This document shows positions 1-64,000 of a stretch of 64,000 nt of DNA, piece by piece. This stretch comes from Streptomyces changanensis (GTDB taxonomy: Bacteria; Actinomycetota; Actinomycetes; Streptomycetales; Streptomycetaceae), in assembly GCF_024600715.1 (NCBI RefSeq), contig NZ_CP102332.1, positions 2,046,001-2,110,000 on the forward strand, in the 5' to 3' direction. Position 1 is the stretch's first letter. Each line of letters starts with the position of its first letter. A model generated the notes under the pieces. It saw only the letters and a program-made list of their open reading frames with translations. It was not told where the DNA came from and searched no databases. The translations under genes were made by a program, and so were the position numbers.

Positions 1-150
1 GAGCGCCTTCCAGTCGTCGGGCCCCTGGCCGGTGGCGGAGGGCACCGGGTAGCGGTAGGCCTCCGCGTCCGGGGTCCTGGCCACACGCTCAAGGAACAGG
101 GCCGCCACGGAGGGCGGCCGGTTCTCGATCTGGGTCTGTGTGTCGCTCAC
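1..150 (-). CDS. AMP-dependent acyl-CoA synthetase (long-chain fatty-acid ligase), N-terminal fragment
   Basis: Only the first 50 codons are inside the window; the gene runs off the left edge. The start is GTG at 150 with GGAGGA about 4 nt upstream. The peptide opens VSDTQTQIENRPPSVAALFL and continues through LERVARTPDAEAYRYP, which is how actinobacterial long-chain acyl-CoA ligases (ANL superfamily) of this syntenic position begin: a short leader, then a helix and the first strand of the large adenylation domain. The catalytic motifs lie beyond the edge, so the assignment rests on this N-terminus plus position next to lepA. It would activate fatty acids to acyl-AMP and then acyl-CoA in the cytoplasm. 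Two inverted repeats sit in its upstream region. Confidence 0.65.
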   Translation of the reverse strand, partial: MSDTQTQIENRPPSVAALFLERVARTPDAEAYRYPVPSATGQGPDDWKAL

Positions 151-177
151 GGCGTCCTCCGGCGGGCCTGGCAGGTG

Positions 178-248
178 CCGCACGTCGTGCGGGCTGTTCA
201 CTGCTGCGGGAAAGCGTGGATCAACGGCTGGTTGTTTAACTCGCGAGT
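178..248 (-). promoter_or_regulatory. Candidate operator region upstream of the acyl-CoA ligase
   Basis: Two dyads lie in the leader of the acyl-CoA ligase gene. ACTCGCGAGT at 239-248 is a perfect 10-bp palindrome in a local AT-richer patch (TTAACTCGCGAGTAAC). CCGCACG-T-CGTGCGG at 178-192 is a 7-bp inverted repeat 28 nt from the start codon. The first looks like a TetR-type operator; the second could be an operator or an mRNA hairpin. The sites are seen in the sequence; the regulatory role is inference. Confidence 0.35.
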
Positions 249-355
249 AACCCCCGAGCGGGATCAGGGTAGAGCGCGGCTGTCCCCGGCGTAAGGGGCA
301 GCGGCCTCGGGATTCATACCCGGTTCATAACGACTGCGGAGCGGGGCGAAAAGGA

Positions 356-390
356 GGAGGCGCCCGTCCGTCATCCGAACGGGCGCCTCC
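356..390 (-). terminator. Rho-independent terminator of lepA
   Basis: A perfect 12-bp stem GGAGGCGCCCGT/ACGGGCGCCTCC (356-367 with 379-390) has an 11-nt loop. On the minus strand it is followed by CCTCCTTTTC, giving a short U-run. It lies about 110 nt beyond the lepA stop codon. Confidence 0.75.
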
Positions 391-499
391 GCGCGGCGGT
401 CGCCGGACCGCCGGCGTGGGCCACGGCGTGGGTCGCCGGGGTCGGCGGCCACGCGTCGCCGGGCTGCCGGCGTGGGTCGCCGGGGCCGGTCGCGGGCCG

Positions 500-2368
500 T
501 TACTTCTTGCCCTTGCCCGCCGACTCGTCGCTGGACAGGACGGCGATGAAGGCCTCCTGCGGGACCTCCACGGAGCCGACCATCTTCATCCGCTTCTTGC
601 CTTCCTTCTGCTTCTCCAGCAGCTTCCGCTTGCGGGAGATGTCGCCGCCGTAGCACTTGGCGAGGACGTCCTTGCGGATGGCGCGGATGGTCTCGCGGGC
701 GATGACCCGGGAGCCGATGGCCGCCTGGATCGGCACCTCGAACGCCTGCCGCGGGATGAGCTCGCGCAGCTTCGCCACGAGCCGCACGCCGTACGCGTAC
801 GCCGCGTCCTTGTGCGTGATGGCGGAGAAGGCGTCGACCTTGTCGCCGTGGAGCAGGATGTCCACCTTGACCAGGGAGCTGCTCTGCTCGCCGGTGGGCT
901 CGTAGTCGAGGGACGCGTAGCCGCGGGTCTTGGACTTCAGCTGGTCGAAGAAGTCGAAGACGATCTCGGCGAGCGGGAGCGTGTAGCGGATCTCGACGCG
1001 GTCCTCGGAGAGGTAGTCCATCCCGAGGAGGGTGCCGCGGCGGGTCTGGCACAGCTCCATGATCGAGCCGATGAACTCGGAGGGCGCGAGGATCGTCGCG
1101 CGGACGACCGGCTCGTACACCTCGCTGATCTTGCCCTCGGGGAACTCGCTCGGGTTGGTGACGGTGTGCTCGGTGCCGTCCTCCATGAGGACCCGGTACA
1201 CCACGTTCGGCGCCGTGGCGATGAGGTCGAGGCCGAACTCGCGCTCCAGCCGCTCACGGATCACGTCGAGGTGGAGCAGGCCGAGGAAGCCCACGCGGAA
1301 GCCGAAGCCGAGGGCCGCGGAGGTCTCCGGCTCGTAGACCAGCGCGGCGTCGTTGAGCTGGAGCTTGTCGAGCGCGTCGCGCAGCTCCGGGTAGTCGGAG
1401 CCGTCGAGCGGGTAGAGCCCGGAGAACACCATCGGCTTGGGGTCCTTGTACCCGCCGAGGGCCTCCGTGGCGCCCTTGTGCAGGGTGGTGATGGTGTCAC
1501 CGACCTTGGACTGCCGGACGTCCTTCACACCCGTGATCAGGTACCCGACCTCGCCGACGCCGAGACCGTCGGCCGGGAGCATCTCGGGCGAGTTCGTCCC
1601 GATCTCCAGCAGCTCGTGGGTCGCGCCGGTGGACATCATGCGGATGCGCTCGCGCTTGTTGAGCTGGCCGTCGATGACACGGACGTAGGTGACGACACCG
1701 CGGTAGGAGTCGTAGACCGAGTCGAAGATCATCGCGCGGGCGGGGGCGTCGGCGACGCCCACCGGCGCCGGGACCTCCCTGACCACGCGGTCGAGCAGCG
1801 CCTCGACGCCGAGACCCGTCTTCGCCGAGACCCGCAGTACGTCGTCCGGGTCGCAGCCGACCAGGTTCGCCAGCTCCTCGGCGAACTTCTCCGGCTGGGC
1901 GGCCGGAAGGTCGATCTTGTTGAGGACCGGGACGATGGTGAGGTCGTTCTCCATCGCCAGGTAGAGGTTGGCGAGGGTCTGCGCCTCGATGCCCTGGGCG
2001 GCGTCGACGAGGAGGACCGTGCCCTCGCACGCGGCGAGCGAGCGGGACACCTCGTACGTGAAGTCCACGTGGCCCGGGGTGTCGATCATGTTGAGGATGT
2101 GGGTCCGGCCCTGCCCCTCACCCTCGGTGGGGGCCCAGGGCAGACGCACGGCCTGGGACTTGATGGTGATGCCGCGCTCGCGCTCGATGTCCATGCGGTC
2201 CAGATACTGAGCGCGCATCTGCCGCTGCTCGACCACACCGGTCAGCTGGAGCATCCGGTCGGCAAGGGTCGACTTGCCGTGGTCGATGTGCGCGATGATG
2301 CAGAAGTTGCGGATCAGTGCCGGGTCGGTACGGCTCGGCTCGGGCACGTGGATGGGGGTCGCGGGCAC
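500..2368 (-). CDS. lepA: Elongation factor 4 (LepA), ribosome back-translocating GTPase
   Basis: EF4/LepA is a translational GTPase that acts on stalled or mis-translocated ribosomes. The 622-aa length is typical of actinobacteria. Visible motifs are the P-loop AHIDHGKST (residues about 26-34), switch [19 protein letters not shown], the guanine-specificity NKIDLP, and the LepA C-terminal domain with [20 protein letters not shown] near the end. A longer frame exists upstream, but GTG at 2368 ([16 protein letters not shown]) is preferred because AGGACC lies just upstream and family members begin there. It is divergent from rpsT, with about 220 bp between the starts, and is followed by a strong hairpin. 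Confidence 0.97.
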
Positions 2369-2479
2369 GCAGGGTCCTGATTCTCGAGACGCACGGGCGT
2401 ACGCCGGTGTCTCTGCTCGGGTCGACGTCGGATCGATACGTAGCTTCCATGGTCCCACGGACGGGGACGGGCGCTCGGT

Positions 2480-2509
2480 TTGGGCCGCCCGAAGCGCTGC
2501 TGGTAGCCT
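2480..2509 (+). promoter_or_regulatory. Probable housekeeping promoter of rpsT
   Basis: TTGGGC (2480-2485), an 18-nt spacer and TAGCCT (2504-2509) give a plausible -35/-10 pair. Transcription would start near 2516, leaving a leader of about 70 nt before rpsT. The -10 fits TANNNT; the -35 is only partly consensus. Confidence 0.5.
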
Positions 2510-2587
2510 GGGCAGCTGTGTCTCGTGGCCCTCTCAGCAGCGTGGCACACATTCGAGGAATCCTTACGAACCTGAAAAGGCTCTTTC

Positions 2588-2854
2588 GTGGCGAACATCA
2601 AGTCCCAGATCAAGCGGAACAAGACGAACGAGAAGGCGCGCCTGCGCAACAAGGCCGTCAAGTCGTCGCTCAAGACCGCGATCCGCAAGGCCCGTGAGGC
2701 TGCCGCCGCGGGTGACGTCGAGAAGGCCGCCGTGGCGGTCCGCGAGGCGTCCCGCAAGCTCGACAAGGCCGTCTCCAAGGGTGTCATCCACAAGAACGCC
2801 GCCGCCAACAAGAAGTCGGCGCTGGCTGCTCGGGTCGCCACCCTGCAGGGCTGA
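2588..2854 (+). CDS. rpsT: 30S ribosomal protein S20
   Basis: This 88-aa, strongly basic protein opens [20 protein letters not shown] and continues as two long Lys/Arg/Ala helices, as expected for S20, which binds 16S rRNA in the body of the small subunit. The start is GTG with AAAAGG 7 nt upstream. It is monocistronic, divergent from lepA, and followed by a small hairpin (2867-2885) and a much stronger one (3051-3098). Length and sequence are normal for the family. Confidence 0.97.
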
Positions 2855-3050
2855 GCTTCCCCCGTCCCGGGGACACCGTCCCCGGAACCGGCCGGAACCT
2901 CCCGGGCACACGCCTCGGAGTGACCGACCCGGAAGACTTGATCGCCGGAAGGGACCCAAGCGGGCCCTCTCAACCACGCTCCCGACCGGCACCCCCGAGC
3001 TCGTACGCGGCCTGCGTTCGCCACGCGGGTACGGGCTCACCATCGTGAAC

Positions 3051-3098
3051 CGAAGGCCCCGGCGGCCCGTTCTTCCCCGAACGGCCCCGGGGCCTTCG
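3051..3098 (+). terminator. Bidirectional terminator between rpsT and holA
   Basis: A long hairpin with a CGAAGGCCCCGG left arm, a matching GGGGCCTTCG right arm, an inner GTTC/GAAC pair and a pyrimidine loop. It has small bulges but about 18 paired bases. It sits between convergent rpsT (+) and holA (-). A shorter GC stem CCGGGGAC/GTCCCCGG (2867-2885) lies just after rpsT. Confidence 0.65.
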
Positions 3099-3143
3099 GC
3101 TTACCCGGACGGGCACCACCACGCCCACCGTGCCCGGGCCACC

Positions 3144-3210
3144 AGGGCCAGGGTCGCGAGGGCCAAGGTCGCGAGGGCCAGGGACGCCGGACCAGGGACG
3201 CCGGACCAGG
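3144..3210. repeat. Short tandem repeats downstream of holA
   Basis: Three near-identical 15-bp units of the type AGGGCCAGGGTCGCG run into two 14-bp units ACCAGGGACGCCGG. The stretch from here to the holA stop (3210-3419) is GC-rich, contains further short repeats (CACCTACCGGGCCCCG twice near 3310-3350), and has no supportable gene. Confidence 0.6.
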
Positions 3211-3419
3211 CACAGGGACCCGCGACCAGGACCGGAAGTCAGAACCGGAAAACTCAGGACCGGGCAGTCTGGCCTACCCGGCCGAAGCCCGCCCCCGGAC
3301 CGGCCGCGCCCACCTACCGGGCCCCGGCCACCTACCGGGCCCCGCCCACCGCGTGGGGCCCGAGCCCGCGTGTGGGCAACGACCCCCGTGGGCTGGCACC
3401 GACCCCGTGGGCGGGGGCC

Positions 3420-4403
3420 TCAGCGGCGGGAGCGGGCGGCGCGGGCGATGGTGACGACCGCCTTCTCCAGGGCGTACACGGGATCGTCCCCGCCTCCCTT
3501 GACGCCCGCGTCGGCCTCCGCGACGGCCCGCAGGGCGACGGCCACCCCGTCCGGCGTCCAGCCCCGCATCTGCTGGCGCACCCGGTCGATCTTCCAGGGC
3601 GGCATGCCCAGCTCGCGGGCGAGGTCGGCGGGCCGGCCTCCCCGCGCGGACGACAGCTTGCCGATGGCGCGCACGCCCTGCGCCAACGCGCTCGTGATCA
3701 GCACGGGAGCCACGCCGGTCGACAGGGACCAGCGCAGGGCCTCCAGCGCCTCGGCGGTACGGCCCTCCACGGCCCGGTCGGCGACGTTGAAACTGGACGC
3801 CTCGGCCCGGCCGGTGTAGTAGCGGCCGACGACGGCCTCGTCGACCGTGCCCTCGACATCCGCCGTGAGCTGGGAGACGGCACTGGCCAGCTCGCGCAGG
3901 TCGCTGCCGATCGCGTCGACGAGCGCCTGGCACGCCTCCGGCGTGGCCGACCTGCCCCGCGCTCGGAACTCCTGCCGCACGAACGTCAGACGCTCCGCCG
4001 GCTTCGTCGTCTTGGGACAGGCGACCTCGCGGGCGCCCGCCTTCCGCGCGGCGTCGAGGAGGCCCTTCCCCTTCGCTCCCCCGGGATGGAGGAGAACGAG
4101 CGAGATGTCCTCGACGGGCGAGGCCAGGTACGCCTTGACGTCCTTGACGGTGTCCGCGGCCAGGTCCTGGGCGTTGCGCACGATCAGGACCTTGCGCTCG
4201 GCGAAGAGCGAGGGGCTGGTCAGCTCGGCGAGGCCGCCGGGCTGGAGCTGGTCGGCGGTCAGGTCACGGACGTCCGTGTCGGCGTCGGCGGCCCGGGCCG
4301 CGGCCACCACCTGCTGGACGGCGCGGTCCAGGAGGAGGTCCTCCTGGCCCACGGCGAGGGTGACGGGGGCGAGCGGGTCGTCGGTCGGGTTCTTGGGAGC
4401 CAT
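3420..4403 (-). CDS. holA: DNA polymerase III subunit delta
   Basis: The delta subunit is part of the clamp-loader complex that opens the DnaN sliding clamp. The 327-aa protein starts MAPKNPTDDPLAPVTLAVG and contains VGQEDLLLDRAVQQVV, the region SPSLFAERKVLIVRNAQDL, and the collar-domain segment VADRAVEGRTAEALEALR, all characteristic of HolA. ATG at 4403 is chosen because homologues begin with a similar short peptide; ATG at 4415 is possible and neither has a strong Shine-Dalgarno sequence. It is convergent with rpsT and downstream of the competence genes. Confidence 0.93.
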   Translation of the reverse strand: MAPKNPTDDPLAPVTLAVGQEDLLLDRAVQQVVAAARAADADTDVRDLTADQLQPGGLAELTSPSLFAERKVLIVRNAQDLAADTVKDVKAYLASPVEDISLVLLHPGGAKGKGLLDAARKAGAREVACPKTTKPAERLTFVRQEFRARGRSATPEACQALVDAIGSDLRELASAVSQLTADVEGTVDEAVVGRYYTGRAEASSFNVADRAVEGRTAEALEALRWSLSTGVAPVLITSALAQGVRAIGKLSSARGGRPADLARELGMPPWKIDRVRQQMRGWTPDGVAVALRAVAEADAGVKGGGDDPVYALEKAVVTIARAARSRR

Positions 4404-4626
4404 CACGCCCAGCATCCCACGGCCCGCCGACACCCGGCCGCGCCGTGCCCGCCCCCCACTGCCCGGACACCACCCGACACCCGGGACACCACCCCTCACA
4501 CCGCGCGTCCCGTCGCCCTCCCAGCCCTCACCCCCGTCTCTCACGAGCCCCGAACCCCGCCTTCGCCGCCCTCCCGGCCTTCTGCCGACCGTCCTCCCGG
4601 CCGTCTCCCCGGGCGGCTTCGGCTTC

Positions 4627-4899
4627 CTACGGCTCCTCGCGCCAGCCGTCCCACTCGGCGGCCAGGTCGTCCAGCTCGGCAGCGGAGAGCCGGCCGTCCG
4701 GGTCCTCGACCACCACGAGCCACTGGGCGTCCTCGGCGTCGTCCTCGCCCGCGAGGGCGTCGCGGACGAGGCGCGGCTCCTCGTCCAGTGCGAACCGCTC
4801 ACCGAGTGTCTCGGCGACCTCCGCGGCGGCGTCCCGGTCGGGCAGGACCAGCACGTGCCGGACATCGTCGGTGCGGTTCTCTTCGTTCACTCCGTTCAC
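4627..4899 (-). CDS. Small acidic conserved hypothetical protein
   Basis: About 90 residues, opening VNGVNEENRTDDVRHVLVLP and containing DRDAAAEVAETLGERF and EDAQWLVVVEDPDG. A short strand, a helix (the 'DAAAEVAETL' stretch resembles proteins predicted to bind a partner through an alpha/beta fold) and a Glu/Asp-rich C-terminus ending EWDGWREEP can be seen. I do not recognise a function. The start is uncertain: GTG at 4899 or GTG at 4890 (GGA directly upstream), and the frame stays open to 4962. It sits between comEC and holA, a place where Streptomyces genomes keep a conserved small ORF. Confidence 0.7.
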   Translation of the reverse strand: MNGVNEENRTDDVRHVLVLPDRDAAAEVAETLGERFALDEEPRLVRDALAGEDDAEDAQWLVVVEDPDGRLSAAELDDLAAEWDGWREEP

Positions 4900-5011
4900 G
4901 AGACCATTGTTCAACCCCTTTCGGTGCGACCGGCCGCCAGGTCGGCCCTTCCGTTCCGGCAACGCGGGACGCCCGGCCCCGGCGGTACGGAGCGCGCGTG
5001 CGGGACCCTGG

Positions 5012-7594
5012 TCACGGCGGGTCCGGGCCGCGGGGCGGATGTATGGCCACCGCCTTGAGGTCGCGGCCGGAGCCGGTCACCGCGATGGCGCCGTCCCGGT
5101 CGGTGCGCAGGACCGCAGCGCCCGCCTCACGCAGGGCGTCCAGGGTGTGCGGCGAGGGGTGGCCGTACGGGTTGTCCCGCCCGGCCGACACCAGGGCGAG
5201 TCTGGGTCTCGCCCGGTGGAGCAGGCCGGGGTCCTGGTGGGCCGAGCCGTGGTGGGCGACCTTCAGTACGTCCACCGGAGGCAGCGCCGGGTGCGCCAGC
5301 GCCAGGCCGCGCTGGGCGGGCGGCTCCAGGTCGCCGAGGAGCAGCAGCGTCACCCCCGACCGGGTGCGCACGAGCAGCGTGACGCTGGCGTCGTTGGGGC
5401 CCTCGGGGACGAACCCCGGCCGGGCCGCCGGCCACAGCACCTGCCAGTCGAGCGGTCCGGTACGGCGGCGCTCGCCGGGTACCGCGCGGACCACAGGCAC
5501 CCGTGCGACCGCCGCCGTCCGGTGGACGAACGCAGCCTGCCCGGGCGGGTCGTGGAGCCCCGTGGTCTGGATGACACCGACGGACCGTCCGCGCAGCACC
5601 CCGGGGAGCCCGGTGACGTGATCGGCGTGGAAGTGGGTGAGCAGCACCAACGGCACGCGACTGACGCCCAGTTCGCGCAGGCACCGGTCCACCGGCTCGG
5701 GATCCGGTCCCGTGTCGACGACGACGGCGGTGCCGTCTCCGGCGGCCAGGACGGTCGCGTCCCCCTGACCGACGTCGCACATCGCGAAGACCCAGCCGGG
5801 CGGCGGCCAGCCGGTGACGACGCGGGTGAGCGGCGCCGGCCGCACGACCGCCACCAGAAGGAGGAGGACGCAGCCGGCGGCCACCCAGGGCCGGTGCGGC
5901 AGCCGCCGTACGGCGAACAGCAGCGCGACCGTCACGGTCGCGAGCAGCAGCCCGCCCCGCCAGCCGCCGGGCCAGGCGGCCTCCGCGCCGGGCAGCGCGG
6001 CTCCGGTGCGCGCGACGGTCGCCACCCACCCGGCGGGCCAGGCGGCGCACTCGGCGAGCAGCCGGGCCGCCGGTATGGCCACCGGCGCCACCGCCAGCGC
6101 GGCGAACCCGAGCACCGTCGCCGGTGCGACCGCGAGTTCGGCCAGGATGTTGCAGGGAATGGCCACCAGGCTCACGCGACCCGCGAATACCGCCACCACC
6201 GGGGCACACACCGCCTGTGCGGCGGCCGCCGCGGCCAGCGCCTCGGCCGGCCGGGGCGGGACACCGCGTGCCTGGAGTGCGGCGCTCCACCGCGGCGCGA
6301 TGGTGAGGAGGGCGCCGGTGGCGAGGACGGACAGCGCGAACCCGTAGGCGCGGGCCAGCCAGGGTTCGAACAGCACCAGAAGCAGGACGGCGGCGGCGAG
6401 GGCGGGGATCAGCGACCGGCGGCGACCCGTGGCGATGGCGAGCAGGGTGACCGCCCCGCACGCCGCCGCCCGCAGCACGCTCGGCTCCGGTCGGCACACC
6501 ACCACGAACGCCAGCGTGAGGACCCCGCCCAGCAGGGCCGTCGTGCGCAGGGACACGCCCAGCCGGGGTGCGAGCCCGCCCCGCTCAGCGTTCAGGGCTC
6601 TTCCCGCAGGTCCGATCAGCAACAGCAGGACGATGGTCAGATTGCTCCCCGACACCGCCAACAGGTGGGTCAGGTCGGTGGCCTGGAACGCGGCCCGCAG
6701 GTCCTCCGGGATGCGCGACGTGTCACCGACGACCAGGCCCGGCAGCAACGCCCGCGCGTCCGGCGGCAGGCTGTCCGTCGCCTCCCGCAGCCCGGCGCGC
6801 AGCCGGCCCGCGACGCGCTGCGGCCCGTTCGGCGGGCCGGTGACCCGCGGCGGGCCGCTGTCCACGTACAGCACGGCGGCGAAGGGGTCGGCGGACCGGC
6901 GTGGTGGCGTCAGCCGGCCTTCCGCTCGGAGTGTGGTGGAGGGCAGCAGCCGCAGCCAGGCGGCCGCGTCGCCCTGGCGCTTGCCCGGCCGGGCGAGGAG
7001 GAGGACCGGGGTGCGGACCTGCGCGATGGTCCCGTCGGGTGCCGTCACCCGCGTCACCTCGGCGCTCAGCATGATCGAGGCGGGCATCGCGTGGTTGCCG
7101 CGCACGCGCGGGACCACGGCACGCGGGTCGGAGACGACCGACAGCTCGGCCCCGATCCGCCGGTGCTCCGCAGCCAGCCCCGGGAGGGGCCCCCGCCGCA
7201 GGTCCGCGCCGTGCAGTCCGGCGGACGCCGCCCCGGCCGCCGCGCACAGCAACACCGCGGCGCACACGGTGGTGTTCCCCCGCCGCGCGACGGCCGCCGG
7301 TCTCCGTGCCGTCCGCCCGCGCAGCAGGAGGAGGGCAGCCACCGCCCCGCACGAGGTGACACCGAGGACGGTCCACCAGCCCGGCACGCCCAGGGCCAGC
7401 GCGGCCGCTCCCCAGGCCGCCAGGGCGGGTCCGACCAGCCGCAGATCGGCTGGTTCCTCCTGCCGTGGGCGGGCGGCTCCGAGCCGGTGACCGGACGCGC
7501 TGTGGACCGGCGGCCGGGAGGACCGCCCCGGCACCTGGCCCGTGCCCGGCCGCCCGGCCGACGGGTGCGAGGGCGGCGTCTGAGGGCGGGTCAC
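5012..7594 (-). CDS. comEC: ComEC/Rec2-family DNA-uptake channel protein
   Basis: An 860-aa polytopic membrane protein. The N-terminal DUF4131-like region is followed by the competence channel core, with many hydrophobic segments around LLLLIGPAGRALNAERGG and HLLAVSGSNLTIVLLLL, then a C-terminal metallo-beta-lactamase-like domain with LLTHFHADHVTG (about residue 650) and VAHHGSAHQD. In competent bacteria ComEC conducts single-stranded DNA across the membrane; the MBL domain is thought to degrade the non-transforming strand. GTG at 7594 is chosen because it overlaps the comEA stop codon as GTGA, so the two are probably translationally coupled. Streptomyces are not known to be naturally transformable, so the native role is unclear. 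Confidence 0.92.
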   Translation of the reverse strand: MTRPQTPPSHPSAGRPGTGQVPGRSSRPPVHSASGHRLGAARPRQEEPADLRLVGPALAAWGAAALALGVPGWWTVLGVTSCGAVAALLLLRGRTARRPAAVARRGNTTVCAAVLLCAAAGAASAGLHGADLRRGPLPGLAAEHRRIGAELSVVSDPRAVVPRVRGNHAMPASIMLSAEVTRVTAPDGTIAQVRTPVLLLARPGKRQGDAAAWLRLLPSTTLRAEGRLTPPRRSADPFAAVLYVDSGPPRVTGPPNGPQRVAGRLRAGLREATDSLPPDARALLPGLVVGDTSRIPEDLRAAFQATDLTHLLAVSGSNLTIVLLLLIGPAGRALNAERGGLAPRLGVSLRTTALLGGVLTLAFVVVCRPEPSVLRAAACGAVTLLAIATGRRRSLIPALAAAVLLLVLFEPWLARAYGFALSVLATGALLTIAPRWSAALQARGVPPRPAEALAAAAAAQAVCAPVVAVFAGRVSLVAIPCNILAELAVAPATVLGFAALAVAPVAIPAARLLAECAAWPAGWVATVARTGAALPGAEAAWPGGWRGGLLLATVTVALLFAVRRLPHRPWVAAGCVLLLLVAVVRPAPLTRVVTGWPPPGWVFAMCDVGQGDATVLAAGDGTAVVVDTGPDPEPVDRCLRELGVSRVPLVLLTHFHADHVTGLPGVLRGRSVGVIQTTGLHDPPGQAAFVHRTAAVARVPVVRAVPGERRRTGPLDWQVLWPAARPGFVPEGPNDASVTLLVRTRSGVTLLLLGDLEPPAQRGLALAHPALPPVDVLKVAHHGSAHQDPGLLHRARPRLALVSAGRDNPYGHPSPHTLDALREAGAAVLRTDRDGAIAVTGSGRDLKAVAIHPPRGPDPP

Positions 7595-8934
7595 GGCCTG
7601 ACGAGCGTACGGAGGTCGGCGAACCGGCGGGTGCCGATGCCGCGTACCTCCCGCAGCTCCTCCACGGACCGGAAGCCCCCGTGCCGCGTGCGGTGGTCGA
7701 CGATGTGGCGGGCGAGGACCGGTCCCACGCCGGGCAACGTGTCGAGCTGCTCGACGGTGGCGCTGTTGAGGCTGATCGGCCCGCCCGCGGGGGCGACTCC
7801 GGCGGCGCCCTCCGGGGCGGCCGCGGGCATCCCCGGCGGGCCGGCGGTCGCGGGCACCCCGACCAGGATGTGTTCGCCGTCGACCAGGACACGGGCCCTG
7901 TTGAGTCCGGTCGTGTCCGTGCCCGGCGGGACGCCCCCGGCCGCCCGCAGCGCGTCGACGACCCGGGCGCCGGTCGGCAGCCTCAGCACACCGGGACGCC
8001 GCACCTCGCCGCTCACGTCGACGACGACCACGGACGGCGCCGCCGGTGGCGCGGCGACCTGACGGTCGACGGGTGGTACGGGGTCCGCCGGAGTGGTGGC
8101 CGTGGGCTCGGCGCGCACCACCACCTCCGGGGCGTGGACCGTCTCGGGGCGACCTGACCAGAAGAGGCGTCCGGCGAGCACGACGCCCACGACGAGCAGG
8201 ACGGCGAGCGCGGCCAGCGTGCGGCGTTCGAGCCCGCACCGGAGCTGCACCCACAGGGGTAACCGCTCACGCAGGGCGAGCCACCGCTGCGGCCGCGCGA
8301 CGGGCGGCGGCACCGGGTAGGGCGGTTCGGGCGCCCCGCCGGTCCGGGGCGGCGGGGACGGGGACGGTCGCCGTCCCGGCGGCGCGCCCGGGGAAGGCGG
8401 CGGTTCCGGCCGACCGGCCGGTCGCACCCTCCGGAGCGGGACCGCACGCGGCGGCGGTTGCGCCGGCCCCGCCACGGACGTGCGGGAAGCCGGCGGCTCC
8501 GGGGCAGGCCCTCCCCTGGCGGTCACCATGCCCGGCTCACCGCGGCCCGCCTCTCCCGCGAGCGGCTCACCGACGCCCGGCTCCTCCACGCCTGGCTCAC
8601 CGCCGGCGAGCGGTGCGGGCGCGAGCGGTTCGCTCGCAGGCGGTGCGGGCGCGGACGGTGCGGGCGCGGGTGGTTCGCTCGCAGGCGGGTGCGCACGCGC
8701 GGGCCGGGGAGTGCCCGCCATGAGCGCGTCCGCCCTGCGTCGGAGCGCGTACGCGGCCAGCGCGTCCCGTGCCGCGTCGCCGCGGGCGCGGTGTCGTCCG
8801 CGCGCCCGGGGCGCGCCTGTCCGGCCGCGCGTCCGGCCGTCCGAGCCCGGAGGCCTGCCGGGTCCGCTCGTGGCCGCGGAGGATCGAGGAAGGGCGGCCG
8901 CGTGACCGGTCACGGAGTGTGTTCGTGTCGTCAT
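7591..8934 (-). CDS. comEA: ComEA-family membrane-anchored DNA-binding protein
   Basis: A 447-aa protein with a long disordered Pro/Ala/Arg-rich cytoplasmic N-terminus (1-235), one transmembrane helix (LAALAVLLVVGVVLAG, about 239-259), an SLBB domain (VVVVDVSGEVRRPGVL, about 291-350) and a C-terminal helix-hairpin-helix domain (ISLNSATVEQLDTLPGVGP, about 378-447). This is the ComEA architecture: an extracytoplasmic double-stranded DNA receptor that passes DNA to ComEC. The N-terminal tail is much longer than in Bacillus. The start ATG at 8934 has TACCGT only 7 nt upstream and no Shine-Dalgarno, suggesting a leaderless mRNA. The stop overlaps the comEC start. Confidence 0.9.
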   Translation of the reverse strand: MTTRTHSVTGHAAALPRSSAATSGPGRPPGSDGRTRGRTGAPRARGRHRARGDAARDALAAYALRRRADALMAGTPRPARAHPPASEPPAPAPSAPAPPASEPLAPAPLAGGEPGVEEPGVGEPLAGEAGRGEPGMVTARGGPAPEPPASRTSVAGPAQPPPRAVPLRRVRPAGRPEPPPSPGAPPGRRPSPSPPPRTGGAPEPPYPVPPPVARPQRWLALRERLPLWVQLRCGLERRTLAALAVLLVVGVVLAGRLFWSGRPETVHAPEVVVRAEPTATTPADPVPPVDRQVAAPPAAPSVVVVDVSGEVRRPGVLRLPTGARVVDALRAAGGVPPGTDTTGLNRARVLVDGEHILVGVPATAGPPGMPAAAPEGAAGVAPAGGPISLNSATVEQLDTLPGVGPVLARHIVDHRTRHGGFRSVEELREVRGIGTRRFADLRTLVRP

Positions 8935-8941
8935 GGATCAC

Positions 8942-9012
8942 ACGGTAGACACAAGCGTGCGAGTCTGGGCGGCCGTATCGATTTCCGTGGATAACACGGC
9001 ACTTGGGGATAA
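8942..9012 (-). promoter_or_regulatory. comEA promoter with two DnaA-box-like sites
   Basis: TACCGT (8947-8942) fits a -10 box 7 nt before the comEA start. Upstream, on the minus strand, are TTATCCCCA (9012-9004) and TTATCCACG (8994-8986), each one mismatch from the classical DnaA box TTATCCACA and 18 bp apart. Sites are seen; DnaA binding is inference. Confidence 0.4.
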
Positions 9013-9035
9013 CTCGGCCACTCTTCAGGGTGGGG

Positions 9036-9881
9036 TCACCGCTGTGCGACGACCACTCCGAGCAACCCCGGCCCGGTGTGCGCGCCGATCACGGCGCCGA
9101 CTTCGCTGACGTGGAGGTCGGCCAGCCCGGGAACGCGTTCGCGCAGGTGCCCGGCGAGCGTCTCCGCCCGGTCGGCCGCGGCGAGGTGGTGCACGGCGAT
9201 GTCGACGGGGGCCCTGCCCGCCCGTTCGACGGCGATCTCCTCCAGCCGTGCGATGGCCTTCGACGCGGTGCGGACCTTCTCCCGCGGTTCGATCCGCCCG
9301 CCGGTCAGCTCCAGCAGCGGTTTCACGGCCAGGGCGGAGCCGAGCAGGGCACGGGCCGCGCCGATGCGCCCGCCGCGGCGCAGGTAGTCGAGGGTGTCGA
9401 CGTAGAAGTACGCGGACGTGCCGGCGGCGCGCTTCTCGGCCGCCGCGACGGCCTCGTCCAGGGTGCATCCGGCCTGCGCGGCCTCGGCCGCCGCGAGGGC
9501 GCAGAAGCCCAGCGCCATCGCGACCATCCCGGTGTCGACGACCCGGACCGGTACCGGCGCCTCGCGGGCGGCGAGCAGCGCGGCCTCGTACGTGCCGGAC
9601 AGCTCCGCCGACAGGTGCAGCGAGACGATGCCGGTGGCGCCCGTCTCGGCGACCTCGCGGTAGCGGGCGGCGAACACCTCGGGGCTGGGCCGTGACGTGG
9701 TGACGGAGCGCCGCTTCTGCAGGGCCTGCGCGAGGGACCGCGCCGAGATCTCGGTGCCCTCCTCCAGGGCCCGGTCCCCCAGGACCACGGTCAGCGGTAC
9801 CGCGCTGATACCGTGCCGCTCCATCGTCTGTGGCGGCAGGTAGGCCGTGGAGTCGGTGACGATCGCGACATGGCGGGACAT
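9036..9881 (-). CDS. DegV family fatty-acid-binding protein
   Basis: A 281-aa DegV-fold protein. The N-terminal VAIVTDSTAYLP with DSTA is the family signature, followed by the SVTTSRPSPEVF loop that contacts the fatty-acid head group, SLHLSAELSGTYEAA, and the C-terminal ALAVKPLLELTGGRIEP. In Gram-positive bacteria DegV/FakB proteins present fatty acids to the kinase FakA for phospholipid synthesis; whether this copy does so is inferred. ATG at 9881 has TAACCT 7 nt upstream and no Shine-Dalgarno, so it is probably leaderless. Confidence 0.93.
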   Translation of the reverse strand: MSRHVAIVTDSTAYLPPQTMERHGISAVPLTVVLGDRALEEGTEISARSLAQALQKRRSVTTSRPSPEVFAARYREVAETGATGIVSLHLSAELSGTYEAALLAAREAPVPVRVVDTGMVAMALGFCALAAAEAAQAGCTLDEAVAAAEKRAAGTSAYFYVDTLDYLRRGGRIGAARALLGSALAVKPLLELTGGRIEPREKVRTASKAIARLEEIAVERAGRAPVDIAVHHLAAADRAETLAGHLRERVPGLADLHVSEVGAVIGAHTGPGLLGVVVAQR

Positions 9882-10015
9882 GACCCGGAGGTTACCCGCA
9901 GGCGGCCTGCGGAAGCAGCCCCGGCCCCGTCAGGGCCACCGCCCCGGCCGGGCCCGGTGGAAGTGCCGAGGCCCCGGCTCCTGCGGCCGGGAGGCGCCCC
10001 GCTCCTGCCGTGCGG

Positions 10016-10927
10016 TCAGTTGGTGGTCTCGGGCCGCCGGGCCTTCTGCCACGGGTAGCCGGTCTCCAGGCGGGGGTCGCGCGCGGTGATCGCGGGTCGG
10101 GCGCCCTCCGCCGCGCCGCCGGTGTCCCGGTCGCCACCCGCGGCGGCACCCCGGGCGGTGGGGTCCGCCGCGGCGTCCCGGTCTCCGTCGGCGTCGGCGG
10201 GCCACGTCTGCGTGGGCGTCTGCCCGGCGCCGGCCTCGGGCCACGACGTCCCTGTGCGGTCCTGGGTCTCGGGCCGTGCCGTCCACGGCGGGGCGGGCCT
10301 TGCCGCCTGCGTGTCCGAGGTCCCGGGAGACCGCGTACCCGACGCCTCCGGGGGACGCCGGTCCGTCGTCCCGGGGGTCTCGGACGTGGTCCAGTGGCGC
10401 AGGGCGCCGGCCTCCATGTCGATCTGCGCGCTGAGCGTGTCCAACTCGTCGTCGGCGAACTTCTGCGCCCGCTCCCGGGCCGCCCACCGCAGCGCGTCCG
10501 CCGAGTCGGTGATGCGGCGCGTGCGCTCCCGCAGGTCCTGCAGGTGCGCGGCCACCCGGGTGCGGTCCGGGTCGCGCTCCATCCGCTTGAGGTCCTCGTC
10601 GAGTTCGTGCCCGTGGGCGCTCAGCCGCCGGAACAGCTGCAGCGACTCCTGGAGGGAGGCGTCCTCCGCCGCGCCCGCCGCGAGGGCGTCCTGCGTGGCG
10701 CGCATCGACGTCCGCAGGGACAGCCGCAGCTGCGCCAGCTCGCCCGCGACGCCGCCCTGCCCCATGCTCTTCGCGCGGAGGGTGGTGTCCTCCACGGTGC
10801 GGCGCGCCTGGGTCAGAGTGCGGTCGACGCCGCGCTTGGCGGCCCCGATCGCCTTGACGCTCGCGTACACACCAAGGACGACGAGGGCGACGAAGAGCAG
10901 CGCCAGAATCGCGATCGCCTCTGCCAT
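10016..10927 (-). CDS. Membrane-anchored coiled-coil protein of unknown function
   Basis: A 303-aa protein with one N-terminal membrane helix (AIAILALLFVALVVLGVYAS), then a helical, heptad-like region of about 150 residues (TLTQARRTVEDTTLRAK, MRATQDALAAGAAEDASL, LFRRLSAHGHELDEDLKRM, LRERTRRITDSADALRWAA). The tail of about 120 residues is Pro/Thr/Gly-rich and disordered. No catalytic motif is visible and I do not recognise the family beyond a conserved Streptomyces protein at this position. ATG at 10927 (MAEAIAIL) is favoured over an upstream start by GAGGGG 7 nt away. It lies downstream of leuS, separated by a terminator. Confidence 0.8.
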   Translation of the reverse strand: MAEAIAILALLFVALVVLGVYASVKAIGAAKRGVDRTLTQARRTVEDTTLRAKSMGQGGVAGELAQLRLSLRTSMRATQDALAAGAAEDASLQESLQLFRRLSAHGHELDEDLKRMERDPDRTRVAAHLQDLRERTRRITDSADALRWAARERAQKFADDELDTLSAQIDMEAGALRHWTTSETPGTTDRRPPEASGTRSPGTSDTQAARPAPPWTARPETQDRTGTSWPEAGAGQTPTQTWPADADGDRDAAADPTARGAAAGGDRDTGGAAEGARPAITARDPRLETGYPWQKARRPETTN

Positions 10928-11020
10928 GGGGGTCCCCTCGTTGTCGGTTGTTCTCTCCACGGTAAACGGCGAAGGGCGGGTCGGGGGTTCCGAGAGGCCC
11001 CTCGACCCGCCCCCTAGGGG

Positions 11021-11050
11021 AAAAACCCGGGGCGCCGCTCGGCGCCCCGG
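11021..11050 (-). terminator. Rho-independent terminator of leuS
   Basis: Stem CCGGGGCGCCG/CGGCGCCCCGG (11027-11037 with 11040-11050) begins 8 nt after the leuS stop codon. On the minus strand it is followed within 2 nt by TTTTT (complement of 11021-11025). A second hairpin, GGCGGGTCG/CGACCCGCC, follows at about 10975-11012. Confidence 0.85.
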
Positions 11051-11057
11051 TGTTCCG

Positions 11058-13925
11058 TCACGCCGGGACGATGTTCACGAGCTTCGGCGCCCGCGCGATC
11101 ACCTTGCGGATGCCGGCGCCACCCAGGGCGGCCACGACCGCCGGGTCCGCCAGCGCCAGCGCCTCCAGCTCCGCGTCCGTGATGGCCGGCGAAACCTCCA
11201 GACGCGCCTTGACCTTGCCCTTGATCTGCACGACGCAGGTCACCGACTCGTCCACGACGTACGCCGGGTCGGCGGCCGGGAACTCCTCGTGGACGACCGA
11301 GCCGGTGTGGCCCAGCCTGCGCCACAGCTCCTCGGCGATGTGCGGGGCCAACGGCGCGACCAGCAGGACCAGCCGCTCGGCGACCGACCGGGACACCGCG
11401 CCACCCGACTTCGTCAGGTGGTTGTTCAGCTCGGTGATCTTGGCGATGGCGGTGTTGAAGCGCATCGCGGCCATGTCCTGGGACACGCCGTCGACGGCCT
11501 TGTGCAGGGCGCGCAGCGTGTCCTCGTCCGGCTCCGCGTCGACGACGGTGACCTCGCCGGTCGACTCGTCGACGATGTTGCGCCACAGCCGCTGCAGCAG
11601 CCGGTACTGGCCCACCACCGCGCGCGTGTCCCACGGCCGGGACACGTCCAGGGGGCCCATGGCCATCTCGTACAGGCGCAGCGTGTCGGCGCCGTACTCG
11701 GCACAGATCTCGTCCGGGGTGACGGCGTTCTTCAGGGACTTGCCCATCTTGCCGAGGACGCGGCTGACCTTCTCGCCCCCGTACCAGAAGGCAGCGTCGC
11801 GCTCCTCGACCTCGGCGGCCGGGACGGCGATGCCGCGCGCGTCACGGTAGACGAACGCCTGGATCATGCCCTGGTTGAACAGCCGGTGGAACGGCTCGGC
11901 GGACGAGACGTGGCCCAGGTCGAACAGCACCTTGGACCAGAACCGCGCGTACAGCAGGTGCAGGACGGCGTGTTCGGCGCCGCCGACGTACAGGTCGACA
12001 CCGCCGTGCGGCATGCCGTCCCGCGGGCCCATCCAGTACTGCTCGATCTCCGGGTCGACCAGCTTGTCGCTGTTGTGGGGGTCCAGGTAGCGCAGCTCGT
12101 ACCAGCAGGAACCGGCCCAGTTGGGCATGGTGTTGGTCTCGCGGCGGTACCGCTTGGGGCCGTCTCCCAGGTCCAGCGTGACGTTCACCCAGTCCGCGTT
12201 GCGCGACAGGGGCGTCTCGGGCTGCGTGTCGGCGTCGTCCGGGTCGAAGGTGCGCGGCGCGTAGTCGTCGACCTCCGGCAGCTCCAGGGGCAGCATCGAC
12301 TCGGGCAGCGGGTGGGCGACGCCGTCCTCGTCGTAGACGATCGGGAAGGGCTCGCCCCAGTACCGCTGGCGGCTGAACAGCCAGTCGCGCAGCCGGTAGT
12401 TGACGGTGCCCTCGCCGATGCCGCGGGTCTCCAGCCACTCGGTGACGCGCGCCTTGGCCTCGACGACGCCCAGGCCGTCCAGGGACACGTCGTCGTTGGT
12501 GGAGGCCATGATCCGCGCGTCGTACGAGTCGAACGCGTCGTCCCACGCGGCAGGGTCCGTGCCCCGGTCGTCGGCCGGCTCGACGACGCAGCGCATGGGC
12601 AGGTCGAAGGCGCGGGCGAAGGCGAAGTCGCGGGTGTCGTGCGCCGGGACGGCCATGATGGCGCCGGTGCCGTACCCCATCAGGACGTAGTCGGCGATGA
12701 AGACGGGGACCCGCTCGCCGCTGACGGGATTGACCGCGTAGGCGCCGGTGAAGACACCGGTCTTCTCCTTGGCGTCGGCCTGCCGCTCGACGTCGGACTT
12801 GGCGGCGGCCTGCTTGCGGTACGCGTCGACGGCCAGGGCCGGGGTGGCGTGTCCGCCGGTCCACAGCGCCTGCGTGCCGGCCGGCCACGCCTCCGGCACG
12901 ATCTTCTCGATCAGTTCGTGCTCGGGGGCCAGCACCATGTAGGTGGCGCCGAACAGGGTGTCGGGGCGCGTGGTGAAGACGGTGATGGCGTCGTCGCCGA
13001 CGGCGAAGTCGACGCGGGCGCCCTCGGAACGGCCGATCCAGTTGCGCTGCTGCAGCTTGATGGCCTCGGGCCAGTCCAGCGCGTCCAGGTCGTCCAGCAG
13101 TCGGTCGGCGTAGGCGGTGATGCGCATGTTCCACTGGCGCAGCTTGGCCTTGAAGACCGGGTAGTTGCCGCGCTCGGAGCGGCCGTCGGCGGTGACCTCC
13201 TCGTTGGCCAGGACGGTGCCCAGGCCGGGGCACCAGTTGACCGGCGCGTCGGAGGCGTAGGCCAGGCGGTAGTCGCCCAGCACCTCGGCGCGCTCGGCGG
13301 CGCTCAGCTCGCTCCACGCGCGCGTGGTGCCCGGTACGGGCCGTTCACCGCTCTCGAAGAGGGCGACCAGCTCGGCGATCGGGCGGGCCTTCCCGGCCTC
13401 CTCGTCGTACCAGGAGTCGAAGATCTGCAGGAAGATCCACTGGGTCCACTTGTAGTACTCGGGGTCGATCGTGGCGAACGACCGGCGCTTGTCGTGGCCC
13501 AGGCCCAGCCGGCGCAGCTGGGCCTTCATGTTCTCGATGTTCGCCTCGGTCGACACCCGGGGGTGCGTGCCGGTCTGGACGGCGTACTGCTCGGCGGGCA
13601 GGCCGAACGCGTCGAAGCCCAGGGTGTGCAGGACGTTGTGGCCGGTCATGCGCTGGTACCGGGCGTACACGTCGGTCGCGATGTAGCCCAGCGGGTGGCC
13701 GACGTGGAGGCCGGCGCCGGAGGGGTACGGGAACATGTCCATGATGAACTTCTTGGGCCGGGCGACAGCCTGCGGGTCGCCCGCCAGGTCACCCACGGGG
13801 TTGGGCGCCGCATAGGTCCCCTCGGCGTCCCAGAAGTCCTGCCAGCGTGCCTCGATGTCGGCCGCCATGGCCGCCGTATAACGATGCGGGGCCGCCGTCT
13901 CGGCAGCCGAATTCGTCTCGGTCAT
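11058..13925 (-). CDS. leuS: Leucine--tRNA ligase
   Basis: A 955-aa class I aminoacyl-tRNA synthetase that charges tRNA-Leu. Motifs in order: the HIGH-type HVGH within [18 protein letters not shown] (residues about 74-77), a large CP1 editing insert with the region [19 protein letters not shown], and KMGKS in place of KMSKS (about residue 725) in [17 protein letters not shown]. The C-terminal anticodon-binding and Leu-specific domains are present. ATG at 13925 ([16 protein letters not shown]) is preserved in relatives; AGAGGA lies just upstream. The 5' leader contains a leucine-rich leader peptide and an intrinsic terminator, so expression is likely attenuated by leucyl-tRNA supply. Confidence 0.97.
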
Positions 13926-14002
13926 GATCCTCTGAAGCTCCATCGATCGTCTCTGCGTCGCTGCCGCCGCCGCGCCCCGATTTCGGTCGGCACGGCGAAA
14001 TG

Positions 14003-14026
14003 AAAAAACCCCTCGCACAGGAGGGG
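14003..14026 (-). terminator. Attenuator terminator in the leuS leader
   Basis: On the minus strand CCCCTC-CTGTGC-GAGGGG is followed directly by TTTTTT (14008-14003), a compact intrinsic terminator about 80 nt before the leuS start and about 45 nt after the leader-peptide stop codon. A terminator inside an mRNA leader, downstream of a Leu-codon run, is the hallmark of ribosome-mediated attenuation. The antiterminator pairing was not resolved by eye. Confidence 0.75.
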
Positions 14027-14070
14027 ACGCCGCGCCGATTCCGGTCGGATTTCTCATCCGCCGGTACTGA

Positions 14071-14109
14071 TCAGCGCGGCTCGCTAAGCAGGAGGCGTAC
14101 GGCACGCAT
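14071..14109 (-). CDS. leuS leader peptide ([12 protein letters not shown])
   Basis: A 12-codon reading frame, ATG at 14109 to TGA at 14071, encodes [12 protein letters not shown]. It has three consecutive leucine codons, CTC CTG CTT, including CTT, which is rare in this GC-rich genome. It lies between a TANNNT box and a terminator hairpin and before leuS. Ribosome stalling at the Leu codons under leucyl-tRNA shortage would be expected to prevent terminator formation. There is no Shine-Dalgarno sequence, but the -10 box ends 6 nt before the ATG, so it is probably translated from a leaderless transcript. The frame and codons are seen; the regulatory function is inference from the classical attenuation model. 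Confidence 0.72.
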
Positions 14110-14115
14110 GGCGTC

Positions 14116-14121
14116 AGGGTA
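14116..14121 (-). promoter_or_regulatory. Candidate -10 box of the leuS transcript
   Basis: TACCCT on the minus strand (14121-14116), 6 nt before the leader-peptide ATG. No convincing -35 hexamer was seen at the usual spacing. Confidence 0.45.
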
Positions 14122-14357
14122 CCGCAGGGCCCCCGCGGGCCGCATCGCAACCGTCCCACCACGCGGACACGGACAGTCGCGTGACGGTCGCACTACCCCT
14201 GCGGGAACGGTTACTCGGCGTATCGGCGCGTTCCCGGGCAACCCCCGAGTCAGTTGTCGGCCAGTCGTCTCCGTAAACCCGCAAACGCCGTACTCGCTGG
14301 TATGCGCGGCCATAGCATGCGCCGACGGGACCTCATCCGCACCATTCGGAGTCGCCC

Positions 14358-15791
14358 ATGACCCCTCATCGCAAGATCCGTTCCTCCCCCGCCGAGAAGG
14401 CGGGCCTGAGCCGGCCGGTACAGGGCGGCTTGTACGCGGCAGCTCTCGTCCTCCTGCCCCTTCTGGTCATCGGCGGAAGCGACGGTTTCCGCGAGTTCCT
14501 GGATTTCGGCACCGGCGTCCTGTCACTCGTCTCCCTGACGGCGTCCGTCGCGTGGGCGTTGGTCGCCACCGACCGGCTGCTGCTCACCCCGCGCCAGCGG
14601 CTGCTCGCCCAGGCCGTCCACCGCGGCACGGCCGTCGCGTCGTTGGGCTTCCTCCTGCTGCACGGCACGGTGAAGGTGTCCCTCGGGCACGTGGAACTCA
14701 TCGGCGCCCTCGTGCCGTTCGGGCTGGGGGTCACGGGCTCGGCGGGCCTCATCGGCTTCGGGTCGCTCGCCGGCCTCCTCATGGTGGTCGTCGCGTCGAC
14801 CGGCGCCCTGCGCAGCGCCCTGGCCGGCCGCGGGGCGATAGCCGCCCGCTGGCGCCCCCTGCACATGCTCGCCTACCCCGCCTGGTGCGCGGCGCTGATC
14901 CACGGCCTGTACGCGGGACGCCCCGCGGCGCCCTGGGTGATGGTCCTGTACGGCACGTCGCTTGCGGCGGTCGCGGCGGCCGTCTCGGTGCGGCTGCTCC
15001 CCTCCCACCTGCAGCGCGACCTCACCGAGCGGTTCCTGAACCTCCTGGGGCCCCTCCCCGACCCCGTCGCCGCGGGCCCTGCCGCCGGCTTCGGCCCGGC
15101 CCGGCCCGGTTCCCGGCGGGCACGCCGCGACCCCGCGACCCAGCCGCTGCCCGGCACGACCGGCGCGGGGCCCTACGACCCCGGTGAGGCGCCCCGCCCG
15201 CACCCGTACGAGCCGGAGGCCCGCTGGGAGCCCCCGCGCCGCGCGCAGGCCGAGCGCCTGCCGGGTGGCGAACGCCTGCCGGGTCCCGTCCCGCCGCAGG
15301 CCGGGGGCCGCCGCCCGGGTCGCGCCGGGGCGGGTCTCGCCGCCGGGTACCGCGCCGTCTCCCTGGGGGGCGGTGACGCGGCTGCGGAACCGGCCCCCCA
15401 GGAGGTGCCGTTCGCCGAGCGGGTGCCCATGACCGAGGAGCTGCCCGTCATCCCCGGGGAGCAGCCCGTCCGCGCCGGCTACTGGCCCACCCCGTCACCG
15501 CCGCCGCCCACCCAGTCCCCCGCCCCGCGCGCGTACGACGCTCCCCCGCCACCGTCCGAGCCCCCGCGCGCGTACGACGCTCCGGCGTCCCCGTCCCCGT
15601 CCCCGTCCCCGGCCGCGTACGACGCTCCCGCACCCCCGTCGGAGCCCCCGCTCGCGGCGCCCTCCCCCTCCCGGTACGACCCCGCTCAGCCGCCGTCCCC
15701 GTACGGCGGTACCGCCGAGCCGACGCCCGGCCCCTTCCACCGCCCGCCCGCCGGCGAGCCGTGGACAGCACCCGCAGGAGAACGCCCGTGA
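14358..15791 (+). CDS. Cytochrome-b-like / ferric-reductase-like membrane protein with long disordered tail
   Basis: A 477-aa protein. Residues about 22-235 contain roughly six membrane segments (GLYAAALVLLPLLVIGG, GVLSLVSLTASVAWALVA, AVASLGFLLLHG, LIGFGSLAGLLMVVVAS and others) with histidines in the membrane-facing positions of HRG, LHG, LHM and IHG, as in diheme cytochrome b561/ferric-reductase-like proteins. Residues about 240-477 are Pro/Ala/Ser-rich and repeat AYDAP-type units. ATG at 14358 has GGAG 6 nt upstream. The stop overlaps the next gene (GTGA), so the protein probably works with the NuoF-like flavoprotein, passing electrons to or from the membrane. Heme binding is inferred. Confidence 0.7.
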   Translation: MTPHRKIRSSPAEKAGLSRPVQGGLYAAALVLLPLLVIGGSDGFREFLDFGTGVLSLVSLTASVAWALVATDRLLLTPRQRLLAQAVHRGTAVASLGFLLLHGTVKVSLGHVELIGALVPFGLGVTGSAGLIGFGSLAGLLMVVVASTGALRSALAGRGAIAARWRPLHMLAYPAWCAALIHGLYAGRPAAPWVMVLYGTSLAAVAAAVSVRLLPSHLQRDLTERFLNLLGPLPDPVAAGPAAGFGPARPGSRRARRDPATQPLPGTTGAGPYDPGEAPRPHPYEPEARWEPPRRAQAERLPGGERLPGPVPPQAGGRRPGRAGAGLAAGYRAVSLGGGDAAAEPAPQEVPFAERVPMTEELPVIPGEQPVRAGYWPTPSPPPPTQSPAPRAYDAPPPPSEPPRAYDAPASPSPSPSPAAYDAPAPPSEPPLAAPSPSRYDPAQPPSPYGGTAEPTPGPFHRPPAGEPWTAPAGERP

Positions 15792-17368
15792 ACACCCCTC
15801 TGCCCGACGTCCCCGAGGTCCGTGTCGTCGGCCTCCCCCAGCTCACGCAGGGCTTCGACCTGATCGAGCGGCTGGACCTGGCCATGCACCTGAAGGTGCA
15901 CGGCCCGCTGGAGCCGGTGGGCGGCGAGCGGCTGGCCCGTCTCGCCGACGACATCTCCCTGCGCGGCCGCGGCGGCGCGGGCTTCCCCTTCGGCCGCAAG
16001 CTCCGGGCGGTCGCGGAGGCCGCGATACGCCGCGGGGTGCGGCCGGTGGTCGTCGTCAACGGCAGCGAGGGCGAGCCCGCCTGCCGCAAGGACACGGTCC
16101 TGCTGAACCGTGCCCCGCACCTCATCCTGGACGGCGCCCTGCTGGCCGCGGAGGCGCTGGGTGCCCGGACGCTCGTCGTCGCGGTCACCCGCAACTCCAC
16201 CGAGATCTCGCTGCGGGCGGCGCTCGCCGAGCGGGGCCTGTCGGACCGGCGCGGGCAGCAGCTGCGCGCGCGGGTGGTGCGCACGCCGGAGCGCATGGTG
16301 TCGGGTGAGGCCTCCGCCGTGATCCGCGCCATAGGGGGCGGTCCCGCTCTGCCGCCGGGCCGCCGCGAGCGGGCCTCGGAGTCCGGGGTGGGCGGCGCGC
16401 CGACGCTGCTGTCGAACGCGGAGACCTTCGCGCAGCTGGCGGTCGCCGCGCGGATCGGTGCGCACCGGTACGCGCACGCCGGACTGGAGCAGGAGCCGGG
16501 GACGGTGCTGCTGACGCTGTCGGGCGCCGTGGCCCGCCCGATGGTGGTGGAGGTCCCGACGGGTGTCCCGCTGCGGTACGTCCTCCAGCTGGCGGGTGCC
16601 CCGCCGGTCCCGCAGGGCGTGCTCACGGGTGGGTACCACGGCAACTGGATCGACTCGGCCGCCGTGCACGAGGCGGTGGTGTCCCGGGCGTCACTGGCGG
16701 CCGTGGGCGGCTCCCTGGGGGCGGGTGCCATCCTCCCGATCGGCCCGGAGACCTGTCCGCTCGGTGAGGCGCAGCGCGTGGCGAACTGGCTGGCCGCGGA
16801 GACGGCCGGGCAGTGCGGGCCGTGCCGGCTGGGCCTGCCGGCCGCGGCCGGGGGCCTGTCGGACGTCCTGAACGGCGGCGGCCCGGCGGCGCTGGAGGCG
16901 CTGCGGGAGGTCGTGCAGGCCGTGAAGGGGCGCGGCGCGTGCAAGCACCCGGACGGTTCGGCGCGCTTCTTCGCCTCGACGCTGTCCGCGTTCACCGACG
17001 ATCTCGCCGCGCACGTCCTGGACGGGGGCTGCGGCCGTCCGACGACGGGGGTGTTGCCGCTGCCCGCGCCCGGCTACCAGGACGTGGAGGAGTCCGTTCC
17101 GAGCGGTGAGCGGCTGGCCGTGGACTGGACGCTGTGCCAGGGGCACGGGCTGTGTGCGGACATCGTGCCGGAACTGATCCGGATGGGCGCGGACGGCTTC
17201 CCGGTGCTGGCGGACGCGTCCGTGCCGACGCACCTGCGCGGGCGGGCGCAGCGCGCCGTGGGCCGCTGCCCCGCGCTGGCGCTGCGCCTGGAGCAGGCGG
17301 CCGCGCCCAAGGAGCGCCCGGCCCTGCCCGCCTCGAACCGCAAGGCGCTGGGCAGCGGCAGGAGTTGA
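15788..17368 (+). CDS. NuoF-like NADH-binding flavoprotein fused to a 3Fe-4S-type ferredoxin
   Basis: A 526-aa protein starting at GTG with AGGAG upstream and overlapping the preceding stop. Residues 57-70 (SLRGRGGAGFPFGR) form the NADH/FMN glycine-rich motif of NuoF; VVVVNGSEGEPACRKD (about 87-102) is the FMN-contacting region. The NuoF 4Fe-4S motif CxxCxxC is altered: the first cysteine is alanine (AGQCGPCR, C343 and C346), with the distal C385 retained. Residues about 445-500 are a single-cluster ferredoxin, C450-x2-H-x2-C456 with C494-P, the pattern of 3Fe-4S ferredoxins that serve P450s. Likely role: NAD(P)H-linked electron transfer with the membrane partner encoded upstream. The physiological acceptor is unknown. 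Confidence 0.78.
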   Translation: MNTPLPDVPEVRVVGLPQLTQGFDLIERLDLAMHLKVHGPLEPVGGERLARLADDISLRGRGGAGFPFGRKLRAVAEAAIRRGVRPVVVVNGSEGEPACRKDTVLLNRAPHLILDGALLAAEALGARTLVVAVTRNSTEISLRAALAERGLSDRRGQQLRARVVRTPERMVSGEASAVIRAIGGGPALPPGRRERASESGVGGAPTLLSNAETFAQLAVAARIGAHRYAHAGLEQEPGTVLLTLSGAVARPMVVEVPTGVPLRYVLQLAGAPPVPQGVLTGGYHGNWIDSAAVHEAVVSRASLAAVGGSLGAGAILPIGPETCPLGEAQRVANWLAAETAGQCGPCRLGLPAAAGGLSDVLNGGGPAALEALREVVQAVKGRGACKHPDGSARFFASTLSAFTDDLAAHVLDGGCGRPTTGVLPLPAPGYQDVEESVPSGERLAVDWTLCQGHGLCADIVPELIRMGADGFPVLADASVPTHLRGRAQRAVGRCPALALRLEQAAAPKERPALPASNRKALGSGRS

Positions 17369-17381
17369 CCCCGTGAACACG

Positions 17382-17416
17382 GAAGGCGGGCCATCCGAAT
17401 CGGATGGCCCGCCTTC
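17382..17416. terminator. Bidirectional terminator between the NuoF-like gene and tRNA-Ala
   Basis: A perfect 16-bp stem GAAGGCGGGCCATCCG/CGGATGGCCCGCCTTC with an AAT loop, positioned between a + strand gene and a - strand tRNA whose 3' ends face each other. Confidence 0.8.
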
Positions 17417-17424
17417 TCGTGCTG

Positions 17425-17497
<73 letters not shown>

Positions 17498-17517
17498 TTG
17501 CGGTGTGCCGCCTGTCC

Positions 17518-17555
17518 GGTCTCCCTTGCGGGCTTCCCTCGCGGGCTTCCCTCGC
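17518..17555. repeat. 13-bp tandem repeat upstream of tRNA-Ala copy 1
   Basis: GGGCTTCCCTCGC occurs twice in exact tandem (17530-17542, 17543-17555), preceded by a degenerate third unit. It lies in the 5' flank of the tRNA, between it and a possible TAATGT -10 box on the minus strand near 17570. Confidence 0.6.
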
Positions 17556-17655
17556 GGCGACACAGAGAACATTACACGGTCCCCCCGGTGAACCACCAAA
17601 TCGATTCCCCGGCCCCCCGGTCGCGGCCCCGACGGGGCGGGTAGCGTCGGCCCAC

Positions 17656-19026
17656 GTGACCGCGACCGTGACCATCCGCTCCCGCCTCCGTACGCTGCCG
17701 CTGGCAGCCCTGGGGGTCTGCCTCCTGTCGTTCGTGGCCTTCTGGGTCGCGCAGCGCGCCGCCCACGTCACGATGCTGGACCTGTCGGTCTACCGGGCGG
17801 AGGGCGAGACCGTCCTGGCCGGCGGCGACCTGTACGCGATGCGCGCCACCTCGGCGAACCTGCCGACGACGTACCCGCCGTTCGCGGCGCTGCTGTTCAC
17901 GCCGTTGACCCTGGTGGGCGTGGCGGAGATGCGGGTGCTGGCGACGCTGGGGAACCTGCTCCTGATGGTGGCCCTGGCGCACCTGTCGCTGCGCCTGGTG
18001 GTGTCGGGCGGGGCGGGACGGCCGCGCCGGGGCGGAGCCTTCTGGGAGCGGCCGGGAGCGGCCCTGTGGGTGGCCGCGGCGCTGGTGTGGTGCGAGCCGG
18101 TGTGGCAGACGTTCCGGTACGGGCAGATCAACCTGCTGATGGCGGTCGCGGTGCTGTGGGACCTCACGCGCCGCGGGGACAGCCGGTGGGCGGGGGTCGG
18201 GATCGGGCTGGCGACTGCGGTGAAGCTCACACCGGGGTTGTTCGTGGTGCTGCTGTTCGCGGTCGGGGTGGCACGCGCGCGCGGGGGCGGCGCCGACCGG
18301 TGGAACGAGTGGCTCCGCCGTGGGGTGCGGGCGACGGTGACGTTCCTGGTGGTGACGGTCGCGTCGGCGGTGCTGCTGCCGTACGACTCGCGACGCTTCT
18401 GGACGGAGATGATCTTCGAGACAGGCCGGGTGGGCCGCACCGAGGAGACGGCGAACCAGTCGCTGAGCGGGGTGCTGGCGCGTCTGCTGCACACCACCGA
18501 CCCGGGGCTGTGGTGGGTGGTGGCGGCGGCCCTCGTGGGCGCGGCGGGCCTCGCCGTGGCGGTACGGGCGGCGCTGGACGGCGACCGGCCGGTGGCCGTC
18601 GTGGCGTGTGCCGTGACGGCGCTGCTGGTGAGCCCGATCTCGTGGTCGCACCACTGGGTGTGGTGCGTGCCGGCGCTGGTGCTGCTGGCGAGCCGGGCGC
18701 GGCCGCTGTGGGTGGCCGGGGTGGCGTTGGTCTTCGGGTCGTTCTCGCTGTGGTGGGTTCCGCACGCCCCGGCGCCGGTGCGGCTCGAACTGCACCAGAA
18801 CGGCTGGCAGATGCTGCTGTCCGGGCTCTACACGCTGCTGGGGCTGGCACTGCTGGCGGTGTTCGCCGTCGCCGCCGTGCGGGGCCGCACGGCGGCGCGG
18901 CCCGGCGCGGGGTCGGTCGGGGAGCACACGCGGTCGCGGCCCGGCTCGGGGCCGGGCGAGGCCCCTGCGGGGTCGGGCGCGCCCATGGAGGGCGCCCGGT
19001 CGGGTCAGGCCGTCGCGAAGGAGTAG
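17656..19026 (+). CDS. GT87-family polyprenol-phosphate-mannose-dependent mannosyltransferase (integral membrane)
   Basis: A 456-aa polytopic membrane protein with about ten hydrophobic helices. It has the GT87 (DUF2029) features: an acidic residue early in the first extracytoplasmic loop (VTMLDLSVYRAEGETVLAGG), TYPPFAALLFTPLTL, FRYGQINLLMAVAVLWDL, GIGLATAVKLTPGLFVVLL and SPISWSHHWVWCVPAL. Family members use polyprenyl-phosphate-mannose to add alpha-1,2-mannose outside the membrane. GTG at 17656 is chosen because TAGCGT ends 8 nt upstream, consistent with leaderless translation; no Shine-Dalgarno is present. The polyprenol-P-mannose synthase at 40799 could supply its donor. The C-terminal 45 residues are disordered and overlap the convergent gene by 22 bp. 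Confidence 0.85.
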   Translation: MTATVTIRSRLRTLPLAALGVCLLSFVAFWVAQRAAHVTMLDLSVYRAEGETVLAGGDLYAMRATSANLPTTYPPFAALLFTPLTLVGVAEMRVLATLGNLLLMVALAHLSLRLVVSGGAGRPRRGGAFWERPGAALWVAAALVWCEPVWQTFRYGQINLLMAVAVLWDLTRRGDSRWAGVGIGLATAVKLTPGLFVVLLFAVGVARARGGGADRWNEWLRRGVRATVTFLVVTVASAVLLPYDSRRFWTEMIFETGRVGRTEETANQSLSGVLARLLHTTDPGLWWVVAAALVGAAGLAVAVRAALDGDRPVAVVACAVTALLVSPISWSHHWVWCVPALVLLASRARPLWVAGVALVFGSFSLWWVPHAPAPVRLELHQNGWQMLLSGLYTLLGLALLAVFAVAAVRGRTAARPGAGSVGEHTRSRPGSGPGEAPAGSGAPMEGARSGQAVAKE

Positions 19027-19238
19027 AAGCGCTTGAGGGTGCAGTGCTCGTCGAGGAGGCGCCCGTAGATGGGCTCCCCTTCGAGCTCCCGGTAGGTCTC
19101 GATGGGGTCGCCTTTTATGATCAGCGCCCGCGCGCACTCCTCGCACCAGTACTGGTAGTCCGGGTTGACCGGATCCATGTCGCGGACGATCGGCGTGCCA
19201 CTGCCGCACCAGTCGCACTTCCGCCTGTGTGCACCCAT
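19005..19238 (-). CDS. Small zinc-binding protein (two CxxC knuckles)
   Basis: A 77-aa protein, MGAHRRKCDWCGSG... with a second knuckle YWCEECARAL, so four cysteines in two CxxC pairs probably hold one zinc ion. The C-terminal half (PIETYRELEGEPIYGRLLDE) is conserved-looking but unassigned. ATG at 19238 is spaced 8 nt from a GGAG that lies inside the preceding gene, whose stop is only 3 nt away, so the two are coupled. GTG at 19241 is an alternative. Its 3' end overlaps the GT87 gene tail-to-tail. Function unknown. Confidence 0.8.
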   Translation of the reverse strand: MGAHRRKCDWCGSGTPIVRDMDPVNPDYQYWCEECARALIIKGDPIETYRELEGEPIYGRLLDEHCTLKRFYSFATA

Positions 19239-19241
19239 CAC

Positions 19242-19406
19242 TCAGCTCCAGCTGTGGCCGCAGGACGTGCAGACGTAGGTCACGCCGCCGTTGTCACCGA
19301 GCACCTGCGCGACGTCCGCGGAACCGCACGCGGGGCAGCTGAGGGCGGTGCGCGCCTTCGGGGTGGCGAGCCGGGCGGCGGGTCCCTCGTTACTCCTGGC
19401 GGCCAT
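19242..19406 (-). CDS. 54-residue zinc-ribbon protein
   Basis: A short gene: ATG at 19406, GGAGGAG 7 nt upstream, TGA at 19242. The protein opens MAARSNEGPAARLATPKART and contains ALSCPACGSADVAQVLG and TYVCTSCGHSWS. The CPxC...CxxC spacing with a C-terminal GHSWS is that of a rubredoxin-like zinc ribbon, as in small transcription- or ribosome-associated proteins. It is the first gene of a two-gene unit with the 77-aa zinc protein. A strong Shine-Dalgarno and the tight junction support it as real. Function unknown. Confidence 0.75.
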   Translation of the reverse strand: MAARSNEGPAARLATPKARTALSCPACGSADVAQVLGDNGGVTYVCTSCGHSWS

Positions 19407-19599
19407 GCGCGCGCACTCCTCCCGTCCGGTCCGTCAGCCCCCTCCGGCCGTCCGATTCTGCCATGGCCCCGCGCGGCCGGGAGTGCGGTCGGGTGACGGG
19501 ACGGGCGACCGAGCGGGGGCGCCGGGCGGAACCGCCGGGAGGGCCGGTCAGGGAGCCCGTACCAGGTGGCCGCGGGTGGCACCGCGAGGGCAAACAGAA

Positions 19600-19625
19600 A
19601 TCCCGCCCCCTGACGGGGACGGGAT
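19600..19625 (-). terminator. Terminator of tRNA-Ala copy 2
   Basis: Stem ATCCCG-CCCC/GGGG-A-CGGGAT (one bulged A) just beyond the tRNA 3' end. On the minus strand it is followed by the T-rich stretch TTTCTGTTTG. Confidence 0.7.
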
Positions 19626-19634
19626 CCTTGACTG

Positions 19635-19707
<73 letters not shown>

Positions 19708-19780
19708 TCGTGTTCTTCGCGCTCCGCGCTGCGAACAAGAAGAACTTTAGCCTGTCACCTGCCCGAAAGTGAAATCCGGG

Positions 19781-20434
19781 TCAGTCGTCGTCGCCGAGGA
19801 CCGGCTCGGGGAGCGTGCCGGCGTTGTGCTCCATCAGCCGCCAGCCGCGGGCGCCCTCGCCGAGCACGGACCAGCAGCAGTTCGTCAGGCCCCCGAGGCT
19901 CTCCCAGCTGTGCGGGTCGAGGCCGAGCAGCCGACCGATGGTGGTGCGGATGGTGCCGCCGTGGCTGACGACCACGAGGGTGCCGTCCTCGGGCACCTTC
20001 TCGACGTGCTGCAGCACGAACGGGGCGGCCCGGTCGGCCACCTCGGTCTCCAGCTCCCCACCGCCGCGCCGGACGGGCTCACCGCGCTTCCACGCCCGGT
20101 ACTCGTCACCGTGCCGGGCGAGGATCTCCTCGTGGGTCAGGCCCTGCCACACGCCCGCGTACGTCTCGCGGAGCGCGGCGTCGTGGGTGACCTGGTGGCC
20201 GGTGATCGCGGCGAGCTCGGCCGCCGTGGCCGCCGCGCGCCTGAGGTCGGAGGCGATGATCGCGTCCGGCTTCAGGGCGGCGAGCAGCCGGGCGGCGCGG
20301 CGCGCCTGGCCGACGCCCGTCTCGGTCAGCTCGATGTCGGTGCTGCCCTGGAAACGGCGCTCCAGGTTCCAGGAGGTCTGGCCGTGGCGCCAGAGGACGA
20401 TGCGGCGGCCCGTGCCGCCCTTGGTGGCGCTCAG
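19781..20434 (-). CDS. Histidine phosphatase / phosphoglycerate-mutase-like protein, probable CTG start
   Basis: The frame encodes 217 residues: IVLWRHGQTSWNLERRFQG carries the catalytic RHG near residue 16, and VVVSHGGTIRTTIGRLLGL carries the second catalytic His. ASDLRRAAATAAELA and ALRETYAGVWQG are further family features. No ATG, GTG or TTG lies between the in-frame upstream stop and the RHG motif; the first is GTG at 20152, which would delete the active site. CTG at 20434 overlaps the rsfS stop as CTGA and has GGTGAG about 5 nt upstream, so it is the best start. It belongs to the rsfS unit. Substrate unknown; related enzymes remove phosphate from small metabolites. Confidence 0.82.
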   Translation of the reverse strand: MSATKGGTGRRIVLWRHGQTSWNLERRFQGSTDIELTETGVGQARRAARLLAALKPDAIIASDLRRAAATAAELAAITGHQVTHDAALRETYAGVWQGLTHEEILARHGDEYRAWKRGEPVRRGGGELETEVADRAAPFVLQHVEKVPEDGTLVVVSHGGTIRTTIGRLLGLDPHSWESLGGLTNCCWSVLGEGARGWRLMEHNAGTLPEPVLGDDD

Positions 20435-20895
20435 CGCAGCTCACCGTCCGTACCGGTACCGAGGTCGTCGCCCTCGGAGGCGTCGGCGCCGGTGAGCCGC
20501 GCGTGCTCCTCGGCCTTCCCGCGGGTCTTCACGGCGTCCTCGGGCAGCGGCAGCTCGGGGCAGTCCTTCCACAGCCGCTCCAGGGCGTAGAAGACCCGCT
20601 CCTCGCTGTGCTGGACGTGGACGACGATGTCCACGTAGTCGAGGAGGACCCAGCGGGCCTCGCGGTCGCCCTCGCGGCGCACGGGCTTGGCGCCCAGCTC
20701 CTTGTTGAGCCGCTCCTCGATCTCGTCGACGATCGACTTGACCTGGCGGTCGTTGGGCGCGGAGGCGAGCAGGAAGGCGTCGGTGATCGACAGCACGTCG
20801 CTGACGTCGTACGCGATGATGTCGTGCGCGAGCCGGTCGGCGGCCGCCTGGGCGGCGGCGTTGACGAGCTCGATGGAACGGTCCGTGGCGGTCAC
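20431..20895 (-). CDS. rsfS: Ribosome silencing factor RsfS
   Basis: A 154-aa protein of the RsfS/Iojap family, which binds ribosomal protein L14 and blocks joining of the subunits in starvation. Diagnostic stretches are DVSDVLSITDAFLLASAPND, VKSIVDEIEERL, KPVRREGDREARWVLLDYVD and VVHVQHSEERVFYALERLW. The C-terminal 30 residues are charged and variable. GTG at 20895 (VTATDRSIELVN) is favoured by family alignment from memory; the Shine-Dalgarno (GAAAG) is weak. It lies downstream of the LCP gene and is coupled to the phosphatase through a 4-bp CTGA overlap. Confidence 0.93.
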   Translation of the reverse strand: MTATDRSIELVNAAAQAAADRLAHDIIAYDVSDVLSITDAFLLASAPNDRQVKSIVDEIEERLNKELGAKPVRREGDREARWVLLDYVDIVVHVQHSEERVFYALERLWKDCPELPLPEDAVKTRGKAEEHARLTGADASEGDDLGTGTDGELR

Positions 20896-20965
20896 AAGCA
20901 GGCTTTCGTCGGCGGTCAAGGACACCTCAAGGGTCTCACGTGCCGCCGACAGCCCGACCAACCCT

Positions 20966-23035
20966 TCAGGGGACCTCGTAGTCCTTGCCCAGGACGACGG
21001 TGACGTCGGCGTTGGCGGACGCCTTGCCCTGGCGGACCGCCTTGGCCGGCAGGCCCAGGGTCTTGGCGACCTCGTCGGCCTTGGCCTTCTGGGCGGCGTC
21101 TCCGTAGACGATCTCGGAGGTGCTCTCCGTACCGTCCGTCCTGCCACCGTCGACGACCGCGTAGCCGCCGTTGACGAGGACGATCCGCGCCGCCTCGGTG
21201 GCGTCGGGGTCGCCGCTGGCGTTGCGGACGCCGACGCGCACGACGGAGCCCTGCTCGGGGGCGGAGACGGAGCCGCCGAGGATGTCCTCGACCACGCTGC
21301 GCCCGGACTCCTCGGTGAGCCGTCCGTCGCCTTCCACCGGCAGCATCGCCGTCTTGTAGGCGCCCTTCTTGGCGTGCTCGGCGAGCTTGGCGAGGGACGC
21401 GCCCAGATCCTTGTCGGGGAGGGACGGGTCGAGGATCTGCGCCAGGGACTGGATCGTCGTGGTGGCGCTCCTGGGGTCGTCCGACATCTTCCGCAGGACC
21501 CCGTGGACGACCTGGCCGAACCGCTGGAGCTGCTCGGCCTCGGACTCGGCGTCGCCGCGGTGGGTGGCGTAGGCGACGGCCATGCGACCGTCGAGGGTCT
21601 GGTTCTCACCCTTCCTGACGAGCGGGGGCTCCCCCTCCTTGGCGGCGGGCACCTCCGCGTCGGTGGTGACCTCGATGCCGCCGACCAGCTCGACGAGGTT
21701 CTCCAGGTACGGGGTGTCGAGCCGCCACGTGCCGGTGATCCTGGTGCCGAGGAGGGAACCGATGGCCTCGCGGGTGCCGGAGGAGCCGTCGTCCTCGACG
21801 GACTTGCCGAGGGTGGTGGCCGTCCCGTCGTCGTTGGTGACGGCGAGGGCGTTCGGCAGGAGGACGGTCGTGCCCTGCTTGGTCGTCGCGTTGTCGACCA
21901 GGAGGGCGGTGGACGTGGCCTCGTCCTTGGTGTTGTGCAGGTGCAGGACGATGACGTCCCGCTTCTGCGGGCCGGTGGCGGTGGCGCCGCCCTGCTGGGC
22001 GTCCTCCTGGGACAGGCCGGGGAGCAGCCCGGCGTACCACAGGTAGCCGACGCCGCCGACGAGTGCCAGGGCGAGGGCGACGACGAGCGCGACCATCCGG
22101 TTGCGGCCGCGCCGCTTGGCCTCCTCGCGGCGCTCCGAGCGGCTCTCGGTGAACTTGAGCCAGTCGATGACGTCCTCGGACTCCTCGTCCGACTCGTCGA
22201 CGAAGGCGAACTGCTCCGTGCTGTAGTCGCCGGCGTCACGGGCGGCACGGGCCCCGCGGGCGTCCCCGTTCTTCGGGCGCTCGCCGTTCTTCGGGCGCTC
22301 CCGGGGCCCGGGGGTCTGCCCGGCGGCGCGCTCCCCGGCGGCACGGCGCTCGTCGCGGGGGCCGCGGGCCCTGCGGCCCTGCGCGGTCGGCTCGGGCGCC
22401 GCGGGCTGCTCCGGCTCCGGGGCGGGGCGCCGCTGCTCGGGCACCGGCGCGGGGGCGACGGCGTGCCCGGTGGCCGGGGCGGACGCGGCCTGCGGGGTGG
22501 TCTGGGGTGTGGCGTGCGCGGCCGGCTGTCCGGGCGCGGACGGGCGCCCCTGGGGCTGCCACTGCTGGGTGCCGTACGGATCGTGGCCATACGGCAGGCC
22601 GTCCCGGGGCTGCCCGGGGGCCTGCGCCTGCTGGGGCCGCTGCTGCGCCGCGTGGGCCTGGCCCTGGACCTGGCCCTGGTACGGCTGGTCCTGGGAGTAC
22701 GCCTGCCCCTGCGAGTAGCCCTGGTCCACGGAGTAGCCCTGGCCCTGGGGGTAGCCCTGGTTCTCGGGGTACTGCTGCTCACCGGAGTAGTGCTGGTCTC
22801 CGGAGTACTGCTGGGCCTGGGGGTACTGCTGGGGTTCGGGGTACGGCTGTGCCTGGGCGTACGGGTCGTAGCCGTACCCGTACTCCTGCGGTCCGCCGTC
22901 CCCCGCCCGGCCCGTCCCGGGCTGCTGCCGGTCCGAGGCTCCCTGCTGGTACACCGGCTGCCCGTACTCGTCGTAGCCGACGATCCGCGGCTGCGGCGGG
23001 TAGTACGGGTCGTGGTGGTCGTTCCGGTCGTTCAC
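20966..23035 (-). CDS. LCP-family wall-glycopolymer transferase with LytR C-terminal domain
   Basis: A 689-aa protein: an unusual Tyr/Gln/Gly-rich cytoplasmic region (1-160, repeats such as QYSGDQHYSGEQQYP), a Pro/Arg-rich part, one transmembrane helix (VALVVALALALVGGVGYLW, about 315-333), an LCP-like domain (about 355-570, with GTRITGTWRLDTPYLENLVE, GGIEVTTDAEV and EAEQLQRFGQVVHGVLR) and a LytR_C domain (about 598-686, VVRVGVRNASGDPDATEAA). LCP proteins transfer wall polymers from lipid carriers to peptidoglycan. The classical PRD motif is replaced by PNALAV, so this is a divergent member. It probably corresponds to PdtA (SCO2578), reported to transfer polydiglycosylphosphate; that is from memory. 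GTG at 23035 has AGAGGGG 5 nt upstream. Confidence 0.82.
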   Translation of the reverse strand: MNDRNDHHDPYYPPQPRIVGYDEYGQPVYQQGASDRQQPGTGRAGDGGPQEYGYGYDPYAQAQPYPEPQQYPQAQQYSGDQHYSGEQQYPENQGYPQGQGYSVDQGYSQGQAYSQDQPYQGQVQGQAHAAQQRPQQAQAPGQPRDGLPYGHDPYGTQQWQPQGRPSAPGQPAAHATPQTTPQAASAPATGHAVAPAPVPEQRRPAPEPEQPAAPEPTAQGRRARGPRDERRAAGERAAGQTPGPRERPKNGERPKNGDARGARAARDAGDYSTEQFAFVDESDEESEDVIDWLKFTESRSERREEAKRRGRNRMVALVVALALALVGGVGYLWYAGLLPGLSQEDAQQGGATATGPQKRDVIVLHLHNTKDEATSTALLVDNATTKQGTTVLLPNALAVTNDDGTATTLGKSVEDDGSSGTREAIGSLLGTRITGTWRLDTPYLENLVELVGGIEVTTDAEVPAAKEGEPPLVRKGENQTLDGRMAVAYATHRGDAESEAEQLQRFGQVVHGVLRKMSDDPRSATTTIQSLAQILDPSLPDKDLGASLAKLAEHAKKGAYKTAMLPVEGDGRLTEESGRSVVEDILGGSVSAPEQGSVVRVGVRNASGDPDATEAARIVLVNGGYAVVDGGRTDGTESTSEIVYGDAAQKAKADEVAKTLGLPAKAVRQGKASANADVTVVLGKDYEVP

Positions 23036-23054
23036 CGGTGCCCCTCTCCGTGCC

Positions 23055-23675
23055 TCATCGGCCCCGGTACAACTGGCGCTTGTCGATGTAGCGCACCACA
23101 CCGTCCGGTACCAGGTACCAGACCGGGTCGCCCTTGGCGACCCTCGCGCGGCAGTCCGACGAGGAGATGGCGAGCGCGGGCACCTCGACCAGGGAGACAC
23201 CGCCCTTGGGCAGTCCGTCGTCCGACAGGTCGTGACCGGGGCGGGTCACCCCGATGAAGTGCGCGAGCGAGAAGAGCTCCTCGGCGTTGCGCCAGCCCGG
23301 CATGATCTGCGACAGCGCGTCGGCGCCGGTGATGAAGAACAGATCGGTGTCCGGGTTGAGGGAGCGCAGCTCCCTCAGGGTGTCGATCGTGTAGGTGGGG
23401 CCGGCGCGGTCGATGTCGATGCGGCTGACCGAGAACTGGGGGTTCGACGCCGTGGCGATGACCGTCATCAGGTAGCGGTCCTCAGCCGGGGAGACCACCT
23501 TGTGGGTCTTCTGCCACGGCTGCCCGGTCGGCACGAACACCACCTCGTCGAGGTGGAACAGGGCGGCCACCTCGCTGGCGGCCACCAGGTGTCCGTGGTG
23601 GACCGGGTCGAACGTCCCACCCATCACGCCAAGGCGGCGTCTGCCGGGACTTCTCGGCACTTCCTGCTCTCCCAT
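23055..23675 (-). CDS. nadD: Nicotinate-nucleotide adenylyltransferase
   Basis: NadD joins nicotinate mononucleotide and ATP to make deamido-NAD. The 206-aa protein has [18 protein letters not shown] (nucleotidyltransferase GxFxPxHxGH motif) and [14 protein letters not shown] (the ISSTxxR-type motif), with [18 protein letters not shown] between. ATG at 23675 ([18 protein letters not shown]) has TAGGCT 8 nt upstream and no Shine-Dalgarno, suggesting leaderless translation. A longer open frame upstream is not supported. It is followed 20 nt later by the LCP gene. Confidence 0.95.
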
Positions 23676-23728
23676 GCGTGCAGAGCCTAACGGCACGTCG
23701 CTGCGGCCCGGTCCCGGCGGGTGCCGGC

Positions 23729-23896
23729 TCAGCGGTCGCGGTTGAAGCGGGTGGTGACCCAGAGCAGGAAGAGCAGCGCGAGGAGCGCGCCGCCGCCGGT
23801 GAGGTAGGGGTTGAGGCTCTCGTGGTTGCCGCCGTGCTCGGAGCCGCCTTCGGCGAGCGTGACCAGGTGGGCGGCGGCGGTGTGGAGGCTGCTCAT
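23729..23896 (-). CDS. 55-residue membrane protein of unknown function
   Basis: A short frame from ATG at 23896: [20 protein letters not shown], a His/Asn-rich hinge ([12 protein letters not shown]), one membrane helix ([17 protein letters not shown]) and the basic stop-transfer end RFNRDR. Such a protein lies upstream of nadD in Streptomyces genomes as I recall them. The N-terminus is predicted outside and the C-terminus inside. It has a weak AGAAG directly before the ATG. Function unknown. Confidence 0.7.
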
Positions 23897-24111
23897 CTTC
23901 TGCGGACCAATCCATCGGGGTCGGGGGCGGAGACTTCGCGCACATCGTATGCGGGCGGTGCGGGCACGCTCACGCCGACTCAGGCGTTGTCCTCGCACGG
24001 GCCGTTGTCCACAGGCCGTTGTCCACAGCCTCGGCGGTCTCGGAGACCAGCGCCTACGCTGAGGTCTGTCCGGGGGACGAGGCAGATCCCGTACGACATA
24101 TGGGGGCAACC

Positions 24112-25224
24112 ATGACTGAGAACGGCCACGAGAAGGCGCCGAGCCGTACGCGCCGACGCTTCCCCGGGATCTCCTCCCGCGCCTACGAGCATCCGGCGGA
24201 CCGTTCGGCGCTCGTCGCGCTGCGCAAGCTCACCGGCTTCGACACCGTGTTCAAGGCGCTGAGCGGGCTACTGCCGGAGCGGAGCCTGCGCCTGCTGTAC
24301 CTCTCCGACTCCGTGCGCGTGAGCGACGCCCAGTTCGCCCACCTCCACGACATGCTGCGGGACGCCTGCCACATCCTCGACCTGGAGAAGGTCCCGCCGA
24401 TGTACGTCACGCAGGATCCGAAGCCGAACGCCATGTGCGTCGGTCTGGACGAGCCGATCATCGTGGTGACGACGAGCCTGGTGGAGCTGCTGGACGAGGA
24501 GGAGATGCGGGCGGTGGTCGGCCACGAGGTCGGCCACGCCCTGTCCGGCCACGCCGTCTACCGGACGGTGCTGCTGTTCCTGACGAACCTGGCGCTGAAG
24601 GTCGCGTGGATCCCGCTGGGCAACGTGGCGATCATGGCGATCGTCACGGCGCTGCGGGAGTGGTTCCGCAAGTCGGAGCTGTCGGCGGACCGGGCCGGCC
24701 TCCTGGTCGGCCAGGACGTGCAGGCCTCGATGCGCGGTCTGATGAAGCTGGCGGGCGGCCACCACCTGCACGAGATGAACGTCGACGCCTTCCTGGCACA
24801 GGCGGAGGAGTACGAGGCCGCCGGTGACCTGCGCGACTCGGTGCTGAAGATCCTGAACGTGCTGCCGCGCAGCCACCCGTTCACCACGGTGCGGGCGGCC
24901 GAGCTGAAGAGGTGGTCCGAGAGCCGCGACTACCAGCGGATCATGGACGGGCACTACACGCGGCGCTCGGAGGACGGGGACACCTCGGTCGCCGACTCCT
25001 TCCGCGAGTCCGCCGGCCACTACGCGGACACGGTGCGCGCCAGCAAGGACCCGCTGATGAAGCTGGTCGGTGACATAGCCGGTGGCGCCGGGGACCTCGG
25101 CGGGAAGCTCTTCGAGAGGTTCGCCGGAGGCGGGGGCGGCAACCGCCCGGGCACCGGCGCGGGCGGTGACGGTGGCGGGGCGTCCGGCGCCGACGGGGAC
25201 GGGGACGGTCCCGGCAAGGCGTGA
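24112..25224 (+). CDS. M48-family zinc metalloprotease (HtpX-like)
   Basis: A 370-aa M48 peptidase. The zinc-binding AVVGHEVGHALSGH lies at about residues 134-147, and the third ligand is the Glu in KSELSADRAGLLVGQ. A hydrophobic stretch between them (VLLFLTNLALKVAWIPLG, then VAIMAIVTALREW) may be membrane-embedded, as in HtpX/Ste24-like enzymes. The C-terminal 60 residues are Gly-rich and disordered. ATG at 24112 has GGGGG 6 nt upstream; ATG at 24100 is less well placed. These proteases handle membrane-protein quality control; the substrate here is unknown. It is monocistronic and divergent from the 23896 gene. The 280 nt after it hold nothing recognisable. Confidence 0.9.
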   Translation: MTENGHEKAPSRTRRRFPGISSRAYEHPADRSALVALRKLTGFDTVFKALSGLLPERSLRLLYLSDSVRVSDAQFAHLHDMLRDACHILDLEKVPPMYVTQDPKPNAMCVGLDEPIIVVTTSLVELLDEEEMRAVVGHEVGHALSGHAVYRTVLLFLTNLALKVAWIPLGNVAIMAIVTALREWFRKSELSADRAGLLVGQDVQASMRGLMKLAGGHHLHEMNVDAFLAQAEEYEAAGDLRDSVLKILNVLPRSHPFTTVRAAELKRWSESRDYQRIMDGHYTRRSEDGDTSVADSFRESAGHYADTVRASKDPLMKLVGDIAGGAGDLGGKLFERFAGGGGGNRPGTGAGGDGGGASGADGDGDGPGKA

Positions 25225-25503
25225 GGGGCGGGGCGCGTCCGACCCGGGCGGGTGATCGTCGGGTGGACGCGTCCCTGGCCGGGCCGGCAGCGGAGCATTG
25301 ACCCTGGGGCGACTGATGCCTCGGACCCGGCGGGCCGGGCCCGCGCCGGACGAGCCGGGGCGGCCGACGGGTCGGCGCCGCCGAGCCGGAGTCGGGGCCG
25401 GGGTGAGCCCGCCCGGCTGATCGGTTCGGACCGGCGCCCGGGTCGGGTGGGCCTGTGGCCCCGGCCGGTGCGGCCGGGCGGTCCGCCGGCCGAACCCCGC
25501 GCG

Positions 25504-26670
25504 TCAGGGCGGCGTGGGCTGCGAGGCGGGAGACAGCGGCGCGCAGTGGCGGGCGGCCGTGGCGGGGGCGGAGGCGTACGGGTCGGCCGCCGGCGGGGCC
25601 GTGGCCGTGGCCCGTTCCCCCGCCAACAGGGGGCGCAAGGCTCCGGACAGGTCGGCGGAGCAGTCCGTCGGGCCCGCCTGGAGGTGGCTCGCCACCAGCT
25701 CGACGCGGTGTGTCCGCAGGTCGTCGCGGTCGAAGCGGAGGCGCAGTTCGCGGCGGACGGTGAAGAGGGAGGCGTCCGCGGAGTCGCCGCCCGAGGCGGC
25801 GGGACGCAGCGCGTAGGTGGTGGTGTGGTCCGTCGTCACCTCCAGGACGCCCGTGGACGCCTCGGCCACCCGGAGGGATCCCCTGATCCGGACGCCGGGG
25901 TCGGCCAGTGCCACACGGGCCGGATCGAAGCGGACGAGCCAGCCACCCGTGGCGTGCCGCCCGTCGGCGGCCGGGGAGTCGACGCTCCGGTCGAACTGGG
26001 CGAGCTGGTCCGGGTCGAGCAGCGCCCGCACCGGGCGGACGGTGGCGCCGGTGACGACGTCCGGGTCGAGGGACGATCGCAGCAGGTAGTCCCTGGCGAT
26101 GCTCAGGGCGGCCCTCACCTGCCCCTCGGAGAAGTGGGTGGTGCGGCGCGCGGCAGGCAGGGCGATACCGGCCGCACCGGAACGGTCCGTAGCCGCGGGT
26201 CCGCGGGCGAACAGGTCGCGGGGTTCGCCGCCCGTCACCGTGCCCGCGGGGGCGAGGGCGACGAGAGTCACGCGGAGCGGTTCCGCTCGCTGGTCGGGAG
26301 GGGGCTGGTAGGGGTAGCGCGAACCGAAGTGGACGGCGGCGGCGAAGACCACCGCGACGAGCAGGACCACCAGCAGGGCACCGGCGCCCGCGCCGCGACC
26401 GCGCCGGCGGACCCGGCCGGGGCGGTACGCGTACCGGTCGTCGTCGATCGCGATGTCGCTGTCGCTGTCGTCGTCGGAGGATCCGCCGCGCCGGATGCCG
26501 GGGTCTTCGGGGTCGGCAGTGGTGTCATCGGCCATGCGCTCCAGGGCGGAGAGCTCCCTGATGCGGGCAGCGCGGACGAAGGACTCGTCGAAGGCGACGG
26601 ACCGGTATTCGTCATCTCCGCCGGGGAGGCCCTCCGGCGTCTCGTCGGGTGGGTCGACACTCCCTGCCAT
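25504..26670 (-). CDS. SCO2583-type membrane protein
   Basis: A 388-aa protein with an acidic cytoplasmic N-terminus, one membrane helix (GAGALLVVLLVAVVFAAAV, about 98-116) and an extracytoplasmic domain of about 270 residues rich in beta-type segments. The N-terminal motif VAFDESFVRAARIRELSALE closely matches VVFDEDFVRAAAFHEPTAVE in the next gene, so the two are paralogous at that end. Streptomyces proteins at this position (SCO2583) are called membrane proteins next to the spore-wall protein SCO2584. ATG at 26670 is favoured; GAAGG is close upstream. Regulation was not visible. Confidence 0.75.
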   Translation of the reverse strand: MAGSVDPPDETPEGLPGGDDEYRSVAFDESFVRAARIRELSALERMADDTTADPEDPGIRRGGSSDDDSDSDIAIDDDRYAYRPGRVRRRGRGAGAGALLVVLLVAVVFAAAVHFGSRYPYQPPPDQRAEPLRVTLVALAPAGTVTGGEPRDLFARGPAATDRSGAAGIALPAARRTTHFSEGQVRAALSIARDYLLRSSLDPDVVTGATVRPVRALLDPDQLAQFDRSVDSPAADGRHATGGWLVRFDPARVALADPGVRIRGSLRVAEASTGVLEVTTDHTTTYALRPAASGGDSADASLFTVRRELRLRFDRDDLRTHRVELVASHLQAGPTDCSADLSGALRPLLAGERATATAPPAADPYASAPATAARHCAPLSPASQPTPP

Positions 26671-26814
26671 ACCTTCAGGGTGGGTCCGAGGCGGAGCCGG
26701 TAAACGCGGCACGCGGCCCCGAGTGTTCGGGATGGGCGGCGCCGGGGTGGCCGGGCCTGGGGTCCGGCCGCGCCGGCAGGGGGACGGCGTGGTGCCGGGC
26801 GGGTGCCGCGGGGG

Positions 26815-27369
26815 TCAGGGGGTGTGGTGGGTGGCGGGGACGGGCGGGGCGGGGTGGGCGGCGGGGGGTGAGGGGGGCGGGGGCCCGTCCGGGCTCACAT
26901 CGGTGCTCGCCGGTGTCGGCACCTGCTCCTCGCGCTCACCGGAGGAGCTGCGGTACACGGCGGCGAAGGCGAGGGCGACCATGCCGAGGCCCATCAGCAG
27001 GGCGACGATCCAGGCGACGGGGCGATACCAGCCCGATCCCGGCCGGTACGGACGCAGGGCGCCGCCGTAGGGCCCGTAGGGGTCGTAGGACTCGTACGGG
27101 TCGTCGTCCCGGTCGTCGTCGTGGAGGCCCGGGCCGTACGGGTCGTCGTCGGGGGGAGCGCCGCGGCCGCGCGCCCTGGCGGCGTCCGCGTCGGCCCGCG
27201 CCTCGGCCGCGGCGAGGAGCCGCTCGACGGCGGTCGGCTCGTGGAACGCGGCGGCCCGTACGAAGTCCTCGTCGAACACCACGGAGGCGAAGTCCTCGTC
27301 AGCGCCTCCGCGGTCGTCGTCGGGCTCTCGGCCGTCCGGAAACGGCCTGCCCCCCACGTCGTCCGGCAC
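26815..27369 (-). CDS. SCO2584-type spore-wall synthesis membrane protein
   Basis: A 184-aa protein: N-terminal acidic DDDRGGADEDFASVVF and the DEDFVRAA...PTAVERLLAAAEARAD helix, a Asp/Tyr/Gly-rich low-complexity stretch (DPYESYDPYGPYGG), one membrane helix (VAWIVALLMGLGMVALAFAA, about 120-139) and a short Pro-rich outer tail. By position and composition it is the counterpart of SCO2584, which I recall being linked to the Streptomyces spore-wall-synthesising complex with MreB. GTG at 27369 lies 6 nt after TACTCT, so a leaderless transcript is likely. Transcription from here follows the proA terminator. Confidence 0.72.
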   Translation of the reverse strand: MPDDVGGRPFPDGREPDDDRGGADEDFASVVFDEDFVRAAAFHEPTAVERLLAAAEARADADAARARGRGAPPDDDPYGPGLHDDDRDDDPYESYDPYGPYGGALRPYRPGSGWYRPVAWIVALLMGLGMVALAFAAVYRSSSGEREEQVPTPASTDVSPDGPPPPSPPAAHPAPPVPATHHTP

Positions 27370-27395
27370 GTGCTCAGAGTAGCCCCGGACGGTCT

Positions 27396-27435
27396 CCTTC
27401 GGCAGGGAGAGCGTGCAAGCTCCCCCTGCCGAAGG
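27396..27435 (-). terminator. Terminator of proA
   Basis: Stem CCTTCGGCAGGG/CCCTGCCGAAGG (12 bp, 27396-27407 with 27424-27435), with extra imperfect pairing toward the loop, 23 nt after the proA stop. It directly precedes the promoter box of the SCO2584-type gene. Confidence 0.75.
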
Positions 27436-27457
27436 ACAGGGCGTGGAGGGGCGGCGG

Positions 27458-28759
27458 TTACCGGATGTGACCGTCGCCGGTGACGATGTACTTGGTCGAC
27501 GTGAGCTCCGGCAGGCCCATGGGGCCGCGGGCGTGGAGCTTCTGCGTGGAGATGCCGATCTCCGCGCCGTACCCGAACTGGCCACCGTCCGTGAAGCGCG
27601 TCGAGGCGTTCACGGCGACCGTCGTGGAGTCCACCAGCTGGGTGAAGCGGCGGGCGGCGGCCTGCGAGGTGGTGACGATCGCCTCGGTGTGACCGGACGT
27701 CCACAGGCGGATGTGGGCGACGGCGGAGTCCAGCGAGTCGACGACGGCCGCGGCGATGTCGTGGGAGAGGTACTCGGTCTCCCAGTCCTCCGCGGTGGCC
27801 GGGACGACGGTGGCCTTGGAGCCTTCCGCTCGGGCCAGGACCCGCTCGTCGCCGTGGACGGTGACGCCCGCCTCGGCGAGGGCTTCCAGGGCGCGCGGCA
27901 GGAACCGGTCGGCGATGTCCTGGTGGACGAGGAGGGTCTCGGCGGCGTTGCACACGCTGACGCGCTGCGCCTTGGAGTTGATCAGGATGTCGACGGCCAT
28001 GTCCAGGTCGGCCTGGGCGTCGACGTACACGTGGCAGTTGCCGGTGCCCGTCTCGATGACGGGGACGGTGGACTCCTCGACGACCGTGCGGATCAGGGAG
28101 GCGCCGCCGCGCGGGATGAGGACGTCGACCAGGCCGCGGGCGCGCATCAGCTCGCGGACGGAGTCGCGCGACTCGCCCGGCACGAGCTGCACGGCGTCGG
28201 CGGGCAGGCCGGCGCCGCCGATGGCGTCGCGCAGGACCCGCACCAGGGCGGTGTTGGAGGCGTACGCGGAGGAGGAGCCGCGCAGCAGGACGGCGTTGCC
28301 CGCCTTGAGGCAGAGGGCGGCGGCGTCGACGGTGACGTTCGGGCGGGCCTCGTAGATGATGCCGACGACACCGAGCGGGACGCGCACCTGCCGCAGGTCG
28401 AGTCCGTTGGGGAGGGTCGAGCCGCGGACGACCTCGCCGACCGGGTCGGGCAGCCCCGCCACGTGCCGGACGTCCGCGGCGATGGCGCGCACCCGCTCGG
28501 GGGTGAGGGTCAGGCGGTCGACGATCGACTCGCTGGTGCCGGCCTCGCGGGCCCGGGCCACGTCCTCGGCGTTCGCCCGGACGATGTCGGCGGTGCGGAC
28601 TTCGAGGGCGTCGGCCATGGCCAGCAGCGCGTCGTCCTTGGCCGCGCGCGGCAGGGGCGCGATGTCGGCGGAGGCGGCGCGGGCCCGGTAGGCGGCCTGC
28701 GCCACCGGCGACATGTCGTCGTACGGGTGCATGGACGGGGAGGCGGATCGCGAGGTCAT
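27458..28759 (-). CDS. proA: Gamma-glutamyl phosphate reductase
   Basis: ProA reduces gamma-glutamyl phosphate to glutamate semialdehyde with NADPH in proline synthesis. The 433-aa protein has [20 protein letters not shown], the cofactor-binding [16 protein letters not shown], the catalytic cysteine in [14 protein letters not shown] and the C-terminal [21 protein letters not shown] at 28759 has TACCCT 6 nt upstream and no Shine-Dalgarno, so it is probably leaderless. proB lies about 1.1 kb away on the same strand; a small gene and a repeat-rich spacer separate them. Confidence 0.97.
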
Positions 28760-28898
28760 GCCCGCAGGGTAATGCGCCCCGCGCGGACACCCCACATATG
28801 TCCGGCTCCGTCCCGCCGTACGAGACACCCGGGGTGACCGTCACGAACGGAGGGTGCCGGTGTGCCCGGGCGATCCGCCGTGCCGCGGCGCCGTGCGG

Positions 28899-29080
28899 CG
28901 GCCCCGTCCGGCCCCGTCCGGCCCAGTGCGGCCCAGTGCGGCCCGGGGCCCGGCGCTGGGTCGGGGCCGCGCCCGGCGCGTCGCGCCCGGTGCGGGCCGT
29001 GCCCGGGTACGGCCCGCACCGGGCCGGGTACGGAACCGGGCCGCACCATGCGTCGCACCGCACCGCACCGCACCACACGC
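28899..29080. repeat. Low-complexity repeat tract between proA and the 171-aa gene
   Basis: About 490 nt (28760-29253) lie between genes here. Five near-identical 10-bp units (GCCCCGTCCG twice, GCCCAGTGCG twice, then GCCCGGGG) start at 28901. A pentamer tract (CGCAC four times, about 29053-29074) follows in strings of CCGGGC/GCACCG. No gene is supported: possible frames here give only His/Arg/Pro-rich low-complexity peptides. Confidence 0.65.
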
Positions 29081-29253
29081 CGCACGGCACCGCGCCGGGC
29101 GGGTCGCACCACGCACCGGCCCACGGCGGACCCGAACCGGCCGCAGTCCGGGCCGTGGCCGGGGCCGCGGGCCTGTGGTCCGCGACCGTGACCGAAAGCG
29201 AGCGCCGGGACCGGGCCCCGCCGGACCGGCGGGGCCCGCTCCGGGTGCCGGTG

Positions 29254-29769
29254 TCAGTACGGGTGCACGCCGACGGGGGCGGCGGGCGGAGGTCCGTACC
29301 CCTCGGCGACGCGCTGGTGGTAGGTCTCGCGGTCGATGACCTCCAGGCCGACGATCTCCCACGGCGGCAGCTTGGCGCTCTGGCGGTGCTCGCCCCACAG
29401 GCGCAGGGCCACGGCTGCCGCGTCGTGCAGGTCGCGGGCCTCCTCCCAGTACCGGATCTCGGCGTGGTCGGTGGCGTATCTGCTGGTCAGCAGGAAGGGG
29501 TGGTCGTGGGCGAGCTGTTCCAGCGCCCGCCGGACCTCCTCCAGCGGGGCTTCCCGTCCGGACACGGTGAGGGTGATGTGCCACAGCTTGGACACCGGCC
29601 GCTCGGGGGTGCCGTCAGCGGCTCCCGTGCCCGTGCCGGTCCCCGTGCCGGTGGTCGTGCCGGTTCCGGGCCGGAAGGCGGCGTCGTCGAAATCGGCCCC
29701 GGCCTCGACACTGGTCAAGGCACGTTCGGTCGTCCCACGGGGCAGGGCCCCTGGGCGCGCTCGTCTCAC
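29254..29769 (-). CDS. Conserved hypothetical protein between proB and proA
   Basis: A 171-aa protein. The N-terminal third is Gly/Thr-rich and disordered. The folded part (about 65-160) has PVSKLWHITLTVSGREAPLE, VRRALEQLAHDHPFLLTSRY, DHAEIRYWEEARDLHDAAAV and LRLWGEHRQSAKLPPWEIVG. It looks like a small alpha/beta (ferredoxin-like) fold with conserved Trp/His/Arg residues. Streptomyces genomes keep a protein of this type between proB and proA. GTG at 29769 has AGGAGG 6 nt upstream. Function unknown. Confidence 0.8.
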   Translation of the reverse strand: MRRARPGALPRGTTERALTSVEAGADFDDAAFRPGTGTTTGTGTGTGTGAADGTPERPVSKLWHITLTVSGREAPLEEVRRALEQLAHDHPFLLTSRYATDHAEIRYWEEARDLHDAAAVALRLWGEHRQSAKLPPWEIVGLEVIDRETYHQRVAEGYGPPPAAPVGVHPY

Positions 29770-29891
29770 CGGCGGCCTCCTGTTGATGCGTTGTCGTGCT
29801 GTCACCCCACTTACCCCCCAGACAAAGTTGACCAGCCCCGAGCGGAGCGTGGGGCGGTTTTGGGGAAGCTCTCCGGAGGTTGACCCGACTT

Positions 29892-31028
29892 TCAGCCGTT
29901 CCAGGGGTGCAGGACGACGAGATCGTCCCTGTGTACGACCTCCCGCTCGTACGCCGGTCCGAGTTCCTTCGCCAGTTCCTTCGTGGAGCGGCCCAGGAGT
30001 TGGGGGACCTCCCTGGCGTCGAAGTTGACGAGGCCACGGGCGACCGGCCGGCCGTCGCGGTCGCGCAGCTCGACGGGGTCGCCGGCGGCGAAGTCGCCCT
30101 CGACGGCGGCGATCCCGGCCGGGAGCAGGGATTTCCGGCCCTGTACGACGGCGCGGACGGCGCCTTCGTCGAGGGTGAGGGCTCCCTGGGGGGCGGAGGC
30201 GTGCGCCAGCCACAGCAGGCGGTCGGCGGAGCGCCGGCCGGTGCGGTGGAAGTACGTTCCGGTGTCGCGGCCGGCGAGGGCGTCAGCGGCCCGGCTGGCC
30301 GAGGTCAGCACGACGGGGATGCCGGCGGCGGCGGCGATGCGGGCGGCCTCGACCTTGGTGACCATGCCGCCGGTGCCGACGCCGGCCTTTCCGGTGGAGC
30401 CGATCTCGATGCCGGCGAGGTCCGTGGGGCCGCTCACCTCGGCGACGCGGGTGGTGCCGGGGCGGCTCGGGTCGCCGTCGTAGAGGCCGTCCACGTCGGA
30501 GAGCAGGACCAGCAGGTCGGCGCGGACGAGGTGGGCGACGAGGGCGGCGAGCCGGTCGTTGTCGCCGAACCTGATCTCGTCCGTGGCGACGGTGTCGTTC
30601 TCGTTGACGACGGGCAGGGCGCCCATGGTGAGGAGCTGTTCGAGCGTCCGGTAGGCGTTGCGGTAGTGGGCGCGGCGGCTCATGTCGTCGCTGGTGAGGA
30701 GGATCTGCCCGACGCGGACGCCGTAGCGGGCGAAGGAGGCGGTGTAGCGGGCGACGAGGAGGCCCTGGCCGACGCTGGCGGCGGCCTGCTGCCGGGCGAG
30801 GTCCTTGGGGCGGCGGTCGAGGCCGAGCGGGGCGAGCCCGGCGGCGATGGCGCCGGACGACACGAGGACGATCTCGCGCCGGGCGTCGCCGCGGACCTTG
30901 GCGAGTACGTCGACGAGGGCGTCGACCCGGTCGGCGTCGAGCCCGCCCGAGGCGGTGGTCAGGGAGGACGAGCCGACCTTGACGACGATCCTGCGGGCTT
31001 CCGTCACGAACTGCCTTGCCACTGTCAC
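29892..31028 (-). CDS. proB: Glutamate 5-kinase
   Basis: ProB phosphorylates glutamate in the first step of proline synthesis and is usually feedback-inhibited by proline. The 378-aa protein has an amino-acid kinase domain (RRIVVKVGSSSLTT, VSSGAIAAGLAPLGL, VNENDTVATDEIRFGDNDRL, VGTGGMVTKVEAARIA) and a C-terminal PUA domain (about 280-378, with RKSLLPAGIAAVEGDFAAGD). GTG at 31028 has TAGATT 6 nt upstream and no Shine-Dalgarno, suggesting a leaderless mRNA. In S. coelicolor obg is nearby upstream; here three wall-polymer genes intervene. Confidence 0.97.
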   Translation of the reverse strand: MTVARQFVTEARRIVVKVGSSSLTTASGGLDADRVDALVDVLAKVRGDARREIVLVSSGAIAAGLAPLGLDRRPKDLARQQAAASVGQGLLVARYTASFARYGVRVGQILLTSDDMSRRAHYRNAYRTLEQLLTMGALPVVNENDTVATDEIRFGDNDRLAALVAHLVRADLLVLLSDVDGLYDGDPSRPGTTRVAEVSGPTDLAGIEIGSTGKAGVGTGGMVTKVEAARIAAAAGIPVVLTSASRAADALAGRDTGTYFHRTGRRSADRLLWLAHASAPQGALTLDEGAVRAVVQGRKSLLPAGIAAVEGDFAAGDPVELRDRDGRPVARGLVNFDAREVPQLLGRSTKELAKELGPAYEREVVHRDDLVVLHPWNG

Positions 31029-31098
31029 GGGGCGAATCTATGCCAGCCGGGGTGGTCGGTGCGCGTTCATTCCATCGGGTGGACACGTTCGTGGACAG

Positions 31099-31144
31099 GT
31101 CTTCGGAGACGTCTTCGGACCCGTCTCCGGATACGTCTCCGGAC
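31099..31144. repeat. Short degenerate tandem repeat upstream of proB
   Basis: Four imperfect 11-12 bp units of the type GTCTTCGGA / GTCTCCGGA are arranged in tandem in the 360-nt gap between proB and the TagF-like gene. No gene was seen in the gap. Confidence 0.5.
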
Positions 31145-31326
31145 GGGCCGGGGCCCGGTGAGTCGCCAGGCCACGGAGGTGGGGCGGCGGGTCGGAGGCA
31201 GGCGCTCCGACGCCGTGGGCGCCCGGCCCGCCGTGCCGAGGGGCCAGTCGCGGCGAGGGGCCGTGCCGAGGGCCCGGCACGCGGACGCACACACGCTCGG
31301 GCCCCGTGCGACAGCGCCCCGCCCGA

Positions 31327-31381
31327 CGCGGCGACGGCCCGTGCCCACCCCGGGCAGGGGTGGGCACGGGCCGTCGCCGCG
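31327..31381. terminator. Long perfect hairpin after the TagF-like gene
   Basis: A perfect 25-bp inverted repeat, CGCGGCGACGGCCC... (31327-31351) with its complement at 31357-31381 and a 5-nt loop GGGCA, lying 9 nt after the stop codon of the upstream minus-strand gene. There is no U-run, as is common for Streptomyces terminators. Confidence 0.8.
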
Positions 31382-31389
31382 GGTGCGGG

Positions 31390-33612
31390 TCAGCCGACCG
31401 AGGTGGTCTCCGCCGCGTCGTCCTCGTCCTCCGCGACGAGGACGCCCAGCGCGCCGCTGCCGGTCCTGCCGGGGGCGCCGGCGACGGGGTGGTCGGCCGG
31501 GTCGGTGGGATCGGTCGCGGTGTCGTCGGGGGTGCCGATCGGCGGGGCGTCGTCCTCGCGGTCGACCTCGCCGATGTGCTGTCCGGCGAGCCGCTGGGCG
31601 ACGCCGGCGTTGCGGGCCTCGGCCTTGGCGGTGAGGGCGCGCAGGGCGGCGTCGAACTGCTCCATGGAGGTGGGCTCGTCGGGGCCGAGCAGGTACTGCT
31701 TCAGCTCGCGCCGTTCCCGTGCCGTCCGGTCGGCGGCGGGGTCGGCGACGGCGGCGAGCAGTTCGTCGAGTTCGACGGCGCTGTTGGTGAGGATGACGGC
31801 GGCGCGCACGGCGGTGTTCTGGCGGCGGAACTCGTCCGGGCCGAGCTCCGCCGAGTCGGTCACCGCGTACGGCTTGCCGCTGGCGATGAAGTCGGACACG
31901 ACGCTGGAGATGTCGGAGACCATCGCGTCGGCCTCGTTGAAGCAGTCGTAGAGGCGCGGTTCGGCGCCCGTGACGACGCGGTGCTCCCACCAGCCGGCGG
32001 AGCGCCAGTAGGCGTCGTTCCACTCGGCGCGCAGGCGCTTGACCTCGGCGAGGCGGTGCGGGTCGGCGAGGGAGACGCGGGAGGTCTCGGCGGCGTCGCT
32101 GCCCTTGCGGCCGGGGCGGGCGAGGGCGGCCAGGCGGGTCTCGATGCGCAGGAGTTCGGCGCGTGCGGCGGCCTGCCCGGCCTGTGAGGCGGCGGCCTCG
32201 GCGGCCCAGCGCGGGTCGGTGGCGCGCTGGGCGGCGGCGTCGGTGACGAGCTTGCGGATGCGTTCGTCGACGGCCTTGGCCTTCTTGTCGACGAGACCGG
32301 TGAAGGGGTGGGGCTTGTAGATGAGGCGGACGGGCCTGTCGGCGTCCAGGAGGCGTCGGACGATGTTCTCGCCGGCGCGGAGGAGGGAGGTGTTGCCGGG
32401 GTTGCCGTCCCAGCCCTCCCAGGTGGGGGCGTACAGGATGGTCGGGACGGGGTTCGCGGGTGCGCCCGTCCAGCGGCGGATGGGCGCGAGCTGCGGGCGG
32501 CCGACCTCGACGATGTCCTCGTCGCGGACGCCGACGTCGGCGAGGGCGTACCGGTCGCGGCCGGCGCGGCCGGCGGTCCACACCTCGTCGTACACCTTGG
32601 AGAACGGGTTGACGCTGGCGAGCTTGTCGCTGTCGCCGTGGCCGATGAAGACGTGCTTGGAGGTCGGCACGCGCAGCATGTGGATGTTCTTGCCGACGTT
32701 GGCCGGGTAGAGCGTGACGCGCACGGTGGACCAGTCGCGGGCCATGACGTGCTGTCCGCCGGGGATGCACAGGATGGGCACCCAGGTGTCGCCGAGCTTC
32801 GGGACGAGGCTCGGCTCGCGCATGATGACGATCGGCCGGCCGTCGACCTGTTCCATGGTCTCCAGCCACATGTTGACCTGGTAGGCCGAGTCGTCGGAGC
32901 CGGAGAAGTACAGGGCGACGGTGGGCTGGTACTCGCGCAGCCAGATGTCGACGGCCTTGAGGACGGCGCCCGCGCCGGGGACGCGGCGCTTGCGGCGCAG
33001 GTACGGGGCGAGGAGCAGGATGTACAGGACGCCGAGGCCGAGGGTGGCGGCGACACCCGCGTAGGCGGGGGTGGCGCGGCCGGTGACGACGGCGGCGACC
33101 ACGCCGACGACGGCGGGGAGGTCGAGGTGGAGCATCTTCTCGCCGGAGCGGTGCAGCAGGGTGCGCGGCGGGGCGTCGGGGATGCGCACGCCGTGCAGGT
33201 CGACGTTGCGGGTGACGACTGGCATGGTGCGGCGGAGCTTGATGAGGGTGGCGAGCGCGCCGTGCGGGGCCTGGAGTCCGTAGAAGAGCAGGAAGCAGGC
33301 GACCGTCGCGTAGAACACCGGCTGCTCGGCGAGGTTCTCGCGGGCGAGGAGCAGGATGAGCAGCAGTTGCCGCAGCAGGAAGCGGATGGGCAGCCCGGCC
33401 CGGACGCTGTTGAGACGGTTGACCAGGTAGCTGTTCTTCTGGTGCAGGTACCAGTCGGCGGCGTAGGTGACGGCGCCGGCTGCCGCGAACAGCCAGATGT
33501 TCGGGATCAGCGCGGCGAGCATGACGGCCGGGTAACCGAGTCCCATGAGGACTGCCGCGGCCAGCTCCGACCGACTGCCCACGCGGGCCAGTCGAATGAC
33601 GGTCGAAATCAC
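31390..33612 (-). CDS. TagF/CDP-glycerol glycerophosphotransferase-family polymerase (polyol-phosphate wall polymer)
   Basis: A 740-aa protein. The N-terminal 220 residues contain several membrane segments (ELAAAVLMGLGYPAVMLAAL, FYATVACFLLFYGLQ, LGLGVLYILLLAPYL). The C-terminal part is a Glyphos_transf domain: SKHVFIGHGDSDKLASVNPF (catalytic His region), VYDEVWTAGRAGRDRY, TILYAPTWEGWDGN, RLIYKPHPFTG and MVSDISSVVSDFIASGKPY. Family enzymes polymerise glycerol- or ribitol-phosphate from CDP-activated donors at the membrane. The neighbouring CDP-ribitol synthase suggests ribitol-phosphate here. GTG at 33612 has a weak AGG upstream. The last 70 residues are acidic and disordered. Confidence 0.82.
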   Translation of the reverse strand: MISTVIRLARVGSRSELAAAVLMGLGYPAVMLAALIPNIWLFAAAGAVTYAADWYLHQKNSYLVNRLNSVRAGLPIRFLLRQLLLILLLARENLAEQPVFYATVACFLLFYGLQAPHGALATLIKLRRTMPVVTRNVDLHGVRIPDAPPRTLLHRSGEKMLHLDLPAVVGVVAAVVTGRATPAYAGVAATLGLGVLYILLLAPYLRRKRRVPGAGAVLKAVDIWLREYQPTVALYFSGSDDSAYQVNMWLETMEQVDGRPIVIMREPSLVPKLGDTWVPILCIPGGQHVMARDWSTVRVTLYPANVGKNIHMLRVPTSKHVFIGHGDSDKLASVNPFSKVYDEVWTAGRAGRDRYALADVGVRDEDIVEVGRPQLAPIRRWTGAPANPVPTILYAPTWEGWDGNPGNTSLLRAGENIVRRLLDADRPVRLIYKPHPFTGLVDKKAKAVDERIRKLVTDAAAQRATDPRWAAEAAASQAGQAAARAELLRIETRLAALARPGRKGSDAAETSRVSLADPHRLAEVKRLRAEWNDAYWRSAGWWEHRVVTGAEPRLYDCFNEADAMVSDISSVVSDFIASGKPYAVTDSAELGPDEFRRQNTAVRAAVILTNSAVELDELLAAVADPAADRTARERRELKQYLLGPDEPTSMEQFDAALRALTAKAEARNAGVAQRLAGQHIGEVDREDDAPPIGTPDDTATDPTDPADHPVAGAPGRTGSGALGVLVAEDEDDAAETTSVG

Positions 33613-33686
33613 GTAGAACCTGCTCCAGACGGGGATGCCGGTTGTTTCACAAGGCTTTGGTTCCGTGAAGGCGGTACTTCACTGCG

Positions 33687-33730
33687 CGGGCCCCTGCATT
33701 CGCGATTGCTCGCGGTGATGCAGGGGCCCG
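33687..33730 (-). terminator. Hairpin between the CDP-ribitol synthase and TagF-like genes
   Basis: A perfect 13-bp stem CGGGCCCCTGCAT/ATGCAGGGGCCCG with an 18-nt loop, 21 nt after the upstream stop codon. No U-run; it may terminate or only attenuate read-through into the TagF-like gene. Confidence 0.6.
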
Positions 33731-33751
33731 GGAATTCACATCCTGCGAGTA

Positions 33752-35263
33752 TTACACATCTTCCTGGCGGTCCAGGACGGCCGCGAGGGCCTGCTCGAAG
33801 CCGGACGCCTCGCCCGCGGCGCGGGTGGGGTCCTGCTGACGCACGTCGATGACGTGGCCGGTGAGTTCGGAGAGCAGGACGTCGAGGGAGGTGCGGGCGA
33901 CGGCCTCGGAGGAGAGCAGGGATCCGGCGGGCTCCTGGCCGAACGCCCGGGTGCGCATGGGCGTGGCGGTGCGCTCGGGATTGACGCAATTGACGCGGAT
34001 TCCGTCGGTGGCCCATTCGTCGGCGAGGGCCTGGGTGAGATTCACCATGGCGGCCTTGGTGGACGAATAGAGGCTGTACTCGGCGCGTCCGCGGGTGTAG
34101 CTGGAGGAGGTGTAGAGCAGGAGTTGCCCCCTCGTCTCCACCAGGTACTTGTAGGAAGCACGGGCAATCTGGACGGGTGCCAGGTAATTGACGTTCAGGG
34201 CTTCCTGAATGGTGTCGTTGTCGGTTTCCGCGAGCTTGCCGATGCGCAGGACGCCCGCCGTGTTGATGACGTAGTCGACGCGGCCGGTCTCGCGGTACGC
34301 GGTGGCCAGCGCGTCCTCGACGTGCTGCGGGTTCTCGACGTGGGTGCCGGTGGTGGAGCGGCCGAGGGCGTAGACCCGCGCGCCGTACCGTTCGGCGAGC
34401 GCGGCGATGTCGGCGCCGATGCCGTACGAGCCGCCGAACACGACGAGCGTGCGGCCGGAGAGCAGGGCGCGGTAGGCGTCCTCGTCGGCCTGGGCGGGGG
34501 CGGCGGTGGAGGCGAGCTGGAACAGCTTGTCGGCGATGAAGACGTCGACGGGCTGCGTCACCTTCATGTTGTACTCGTCGCCCGGGACGACGTGGATCGG
34601 CACGTCGGGGAGGTAGCGCAGGACGACGGAGCAGTCGTCGGTGGCCTGGAAGTTGGGGTCGCCGGCCGCGATCTCGTAGGCCCGGCGGATGGTGGACAGC
34701 TTGAACGCCTGCGGGGTCTGGCCGCGGCGCAGCCGCGAGCGGTCCGGGACGTCGGTGATGAACTCGCCGTCCTCGCCGTGCGTGCGCGTCACGATGATCG
34801 TGTCGGCGGACGGGATGGCGACGTCCACGGCCTGGTAGCGGTCGAGAGCGGCGACGCAGTCCTCGATCACCCGCTGTGACAGCAGGGGGCGGACGGCATC
34901 GTGGAAGAGGACGTTCAGGTCCTCGCCGTCCGCGAGGCCCTCGCCGAGGGCGCGGATGGCGCGCTCGGTGGTCTCGTTGCGCGTGGCGCCGCCCTCGATG
35001 ATCCGGGTGACCTTGGTCAGGCCGGCCTTGGTGACGATCTTCTCGATGTCGGGGACGAAGCCCGGCGCCATCAGCACGATCACGTCGTCAACGCTGTCCG
35101 CCTGCTCGAAGATCGAGAGGGTGTGCTCGATGACGGCCTTGCCCGCGATCTTCAGCAGCTGCTTCGGGATGGCGAGGCCCACCCGCTGGCCCGTGCCCCC
35201 GGCGAGGACGACGGCGGTGGTGCGGGTCTTGGCTTCACGAGGCGCGGACGGAGGCGCAGACAC
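33752..35263 (-). CDS. Bifunctional ribulose-5-phosphate reductase / CDP-ribitol pyrophosphorylase (Bcs1/Acs1 type)
   Basis: A 503-aa fusion. Residues about 15-250 are an IspD-type cytidylyltransferase (AVVLAGGTGQRVGLAIPKQ, VLFHDAVRPLLSQRV, RRGQTPQAFKLSTIRRAY). Residues about 268-490 are a short-chain dehydrogenase with GGSYGIG at 277-283 and the YxxxK pair Y399/K403 after the YTSSSYT serine loop. In Haemophilus Bcs1/Acs1 this combination makes CDP-ribitol from ribulose-5-P; in Firmicutes TarI and TarJ do it separately. The product would feed the TagF-like polymerase encoded downstream. GTG at 35263 has AAGGTAGG upstream. Part of the dehydrogenase half (about 33,960-34,260) uses more A/T-ending codons than its surroundings. 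Confidence 0.85.
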   Translation of the reverse strand: MSAPPSAPREAKTRTTAVVLAGGTGQRVGLAIPKQLLKIAGKAVIEHTLSIFEQADSVDDVIVLMAPGFVPDIEKIVTKAGLTKVTRIIEGGATRNETTERAIRALGEGLADGEDLNVLFHDAVRPLLSQRVIEDCVAALDRYQAVDVAIPSADTIIVTRTHGEDGEFITDVPDRSRLRRGQTPQAFKLSTIRRAYEIAAGDPNFQATDDCSVVLRYLPDVPIHVVPGDEYNMKVTQPVDVFIADKLFQLASTAAPAQADEDAYRALLSGRTLVVFGGSYGIGADIAALAERYGARVYALGRSTTGTHVENPQHVEDALATAYRETGRVDYVINTAGVLRIGKLAETDNDTIQEALNVNYLAPVQIARASYKYLVETRGQLLLYTSSSYTRGRAEYSLYSSTKAAMVNLTQALADEWATDGIRVNCVNPERTATPMRTRAFGQEPAGSLLSSEAVARTSLDVLLSELTGHVIDVRQQDPTRAAGEASGFEQALAAVLDRQEDV

Positions 35264-35553
35264 AGGGACGACCTACCTTGCTATGGCTCGGGGAACGGGC
35301 TGATGGTCGCACCCTCCGTGACCGTCTCGCAAGGCGGGACGGGCGGGGTCGACCCCTGCCGGCAACCGGTGGTTCACCGTGTGGCCAGCTGTGTTGGCGG
35401 GGTGGGAAAGCGCCCGGGTGGTGACGGACCGCACATGATCCGGCGGTTCGGGACGGCGTGTGGGCCCTTCGCGATCACGGTGTGTGGGCCCACCACACTC
35501 CTGGGGTGCCGGGGGGTGTCCATGGTCCGCCCCTCCCCTCTCCCGGTACGCGG

Positions 35554-37821
35554 TCACGCGCCGGTGACCGTGAGGTACAGGGCGTTGTGGCCGTCGTAGC
35601 GGAGGGTGAGCTCGGTCATGAGCTGGGGCCGGCGGCGTACGCGGCGGACGACGCGGCGCAGCAGGAGCAGCGGACGCCGCCGGTGCCGCCGGACCGGGCG
35701 GTACGTGAACACGTCGGCCTTGGCGACGACGTCGTCGAGCAGGCGGGCGACCTTCACCGGCGGCTCGCCGTCGGCGTACCGCAGCCACAGCGCCCAGGTG
35801 TCCTGGTCGCGGTGGCGGCGTGCGGCCGGCTCGTCCCACGGGAGGGTCACACGGAAGCGGTGCCCGGACCGCCAGGTGCCGGGGACGGCGAACTCCTCGT
35901 GGCTGTCGTAGCGGCGCAGGACGAGTTCGGGCCGCTCGGCGACCCGCCCGACGGGGCCGAGGAGCCGTCCGGTGACGGTGACGTGGTCGTCGGTGAGCGC
36001 GACGTCGCCCGCCTCCGCGTGCACGGCCCGCGCCCAGGCGCGCAGCTCCAGCAGGTGGCGGGGGGCGCGGCGGTACGGGACGAGGTGGCGCACCGGGTCA
36101 CCGGGGGCGAGGCGGTCGGCGGGGCGCAGCGCTCCGCGCTGGTCGACGGCGCGGGCGGTGAGGGGGGCGCGGACGCCGGTCGCCGGGTGTTCGGCGTGGC
36201 ACACCCAGTTGCCCTCGGCGAGGTCCTCGCCCGCGGGAACCGTGACCGTGCCGTCGGGCGCGAACGCCCAGGAGCGCTCCACGGGCGTACGGCCCTGCAG
36301 GACGGCGACCAGACGCAGGTCCTCGTACCGGGCGGCCGCGGCGGGCGGGGCGAGCAGGGTGACGGCGAGGGAACCGTCGGGCCGGACCACGCAGTCGGCG
36401 ACGGGCTCGAAGCCGTCGGGGGCAGGAGTGGCGGGAGGGGCGGGAGGGGCGGGGCTCGCGGGAGTGGCGGGGCTCGCGGGAGTGGCGGGGCTCGCGGGGG
36501 TGGCGGAGGTGTCCGGCGTGGTGTCCGTGGCGGCACCGGAGCCGGCGCCGTTCGGGACGCCGGACGCGACGGCGTCCGTCGTGGCGTTGGAGCCGGCACC
36601 GACCCCCTCGCCCGCCGCCCCGGCACCCGGCCCGTCACCGGCCGCGAGGTCCCGCCCGCCGGCCGCCCTGGCGCCGGTCCCCGCGCCGAGTTCGGCGAAC
36701 AGGTCGGCGTACCGCTCGGCGATGACCGACGGGTCGAAGCGGCGGGCGTTGTGTCGGGCCGCCTCGCCCATGCGCCGGCGCAGCGGCTCGTCGTCGATGA
36801 GCCGCAGCAGGGCGGCTGCCACCGCGTCGACGTCCCCGACCGGTACGAGCAGGCCGTCCTCGCCGTCGCGGATGATCTCGCGTGGTCCGTAGTCGCAGTC
36901 CGTGCTGACCATCGGGACGCCGCAGCGCATCGACTCGACCAGGGTCATGCCGAACGACTCGTGCCGCGAGGTGGAGACGGCGACCGCGCCCTTGACCCAC
37001 TCCGGTTCGATGGGCGAGCGCGGCCCCATGAGGAAGACGTGGTTGTGCAGGTCGAGCGCCTGGATGCGGCGCTGAAGCTTCTCCCGCTCGGTGCCCCAGC
37101 CGCAGATGCGCAGGGTCCACTCGGGGTGGACGGCGGCGACCTTCGCGAACGCCTCCACGAGCACCTCGTACTGCTTCTCCCGGGAGAGGCGCCCGGCGGC
37201 GACGACGGTGGTGCCCGACTGGTCGGAGGGCGCGACCATCGGTTCGGGCACGCTGTTCGGTATGCACAGGACCCGCGTGTCCGGCAGGCTCATCCGCTCC
37301 CGCCACACCGCGGCGTCGCCCTCGGAGACGGTCACGAACGCGTCGAGGGCCTGAAGGTGGGGCCGCATCTCGTCGCGCAGCGCCTGCTTGTGGTGGTTGT
37401 GCGTCATGTGCTCCTGACCGATGAGCACGGCGCCGCGCGGGGCGAACCGGGCGACGTACGCGACGAGGCCCGGGCGGGTGCCGATCACGACGTCGGCGTC
37501 GGAGCAGGCGTAGTGGGCGCGGACCCGCTCGTCGGTGAGCCGGCCGTACTCCTTGTACCGCGCTTCGTTACGGGGGAAGGACGTGGACGGCGCCAGGAGG
37601 TCCGGATGCTCCTTCTCGTTCGTCGGCGAGGAGGGGCGGGTGTCGATCAGGGGGACCACGGTGATGCGCGGGTCGATGGTGAAGAGCGGGATGTCGCGGT
37701 GCCGGAAGACGGAGACGATCTCGACCTCGTGCCGGTCCGCGAGCTCCTCCGCGAGGTTGAGCGTGGTGCGGATGGTGCCGCCTATCCCGTAGACGGTGTG
37801 AATGAGGAAAGAGATCTTCAC
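35554..37821 (-). CDS. GT4 glycosyltransferase with a C-terminal accessory domain
   Basis: A 755-aa protein. Residues about 1-400 form a GT-B, family GT4 enzyme: KISFLIHTVYGIGGTIRTTL, VVIGTRPGLVAYVARFAPRG, VVAAGRLSREKQYEVLVEAF, and the donor-binding STSRHESFGMTLVESMRCGV with the E-x7-E pattern. About 430-520 is an Ala/Thr/Pro/Ser linker with ASPATP repeats. About 520-755 looks like beta-sandwich material (GSLAVTLLAPPAAA, TVTVPAGEDLAEGNW, HRFRVTLPWDEP). Such C-terminal modules occur on wall teichoic acid glycosyltransferases. GTG at 37821 lies at the end of a 336-nt gap holding obg terminators. It probably glycosylates the ribitol-phosphate polymer; the donor is unknown. Confidence 0.75.
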   Translation of the reverse strand: MKISFLIHTVYGIGGTIRTTLNLAEELADRHEVEIVSVFRHRDIPLFTIDPRITVVPLIDTRPSSPTNEKEHPDLLAPSTSFPRNEARYKEYGRLTDERVRAHYACSDADVVIGTRPGLVAYVARFAPRGAVLIGQEHMTHNHHKQALRDEMRPHLQALDAFVTVSEGDAAVWRERMSLPDTRVLCIPNSVPEPMVAPSDQSGTTVVAAGRLSREKQYEVLVEAFAKVAAVHPEWTLRICGWGTEREKLQRRIQALDLHNHVFLMGPRSPIEPEWVKGAVAVSTSRHESFGMTLVESMRCGVPMVSTDCDYGPREIIRDGEDGLLVPVGDVDAVAAALLRLIDDEPLRRRMGEAARHNARRFDPSVIAERYADLFAELGAGTGARAAGGRDLAAGDGPGAGAAGEGVGAGSNATTDAVASGVPNGAGSGAATDTTPDTSATPASPATPASPATPASPAPPAPPATPAPDGFEPVADCVVRPDGSLAVTLLAPPAAAARYEDLRLVAVLQGRTPVERSWAFAPDGTVTVPAGEDLAEGNWVCHAEHPATGVRAPLTARAVDQRGALRPADRLAPGDPVRHLVPYRRAPRHLLELRAWARAVHAEAGDVALTDDHVTVTGRLLGPVGRVAERPELVLRRYDSHEEFAVPGTWRSGHRFRVTLPWDEPAARRHRDQDTWALWLRYADGEPPVKVARLLDDVVAKADVFTYRPVRRHRRRPLLLLRRVVRRVRRRPQLMTELTLRYDGHNALYLTVTGA

Positions 37822-37992
37822 CGGTGCCCCATGTGTGTACGAAGGGGGCGCTGCGAGGCCGCCCCGAAAGCTAGACGGCGACGGAAACCGAAAGGTTGTG
37901 CAGGTCGGGCCCATTTTCCGCCCTCCCCCGCGACGGCGCCCGACGAACCCGCCGTACCCGTCACGCCCGCCCGCCGCCCCGCGCACGACGGC

Positions 37993-38022
37993 GGGCGGGG
38001 CCGCCGTGTGGCGGCCCCGCCC
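37993..38022 (-). terminator. Terminator of the rplU-rpmA-obg transcript (distal hairpin)
   Basis: Perfect 13-bp stem GGGCGGGGCCGCC/GGCGGCCCCGCCC with a GTGT loop, extended by an outer GAC/GTC pair across a bulge. It follows the proximal hairpin at 38117-38140 after obg. Confidence 0.7.
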
Positions 38023-38116
38023 GTCTTCCGTACGTTACGACGACGAACGCCGACTACGAGCCACGAGCCACCACTGCCGCCACCCGCCACGGGCGGCCCT
38101 GCGGCTCCGGCGGCGA

Positions 38117-38140
38117 CCCGTGACGCACCTCCGTCACGGG
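38117..38140 (-). terminator. Terminator of obg (proximal hairpin)
   Basis: Perfect 9-bp stem CCCGTGACG/CGTCACGGG with a 6-nt loop, 18 nt after the obg stop codon. Confidence 0.6.
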
Positions 38141-38157
38141 CAGGCCCGCCCCGTCCG

Positions 38158-39594
38158 TCAGAACGGGTCGAACTCGTCGTACTCGCGCTCGGCCTCGTCG
38201 TGCTCCGCCTGGCGGTCCTTGCGGCGCTGGGCGGCGGGGCGCGGGGCCTCCAGGCGGTGGTCCTCGCCGCGGCGGCCGAGCATCTCGGCGCCGGCCATCA
38301 TGGTCGGCTCCCAGTCGAAGACGACCGCGTTCTCCTCGGGGCCGATGGCGACGCCGTCGCCCGCGCGGGCCCCGGCCTTCATCAGCTGGTCCTCGACACC
38401 GAGGCGGTTGAGGCGGTCGGCGAGGTAGCCGACGGCCTCGTCGTTGTTGAAGTCGGTCTGGCGCACCCAGCGCTCCGGCTTCTCGCCGCGGACCCGGTAC
38501 AGACCGTCCTCCTCGCGGGTGACGGTGAAGCCGCTGTCGTCGACGGCCTTCGGGCGGATGACGATGCGGGTCGCCTCCTCCTTCGGCTTGGCGGCGCGCG
38601 CCGTGCCGACGATCTCGGCGAGCGCGAACGACAGCTCCTTGAGGCCCATGTGCGCGACGGCCGACACCTCGAAGACGCGGTAGCCGCGTGCCTCCAGGTC
38701 CGGGCGGATCATGTCGGCGAGGTCCTTGCCGTCCGGGATGTCGACCTTGTTGAGGACGACGATGCGCGGCCGGTCGTCGAGACCGCCGTACTGCCGCAGC
38801 TCCTCCTCGATGACGTCGAGGTCGGAGACCGGGTCGCGGTCCGACTCCAGCGTCGCCGTGTCGAGGACGTGCACGAGGACGCTGCAGCGCTCGACGTGGC
38901 GCAGGAACTCCAGGCCGAGGCCCTTGCCCTGGCTGGCGCCGGGGATGAGGCCGGGCACGTCGGCGATGGTGTAGACGGTGGAGCCGGCGGTGACGACGCC
39001 GAGGTTCGGCACCAGGGTGGTGAACGGGTAGTCCGCGATCTTCGGCTTCGCCGCGGAGAGCACGGAGATCAGCGAGGACTTGCCGGCGCTCGGGTAGCCG
39101 ACGAGTGCGACGTCGGCGACGGTCTTCAGCTCCAGGACGATGTCCTGGAGGTCACCGGGCTCGCCGAGCAGCGCGAAGCCGGGGGCCTTGCGGCGCGCGG
39201 AGGCAAGCGCCGCGTTGCCGAGGCCACCGCGGCCGCCCTGGGCGGCGACGAACCGGGTGCCGTGGCCGACCAGGTCCGCGAGGACCTCGCCGTCGCGGTC
39301 CAGGACGACCGTGCCGTCGGGTACGGGCAGGACCAGGTCCTGACCGTCCTTGCCGGAGCGGTTGCCGCCCTCGCCGGGCTTGCCGTTGGTCGCCTTGCGG
39401 TGGGGCGAGTGGTGGTAGTCGAGCAGCGTGGTCACGGACTGGTCGACGACGAGGATGACGTCGCCGCCCCGCCCGCCGTTGCCGCCGTCGGGGCCGCCGA
39501 GCGGCTTGAACTTCTCCCGGTGAACGGAGGCACAGCCGTGGCCTCCGCTACCCGCGGCGACGTGCAGCTCGACGCGGTCCACGAAGGTGGTCAT
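38158..39594 (-). CDS. obgE: GTPase ObgE/CgtA
   Basis: A 478-aa Obg GTPase. The glycine-rich Obg fold is at the N-terminus ([35 protein letters not shown]). The G domain has [28 protein letters not shown] and [13 protein letters not shown], followed by an OCT domain with [20 protein letters not shown] and an acidic/basic tail. Obg associates with the 50S subunit and, in Streptomyces, influences aerial mycelium formation. ATG at 39594 has GGAGG about 9 nt upstream. It is the last gene of the rplU-rpmA-obg group, after a hairpin at 39665-39698 that may lower its expression relative to the ribosomal genes. Confidence 0.97.
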
Positions 39595-39664
39595 GGTGGG
39601 GGTGCCTCCAGCAGTGCGGAAAGAACGTACGTGTGTCTCAGCAGTAACAAGCGAAAGGCGGACC

Positions 39665-39698
39665 CTCTTCCCGCACGGCCTACACCGTGCGGGAAGAG
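39665..39698 (-). terminator. Intercistronic terminator/attenuator between rpmA and obg
   Basis: Perfect 14-bp stem CTCTTCCCGCACGG/CCGTGCGGGAAGAG with a 6-nt loop. On the minus strand it is followed by CCGCCTTTCGCTTGTT, which is T-enriched. It would end most transcripts after rpmA and leave obg at a lower level or on its own promoter. Confidence 0.75.
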
Positions 39699-39723
39699 AG
39701 GCCCGCCCTCACGAAGCGTCCGG

Positions 39724-39978
39724 TCAGGCGACCGGGACGATGTTCACGACCTTGCGGCCACGGAAGGTGCCGAACTGCACCGAACCGGCCTGCAGCGCGA
39801 ACAGCGTGTCGTCGCCGCCACGGCCGACGCCCGCACCGGGGTGGAAGTGCGTGCCACGCTGGCGGACCAGGATCTCACCGGCGTTGACGACCTGACCGCC
39901 GAAGCGCTTCACGCCGAGCCGCTGAGCGTTGGAGTCGCGACCGTTCCGGGTGGACGATGCGCCCTTCTTGTGTGCCAT
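39724..39978 (-). CDS. rpmA: 50S ribosomal protein L27
   Basis: An 84-aa protein: [40 protein letters not shown] and [21 protein letters not shown]27 sits near the peptidyl-transferase centre. It has the mature-type N-terminus MAHKKG without the cleaved extension found in Firmicutes. ATG at 39978 has GAGGAG 4 nt upstream. It lies 14 nt after rplU in the same transcript. Confidence 0.98.
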
Positions 39979-39992
39979 GTCTCCTCAGTCCC

Positions 39993-40313
39993 TTACTTCG
40001 CGGCCGTCGGGATCGCCGTGACCTTGATCGCCGTGTACTGCTGGCGGTGGCCCTGGCGACGGCGGTAGCCGGTCTTGTTCTTGTAGCGCAGGATGTCGAT
40101 CTTGGCGCCCTTGTGGTGGTCCACGACCTCGGCCTCGACCTTGATGCCGGCCAGGACCCACGGGTCGCTGGTCACGGAGTCGCCGTCGACAACGAGCAGG
40201 GTCGAGAGCTCGACCGTGTCGCCAACCTTGGCAGTGGAAATCTTGTCAACCTCAACGATGTCGCCGACAGCAACCTTGTGCTGGCGACCACCGCTGCGCA
40301 CGATGGCGTACAC
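39993..40313 (-). CDS. rplU: 50S ribosomal protein L21
   Basis: A 106-aa protein beginning [20 protein letters not shown], with [20 protein letters not shown] and the C-terminal [19 protein letters not shown], as expected for L21, which binds 23S rRNA. GTG at 40313 has GGAGAG 4 nt upstream. It is the first gene of the rplU-rpmA-obg group; a good promoter lies about 150 nt upstream, leaving an untranslated leader long enough for autoregulation by L21 (possible, not demonstrated). Confidence 0.98.
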
Positions 40314-40469
40314 GGATCTCTCCTCGCTCGTTACGGAAACCCCTGACGCCAGCCGTCCGCACGGGCCGGGGCCCGCGACTGAACCGGATGGTTGGAACGG
40401 CCTCTCCCGACCGGAGCAGGGAGGGAAGGTGCTCAGGAGCTGGCGCGCATGGAAACACGCCGACGGTCA

Positions 40470-40498
40470 AGACTACGATCCGTCCCCGCCCGGGTCAA
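40470..40498 (-). promoter_or_regulatory. Housekeeping promoter of rplU-rpmA-obg
   Basis: On the minus strand TTGACC (40498-40493), exactly 17 nt, then TAGTCT (40475-40470): close to the Streptomyces HrdB consensus TTGACN / TAGRAT. Transcription should start near 40463, giving a leader of about 150 nt. Confidence 0.8.
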
Positions 40499-40798
40499 AC
40501 CGGCCATGGCGTCCCGGGTCCCGGCCGGCGGTGCCGGACACGGCCTCCCCCGGCGGCCGCGTCCCGGCACGGTCGCGGCCGGCACCTGCCGTGGAGCGGC
40601 CCCCATATAGGGGTGCGGGACCCTCACGCGCCCCCGCACCGCCCGCACCCCGGCACCCCCCTGCACCCCGGCACTCCCCTGCGTCCCCCGGCCGCACCGT
40701 CGCCCGGCCGCCGCCCCCGTCCTCCGGGCGACGCCGTATGCTTCCTGGATCCGCACGGCCCTCCGACCCGCCGGCGGGGATCCCGAGGTGAAGGTGCA

Positions 40799-41560
40799 GT
40801 GAACATCAACGAGCGGCGGGCTCGGGGCTCCGCGGAATCGGTCCTCGTGATCATCCCGACCTACAACGAGGCCGACAACGTCGAGGCGATCGTCTCCCGC
40901 GTACGGTCCGCCGTCCCCGCGGCCCACGTCCTGGTCGCCGACGACAACAGCCCCGACGGCACCGGCAAGATCGCGGACGAACTGGCCGGCTCCGACGAAC
41001 ACGTGCACGTCCTGCACCGCCGGGGCAAGGAGGGGCTGGGCGCCGCCTACCTCGCCGGCTTCGCTTGGGGCATCGAGCGGGGCTACGACGTCCTGGTCGA
41101 GATGGACGCCGACGGCTCCCACCAGCCCGAGCAACTGCCCCGGCTGCTGACCGCCCTCGACGGCGCGGACCTCGTGCTCGGCTCGCGCTGGGTGCCGGGC
41201 GGCCGGGTCGTGAACTGGCCCAGGTCGCGCGAGGTCCTGTCCCGCGGCGGCAGCCTCTACTCCCGCACCCTGCTCGGCGTGCCGATCAAGGACGTCACCG
41301 GCGGCTACCGGGCGTTTCGACGCGAGACGCTGGAGGGACTGGGCATGGAGCAGGTCGCCTCCCAGGGGTACTGCTTCCAGGTCGACCTGGCGTGGCGCAC
41401 GGTGAAGGCCGGCTTCCGGGTCGTCGAGGTGCCCATCACCTTCGTCGAGCGGGAGCGGGGCGACAGCAAGATGAGCCGCTCCATCGTCGTCGAGGCCCTG
41501 TGGCGGGTCACCGCGTGGGGCGTCGGGCACCGCCTGAGCGGGCTCACCCGACGGCGCTGA
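40799..41560 (+). CDS. Polyprenol monophosphomannose synthase (DPM1-like GT2)
   Basis: A 253-aa cytoplasmic GT2 enzyme: [56 protein letters not shown] (DxD), [16 protein letters not shown] and [16 protein letters not shown], ending in [16 protein letters not shown]. This is the dolichol/polyprenol-phosphate mannose synthase pattern; it makes polyprenyl-P-mannose from GDP-mannose. It lacks the C-terminal membrane domain found in some actinobacterial Ppm1 enzymes. GTG at 40799 has AAGG 5 nt upstream; TATGCT at 40737-40742 may be its -10. The product could serve the GT87 mannosyltransferase at 17656. Confidence 0.88.
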
Positions 41561-41707
41561 GCCCCACCGTCCCCGCTCCGGCCCCGCGTTGCCCTCCCTC
41601 GCCGTACGGTCGCGCAGGCACCGCCCCGCCGCACGGAGCGCGCGCGGGGCTCCGCGTATGCTCGGCGGTCGAAGAGACTTCCGCCGTCCCCCGAAAGAGA
41701 CAGCAGA

Positions 41708-42310
41708 GTGAACTACAGGGTCCAGCCCACCGCCCAGGTCGACGAGACCGCCGAGATCGGGGCCGGGAGCAGCGTCTGGGAACTCGCGCAGATCCGTGAG
41801 AACGCCCGGCTCGGGGAAGGCTGCGTGGTCGGCCGCGGCGCGTACGTCGGTACGGGCGTGCGGATCGGTGACAACGTCAAGCTGCAGAACTACGCGCTGG
41901 TCTACGAGCCGGCCGAGCTGGGTGACGGGGTGTTCGTCGGCCCCGCCGTGGTGCTGACCAACGACCACAACCCCCGCTCCGTCGACCCCGAGGGCAAGCA
42001 GAAGCGGGGCGGCGACTGGGAGGCCGTGGGCGTGAAGGTCGCCGAGGGCGCCTCGCTCGGGGCCCGTTCGGTGTGTGTCGCGCCGGTGCGCGTCGGTCGC
42101 TGGGCGATGGTCGCCGCGGGTGCCGTCGTCACGCGCGACGTTCCGGACTTCGGGCTCGTCGTGGGTGTGCCGGCGAAGCGGATCGGGTGGGTCGGCCGGG
42201 CCGGTGTGCGGCTGGTCGAGCGGGCCGGTGAAGCGGGCGTCTGGGAGTGCCCGCAGACCGGCGCCGTGTACGTGGAAGAGGACGGCGTCCTCTCCGAGCG
42301 CGAGGGCTGA
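41708..42310 (+). CDS. WbpD-like UDP-amino-uronate N-acetyltransferase (left-handed beta-helix)
   Basis: A 200-aa hexapeptide-repeat acyltransferase: VDETAEIGAGSSVWELAQIR, GEGCVVGRGAYVGTGVRIGD, KLQNYALVYEPAELGDGVFV, GPAVVLTNDHNPRSVDPEGK and VAAGAVVTRDVPDFGLVVGV. The NDHNPR stretch and the 'WELAQIRENARLGE' opening are typical of WbpD/WlbB enzymes, which acetylate UDP-GlcNAc(3NH2)A at N3 using acetyl-CoA. The C-terminal 40 residues (VWECPQTGAVYVEEDGVL) also match this subfamily. GTG at 41708 has only a weak AGAGA upstream; TATGCT at 41657-41662 may be the -10. It complements the WbpA/B/E-like operon at 52-57 kb. Confidence 0.82.
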   Translation: MNYRVQPTAQVDETAEIGAGSSVWELAQIRENARLGEGCVVGRGAYVGTGVRIGDNVKLQNYALVYEPAELGDGVFVGPAVVLTNDHNPRSVDPEGKQKRGGDWEAVGVKVAEGASLGARSVCVAPVRVGRWAMVAAGAVVTRDVPDFGLVVGVPAKRIGWVGRAGVRLVERAGEAGVWECPQTGAVYVEEDGVLSEREG

Positions 42311-42451
42311 CGGCGCCCCGGCCGCGTGCCGGGAGGGGGCACCGCCTTCGGTAGGGTGGTGCCGCCGCGCTGTATCTCCGTATCGAACCCCGTGATGACG
42401 CTTCCGCCGCACGGGTGCGCGGCGTGCAGGTGAAAGGGCGAAGGGATCCAG

Positions 42452-44701
42452 ATGAACAGCCACGTGCTCTATCTCGCGCTTGGCACATACCGAGTACGGG
42501 CGACCCGCGAGCAGGTGCAGGAGCTCGCGGCCTCGGGGTCCCGGGTCTCCCTGGTGGTGCTGGACGCTCCCGAGTGGCGCGAGGCGCTTCAGGAGCTCGG
42601 CCGGGTCGACGGCGTGGACGTGATCCGTGTCGCTCCGGACAAGGACGGCCACGCGTGGACGTCCGCCAAGAAGCTCGCCGCCGCGAAGTCGGGCCCGTTC
42701 GCACAGGCCGACGTGGTCGTCGCGGGTGACGCCCAGGCGCTGCCCGTGGCGTGGATCGCCAAGCGCCGCCGGCCGGGTGTCGAGCTGCGGCTGGAGCCGC
42801 ACGGCGCGGGCCGGGTCGTGGAGCCCGCGGACCTGGCGGTGCTGACGCCGTGGTACCCGTCGCCGAACAACCCGTACGCCGGGTCGTTCGTGCAGGCCGC
42901 GACGGCGGCGGTGGCCGGGCAGTTCGCCCGGGTGTCCGTCTTCCACACCGAGGACTGGTCCGGCCGCGCGTCGGCCCCGCTCAACGACGCGATCCGGGTG
43001 ACCGTCGACCGCCTCCAGGAGCGCCGGGCCCTCGGCCACGTGCTGGACGCCGACGAGGGCACGATCGTCCGGGTCCCGGTGCCGCTCATCCACCGCCGCC
43101 TCTACGCGCCCTGGGTCAACGCCCAGGTCAAGGCGTTGCGCAGTGCCCTGCCGACGGGGCAGATCGAGGCGCCCGTCGTCCACGCCCACACCGGCATCTA
43201 CGGGGGTGTGCTGGCCGCCCGGCTGGCCCGGCCCGACGCCCGCGTCGTGGTGACCGAGCACTCCTCCTTCCTCGACAAGGTCTTCTCCCAGCGCCCGGCC
43301 GTGCGGATGTACGAGGAGATGCTGGAGCGCGCCGACGCCGTCCTGTGCGTGAGCTCCGCGCTGCGCGAGCAGGTCGTGGGCCGCTTCCCGGAGTACGCCC
43401 ACAAGGTCGGCGTGGTGCCGAACGCCATCGCCCTGGACCGCTTCACGCCCGGTGGTGACCGCTCCCCCGAGCTGCTGCGCTGGCTGTACATCGGCCGGCT
43501 GGTGCAGCCGAAGGGCGTCGGCGAGCTGCTGGAGGCGTTCGCGCTGGTCGCCGCCGACGAGCCGCGCGCGACGCTCACCATGGTCGGTCACGGCCCCGTC
43601 GAGGAGGAGCTGCGCGCCCGCGCCGCCGAACTCGGCCTGGGCGAGCGCTTCCGGATCCTGCCGCCCGTCGCGCCGGAGGCCGTGGGCCCGCTGATGCACG
43701 AGTACGACCTGCTGGTGCACGCGAGCAAGCGGGAGACCTTCGGGATGACGGTCGTCGAGGCCATCGCCTCCGGCCTGCCCGTGCTCGCCACCCGCAGCGG
43801 GGGCCCCGAGGAGACGCTGGCCGGCATCGAGTCGGCGGCCGGTGCGCTGATGGACGTCAGCGACGACCCGCGGGTCATCGTCGACGCCTACCGGGCGCTC
43901 CGCGCGCGCGCCTCCGAGCTCGACCTGCCCGCGGCGCGCACGGCGCTGGAGGGCCGGGTCGGCTGCGAGGCCGTCGGCAAGCAGATCGTGGAGGTGTACG
44001 GGGGCGCGCTGCCGCCCGTACCGCCCGCGCCGTCCGCCGAGGCGGAGGAGGGGGCGGCCGCGCTCACCGAGGTCGCGGGGGCGGCAGAGGTGGCCGAGGA
44101 CGCGGGTGCGGCCGTCGTCCGCCGCGACGGCGAGCCCGTCGGGCGGGCCGTGGTCCTGGCGCTGACGCCCGCGAAGCCGCGGCGCATCGTCGACTTCGCC
44201 AACCACCTGGTGGGCAAGGGCGTCGAGGTCACCCTCGTCACGGCCCAGGCGCCCCTGCTGTGGGAGCGGCTGGACCTGGACCCGAGCGTGCCGGTCGTGA
44301 GTGTCGGGGACGCCGAGAAGAAGCTGCGGATCCCGCGCGCCGAGCGGTTCCTCGTGTACCGCGCGCCCCGCGCCGTGCTGCGCCGGGCGCGGCGGCTCGC
44401 CGCGAAGAACCGTGAGGCGATCGGCCCCGAGCTGGCCGTGGCGACCGTGCAGCGGGCGCACACGAAGGTCGCCAACGCCTTCCACAAGAAGGTCTTCACC
44501 CGCGGTTACAAGGAGGTCAGGCCGCAGCTGTTCGCGCGCATCGCCAAGCGGCGGGTGCTGCCGGAGCTGGGCCTCGACCGGGTGGACACGGTGTTCGTCA
44601 GCGACATCAACTCCACGGTGACGGGCTGGAAGTGGGCGAAGTCCCACCCGCACCTGAAGGTGACGACGAGCCTGGACCGCACGGCGTACGACCCGGAGTG
44701 A
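42452..44701 (+). CDS. Three-part GT4 glycosyltransferase (N-terminal Rossmann-like + GT4 + C-terminal domain)
   Basis: A 749-aa protein. Residues 1-125 open VLYLALGTYRVRATREQVQE and look like a Rossmann-type domain. Residues 125-540 are a GT4 core: VLTPWYPSPNNPYAGSFVQA, VVHAHTGIYGGVLAARL, VTEHSSFLDKVFSQ, LYIGRLVQPKGVGELLEAF and VHASKRETFGMTVVEAIASG. After an Ala/Glu linker, residues about 568-749 (GRAVVLALTPAKPRRIVDFA to TVTGWKWAKSHPHLKVTTSL) resemble the separate 192-aa protein at 46402. The same GT4 and accessory modules occur unfused at 46990 and 46402. ATG at 42452 follows GAAGGG. It ends at a 33-bp hairpin. Substrates unknown. Confidence 0.8.
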   Translation: MNSHVLYLALGTYRVRATREQVQELAASGSRVSLVVLDAPEWREALQELGRVDGVDVIRVAPDKDGHAWTSAKKLAAAKSGPFAQADVVVAGDAQALPVAWIAKRRRPGVELRLEPHGAGRVVEPADLAVLTPWYPSPNNPYAGSFVQAATAAVAGQFARVSVFHTEDWSGRASAPLNDAIRVTVDRLQERRALGHVLDADEGTIVRVPVPLIHRRLYAPWVNAQVKALRSALPTGQIEAPVVHAHTGIYGGVLAARLARPDARVVVTEHSSFLDKVFSQRPAVRMYEEMLERADAVLCVSSALREQVVGRFPEYAHKVGVVPNAIALDRFTPGGDRSPELLRWLYIGRLVQPKGVGELLEAFALVAADEPRATLTMVGHGPVEEELRARAAELGLGERFRILPPVAPEAVGPLMHEYDLLVHASKRETFGMTVVEAIASGLPVLATRSGGPEETLAGIESAAGALMDVSDDPRVIVDAYRALRARASELDLPAARTALEGRVGCEAVGKQIVEVYGGALPPVPPAPSAEAEEGAAALTEVAGAAEVAEDAGAAVVRRDGEPVGRAVVLALTPAKPRRIVDFANHLVGKGVEVTLVTAQAPLLWERLDLDPSVPVVSVGDAEKKLRIPRAERFLVYRAPRAVLRRARRLAAKNREAIGPELAVATVQRAHTKVANAFHKKVFTRGYKEVRPQLFARIAKRRVLPELGLDRVDTVFVSDINSTVTGWKWAKSHPHLKVTTSLDRTAYDPE

Positions 44702-44723
44702 CACCGCGGGCGGTGACGCCCCG

Positions 44724-44792
44724 GCGCGAGACGCACGACATGAGGCCCCCGACCGGATTCCGGTCGGGGGCCTCATGTCGTGCGTCTCGCGC
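44724..44792. terminator. 33-bp perfect inverted repeat (bidirectional terminator)
   Basis: Arms 44724-44756 and 44760-44792 are exact reverse complements (33 bp, beginning GCGCGAGACGCACGACATGA) around an ATT loop. It lies between two convergent glycosyltransferase genes, 22 nt after the + strand stop. This is unusually long and perfect for a terminator. Confidence 0.85.
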
Positions 44793-44898
44793 GTCGCGCG
44801 CCGTCCGCGCCATCTTCCTCATCCGCGGCGCGCTTCTCGCGCGGGGCGCCGGCGGCGCCGCCTTGGGGGCGGGGCCGCCGGCAGGCCGTCAGCCGGCC

Positions 44899-46383
44899 TC
44901 AGCGTTCGACGATCTCCCGCAGGCGCTGCTCGAACGGGGCGAGCGTCGCCTCACGCGTGTAGGTGTCGGCGTGGCGCCGCGCCGCCGCGCGCTGGTCGGG
45001 CGTCAGGTCACGGGCGGCCTTGCCCGCGGCGACCATCGACGCGGCCAGCTCCTCGACGTCCAGGCTGTCGGCGTTGAACCACAGCGGGTACCCGTCGAGC
45101 ACGTCCTGCGCGGCGATGCCGGGCTGGTGGACGGAGACGATCGGGTGCCCGAAGGCCATGTACTCGAAGATCTTGCCGGAGGTGACGTACCTGCCGCCGC
45201 CCGCGAGGAAGACGAGGACGTCGGCCTCCTCGTAGACCTTGCCGACCTCGGTCTTGGAGACGGGGCCGCAGTAGCGCAGCCCGGTGTCCTCGACGCCCTC
45301 GGGGCGCGGGCCGTCCTGGAGGCCGAGGCGGGCCTTGAGGGCGCCGGGGCTGTTCTTGAAGAAGCCGAGGTGGCCGTGGATCTGCAACTCGGCGTCGGCC
45401 AGGTCGGGGTGGCGCCGGGCGATCTTGAACGCCTCGGCCATCTCCTCCACCGGCTGCTTCGCGGTGAGCGTGCCGAGGTACGTGAACTTCAGCGGGGCGC
45501 GCCGCTCCTGCGCCGCCTCCGCCCCCGTGACCGCCTCCGCCGCCGCGACCGCCTCGGCGGCCGCCGCGGCGACGCCGTCCCCGCCGGCCGCCGTGTCACC
45601 GGCCGCCGTGCCGCCGTCACCGTCACCGGCGGCGGGCAGCTCACCGGCGGCCTTCTCGACGACCTTCGGCAGCACGTCCGCGTCCCAGCCGTTGGGCACG
45701 ACCATCATGCGGTCGGCGACCTCCGGGTAGCGCTCGGCGTGCCAGCCGCGCAGGGCCTCGTTGACGAAGACGGACGCGGCCGCCTTGCCGATCATGCGCT
45801 TCTCCCACGCCCAGGCGATGTGCCCCTCGGGGAAGGCCGGCTCGTCGTGGAAGAGGTCGAGGGTCCAGGAGTCGCGGTAGTCCATGACGTACGGGACGCC
45901 CGTGAGCTTGTTGAACAGCCAGGCGGCGCCGAACGAGGCGAACGGGTTGCCGGTGGCGACCACGACGTCGAAGCGGTCCTTGGCGTGCAGCTTCAGCGCC
46001 CGCGTGACCGATGCCCACGCCCAGGACGAGTAGCGCTCGGGGAAGAGCTTCGTCTGGCTGAACTCGTAGACGCGCTTGGCCGTCAGCGGGAAGCTGCGCC
46101 GCAGCCAGCTGTAGTCGCGCAGGTCCTGCTGCCAGGTGTACTGGTTGAGGGACGGCCGCTCCACGCGGATGCGCGGGTCGACGGTCTTCGACAGCTCCTC
46201 GTCCACGGAGCCGATCACGTTGTGGAGGAAGTCCAGCGGGGCCGCGCAGACGGTGACGTCCCAGCCCTTCTCCACGAGGTGGTTGGCGGTGGCGCGGGCG
46301 CGGTAGACACCGCTCGCGCGCGACGGGGGGAAGTAGAACGCCAGGTAGAGCACACGGGGGCGCCGTTCGCTACGGTTCTTCAT
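44899..46383 (-). CDS. GT4-type glycosyltransferase with an Ala/Gly-rich insertion
   Basis: A 494-aa GT-B enzyme: VLYLAFYFPPSRASGVYRAR, VVVATGNPFASFGAAWLFNK, DYRDSWTLDLFHDEPAF, VVPNGWDADVLPKVV, LKFTYLGTLTAKQPVEEMAE and YVTSGKIFEYMAFGHPIVSV. The GKIFEYMAFGHPI segment is the nucleotide-sugar-binding helix of WbuB-like glycosyltransferases. Between the two Rossmann domains (about 244-296) is a low-complexity insert of Ala/Gly/Asp/Glu (AAGDGDGGTAAGDTAAGGDG). ATG at 46383 has GAGGAAG upstream. It is the last gene of a three-gene minus-strand unit starting at 48195. Confidence 0.82.
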   Translation of the reverse strand: MKNRSERRPRVLYLAFYFPPSRASGVYRARATANHLVEKGWDVTVCAAPLDFLHNVIGSVDEELSKTVDPRIRVERPSLNQYTWQQDLRDYSWLRRSFPLTAKRVYEFSQTKLFPERYSSWAWASVTRALKLHAKDRFDVVVATGNPFASFGAAWLFNKLTGVPYVMDYRDSWTLDLFHDEPAFPEGHIAWAWEKRMIGKAAASVFVNEALRGWHAERYPEVADRMMVVPNGWDADVLPKVVEKAAGELPAAGDGDGGTAAGDTAAGGDGVAAAAAEAVAAAEAVTGAEAAQERRAPLKFTYLGTLTAKQPVEEMAEAFKIARRHPDLADAELQIHGHLGFFKNSPGALKARLGLQDGPRPEGVEDTGLRYCGPVSKTEVGKVYEEADVLVFLAGGGRYVTSGKIFEYMAFGHPIVSVHQPGIAAQDVLDGYPLWFNADSLDVEELAASMVAAGKAARDLTPDQRAAARRHADTYTREATLAPFEQRLREIVER

Positions 46384-46401
46384 CAGTCTTCCTCGGTTGG
46401 G

Positions 46402-46980
46402 TCAGCGAGCGGCTGAGGTCTGCGGGGCCGTCCGGGCGACGACCGGCGGTACGACGGAATCGACGCTGTAGCACAGGCGCGGGGTTCCCAGGCCCTCGGC
46501 GGCCCAGGCGTCCATCATCTCCGCGGCGGTGCGCGTCGACAGGGCGTCGGCGACGACGACGAGGTCGGGGCCGCCCTGCGGGCCGAAGCAGCGGCGGAGG
46601 ATCATGCGGGCGGCCGCGGTCGGCCAGACCCTGCGGTGCAGCGGCACGAACACGCGGCGGTGCACACGGCCGGCGACCCGCTTCTCGTACGCCGTGAGGG
46701 CCTTCCGGGCGCCGGCGCCCAGGGGTCCGCGGCCGACGACGCCGGCGACGCGGCGGGGGCCCTGGTAGAGCACCGCCCGCTCCAGCCGGCGGGGCAGGTG
46801 CCTGGCCTCCAGGTCGGCGAGGGTGAGCAGTTCGACTCCGGGGGCGAACACCTCGCTCGCCCAGGGCTGCTTCCGGCCGACCAGGACGACGGCCCGGCCG
46901 CCGGCGGCGGCCACCGCGGCGGACTCTTCGACCACGGCCCGCTTGCGCGAGGCGCCGAGGGCCAGGAACAGAACCTGCAT
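46402..46980 (-). CDS. Stand-alone accessory domain homologous to the C-terminus of the 749-aa glycosyltransferase
   Basis: A 192-aa protein: MQVLFLALGASRKRAVVEES, VAAAGGRAVVLVGRKQPWAS, ERAVLYQGPRRVAGVVG, KRVAGRVHRRVFVPLHRRVW and LVVVADALSTRTAAEMMDAW. Its layout (GRAVVL..., RAxLYxxPRxV, a run of basic helices, D-x-V-x-V-x-D-x(2)-ST) parallels residues 568-749 of the 42452 protein. No complete catalytic domain is visible, so it may be a partner subunit or substrate-recognition module. ATG at 46980 lies 9 nt after the GT4 gene's stop with TGGAG upstream, so the genes are coupled. Function unknown. Confidence 0.7.
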   Translation of the reverse strand: MQVLFLALGASRKRAVVEESAAVAAAGGRAVVLVGRKQPWASEVFAPGVELLTLADLEARHLPRRLERAVLYQGPRRVAGVVGRGPLGAGARKALTAYEKRVAGRVHRRVFVPLHRRVWPTAAARMILRRCFGPQGGPDLVVVADALSTRTAAEMMDAWAAEGLGTPRLCYSVDSVVPPVVARTAPQTSAAR

Positions 46981-46989
46981 GTCACTCCA

Positions 46990-48195
46990 TCACGGGGAGT
47001 CGGGGAACCAGAGTCGGTAGTGCGCCTGGGCCACGGCCTCGTAGCCGTAGTCGGCGGCGAGCTTCGCCTGGGCGCGTTCGAGGTCCAGTCCGCCGCCGAG
47101 GAAACGGGCGCGCAGGCGCCGGAAGCCCTCGCTGATCGACTCCGCGTTCTCCTCCACGTCGATGAGTTCGCCCGCGGCGTCCTCGATACCGGCGAGGGTC
47201 TTCTCGGGGCCGCCGCAGCGGGTGACCAGGAGCGGCATGCCGGCGGCGACGCCCTCGACGATGGTCATGCCGAACGTCTCGTACCGGCTGGGGTGCACCA
47301 GCAGGTCGTGGCTCCGCATCAGTCCGAGGGCCTCGTCGTGCGGAATGGAGCCGGGCAGCTTCACCGCGTCGGCGAGCCCGAGTTCGGCGACGCGCTCGGT
47401 GAGCGGGCGGCGCAGCTCGCCCTCGCCCACCATCGTGAGCGTGAGCGTCGGGTCCTCGGCGTGGCACTGGGCGAACGCCTCGACGAGCCACCGGCAGCCC
47501 TTGCTCTCCAGGATGCCGCCCAGGTAGAGCCAGTTGCGCAGGTCCTTGACCGGCTCGGCGCGCGGGGCGTCGAAGGAGACCGGGTTGGGGATGCGCCCTA
47601 TCTTGCCGGCGTGCCGGGGGAACTGCCGCGCGACGGCCTCGGTGACGGGGTCGCCGACGACGAGGAAGCCGGCCGCCCGCTCCAGGACCGCGTCGTAGAG
47701 CTCGACGGCCTCGGGGTCCTGGAAGACCTTGTCGAGGAACGAGGCGTGCTCGGTCACGAACACCTTGGCGTCGGGGCGGGCGTTCTGCAGCGCCGCCCAT
47801 CCGCTGGGGAGTCCCACGTGGGCGTGGACGACGGGCGCGTCGATGGGCTTGCCGCCGAGGACCTGGCGCAGGTGCCGCTCGTGGTTGCGGGCCTGCGCGC
47901 CGTAGAGCTGGCCGCGCGGTGTCGTGACGGGGAAGTGGACGAGCTCGGCGCCGCCCGCGGTGGGCACGCGGTGCGCGGCGCGGGCCATGAGCTTGGCGTT
48001 GGCCTCCTCGACCGCCTTGGTCGTCGCCGCGTCCATCGCGGCGACCCAGGGGTCGCCGTGGTAGACCGTGAGGCTGTCGCAGCCGGGTGCGGTCGCCGCC
48101 ACCATGTCGTAGACGAAGGAACCCCGGAAAGGCAACTCCCGTGTCGGATACCACGGCGTGACCACGGCTGCATCCCGGGATGCTGCCTGCTTCAT
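46990..48195 (-). CDS. GT4 glycosyltransferase
   Basis: A 401-aa GT4 enzyme: VVTPWYPTRELPFRGSFVYD, VVHAHVGLPSGWAALQNARP, VTEHASFLDKVFQDPEAVEL, NWLYLGGILESKGCRWLVEA, LLVHPSRYETFGMTIVEGVA and LVTRCGGPEKTLAGIEDAAG. It aligns end to end with the GT4 core of the 749-aa protein at 42452, so the two are recent or conserved paralogues. ATG at 48195 has AAGGAAG about 5 nt upstream; a longer frame upstream is not preferred. It heads the operon 46990-46402-44899. A hairpin at 48236-48263 separates it from the epimerase gene. Confidence 0.87.
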   Translation of the reverse strand: MKQAASRDAAVVTPWYPTRELPFRGSFVYDMVAATAPGCDSLTVYHGDPWVAAMDAATTKAVEEANAKLMARAAHRVPTAGGAELVHFPVTTPRGQLYGAQARNHERHLRQVLGGKPIDAPVVHAHVGLPSGWAALQNARPDAKVFVTEHASFLDKVFQDPEAVELYDAVLERAAGFLVVGDPVTEAVARQFPRHAGKIGRIPNPVSFDAPRAEPVKDLRNWLYLGGILESKGCRWLVEAFAQCHAEDPTLTLTMVGEGELRRPLTERVAELGLADAVKLPGSIPHDEALGLMRSHDLLVHPSRYETFGMTIVEGVAAGMPLLVTRCGGPEKTLAGIEDAAGELIDVEENAESISEGFRRLRARFLGGGLDLERAQAKLAADYGYEAVAQAHYRLWFPDSP

Positions 48196-48235
48196 GTCGA
48201 CTTCCTTACGAGATTGCGCGGCGACGCGCCACTTT

Positions 48236-48263
48236 ATCACCGGCCGTGTTCACGGCCGGTGAT
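48236..48263 (-). terminator. Hairpin after the UDP-sugar 2-epimerase gene
   Basis: Inverted repeat ATCACCGGCCGTG/CACGGCCGGTGAT, 13 bp with a 2-nt centre. It lies between the epimerase stop (48322) and the downstream GT4 start. Confidence 0.6.
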
Positions 48264-48321
48264 CCGGACCGGCCCGGACCCGGCCGTGAGGCGGGTCCGG
48301 GCGCGGCCTCGCGGGCGGCCG

Positions 48322-49428
48322 TCAGCCGTCGTTGCGGACGGTGCTCTGCCATTCCTCGAGGATGCGGACGACGTTGTGCGCGGCGCGCCCGTCGCCGTAC
48401 GGGATGCCCTTGTCGGCGGTGGGGACGGCGCGGGTGACGGTGGCGGCCCACTCGTCGGCGGACATGAGGTGCGGGTCCGGGACGAGGACGTTCCAGCCGG
48501 TGTCGACGGTCTCGACCCACTCCGTCTCGGGGCGGATGGTGGTGGTGATGCGCTCCAGCAGGAACGCCTCCTTCTGCAGGCCGCCGGAGTCGGTGACGAC
48601 GCCGGCCGAGGCCAGGACGGCGGCGACGAGGCCGGCGTACGGCAGCGGGCGGCCGACGTGGACGGAGCCCTTGGCGAGCTCGATGCCGTGCTTCTGCGCG
48701 CGGGCGACGAGCCGCGGGTGGGCGAGCAGGGCGACCGGCAGGGGCAGCGCGGCGAGCGCGTCGACGATGGCGGCGAGCCGCTCGGGGTCGTCGGTGTTGT
48801 CCGGCCGGTGCAGGGTGGCCAGCAGGAAGGGCTGCGTGGGGTCGATGCCCTCGGGCAGCGCCGGGGCGGCGTGCTCGCCGGCGAGGACGGCGTCGCGGAT
48901 GCGCAGGCAGATGTCGACCATGACGTCGCCCGCGAGGACCGCGCGGTCCTTCAGGCCCTCGTCGGCGAGGTGGCGCATGGCCTCCTCGGTCGGGGCGAGG
49001 AGCACATCGGCGCAGTGGTCGGTGAGGACGCGGTTGTGCTCCTCCGGCATGCGCCGGTTGAAGGAGCGCAGGCCCGCCTCCAGGTGCGCGACGGGCAGGT
49101 GCATCTTCACGGCGGAGAGGGCGCCGGCGATGGTGGAGTTGGTGTCGCCGTAGACGAGGACCCAGTCGGGCTTCTCCCGCTCCAGGACCGGGTCGAGCGC
49201 GGAGAGCACGGAGCCGGTCTGGACGCCGTGGCTGCCCGAGCCGACGCCGAGGTGGACGTCCGGGTCGGGGATGCCGAGACCCTGGAAGAAGACGTCCGAG
49301 AGGTCGGCGTCGTAGTGCTGCCCGGTGTGCACAATGAAGTGCTCGTGCTCCGTCCCTGCGAACGCGGCCGCGATGGGCGCGAGCTTCACCAGTTGGGGAC
49401 GGGCGCCGACGATGCTGATGACTTTCAC
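48322..49428 (-). CDS. WbpI-like non-hydrolysing UDP-sugar 2-epimerase
   Basis: A 368-aa enzyme of the UDP-GlcNAc 2-epimerase family: VISIVGARPQLVKLAPIAAA, VHTGQHYDADLSDVFFQGLG, VLVYGDTNSTIAGALSAVKM, AHLEAGLRSFNRRMPEEHNR, VVTDSGGLQKEAFLLERITT and RPETEWVETVDTGWNVLV. The GTHG-like GSHGVQTGSVL and the ETEWVE segment fit the WbpI branch, which epimerises UDP-GlcNAc(3NAc)A to UDP-ManNAc(3NAc)A, at least as well as WecB, which acts on UDP-GlcNAc; sequence alone does not settle this. GTG at 49428 has GAAGAG upstream. It is divergent from the propeller-like gene at 49629. Confidence 0.85.
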   Translation of the reverse strand: MKVISIVGARPQLVKLAPIAAAFAGTEHEHFIVHTGQHYDADLSDVFFQGLGIPDPDVHLGVGSGSHGVQTGSVLSALDPVLEREKPDWVLVYGDTNSTIAGALSAVKMHLPVAHLEAGLRSFNRRMPEEHNRVLTDHCADVLLAPTEEAMRHLADEGLKDRAVLAGDVMVDICLRIRDAVLAGEHAAPALPEGIDPTQPFLLATLHRPDNTDDPERLAAIVDALAALPLPVALLAHPRLVARAQKHGIELAKGSVHVGRPLPYAGLVAAVLASAGVVTDSGGLQKEAFLLERITTTIRPETEWVETVDTGWNVLVPDPHLMSADEWAATVTRAVPTADKGIPYGDGRAAHNVVRILEEWQSTVRNDG

Positions 49429-49628
49429 TGCGCACTCTTCTTCTGGGTCAGGCCGATGAGGGGCACGGCCATGGTATGCCCGCGGCCGGCGTGCTCGGTG
49501 CCCACCCCGTCCGCCGTGACCGGTCCGGCCGGAATGCGAGATGCTAGGGTCGCGCGCGCCTGAGAAGAGGATCACTCACTCGCGGTACGGGTACGCGGTA
49601 CGGGTACAGGGAAAGGTCGGCGTCAGCC

Positions 49629-50837
49629 ATGGCGGTCTTGTTCGTACGGAAAGCCAGAAAGCGGGCCGGCGAGTCCGCCCCAGCCGAGGAGGCGCCGCAG
49701 GCGGTCCTCGACCCGTCGGTGCCGGCGGCCACCGGCTGGCTGGTGCGCGGCAAGGACGGCCGGCTGACGGCGTACGCCCCGGGTGACGGCGGTGTGCTGC
49801 GCTGGACGGAGACCCGGCCGGGCGGCCCCCACTGGACGGGGCCCGAGCTGATCCCGGCACCGGGGCTGCTGCCGTACGTGGCGGTCGCCCAGGGCGCCGA
49901 CGGCTACGTCCACCTGGTGGGCCTGCGGCGGGCGCCGCTGCCGGACGGGCGGACGGGCACCGAGGTCGTGTACGCCCTGCAGTACCAGTCGGGTCGGCCG
50001 GTGCGGGACTGGCGGCCGCTCGGGTCCCCCTATCCGGCGGACCCCTCGCTCGCCGCGCAGATGGGCCACCCGTCCGCCGTGGTCGACACCGACGGGTCGC
50101 TCAACGTCTTCGTCCGCAACGCCGGCGGCGGGGTCTGCGCCCGCAGCCAGGCGAAGACCGGCGCCTGGAACGCCTGGGTGGACCTCAAGGGCGCGGACGT
50201 GCGGGGCACGGTGTCGGCGGCGCTCGCCGGGGACGGCCGGGTGGAGGTCCTGGCGGCGGCGTCGGACCGGCTGCTGCGCTGGGAGCGGGAGAAGCCGGGC
50301 GTGCGGTTCGAGCGGGCGCCGGACGTGTCCCTGCGGGCGGCGCCCTCCTCGGCGGCCGCGGCCGTCACGGGCGGGGACGGCGGGCTGAGCCACTTCTGGC
50401 ACGACGCCGACGACCGTACGGTACGGGCCTGGCGCCCGCCGGCGGAGGCCGTCGCGGGGTCCGAGGGGCCTGAGGACGCGCGGGAGGCGGACCCGGTGGC
50501 CGCCGCCGGAGGGGCCGCGCGGCTCGGGGACGGGACGGGCACGGGCCCGGTGGCCGTGCTGCGGACGGTCGTCGACGGCCACGACTGCACGGTGGTGGCG
50601 CACCGCGACGAGGCGACGGGACGGTCGGCGCTGGCCGCGTACCCGACGGAGGACGAGGGTGCCGGCGCCAGTTGGACGCTCACCGGCGGTCCCTGCCTGG
50701 GGGCGCCCGCGCTGGCGCTGGACGGCGCGGGGCGCGTGGTGATGGCCGTGATCGGTACGGACGGCGCGCTGTGGGTGGCCCGGCAGAAGGACGAGTCGGG
50801 GCTCGCGCTCGGCGCCTGGGTCCGCGCCTCGGCCTGA
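49629..50837 (+). CDS. Predicted beta-propeller (PLL-like) protein of unknown function
   Basis: A 402-aa cytoplasmic-looking protein with no signal peptide. It is built of repeated strands with Asp-Gly turns and Trp-containing motifs: TAYAPGDGGVLRWTETRPGG, PYVAVAQGADGYVHLVGLRR, HPSAVVDTDGSLNVFVRNAG, VRGTVSAALAGDGRVEVLAA, TGGDGGLSHFWHDADDRTVR and LALDGAGRVVMAVIGTDGAL. The spacing of about 45-50 residues suggests a six- or seven-bladed propeller like the PLL/tachylectin-2 fold, which often binds sugars. A Glu/Ala-rich insert lies near 275-300. ATG at 49629; the Shine-Dalgarno (GGAAAGG) is far. TAGGGT near 49552 may be the -10. Its place inside the glycan block suggests a carbohydrate role, but this is inference. 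Confidence 0.7.
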   Translation: MAVLFVRKARKRAGESAPAEEAPQAVLDPSVPAATGWLVRGKDGRLTAYAPGDGGVLRWTETRPGGPHWTGPELIPAPGLLPYVAVAQGADGYVHLVGLRRAPLPDGRTGTEVVYALQYQSGRPVRDWRPLGSPYPADPSLAAQMGHPSAVVDTDGSLNVFVRNAGGGVCARSQAKTGAWNAWVDLKGADVRGTVSAALAGDGRVEVLAAASDRLLRWEREKPGVRFERAPDVSLRAAPSSAAAAVTGGDGGLSHFWHDADDRTVRAWRPPAEAVAGSEGPEDAREADPVAAAGGAARLGDGTGTGPVAVLRTVVDGHDCTVVAHRDEATGRSALAAYPTEDEGAGASWTLTGGPCLGAPALALDGAGRVVMAVIGTDGALWVARQKDESGLALGAWVRASA

Positions 50838-50993
50838 GCCGTTCCGGCACGGCTCTCCGACGGGCGCCGTGCCGGTCCGGTCCGGGGCGCGGCGCCGGGC
50901 CGGTCGGCGGGCGGGGCGCCGGGCCGGGCCGACCGGGTCGCGTCCGGTCGGGTCAGGCGTACGTGCCGATCCGGCCCCGGGAAGGCCGGCGGC

Positions 50994-51060
50994 CGATCAG
51001 GCCCCGTCCGGTGCGGACGCCCGATCAGGCCCCGTCCGGGGTGGACGCCCGGTCAGGCCG
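50994..51060. repeat. 28-bp tandem repeat at the 3' end of the GalE-like gene
   Basis: Unit CGATCAGGCCCCGTCCGG plus about 10 bp (50994-51021) is repeated at 51022-51049 with two changes, and begins a third time (CGGTCAGGCC) at 51050, running into the stop codon of the GalE-like gene. The remaining gap 50838-50993 holds no gene. Confidence 0.65.
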
Positions 51061-52021
51061 GGTGGCGCAGGCGCCAGCCCGCCCAGGCCGACGCGACCAT
51101 CTCGCGCACGCCGTACCGGGCCGTCCACCCCAGCTCCGCGCGGACCAGGTCGGACGAGGCGACGACGCGGGCGGGGTCGCCCGGCCGGCGGGGGGCGACC
51201 TCCGGGGTGGCCGGCAGTCCGGTCACCTCCCCGATGACGTCGATCATCTCGGTGACCGAGACGCCCTCGCCACGGCCCACGTTGAGGACGAGCGAGGCCC
51301 CCGGGTCGGCGGCGAGCCGCCGCGCGGCGGCGAGGTGGGCGGAGGCGATGTCCTCGATGTGGATGTAGTCGCGCACGCACGTGCCGTCGGGCGTGGCGTA
51401 GTCGTCGCCGAAGACCAGCGGCGCCCGGCCGGCGGTGAGCCGCTCGAAGACCATGGGCACGAGGTTGTGCGCGCCGTCGTCGGCGAGTTCGGGGGCGGCG
51501 GCGCCGGCCACGTTGAAGTAGCGCAGCGCGGCGGTCGCCATGCCGTGGGTCCGGCCGACCGCGCCGACCATCCACTCCCCCGCGAGCTTGGTCTCGCCGT
51601 ACGGGTTGATGGGCCGGCAGGGGGTCTCCTCGGTGACGAGGTCGACGTCGGGCGTCCCGTACACGGCGGCCGACGAGGAGAACAGGAACCTGCCGACGCC
51701 GGCCGCGACGGCGGCGTCGAGCAGGACGCGCAGGCCCTCGACGTTCTGCCGGTAGTAGAAGAGCGGCCGGGCGACGGACTCGGCGACCTGCTTCTTCGCC
51801 GCGACGTGCACGATCCCGGTGACGGCGTGCTCGCGCAGGACCCGGTCGAGGAAGTCCCGGTCGAGGACCGTGCCGGTCTCCAGCGGAACCCCGGCGGGCA
51901 GCCGGTCGGCGCGCCCGGAGCTCAGGTCGTCGACGACGACGACGCCTTCGCCGGCCCCGGCCATCGCCCGCACCACGTGCGAGCCGATGAATCCGGCACC
52001 TCCGGTGATCATCCAGGTCAT
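51053..52021 (-). CDS. galE: UDP-glucose 4-epimerase-like extended SDR
   Basis: A 322-aa extended short-chain dehydrogenase: MTWMITGGAGFIGSHVVRAM (NAD-binding TGGAGFIG), HVAAKKQVAESV, FLFSSSAAVYGTPD, INPYGETKLAGEW (catalytic YxxxK), RYFNVAGAA and VRDYIHIEDIASAHLAA. These are GalE features; the enzyme would interconvert UDP-Glc/UDP-Gal or the GlcNAc/GalNAc forms. Given its operon it may supply a hexose or hexosamine for the wall polymer. ATG at 52021 has AGGAGG 7 nt upstream. An 87-nt gap with a hairpin (52046-52075) separates it from the UDP-sugar dehydrogenase. Confidence 0.85.
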   Translation of the reverse strand: MTWMITGGAGFIGSHVVRAMAGAGEGVVVVDDLSSGRADRLPAGVPLETGTVLDRDFLDRVLREHAVTGIVHVAAKKQVAESVARPLFYYRQNVEGLRVLLDAAVAAGVGRFLFSSSAAVYGTPDVDLVTEETPCRPINPYGETKLAGEWMVGAVGRTHGMATAALRYFNVAGAAAPELADDGAHNLVPMVFERLTAGRAPLVFGDDYATPDGTCVRDYIHIEDIASAHLAAARRLAADPGASLVLNVGRGEGVSVTEMIDVIGEVTGLPATPEVAPRRPGDPARVVASSDLVRAELGWTARYGVREMVASAWAGWRLRHPA

Positions 52022-52045
52022 CGTGGAACCTCCTACGAGAAACGA

Positions 52046-52075
52046 CCCTGCCCCGCCTGGCGGGGCGGGACAGGG
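52046..52075 (-). terminator. Intercistronic hairpin upstream of the GalE-like gene
   Basis: CCCTG (52046-52050) pairs with CAGGG (52071-52075), and the inner CCCCGCC with GGGGCGG, with a small offset. It lies inside the minus-strand operon, so it may reduce downstream expression. Confidence 0.5.
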
Positions 52076-52108
52076 CCTGGCGACCTCGGTCGCCGCGGGA
52101 CCGGGCCG

Positions 52109-53392
52109 TCAGCCGCCGATGACGACGCGGCGGACACCCTCCCAGCGGGCCGGGTCGGTGGTGCGCCGGCCGTCGACCAGGACCTTCACGTCCGGCAGGT
52201 CGGAGGCGGCCAGCTCGCGGTACTCGGCGTGGTCGGCCTGGAGGATCGCCGCGGTGACCTTCTCCCCCTTGTGGGGGGTCAGGCCGTGGGCGGCGAGCTC
52301 CTCGTCCGTGTACATCGGGTCGGAGACGTACGCGACGGCGCCGCGCGCCGTGAGGGCCTCGACGGTCGGGAAGACGCCGGAGAAGGCGGTCTCCTTCACG
52401 CCGCCGCGGTAGGCGGCGCCCAGCACGAGCACGGGGACGTCCTTCAGGTCGCCGTAGGCGGCGGCCAGCAGGTCGACGGCGTACTCCGGCATCGCGGCGT
52501 TCGCCTCGCGGGCGGAGCGGACGACGGTCGCCTCCGGGTCGTTCCACAGGTACATCCGCGGGTAGATCGGGATGCAGTGGCCGCCGACGGCGATGCCGGG
52601 CTGGTGGATGTGGCTGTAGGGCTGGGAGTTGCAGGCCTCGATGACCTTCTTGACGTCGATGTCGTTCTTGTCGGCGAACCGGGCGAACTGGTTCGCCAGG
52701 CCGATGTTGACGTCGCGGTAGGTGGTCTCGGCGAGCTTGGCCAGCTCGGACGCCTCGGCGGTGCCGAGGTCCCACACGCCGTTCGGCTGCGGCAGGTCGG
52801 CGCGCTCGTCGAAGTCGAGGACCTGCTCGTAGAACTCGACGCCGCGGCGGCCGGACGCCTCGTCGATGCCGCCGACGAGCTTGGGGTAGCGGCGCAGGTC
52901 GGCGAAGACGCGGCCGGTGAGGACCCGCTCCGGGGAGAAGACGAGGTGGAAGTCCTCGCCCGCGGTGAGGCCGGAGCCCTCCTCCAGCATCGGCGCCCAG
53001 CGGGTGCGGGTGGTGCCGACCGGCAGGGTCGTCTCGTACGAGACGAGGGTGCCCGGCTTGAGGCCCTTGGCGATGGCCTTGGTGGCGGAGTCCATCCAGC
53101 CGAAGTCGGGGGTGCCCTCGGCGTCCACGAACAGCGGGACGACCACGACGACGGCCTCGGACTGCGCGACCGCGGCGGCGGTGTCGGTGGTGGCGGTGAG
53201 CAGCCCGGCGTCGACGGCCTTCTTCAGCTTGACGTCCAGGTCGTGCTCGCCGGGGAAGGGCTCGGTGCCGGCGTTGACCAGCTCCACGACCTTCTCGTTG
53301 ACGTCGGCGCCGATGACCTTGTGGCCCTTGTCGGCGAACTGCACGGCGAGCGGCAGACCGATCTTGCCGAGCGCGACTACACAGATGTTCAT
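52109..53392 (-). CDS. WbpA-like UDP-N-acetyl-hexosamine 6-dehydrogenase
   Basis: A 427-aa UDP-glucose/GDP-mannose dehydrogenase-family enzyme. The NAD-binding NICVVALGKIGLPLAVQFAD has an AlaLeu-for-Gly variant of the GxGxxG motif. Also seen: ETTLPVGTTRTRWAPMLEE, FSPERVLTGR, AELAKLAETTYRDVNIGL-type helix, and catalytic C273 in GIAVGGHCIPIYPRMYLW. Such enzymes oxidise UDP-GlcNAc or UDP-ManNAc to the uronic acid; the WbpB/E/D/I-like neighbours favour UDP-GlcNAc. The ATG at 53392 overlaps the stop of the preceding glycosyltransferase (ATGA). The C-terminal domain is complete (VLGAAYRGGVKETAFSG). Confidence 0.85.
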   Translation of the reverse strand: MNICVVALGKIGLPLAVQFADKGHKVIGADVNEKVVELVNAGTEPFPGEHDLDVKLKKAVDAGLLTATTDTAAAVAQSEAVVVVVPLFVDAEGTPDFGWMDSATKAIAKGLKPGTLVSYETTLPVGTTRTRWAPMLEEGSGLTAGEDFHLVFSPERVLTGRVFADLRRYPKLVGGIDEASGRRGVEFYEQVLDFDERADLPQPNGVWDLGTAEASELAKLAETTYRDVNIGLANQFARFADKNDIDVKKVIEACNSQPYSHIHQPGIAVGGHCIPIYPRMYLWNDPEATVVRSAREANAAMPEYAVDLLAAAYGDLKDVPVLVLGAAYRGGVKETAFSGVFPTVEALTARGAVAYVSDPMYTDEELAAHGLTPHKGEKVTAAILQADHAEYRELAASDLPDVKVLVDGRRTTDPARWEGVRRVVIGG

Positions 53393-55017
53393 CGGGTCAG
53401 TTTCCTCTTCACACGGGACAGGACGCGGCGCAGTCGCAGGCCGGCGCCGGGCGAGGGCTCCCAGAGCGGAGCCGTGGTGATGACCAGCCGCCCCTTGGCG
53501 TTGGCGGTGGCGGAGACGCGGTACGGGACCTTCTCGCGCCAGCGCCGGGCCAGGGGCAGCGGCACCCCCTGGGTCTTCACGGGGATCTCGTACGTCGAGC
53601 CTGCCACATCCAGGTAGGCGCGGACGCCGAGCTTGGCGCGGGCCGGCTGGAGGGGGATGCGGGCGAGCAGGTGGGTGCCGGTGCCGTCGGGGGCCGGCTC
53701 CTGGCTCGACTCGCCCTTGCGGGCGGGGAGTTCGACGCCGACGGGGACGCGCCGACCGCCGGGCTTGTCGGTGCTCTTCGGCAGGGCCTTGGCGGCCAGG
53801 CGGACGGAGGCGGTGTCGGTCTCGCCGGTGACGGGCACCCGGACGGCGAGGGAGACGGCGAGGTCGTCGCCGCTCTGCTCCCAGGCGGCGGAGACCAGGC
53901 GGGTGCCGTCGGCGAGCTGCCGGGGCACCGCCTCACCGATCACCTCGAAGAGCCGGTCGGGCAGCCCGAGGGCCGGGTCGCGGAAGCCGGGGTAGCGGAC
54001 GTAGGCGCGGCCGTCCTCCAGCAGGAGCGGCGGGGCGCCGTGCGCCGCCTCGTCCTCGATGGCGCGGACGAGGTGGTCGAGGGCGCCGCGCTGGGCGAGG
54101 GCGATCCGCACCCGCCGCTTGACGTCCATGGAGTCGCGGAGCGCCTCCGTGAAGTACGCGTCGGCCAGTTCGGCGATGCCGGCGCACACCTCGGTGCGCG
54201 TGGCCGCGTCGAGGGACGGGAAGTCGTCCTGGATCAGCTTGGCGAGCTCCCAGGTGAAGTGGCGCACGAAGACCGCGTCCCGCTGCGGCCCGGCCTCGAT
54301 CAGCCCGGCCGCGTGCTCCATGATCCGTGCGGTGCAGCGCAGCCGCGACAGGTGGTCGGCGCGGTAGGTGATGTTGGACGAGTCGCCGCGCTTCACCGCG
54401 TAGTAGCAGGTGTAGTCGGCGAGGACGGACACCTTCCGGGCGCGGACGCACGCCTCTATGGTGAACGGCTGGTCGGAGCCGACCGGCAGGTCCTCGGGGA
54501 AGCGCAGCTTGTGCTGCTCGACGAGGTCGCGCCGGAACAGCTTGGTATTGGCCAGCGTGAACGGCAGCGCCGAGTCGTACAGGCTGACGTCGGGGTCGTT
54601 GCGCTGGAAGAGCGCCTGGTGGACGTAGCGGCCGTTGGTGCCGACCATCTTGCCGACGACGACGTCGGAGTCGTGCCGGTCGGCGTAGTCGACCATGCGT
54701 TCCAGGGCCTCGCGGCCGAGGTGGTCGTCGGAACCGATGAAGTAGACGTACCGGCCGGTGGCCACCTCCAGGGCCCGGTTGCTGGGAGCGGCCGGGCCAC
54801 CGGAGTTGGCCTGGTGGATGACCTTCACGACGCCGGGGTACCGCTCCGCGAAGCGGTCGAGTTCCCGGCCGCTGTCGTCGGTCGAGCCGTCGTCGACGGC
54901 CACGACCTCCAGGCGGTCCCTGCCGATGCTCTGCTTGACGAGCGAGTTCAGGCACTCCGTCAGGTAGGGCATGGTGTTGTAGACCGCCACGACGACGGTG
55001 ACATCAGGTCTGGTCAA
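53389..55017 (-). CDS. TarS-like GT2 glycosyltransferase (teichoic-acid type)
   Basis: A 542-aa protein. Residues 1-330 are a GT-A/GT2 domain: VTVVVAVYNTMPYLTECLNS, VVAVDDGSTDDSG, ANSGGPAAPSNRALEVATGR, YFIGSDDHLGREALER and EDLPVGSDQPFTIEACVRAR. The last places an Asp at 182, equivalent to the catalytic base region (AEDQ) I remember from S. aureus TarS, and NSGGP, KMVGTNGR and YYAVKR also match TarS. Residues about 330-542 form beta-rich C-terminal domains like the TarS trimerisation region. TarS adds GlcNAc to poly(ribitol-phosphate). The start is TTG at 55017, 13 nt after the preceding stop; GGGG lies upstream. It sits inside the amino-uronate operon. Confidence 0.8.
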   Translation of the reverse strand: MTRPDVTVVVAVYNTMPYLTECLNSLVKQSIGRDRLEVVAVDDGSTDDSGRELDRFAERYPGVVKVIHQANSGGPAAPSNRALEVATGRYVYFIGSDDHLGREALERMVDYADRHDSDVVVGKMVGTNGRYVHQALFQRNDPDVSLYDSALPFTLANTKLFRRDLVEQHKLRFPEDLPVGSDQPFTIEACVRARKVSVLADYTCYYAVKRGDSSNITYRADHLSRLRCTARIMEHAAGLIEAGPQRDAVFVRHFTWELAKLIQDDFPSLDAATRTEVCAGIAELADAYFTEALRDSMDVKRRVRIALAQRGALDHLVRAIEDEAAHGAPPLLLEDGRAYVRYPGFRDPALGLPDRLFEVIGEAVPRQLADGTRLVSAAWEQSGDDLAVSLAVRVPVTGETDTASVRLAAKALPKSTDKPGGRRVPVGVELPARKGESSQEPAPDGTGTHLLARIPLQPARAKLGVRAYLDVAGSTYEIPVKTQGVPLPLARRWREKVPYRVSATANAKGRLVITTAPLWEPSPGAGLRLRRVLSRVKRKLTR

Positions 55018-55029
55018 GGGAGACTACCC

Positions 55030-56043
55030 CTACCCCTTTGCGGAGCCGTTGAGACGGACGGTGTCGCCGGTGGCGGCCGACTCCAGGACGGCCGCGGCGA
55101 CCTCCACGGTACGCAGGCCCTGGCGGAGCGTGCAGATGTCGTCGGACTTGCCGAGGACGGCGTCGCGGAACAGCTCGTGCTCGACGAGGAGCGGCTCGCG
55201 CTTCGGGATGGCGTACCGGACCATGTCGCCCTCGGCGACGCCGCGGAAGGCGCGCAGGGCCTCCCACTCGGTGGCGACGGCGGCGTTGGAGTAGAAGGTC
55301 AGGTCGGCGGTGAGGGTGTCGGCGATGAAGCAGCCGCGCTCGCCGGTGACCGAGGTGAAGCGCTCCTTGAGCGGGCTCAGCCAGTTGACGAGGTGGTTGA
55401 CCATCGTGCCGTCGGAGAGCTGGCCGACGGCGGAGACCATGTCCTCGTGCGGGCGGCCCGACTTGGAGACGGTGCGCGCGGCGATCGACGTGTACGTCTG
55501 GCCGGTGACCCAGCCGGTGAGGTCGATGTCGTGCGTCGCGAGGTCCTTGACGACGCCGACGTCCGCGATGCGGTGCGGGAAGGGGCCCTGGCGGCGGGTG
55601 ACGACCTGGAAGACGTCGCCCAGCTCGCCGGCCTCCAGGCGGGCGCGCAGGGAGCGCAGGGCGGGGTTGCACCGCTCGATGTGGCCGACGCCGGCCACCA
55701 GGTCGCGCGACTCGAACGCCTCGACGAGGCGGCGGGCGCCGTCGACGGTGTCCGCGACGGGCTTCTCGACGAGCGCGCACACGCCGGCCTCGGCCAGCTT
55801 CAGCCCGACCTCCTCGTGGAGGGCGGTCGGGCAGGCGACGACGGCGTAGTCGACGCCGAGCGCGAGCAGTTCCTCGACGGTGGCGAGGACGGGGGCGCCC
55901 TGCGCCCAGCCGTTCCTGTCGCCCATCGGGTCGACGACGCCGACGAGCTCCACGCCCTCCAGGCCGGCGAGCACGCGGGCGTGGTGGCGGCCCATGGAGC
56001 CGAGGCCGACGAGGCCGGCCCGGAGCGTTCCGGTGGCGGTCAC
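55030..56043 (-). CDS. WbpB-like Gfo/Idh/MocA oxidoreductase
   Basis: A 337-aa NAD-dependent oxidoreductase: AGLVGLGSMGRHHARVLAG (Rossmann motif at residues 9-27), AVVACPTALHEEVGLKLAEA, CALVEKPVADTVDGARRLVE (the EKP catalytic motif), VGHIERCNPALRSLRAR and KDLATHDIDLTGWVTGQ. The GHIERCNPA and THDID segments are those of WbpB/WlbA-type enzymes, which oxidise C3 of UDP-GlcNAcA before transamination. GTG at 56043 overlaps the stop of the aminotransferase gene (GTGA), so the pair is translationally coupled, as wbpB and wbpE act in one coupled reaction cycle. Confidence 0.85.
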   Translation of the reverse strand: MTATGTLRAGLVGLGSMGRHHARVLAGLEGVELVGVVDPMGDRNGWAQGAPVLATVEELLALGVDYAVVACPTALHEEVGLKLAEAGVCALVEKPVADTVDGARRLVEAFESRDLVAGVGHIERCNPALRSLRARLEAGELGDVFQVVTRRQGPFPHRIADVGVVKDLATHDIDLTGWVTGQTYTSIAARTVSKSGRPHEDMVSAVGQLSDGTMVNHLVNWLSPLKERFTSVTGERGCFIADTLTADLTFYSNAAVATEWEALRAFRGVAEGDMVRYAIPKREPLLVEHELFRDAVLGKSDDICTLRQGLRTVEVAAAVLESAATGDTVRLNGSAKG

Positions 56044-57158
56044 AGCTCCTCCCCCAGGGCGTTGACGGCGGTGACGATCCGCTCGAGGTCGTCCTGGGTG
56101 AGGGACGGGTGGACGGGGAGGGAGACGACCTCGGCCGCCGCCTTCTCCGTCTCCGGCAGGTCCCAGTCGCGGCCGGCCTTCTGGTCCGGCTCCCAGTACG
56201 GCTTGAGGCGGTGGATCGGCGTCGGGTAGTACACGGCGTTGCCGATGCCCGCCTCGGTCAGCTTCGCCATGGCGGCGTCGCGGTCTCCGCGGACGCGGAT
56301 CGTGTACTGGTGGAAGATGTGGCGCGCGCCCTCGGCGACCACGGGGGTCACCACGCCGGGCGCGGTGATGTGCTCGGTGAGGTACGCGGCGTTGGCGATG
56401 CGCTGCTCGGTCCAGCCGTGCAGCTTGGCCAGCTGGACACGGCCGACCGCGGCGGCGACGTCGGTCATGCGCATGTTGGCGCCGACGATCTCGTTGGCGT
56501 ACCGCTGCTCCATGCCCTGGTTGCGCAGGAGGCGCAGGGTGCGGGCGACCTCGGCGTCGCCGACCGAGACCATGCCGCCCTCCAGGGAGTGCATGTTCTT
56601 GGTCGGGTAGAAGCTGAAGGTGCCACCGGCGCCGAAGGCGCCCACGGGGGTGCCGTGGAGGGCCGCGGCGTGGGCCTGGCAGGCGTCCTCGACGACGGCC
56701 AGCTTGTGCTTGTCGGCGACGGCCATGATCTTGTCCATCGCGGCCGGGTGGCCGTACAGGTGCACCGGCATGATCGCGACCGTGCGCGGGGTGATGGCGG
56801 CCTCGACGGCGGCCGGGTCGAGGCAGAACGAGTCCGGCTCGATGTCGGCGAAGACGGCGTCGGCCCCGACGAGGCGGACCGCGTTCGCGGACGCGGCGAA
56901 GGAGAACGACGGCACGATGACCTCGTCACCCGGGCCGATGTTCAGGGCCATCAGAAGGAGGTGCAGCGCCGAGGTGCCCGAGTTGACGGCGACGCAGTGG
57001 CGGCCGTCGACCAGCTCCGCGAAGCTCTCCTCGAAGGCGGCCACCTCTGGGCCCTGCACGACGCGGCCGCTGCGCAGTACGCGTACGGCTGCCTCGATCT
57101 CCTCTTCACCGATGACCGGGCGGGCAGCGGGGATGGGCTGCTCGTTGACGCTCGGCAT
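56040..57158 (-). CDS. WbpE-like DegT/DnrJ/EryC1 aminotransferase
   Basis: A 372-aa PLP-dependent sugar aminotransferase: IPAARPVIGEEEIEAAVRVL, SGRVVQGPEVAAFEESFAEL, VNSGTSALHLLLMALNIGPG, VVEDACQAHAAALHGT (PLP-contacting D158/Q161) and SFYPTKNMHSLEGGMV with the PLP lysine at 187, ending in VYYPTPIHRLKPY. It fits the WbpE/WlbC group that places an amino group on C3 of a UDP-3-keto-uronate, with glutamate as donor. ATG at 57158 has AAGGAGG 7 nt upstream. It is the first gene of the operon 56040-55030-53389-52109-51053, transcribed away from an AT-richer 5' region at 57355-57430. Confidence 0.87.
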   Translation of the reverse strand: MPSVNEQPIPAARPVIGEEEIEAAVRVLRSGRVVQGPEVAAFEESFAELVDGRHCVAVNSGTSALHLLLMALNIGPGDEVIVPSFSFAASANAVRLVGADAVFADIEPDSFCLDPAAVEAAITPRTVAIMPVHLYGHPAAMDKIMAVADKHKLAVVEDACQAHAAALHGTPVGAFGAGGTFSFYPTKNMHSLEGGMVSVGDAEVARTLRLLRNQGMEQRYANEIVGANMRMTDVAAAVGRVQLAKLHGWTEQRIANAAYLTEHITAPGVVTPVVAEGARHIFHQYTIRVRGDRDAAMAKLTEAGIGNAVYYPTPIHRLKPYWEPDQKAGRDWDLPETEKAAAEVVSLPVHPSLTQDDLERIVTAVNALGEEL

Positions 57159-57354
57159 GGACGTCCTCCTTGAACACCGCAAGAGCTCTTCGTGGCAGAG
57201 GTCCGGGGTGTGCGTACGTCTCGTCGAGAGCGCGCGCTAGCCCCTCCGGCGCGATGCCGACGCCCTACCGATGACGGCCGGGACGGGTCCGGCCCGGAAC
57301 CGAGTCCACACCTCCCGCGCGCTCCGGTGGGGACCGGCGGACGGCGTCGACCGG

Positions 57355-57430
57355 CGTCACATTATCAGGAATGACTCTGCCAATTTCCGGGCGCTTAACG
57401 GCCTGAAGCATCGATTCCGAAACGAAAGCG
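57355..57430 (-). promoter_or_regulatory. AT-richer region, probable promoter of the amino-uronate operon
   Basis: In an otherwise very GC-rich 336-nt gap this stretch is clearly richer in A and T. On the minus strand it reads CTTTCGTTTC...GGAAATTGGCAGAG... CCTGATAATGTGACG, with an extended -10-like TGATAATGT near 57370-57360. The -35 is not clear. No gene was found in 57159-57494. Confidence 0.45.
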
Positions 57431-57464
57431 GTGCCCCGCCCCGCACGAATGCGGGGCGGGGCAC
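57431..57464 (-). terminator. Terminator of rne
   Basis: Perfect 15-bp stem GTGCCCCGCCCCGCA/TGCGGGGCGGGGCAC with a CGAA loop, about 30 nt after the rne stop. On the minus strand it is followed by CGCTTTCGTTTC. Confidence 0.85.
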
Positions 57465-57494
57465 TGATCATTTCAGCCGGTCTTCACCGGGTGT

Positions 57495-60400
57495 TCAGTC
57501 CTCCGTGACCGCCGTCACGGTGGCCGGGGCCGTCTTCTCGGCGGCCACGGTCTTCTTGGCCGTCTTGGCCGTCTTGGCGGTCTTGGCGGTCTTCGACGCC
57601 GACTTGGTGGCCGTGGCCTTCTTGGCGGTCGTCTTCTTGGCGGTCGTCTTCTTCGCCGCCGTCTTCTTGGCGGCGGTCTTCTTCGCCGTCGCCTTCTTGG
57701 CGGTCTTCCGCGCCGGGGCCGCGTCGTCCGCTGCCTCGTCCCCACTGCCCTCGGGGGCCTCGGGGGCCTCGGGGGCCTCGGCGGGCGCCTGGGCGGCGGT
57801 GGCCGGGGCGGCCACGACGACGATCGCGGCCTCCTGCGCCCCTGCCGGGGAGCCGGCGGGGGACGTCACCTTACGGACCACCCGGCGGCGCGGGCGGGGC
57901 GGCGCGGCCTCGGTGGCCGGCTCGCCCGGCGCCGGGGGCTCCTCCGCGGCGGCCGGCGCGGCCGGCGCCTCGGGAGCGGCGGGCTCGGCCGCCACGACCA
58001 CGGAGACGGCCTCGGCGGCCTTGGGCGCACCGGCCGGAGCCGACGCCCGACGGGTCGCCCGGCGACGGGTACGGCCCTGCGGCGCGGCCTCCTCGACCGG
58101 CTCCGCGGCGACCGGCGCCTCGACGGTCTCGACCTGCGGCTCCTCGACCCGCGCGGGCTCGGCCTGCGGCTCCTCGGCCACCGGCTCCGGCACCACGACC
58201 GGGTCGGCCACCGGCACCACCGGCGTCTCCACGACGGCCTCGGCCTCGGGGGCCTTCGGCGCACCGGCCGGAGCCGACGCCCGGCGCGAGGCCCGGCGGC
58301 GCGAACGGCCACGGGTCGCGGCGGCCTCGGCCTCGGCGGCGCTGGAGTACAGCTCCTCGTCCGGGGCGAAGGCCGGCTCGGGCTCGGCGACCGGGGCGGG
58401 CGCGGAGTCCGGGACCTCGTCGACGGTCGTCTCGTCGTAGTCGACCGCCTCGACGTGCTCGTGCGGCTGCTCGGCACCGCCGCGACCGCGCTTGCGGGCG
58501 CGCTTGCCGCCGCCACCGCCCCCGCCGCCCGTGCCGGTCGGCTGCTCCATGTGGACGATGACGCCGCGGCCGTTGCAGTGGACGCACGTCTCGGAGAACG
58601 ACTCCAGCAGGCCCTGACCGACCCGCTTGCGGGTCATCTGGACCAGGCCCAGCGACGTGACCTCGGCCACCTGGTGCTTGGTGCGGTCGCGGCCCAGGCA
58701 CTCCAGCAGCCGCCGCAGCACGAGGTCGCGGTTGGACTCCAGCACCATGTCGATGAAGTCGATGACGACGATGCCGCCCAGGTCGCGCAGGCGCAGCTGG
58801 CGGACGATCTCCTCGGCCGCCTCCAGGTTGTTCCTGGTGACGGTCTCCTCGAGGTTGCCGCCCTGGCCGGTGAACTTCCCGGTGTTGACGTCGACCACGA
58901 TCATGGCCTCGGTCTTGTCGATCACCAGCGAACCGCCGGACGGCAGCCAGACCTTGCGGTCCAGCGCCTTCATGAGCTGCTCGTCGATCCGGTACGACGC
59001 GAAGACGTCGACCTCGGAGGTCCAGCGCTGGAGCCGGTCGGCGAGGTCGGGGGCGACGTGCGAGACGTACCCGTGGATGGTCTCCCACGCGTCGTCGCCG
59101 CTGACGATGACCTTCGAGAAGTCCTCGTTGAAGATGTCGCGGACGACCCGGACGGTCATGTCCGGCTCACCGTAGAGGAGGGTCGGGGCGTTGCCGCTCT
59201 TCGCCTTCTCCTGGATCTCCTCCCACTGCGCCTGGAGCCGCTCGACGTCGCGGCGCAGCTCGTCCTCGCTGGCGCCCTCGGCCGCGGTGCGGACGATGAC
59301 GCCGGCGTCCTCGGGGACGATCTTCTTGAGGATGGTCTTCAGCCGGGCGCGCTCGGTGTCGGGCAGCTTGCGGCTGATGCCGGTCATCGAGCCCTCGGGC
59401 ACGTAGACCAGGTAGCGGCCGGGCAGGGAGACCTGGCTGGTGAGGCGGGCGCCCTTGTGGCCGATGGGGTCCTTCGTCACCTGGACGAGGACGGGCTGGC
59501 CGGACTTGAGGGCGGCCTCGATGCGGCGCGGCCCGTTGGCCATGCCGAGCGCCTCGAAGTTGACCTCGCCGGCGTACAGGACGGCGTTGCGGCCCTTGCC
59601 GATGTCGACGAACGCGGCCTCCATGGACGGCAGGACGTTCTGGACCTTGCCCAGGTAGACGTTGCCGACGTACGAGGTGGCCTGCTCCTTGTTGACGTAG
59701 TGCTCGACGAGCACGTTGTCCTCGAGGACGCCGATCTGCGTGCGGTCGCCGTTCTGGCGGACGACCATGACGCGCTCGACGGCCTCGCGGCGGGCGAGGA
59801 ACTCGGCCTCCGTGATGATCGGCACGCGGCGGCGGCCCTGCTCGCGGCCCTCGCGGCGGCGCTGCTTCTTCGCCTCCAGGCGCGTGGAGCCCTTGATGGA
59901 CTGCACCTCGTCCGCGCCCGTGCCGGGCTCGGCCTTCTCGCGGGCGGGGCGCGGCTCGCGGACCTTGACGACCGTGCGGACGCCGTCGTCCTCGGCGGCC
60001 GGCTCGGCGTCGCCGGACGGCTCACCGCTGCGGCGGCGCCGGCGGCGCCGGCGGCGCGAGCTGCTGGTGCCGGCGGCGGACGGGGTGGCGTCGCCGGCCT
60101 CGTCCTCGTCGTCCTCGGGCTCGTCGTCGGTGTCCGCGTCGTGCTCCGCGTCGGCGGTGCCGCCGTGCGGGGCGTCCGTGTCGTGCTCGTCGGTGTCGTG
60201 CTCGTCGGCGTCGGCCGACTCGCCGCGGCGGCGACGGCGGCCACCGCGCCGGCGGCGGCGCGAGGGGCGCTCGTCGAACTCGTCGTGCTCGTCGTGCTCG
60301 TCGGCGTCGGCCGGCTCGGCCTCCTCCTCGGCGACGGCCTCGGCGGGCGCGGCGGGCTCCGCGGCGGGGGCCGCGGGCTCGGCCGGGGCGGCCTCAGCCG

Positions 60401-61775
60401 GACGGGTGGTGGTCTCGGCGGCCTCGGCGCGACGGCGGCGGCGACGGCGGCCACCGGTCTCGGGCCGCTCGGCGGGCGTCTCGACGACCGCCTCGGCGGG
60501 CGCGGGGGTCTCGACGGTCTCGTCCGTCTCCTCGTCCACCTCCGTGGCCTGCGCGGCCTCGGCGGCGGCCGCCGCGGCGGCGGTCTCGGGGGTCTGGAAC
60601 ATGGGCTCGGCGAAGACCGGGGCCCGGAACACCGGCACGGCGGGCCGCGCGGCACGGCGGCCACGGGCGGTGTCGGGCTTCTGCGCGGCCTCGGCGGTGA
60701 ACTGCGGGGAGGTCGCGCGGCGGCGGGTGCGGCCACGGGAGGCGGCCTGCTCGGCGGCGACGACGGCACCGGAGTCGGAGGTGATCTGCGCGACCGTGTC
60801 GGCCGGGAGGGTCTCGCCGCTCTCGGCGCCCGCCCCGTTCTCCTGGGCGGCGGCCGGCTCCGGCTGGGGCGCGGGCGCGGTGGCCTTGCGGGTGGCGCGG
60901 CGACGGGTACGGGCCGGGGCCGCCTCCTCGGCGGCCGGGACCGGGGCGGCCTGCTCGGCCGGGACCTGCTCGGCGGTGACCTGCTCGGCCTGCGCCTCGG
61001 GGGCGGTCTGCGCGCTCCCGGTGGACGCGGGCGCCCCGGCGGGGGCGGTGGCCTTGCGGGTGGCGCGGCGACGCGGACGGGCCGGGGCGGCCTCCTCGAC
61101 GGCCTGAGCGGTCTCCTCGGCGGCCGGAGCGGCCGGAGTCCCGGGCGCGGCGGCCTCGGCGCTCCGCGGGGCCTCCACGGCCTCGGGAACCTCGACCGGG
61201 GCCGGGGCGGTGGCCTTGCGGGTGGCGCGGCGGCGCGGACGGGCCGGAGCGGCCTCCTCGACGGCCGGAGCGGCCGGGGCCTCGACGGCCGGGGCCTCGG
61301 CGGAGGGCGCCTCGGGGGTCTCCACGGCCTGGGCGGGAGCCTCGGCGGCGGGCGCGGTGGCCTTGCGGGTGGCACGGCGGCGCGGACGGGCCGGAGCGGC
61401 CTCCTCGACGGCCGGCGCGGCCGGAGCCTGGTCGGCCGGGGCCTCGGGCGCGGCGGCCTCGGCGCTCCGCGGGGCCTCCACGACCTCGGGGGCCTCGGCG
61501 GCGGGCGCGGTGGCCTTGCGGGTGGCGCGGCGACGCGGACGGGCCGGAGCGGCGTCCGCGGTCGCGTCCGCCGGGGCTGCCTGCCCGGGCGTGTCGGCGG
61601 CCTCCGGCGCGGCCGGGGCGGCGGCCGGGGTCTCCGCGGCCGTCCCCCCGCCTGCCGGCGGGCCCGCGGGGCGGGACGCGGCGCGGCGCCGGCGGCGCGG
61701 CGGCAGCGTGTCGCCGGGGCCGTTGGTGTCGTTCTCGGTGGTACCGGCGGTGCCGGTCTCGTTCGCTTCGAGCAT
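57495..61775 (-). CDS. rne: Ribonuclease E/G (RNase ES)
   Basis: A 1426-aa endoribonuclease. The core is at about 655-1085: an S1 domain (SYVGNVYLGKVQNVLPSMEA, AFVDIGKGRNAVLYAGEV), the DNase-I-like catalytic part with D962 (VDVNTGKFTG) and D1006 (VVIDFIDM), and the Zn-link C1064-x2-C1067 in ETCVHCNGRG. The first 600 residues are disordered: five copies of RPRRRATRKATAPA, several poly-Arg patches and Glu/Asp runs. After the core come three related repeats (RTRRRATRRASAPAGAPKA) and a Lys/Ala/Thr tail of KKTAAKKTTAK units. In Streptomyces the flanking regions bind PNPase. It processes rRNA and mRNA 5'-monophosphate ends. ATG at 61775; the Shine-Dalgarno (GGGAG) is distant. Confidence 0.95.
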   Translation of the reverse strand: MLEANETGTAGTTENDTNGPGDTLPPRRRRRAASRPAGPPAGGGTAAETPAAAPAAPEAADTPGQAAPADATADAAPARPRRRATRKATAPAAEAPEVVEAPRSAEAAAPEAPADQAPAAPAVEEAAPARPRRRATRKATAPAAEAPAQAVETPEAPSAEAPAVEAPAAPAVEEAAPARPRRRATRKATAPAPVEVPEAVEAPRSAEAAAPGTPAAPAAEETAQAVEEAAPARPRRRATRKATAPAGAPASTGSAQTAPEAQAEQVTAEQVPAEQAAPVPAAEEAAPARTRRRATRKATAPAPQPEPAAAQENGAGAESGETLPADTVAQITSDSGAVVAAEQAASRGRTRRRATSPQFTAEAAQKPDTARGRRAARPAVPVFRAPVFAEPMFQTPETAAAAAAAEAAQATEVDEETDETVETPAPAEAVVETPAERPETGGRRRRRRRAEAAETTTRPAEAAPAEPAAPAAEPAAPAEAVAEEEAEPADADEHDEHDEFDERPSRRRRRGGRRRRRGESADADEHDTDEHDTDAPHGGTADAEHDADTDDEPEDDEDEAGDATPSAAGTSSSRRRRRRRRRSGEPSGDAEPAAEDDGVRTVVKVREPRPAREKAEPGTGADEVQSIKGSTRLEAKKQRRREGREQGRRRVPIITEAEFLARREAVERVMVVRQNGDRTQIGVLEDNVLVEHYVNKEQATSYVGNVYLGKVQNVLPSMEAAFVDIGKGRNAVLYAGEVNFEALGMANGPRRIEAALKSGQPVLVQVTKDPIGHKGARLTSQVSLPGRYLVYVPEGSMTGISRKLPDTERARLKTILKKIVPEDAGVIVRTAAEGASEDELRRDVERLQAQWEEIQEKAKSGNAPTLLYGEPDMTVRVVRDIFNEDFSKVIVSGDDAWETIHGYVSHVAPDLADRLQRWTSEVDVFASYRIDEQLMKALDRKVWLPSGGSLVIDKTEAMIVVDVNTGKFTGQGGNLEETVTRNNLEAAEEIVRQLRLRDLGGIVVIDFIDMVLESNRDLVLRRLLECLGRDRTKHQVAEVTSLGLVQMTRKRVGQGLLESFSETCVHCNGRGVIVHMEQPTGTGGGGGGGGKRARKRGRGGAEQPHEHVEAVDYDETTVDEVPDSAPAPVAEPEPAFAPDEELYSSAAEAEAAATRGRSRRRASRRASAPAGAPKAPEAEAVVETPVVPVADPVVVPEPVAEEPQAEPARVEEPQVETVEAPVAAEPVEEAAPQGRTRRRATRRASAPAGAPKAAEAVSVVVAAEPAAPEAPAAPAAAEEPPAPGEPATEAAPPRPRRRVVRKVTSPAGSPAGAQEAAIVVVAAPATAAQAPAEAPEAPEAPEGSGDEAADDAAPARKTAKKATAKKTAAKKTAAKKTTAKKTTAKKATATKSASKTAKTAKTAKTAKKTVAAEKTAPATVTAVTED
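60870..61550 (-). repeat. Coding repeats in the N-terminal region of rne
   Basis: Five in-frame DNA repeats of about 120-180 bp periodicity encode AAPARPRRRATRKATAPA-type units separated by Glu/Ala/Pro spacers (residues about 76-302). The basic units share near-identical nucleotide sequence (GTGGCCTTGCGGGTGGCGCG on the + strand), so they probably arose by duplication or are kept alike by gene conversion. Confidence 0.8.
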
Positions 61776-62007
61776 GCGGGCGGTTCTCCCGTCACGCTCC
61801 CGGGCGCCGCGTCTGAGTCCGGTCCGGCCGCGGCACGCGCGATGCGCGGTGGCCGCCGTCCGGGGCGCGGGCGCCGCACGGGAGCTGATGTCTGGCTCGC
61901 CGGTTCCGTACGCCTTGTGCGGACGGCCTGGCGAAAGTCTCCTGTGTCTGTACGCGGCCCGACCCAGGTGGCTCCCGAGTGCCAGGGCTGCGCTTCGACG
62001 ACAGCTC

Positions 62008-62832
62008 CTACGCGGAACCTGCACCTTCCGGCGCCGTCGCGACGGCGGGTCCGGCGGCCTTGGGTGGGGCGGCCGTGACTGCCTCGCGGTCGGGCGCGAG
62101 CGGGTCGGTCACCGTTCCGGACTCCTCGTCGAAGAGCCCCTGCGCCAGCCTGGTCACCGCTGCGGGGACCGGCGGCGCCAGGTCGGCCACAGCTCGGAGA
62201 CCGGACAGGACGTCGTCGGGTCGGACGGCAGGTGTCACGTGCCGAACAACCAGCCGCAGTATCGCACAGGGGCCGTCCGCCGGCCTATCACCGGCCGCGG
62301 GAACGGTCTCGAGTCCCGCCACGGCGGCACGCGCGTCGAAGCTGCGCAGGCCGTTCTTCGTCCTGCGCTGGACCTCGACGGCGTCGGCCGCGAGGAACGC
62401 GGCGACGGCCCGTTCGGCGTCCGCGGGCTCGACCCCGTCGAGCCGCAGCTCCCACACGGAGGCGGTGAGCCGGTCGGCGAGGCCGGAGGTGCGGGCCTCG
62501 ACGGCGTCGATGACGTCGAGCCCGTCGGGCAGCGACGCGTCGAGCAGTTCCCGCAGGGTGGCGGGGTCGCGGGGCGCGGTGAGCGCGATCTCCAGGTACT
62601 CGGCCTCGGAGCCGGTACCGGTCGGGGCGGCGTTCGCGTAGGACACCTTGGGGTGGGGCGTGAAGCCGGCCGAGTACGCCATGGGCACCTCGGCGCGGCG
62701 CAGGGCGCGCTCGAAGGCGCGCTGGAAGTCACGGTGGCTGGTGAACCGGAGGCGGCCGCGCTTGGTGTAGCGCAGTCGGATGCGCTGCACCGCCGGTGCG
62801 GGCGGCGGGCCTTCGGGCTGTCGCTTGCCCAG
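62008..62832 (-). CDS. TIGR03936 / DUF2344 radical-SAM-associated protein, probable CTG start
   Basis: About 274 residues. The folded part begins VQRIRLRYTKRGRLRFTSHR, then DFQRAFERALRRAEVPMAYS and AGFTPHPKVSYANAAPTG, which are diagnostic of the family whose members are often fused to or encoded beside a TIGR03960 radical-SAM/B12 protein, as here. The molecular function is unknown; a tRNA- or cofactor-related role has been suggested for such pairs. GTG at 62790 lacks a Shine-Dalgarno. CTG at 62832 (LGKRQPEGPPPAPAVQRIR) has GAGGAG 8 nt upstream, and relatives begin with a similar GKRQPEGPPPAPA peptide as I recall, so CTG is the preferred start. The C-terminal 40 residues are Ala/Pro-rich. Confidence 0.8.
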   Translation of the reverse strand: MGKRQPEGPPPAPAVQRIRLRYTKRGRLRFTSHRDFQRAFERALRRAEVPMAYSAGFTPHPKVSYANAAPTGTGSEAEYLEIALTAPRDPATLRELLDASLPDGLDVIDAVEARTSGLADRLTASVWELRLDGVEPADAERAVAAFLAADAVEVQRRTKNGLRSFDARAAVAGLETVPAAGDRPADGPCAILRLVVRHVTPAVRPDDVLSGLRAVADLAPPVPAAVTRLAQGLFDEESGTVTDPLAPDREAVTAAPPKAAGPAVATAPEGAGSA

Positions 62833-63074
62833 TGGTTCTTCTCCTCGGTGCGGGGCGGGCGCGGTGGCGCGCCGCCCACGAAATTCGGGCGGCCCCTGGG
62901 GGTCCCGCCCGGCTCACCCCCGCTGTCGCGGGGAGATCTCGGGTGCGGGCGCCACGCCAGGTGCGGTCGTTGTCCTACCCAGGGTACGCGCCGTGACTCC
63001 CACGAGTTCTCCAGGTCGTGCCGCCGGGGCCCCGCCGGCCCGCCCGCCGCCGCCGTCCGCGGCCCCTCACGGCG

Positions 63075-63112
63075 ACGGCCCGGCCCGGGGGTCCTCCCCC
63101 GGGCCGGGCCGT
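63075..63112 (-). terminator. Strong hairpin after the radical-SAM gene
   Basis: Perfect 17-bp stem ACGGCCCGGCCCGGGGG/CCCCCGGGCCGGGCCGT with a TCCT loop. It lies in a 377-nt gap that also has short repeats of ACGACGTC near 63145-63200 and no gene. It separates the radical-SAM gene from its DUF2344 partner although both are on the minus strand. Confidence 0.75.
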
Positions 63113-63209
63113 CACGCGGGCATCCCGCGCCGGGGCGTCATGGCGCCACGACGTCAGCCGTCACGGCATCACACGACGTCCCGACGTCACGACGCCGGTC
63201 GTCCCGCGG

Positions 63210-64000
63210 TCACTTCACGACGGACAGCGGCAGCAGCTTCTTGCCGGTGGGGCCGATCTGGATGTGCGTGTCCATCTGCGGGCAGACGCCGCAGTCGAAG
63301 CACGGGGTCCAGCGGCAGTCCTCGACCTCGGTCTCGTCGAGGGCGTCCTGCCAGTCCTCCCAGAGCCAGTCCTTGTCGAGACCGGAGTCCAGGTGGTCCC
63401 AGGGCAAGACCTCCTCGTACGTGCGCTCACGCGTCGTGTACCAGTCGACGTCCACGCCGTAGGCGGGGAGCGTCTTCTCGGCGCACTGCATCCAGCGGTC
63501 GTAGCTGAAGTGCTCGCGCCAGCCGTCGAAGCGGCCGCCGTCCTCGTACACGGCGCGGATGACGGAGCCGATGCGGCGGTCGCCGCGCGAGAGGAGGCCC
63601 TCGACGATGCCCGGCTTGCCGTCGTGGTAGCGGAAGCCGATGGAGCGGCCGTACTTCTTGTCGCCGCGGATCTTGTCGCGGAGCTTCTCCAGGCGGGCGT
63701 CGGTCTCCTCGGCGGAGAGCTGCGGCGCCCACTGGAAGGGCGTGTGCGGCTTGGGCACGAACCCGCCGATGGAGACCGTGCAGCGGATGTCGTTGGCGCC
63801 GGAGACCTCGCGGCCCTTCTGGATGACGTTCATCGCCATGTCGGCGATCTGCAGGACGTCGTCGTCGGTCTCCGTGGGCAGGCCGCACATGAAGTACAGC
63901 TTCACCTGGCGCCAGCCGTTGCCGTAGGCGGTGGCGACCGTGCGGATCAGGTCCTCCTCCGAGACCATCTTGTTGATGACCTTGCGCATGCGCTCGGAGC
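63210..64000 (-). CDS. TIGR03960-type B12-binding radical SAM protein, C-terminal part
   Basis: The 5' end lies beyond the right edge; 263 codons are visible. Seen: VATAYGNGWRQVKLYFMCGL (end of the radical-SAM TIM barrel), PTETDDDVLQIADMAMNVIQ, TVSIGGFVPKPHTPFQWAPQ, and the C-terminal DUF2344-adjacent segment WEDWQDALDETEVEDCRWTP with FDCGVCPQMD. The extra cysteines (CRWTPCFDCGVC) may hold an auxiliary Fe-S cluster. The CxxxCxxC SAM-cluster motif and the B12-binding domain are outside the window. It pairs with the DUF2344 protein downstream. Function unknown. Confidence 0.88.
   Translation of the reverse strand, partial: SERMRKVINKMVSEEDLIRTVATAYGNGWRQVKLYFMCGLPTETDDDVLQIADMAMNVIQKGREVSGANDIRCTVSIGGFVPKPHTPFQWAPQLSAEETDARLEKLRDKIRGDKKYGRSIGFRYHDGKPGIVEGLLSRGDRRIGSVIRAVYEDGGRFDGWREHFSYDRWMQCAEKTLPAYGVDVDWYTTRERTYEEVLPWDHLDSGLDKDWLWEDWQDALDETEVEDCRWTPCFDCGVCPQMDTHIQIGPTGKKLLPLSVVK

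What the first reader, a model, noticed from the sequence alone, without database searches (positions are those of the whole stretch)
41708..57158. All five enzyme types for UDP-2,3-diacetamido-mannuronic acid are present in one 15-kb block
WbpE-like aminotransferase (56040), WbpB-like oxidoreductase (55030, coupled by GTGA) and WbpA-like dehydrogenase (52109) form one operon; the WbpD-like acetyltransferase (41708) and WbpI-like epimerase (48322) lie in the same block. Together they match the Pseudomonas/Bordetella route UDP-GlcNAc to UDP-ManNAc(3NAc)A. This sugar in an actinomycete wall polymer is not standard textbook knowledge for Streptomyces.
Basis: partly seen in the sequence, partly recalled or inferred. 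Interest (0 to 1): 0.75.

Follow-up and report, generated by a model that had tools for sequence, protein, structure and literature searches.

The report
Streptomyces wall-sugar cluster, a utr locus
The block is a real gene cluster that very probably makes an unusual acidic amino sugar for a cell-wall polymer in a Streptomyces, but the same kind of cluster and its sugar were described in Streptomyces griseus in 2025, so this is a new, somewhat different member rather than a discovery.

Summary
Observation confirmed: the five enzyme genes are where stated, in a block between rne and rplU/obg beside ribitol teichoic acid genes. It is the utr locus that Zhao et al. (Cell 2025, PMC13274773) described in S. 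griseus, where NMR shows a polymer of GalNAc and ManNAc3NAcA on ribitol wall teichoic acid, the receptor of an umbrella toxin. So the sugar in a Streptomyces wall polymer is in print. The epimerase is of the UDP-GlcNAc3NAcA type (325 bits against 123 for WecB; Tyr96 and Trp307 kept, Ala18 not) and the only such match in the genome. The acetyltransferase is nearest PDB 3mqg. B, D and J co-occur in 31 of 150 Streptomyces genomes; the epimerase joins them in 15, which predicts ManNAc3NAcA versus GlcNAc3NAcA polymers. The window's glycosyltransferases differ from a griseus-type locus: no UtrI, no detectable UtrF, two paralogous GT4 genes instead. No chemistry exists for this strain.

The parts
56040..57158 (-). 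utrA homologue: DegT/DnrJ/EryC1 aminotransferase (C3 amination)
   Evidence: PF01041 410.7 bits; best PDB match 7b0d 297 bits, WbpE 3nyu 224 bits; ATG 57158 behind AGGAGG
55030..56043 (-). utrB homologue: Gfo/Idh/MocA 3-dehydrogenase, nearest to archaeal UDP-GlcNAc 3-dehydrogenase, not WbpB family
   Evidence: NF040723 192 bits, under its cut-off of 450; 7bvj 83 bits, no match to 3oa2 or 3o9z
53389..55017 (-). utrC homologue: GT2 glycosyltransferase with TarS linker domain; Asp182 invariant
   Evidence: PF00535, PF22181; Asp in 81 of 81 sequences, window included
52109..53392 (-). utrD homologue: nucleotide-sugar 6-dehydrogenase
   Evidence: TIGR03026 290 bits, over cut-off; 4r16 201 bits
51053..52021 (-). 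utrE homologue: GalE-type 4-epimerase (probably UDP-GalNAc supply)
   Evidence: TIGR01179 317 bits, over cut-off
49629..50837 (+). PLL-type beta-propeller protein without signal peptide, divergent from and next to utrH; role unknown
   Evidence: PLL lectins of the PDB, best E 5.7e-15; no Pfam family; model mean pLDDT 81.7, mostly strands; N-terminus conserved
48322..49428 (-). utrH homologue: UDP-GlcNAc3NAcA 2-epimerase (ORF opens at 49575; GTG at 49428 inferred from a homologue, L009)
   Evidence: 8sxv 325 bits against 1f6d 123 bits; Tyr96 and Trp307 kept; only Epimerase_2 match in the genome
46990..48240 (-). GT4 glycosyltransferase, paralogue of 42452
   Evidence: PF00534; 286-289 bits to 42452
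46402..46980 (-). 192-aa protein without a family match, lying among the GT genes
   Evidence: 82-93% conserved in L001-L003; no family
44899..46383 (-). utrG-like GT4 glycosyltransferase
   Evidence: PF13579; 239 bits to the gene in the G place of L078
42452..44701 (+). 749-aa GT4 glycosyltransferase
   Evidence: PF00534, PF13439
41708..42310 (+). utrJ homologue: LbH 3-N-acetyltransferase
   Evidence: 3mqg 156 bits, next best 80 bits
40733..41560 (+). GT2, perhaps a polyprenyl-phosphate sugar synthase (ORF opens at 40388; start chosen by me from a homologue)
   Evidence: PF00535; TIGR04182 and NF058614 below their cut-offs
39993..40313 (-). rplU (ribosomal protein L21), locus anchor
   Evidence: translation, recognised by eye, no family search; 92-96% identity in the related loci that reach it
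33752..35263 (-). TarI-TarJ-like fusion (CDP-ribitol synthesis)
   Evidence: PF01128 and PF00106 domains; D-ribitol-5-phosphate cytidylyltransferase model just under cut-off
31390..33612 (-). TagF-like protein
   Evidence: PF04464 22.8 bits, cut-off 22.1, a marginal match

Best explanation
The block is a utr locus. UtrB and UtrA turn the C3 hydroxyl of a UDP-GlcNAc-type sugar into an amine, UtrJ acetylates it, UtrD oxidises C6 (before or after; the order is open), giving UDP-GlcNAc3NAcA, and UtrH epimerises C2 to UDP-ManNAc3NAcA; UtrE supplies UDP-GalNAc. UtrC puts a first GlcNAc3NAcA on ribitol phosphate of the wall teichoic acid, and UtrG and the two GT4 enzymes extend a teichuronic-acid-like chain. 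Shown here: gene identities, the specificity residues of UtrH, co-occurrence and place in the genome. Shown by others in S. griseus: the polymer and its need for UtrC. Inferred: activity, order of steps and polymer structure in this strain.
For: Epimerase: 325 bits to T. thermophilus UDP-GlcNAc3NAcA 2-epimerase against 123 to WecB; Trp307 and Tyr96 kept in the window and in 45 of 45 utrH homologues of the 80 loci, where E. coli WecB has Arg and His. It is the only Epimerase_2 match in the genome. Acetyltransferase nearest 3mqg, 156 bits. B, D and J co-occur in 31 of 150 Streptomyces genomes. D is kept in 30 of 30 complete loci, 19 of which lack H, so D does not depend on the product of H, which argues against a UDP-ManNAc dehydrogenase. 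Same surroundings (L21, TarIJ, TagF) as named for S. griseus (PMC13274773 section 45). Published NMR structure with ManNAc3NAcA; carbohydrate signals strongly diminished or undetected in the utrC mutant (PMC13274773 section 8). A contiguous J-A-B-D-H set in Haloferax gibbonsii.
Against: No chemistry for this strain. The epimerase has Leu at position 18, as UDP-GlcNAc epimerases typically have Leu or Met, where the T. thermophilus enzyme has Ala (PMC10622841 section 10), and it passes the NCBIfam wecB cut-off. The dehydrogenase is nearest to UDP-ManNAc dehydrogenase-type enzymes by score. The genome holds two other NDP-sugar dehydrogenases over the cut-off. A J homologue at 72-81% identity occurs in 18 of 150 genomes that have no B at E 1e-60, so J alone proves little.
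Confidence: 0.88

Rival explanations
1. The genes make UDP-ManNAcA (WecB/WecC route) plus a separate 3-acetamido sugar, and not one diacetamido-uronic acid.
For: Dehydrogenase nearest to UDP-ManNAc dehydrogenase types; epimerase passes TIGR00236 wecB; a different Streptomyces locus does pair an epimerase, a dehydrogenase and a J homologue without B.
Against: Epimerase has Trp at 307 and Tyr at 96, unlike E. coli WecB (Arg, His) and unlike the two epimerases sampled from that other locus (Arg, Val); D is kept in 19 complete loci without H; the S. griseus polymer contains ManNAc3NAcA and that of S. antibioticus, without utrH, GlcNAc3NAcA (PMC13274773 sections 8, 10).
Confidence: 0.06
2. Variant of the best explanation, same product: the strict Pseudomonas order, C6 oxidation first and then a 3-dehydrogenase acting on UDP-GlcNAcA as WbpB does.
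For: Zhao et al. propose a P. aeruginosa-like pathway (PMC13274773 section 9); 3q2k and 3q2i, which I recall as WlbA enzymes acting on the uronic acid, are also matched, at 47.5 and 30.8 bits, so that function is not tied to one subgroup.
Against: UtrB is outside the WbpB group and nearer to the archaeal UDP-GlcNAc 3-dehydrogenase model (192 bits, under cut-off) and to 7bvj (83 bits); A-B pairs on two Streptomyces plasmids have no sugar dehydrogenase annotated within 12 kb (the rest of those genomes was not searched).
Confidence: 0.5
3. Secondary-metabolite tailoring genes rather than a wall polymer.
For: A-B pairs occur on plasmids beside a carrier-protein gene, a dioxygenase and a NUDIX gene.
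Against: Place beside rplU, TarIJ-like and TagF-like genes, UtrC with TarS linker and invariant Asp, and the S. griseus polymer.
Confidence: 0.02

Closest known systems
utr locus of Streptomyces griseus (Zhao et al., Cell 2025, PMC13274773)
   Same: utrA-E with the same functions, UtrG-, UtrH- and UtrJ-like genes, and L21, TarIJ and TagF nearby
   Different: no Acyl_transf_3 (UtrI-like) gene and no detectable UtrF homologue, judged through the griseus-like locus L078, as the S. griseus sequence itself was not in hand; two paralogous GT4 genes, a GT2 and a propeller gene instead; genes beyond E lie on both strands
wbpA/B/D/E/I of Pseudomonas aeruginosa and wlb of Bordetella
   Same: five enzyme types for UDP-ManNAc3NAcA; acetyltransferase nearest 3mqg (recalled by me as WlbB of B. 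petrii); aminotransferase 224 bits to WbpE
   Different: 3-dehydrogenase is not WbpB-family; product thought to go into a wall teichoic acid-linked polymer, not lipopolysaccharide
Haloferax gibbonsii pHGLR2 gene set J-A-B-D-H (L108)
   Same: all five types in a row; B also nearest 7bvj (164 bits); H with Tyr96 and Trp307
   Different: five genes contiguous; Ala at position 18 of the epimerase; identities 38, 44, 35, 38, 47% for J, A, B, D, H, that of J over 128 residues only
UDP-GlcNAc3NAcA 2-epimerase of Thermus thermophilus (8sxv; PMC10622841)
   Same: 325 bits; 16 of 17 active-site and allosteric residues checked are identical
   Different: Leu instead of Ala at position 18

Membership tests
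Streptomyces utr locus (teichuronic-acid-like polymer on wall teichoic acid) | utrA, B, C, D cluster near L21/L27 and TarIJ/TagF | tested here: met
   rplU recognised by eye, TagF match marginal, L27 not tested
Streptomyces utr locus (teichuronic-acid-like polymer on wall teichoic acid) | catalytic Asp of UtrC (D181 in S. griseus) | tested here: met
   Asp182 in 81 of 81 sequences; equivalence to D181 inferred from numbering, the S. griseus sequence was not in hand
Streptomyces utr locus (teichuronic-acid-like polymer on wall teichoic acid) | utrF and utrI present (griseus structure) | tested here: not met
   ten window proteins show no match at E 1e-3 to the genes in the F and I places of L078; no Acyl_transf_3 in the window ORFs scanned. 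S. antibioticus also lacks utrF and S. anulatus an O-acetyltransferase (PMC13274773), so this limits the polymer structure, not the locus assignment
Streptomyces utr locus (teichuronic-acid-like polymer on wall teichoic acid) | polymer on ribitol wall teichoic acid | not testable with these tools
   needs wall chemistry
UDP-GlcNAc3NAcA 2-epimerase (WbpI function) | Trp in place of the conserved Arg (307), Tyr at 96, Ala at 18 | tested here: inconclusive
   two of three met; Leu at 18. Overall score clearly on this side
WbpB family | sequence group of 3oa2 and 3o9z | tested here: not met
   neither is among the 60 PDB matches at E 1e-3; phmmer 20 bits to 3o9z and none to 3oa2, blastp 37 and 23 bits; separate group 100/100
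archaeal UDP-GlcNAc 3-dehydrogenase NF040723 | curated score of 450 bits | tested here: not met
   192 bits, best of the 7 models matched but under the cut-off
WbpD/WlbB acetyltransferase | nearest solved relative 3mqg over the full length (its identity as WlbB is recalled) | tested here: met
   residues 5-194 of 200, 156 bits
WbpA / WecC dehydrogenases | substrate UDP-GlcNAc(3NAc) against UDP-ManNAc | tested here: inconclusive
   sequence nearer to UDP-ManNAc dehydrogenase models; WbpA itself was not in hand; retention without H argues otherwise

The most novel reading that the evidence does not exclude
Actinobacteria and haloarchaea make UDP-GlcNAc3NAcA by a different route from Pseudomonas: a GnnA/archaeal-type enzyme oxidises C3 of UDP-GlcNAc itself, the 3-amino group is installed and acetylated, and only then is C6 oxidised; presence or absence of the last gene, utrH, switches the wall polymer between manno and gluco forms, and so the receptor seen by umbrella toxins.
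Probability: 0.4. Interest if true: 0.45.

Novelty: new member of a known kind. Interest (0 to 1): 0.3.

Why it matters
These polymers help decide which Streptomyces are hit by umbrella toxins, so reading the polymer from the genes is useful. The points that I did not find in the parts of the Cell paper that I read are that the 3-dehydrogenase is not WbpB-like and that the same five enzyme types lie in a row in a haloarchaeon, which makes the order of steps an open, easily tested question. The paper's Table S3, which analyses the Utr proteins, was not seen.

Tried and rejected
Chance grouping: rejected by conservation. WecB identity of the epimerase: rejected on score, residues and the absence of any other such match in the genome. 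The minus-strand ORFs 49623-50603 and 50030-50683: rejected in favour of the plus-strand gene 49629-50837, which has the better codon bias, fills the gap and is better conserved. A propeller specific to utr: not supported as a family, since 118 of 150 Streptomyces genomes hold a relative at E 1e-20 (the list of places is capped); of the 15 genomes with utrH, the listed places put it beside utrH in 3 (G000, G006, G094), and among the 80 loci it is found in 13, all with utrH. The tree of B has a long unreliable branch (3euw falls inside the actinobacterial group), so only the separation of the WbpB group is used. Structure prediction of UtrB and fold search of the propeller did not run.
Full report
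WHAT IS THERE. The five ORFs are present as described. On the minus strand run A (56040-57158), B (55030-56043), C (53389-55017), D (52109-53392) and E (51053-52021); A/B and C/D overlap by GTGA and ATGA. Then follow a plus-strand propeller gene (49629-50837), H (48322-49428, minus) and a minus-strand set 46990, 46402, 44899; then plus-strand genes 42452, 41708 (J) and 40733. The block is bounded by rne (57495) and rplU (39993, recognised by eye), with obg (38158), a TarI-TarJ-like fusion (33752) and a TagF-like gene (31390, marginal Pfam match) beyond.

WHAT EACH ENZYME IS. Epimerase: best PDB relative is the T. thermophilus UDP-GlcNAc3NAcA 2-epimerase, 325 bits; E. coli WecB scores 123. PMC10622841 (abstract listing, passages and section 10 seen) names three positions that set this substrate apart: Trp307, Tyr96 and Ala18. 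The window has Trp, Tyr and Leu; so have 45 of 45 utrH homologues found in the 80 loci (bit score over 300). E. coli WecB has Arg, His, Met. So two of three are met. It is the only Epimerase_2 match in the 6.9-Mb genome. Acetyltransferase: 3mqg, 156 bits, next 80. Aminotransferase: 7b0d 297 bits, WbpE 224 bits. Dehydrogenase: TIGR03026 over its cut-off; nearer to two UDP-ManNAc dehydrogenase models (250 and 192 bits) than to TviB (97 bits), all three below their cut-offs; 4r16 201 bits, Cap5O 173 bits. Its substrate cannot be read from sequence. Context helps: D is present in 30 of 30 complete loci, H in 11 of 30.

THE OXIDOREDUCTASE IS NOT WbpB. Its 60 PDB matches at E 1e-3, all listed, include neither P. 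aeruginosa WbpB (3oa2) nor T. thermophilus WbpB (3o9z); the best is 7bvj with 83 bits (recalled by me as the UDP-GlcNAc 3-dehydrogenase GnnA; the tool names it only an NAD-binding oxidoreductase), and 3q2k has 47.5. As a check that the method can see WbpB, the Deinococcus radiophilus enzyme from a comparable cluster scores 426 and 346 bits to those two, and the Haloferax enzyme scores 164 to 7bvj. Against a small set UtrB scores, by phmmer, 124 to the Haloferax enzyme, 82 to 7bvj, 71 to an inositol dehydrogenase, 20 to T. thermophilus WbpB, 17 to the Deinococcus enzyme and nothing to P. aeruginosa WbpB; in the tree the WbpB group has support 100/100, while the pair Haloferax and 7bvj has 94/83 and stands beside, not within, the actinobacterial rows. 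By BLASTP the inositol dehydrogenase (87 bits) even outscores 7bvj (76 bits), so 'GnnA-like' is a lead, not a result. The NCBIfam model for the archaeal UDP-GlcNAc 3-dehydrogenase is the best model at 192 bits, under its cut-off of 450; the next, inositol 2-dehydrogenase, has 88. Some databases already call close homologues UDP-N-acetylglucosamine 3-dehydrogenase (names, of which 120 of 7999 hits were listed).

IT IS KNOWN. PMC13274773 (abstract, passages, sections 8, 9, 10 and 45 and part 1 of section 49 read; supplements not seen) describes utrA-J in S. griseus with the same predicted roles, a polymer of GalNAc and ManNAc3NAcA on ribitol teichoic acid, carbohydrate signals strongly diminished or undetected in the utrC mutant, and a GlcNAc3NAcA homopolymer in S. 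antibioticus, which lacks utrE, F and H. It cites earlier structures from S. lavendulocolor and S. griseus. In PMC11481543 (passages only), on a Streptomyces wall-polymer ligase, the word stems searched for mannuronic and teichuronic acid do not occur. Searches made for prior work.

HOW THE WINDOW DIFFERS. The S. griseus sequence itself was not in hand; L078 (Streptomyces sp. McG3) shows the order that the paper describes, A-E, then on the other strand genes in the places F, G, H, I (Acyl_transf_3) and J, and an FG-GAP protein beyond. Against it the window has a G homologue (239 bits) but no detectable F or I; instead two paralogous GT4 genes, 42452 and 46990 (286-289 bits to each other), and a GT2 with a close relative in L004 (434 bits). 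A different repeating unit is therefore likely; which one cannot be said.

DISTRIBUTION. In 150 Streptomyces genomes: B at 60% identity or more in 32, D in 31, J (72% or more) in those same 31, H (67% or more) in 15 of the 31 (counted by me from the listed rows; A was not searched there). The 32nd B is G075, which groups with plasmid copies. Of the 15 H genes, 13 lie within 8 kb of B, one is on another contig (G062) and one is 2.5 Mb away (G110). UtrC at 68% or more is in 26 of the 31; four have 49-53% matches and one (G136) none at E 1e-60. In 296 genomes of the phylum B is found in 18 at E 1e-50, in 12 genera; of the 13 loci outside Streptomyces, fetched at 2.8-4 kb, 7 show A and 9 show J beside it. 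Plasmid searches: H in 45 records, 17 of the 25 listed being haloarchaea; B in 71. Haloferax gibbonsii has J-A-B-D-H in a row, with 38 (over 128 residues), 44, 35, 38 and 47% identity to the window.

AGAINST MY READING. Leu18 in the epimerase; a dehydrogenase that sequence alone would call WecC-like; a J homologue at 72-81% in 18 genomes that lack B at E 1e-60, 11 of which have an epimerase of 41-43% identity within 5 kb (two of these were shown by residues to be WecB-like at 307); and no chemistry for this strain. The 80 loci are the best 80 of 194 found with UtrC as bait, so C is present by construction, and the 30 complete ones are biased to short loci.

Noticed in passing
window 49629-50837: PLL-type beta-propeller protein without signal peptide, divergent from utrH; among the 80 loci it occurs in 13, all with utrH, although relatives are widespread in Streptomyces (118 of 150 genomes).
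   Followed up: partly
L099-L102: A second Streptomyces polysaccharide locus pairs a 78-81% identical utrJ homologue with an epimerase (39-41%) and a dehydrogenase (34%), without utrB; 18 of 150 genomes hold such a J homologue.
   Followed up: partly
L110:10880-13014, L111:10889-13020: Two Streptomyces plasmids carry an A-B pair (B 61-62%) beside a NUDIX gene, a phosphopantetheine-binding protein, an FAD-linked oxidoreductase and a TauD-like dioxygenase; perhaps a 3-amino-sugar cassette of a natural product.
   Followed up: no
L108:2853-8077: Haloferax gibbonsii plasmid pHGLR2 has all five enzyme types in a row.
   Followed up: partly
L104:7785-8885: In G110 a 67% identical utrH lies 2.5 Mb from utrB, near another aminotransferase gene.
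   Followed up: no
window 17424-17497 and 19634-19707: Two tRNA-Ala genes with the same anticodon GGC about 2 kb apart.
   Followed up: no
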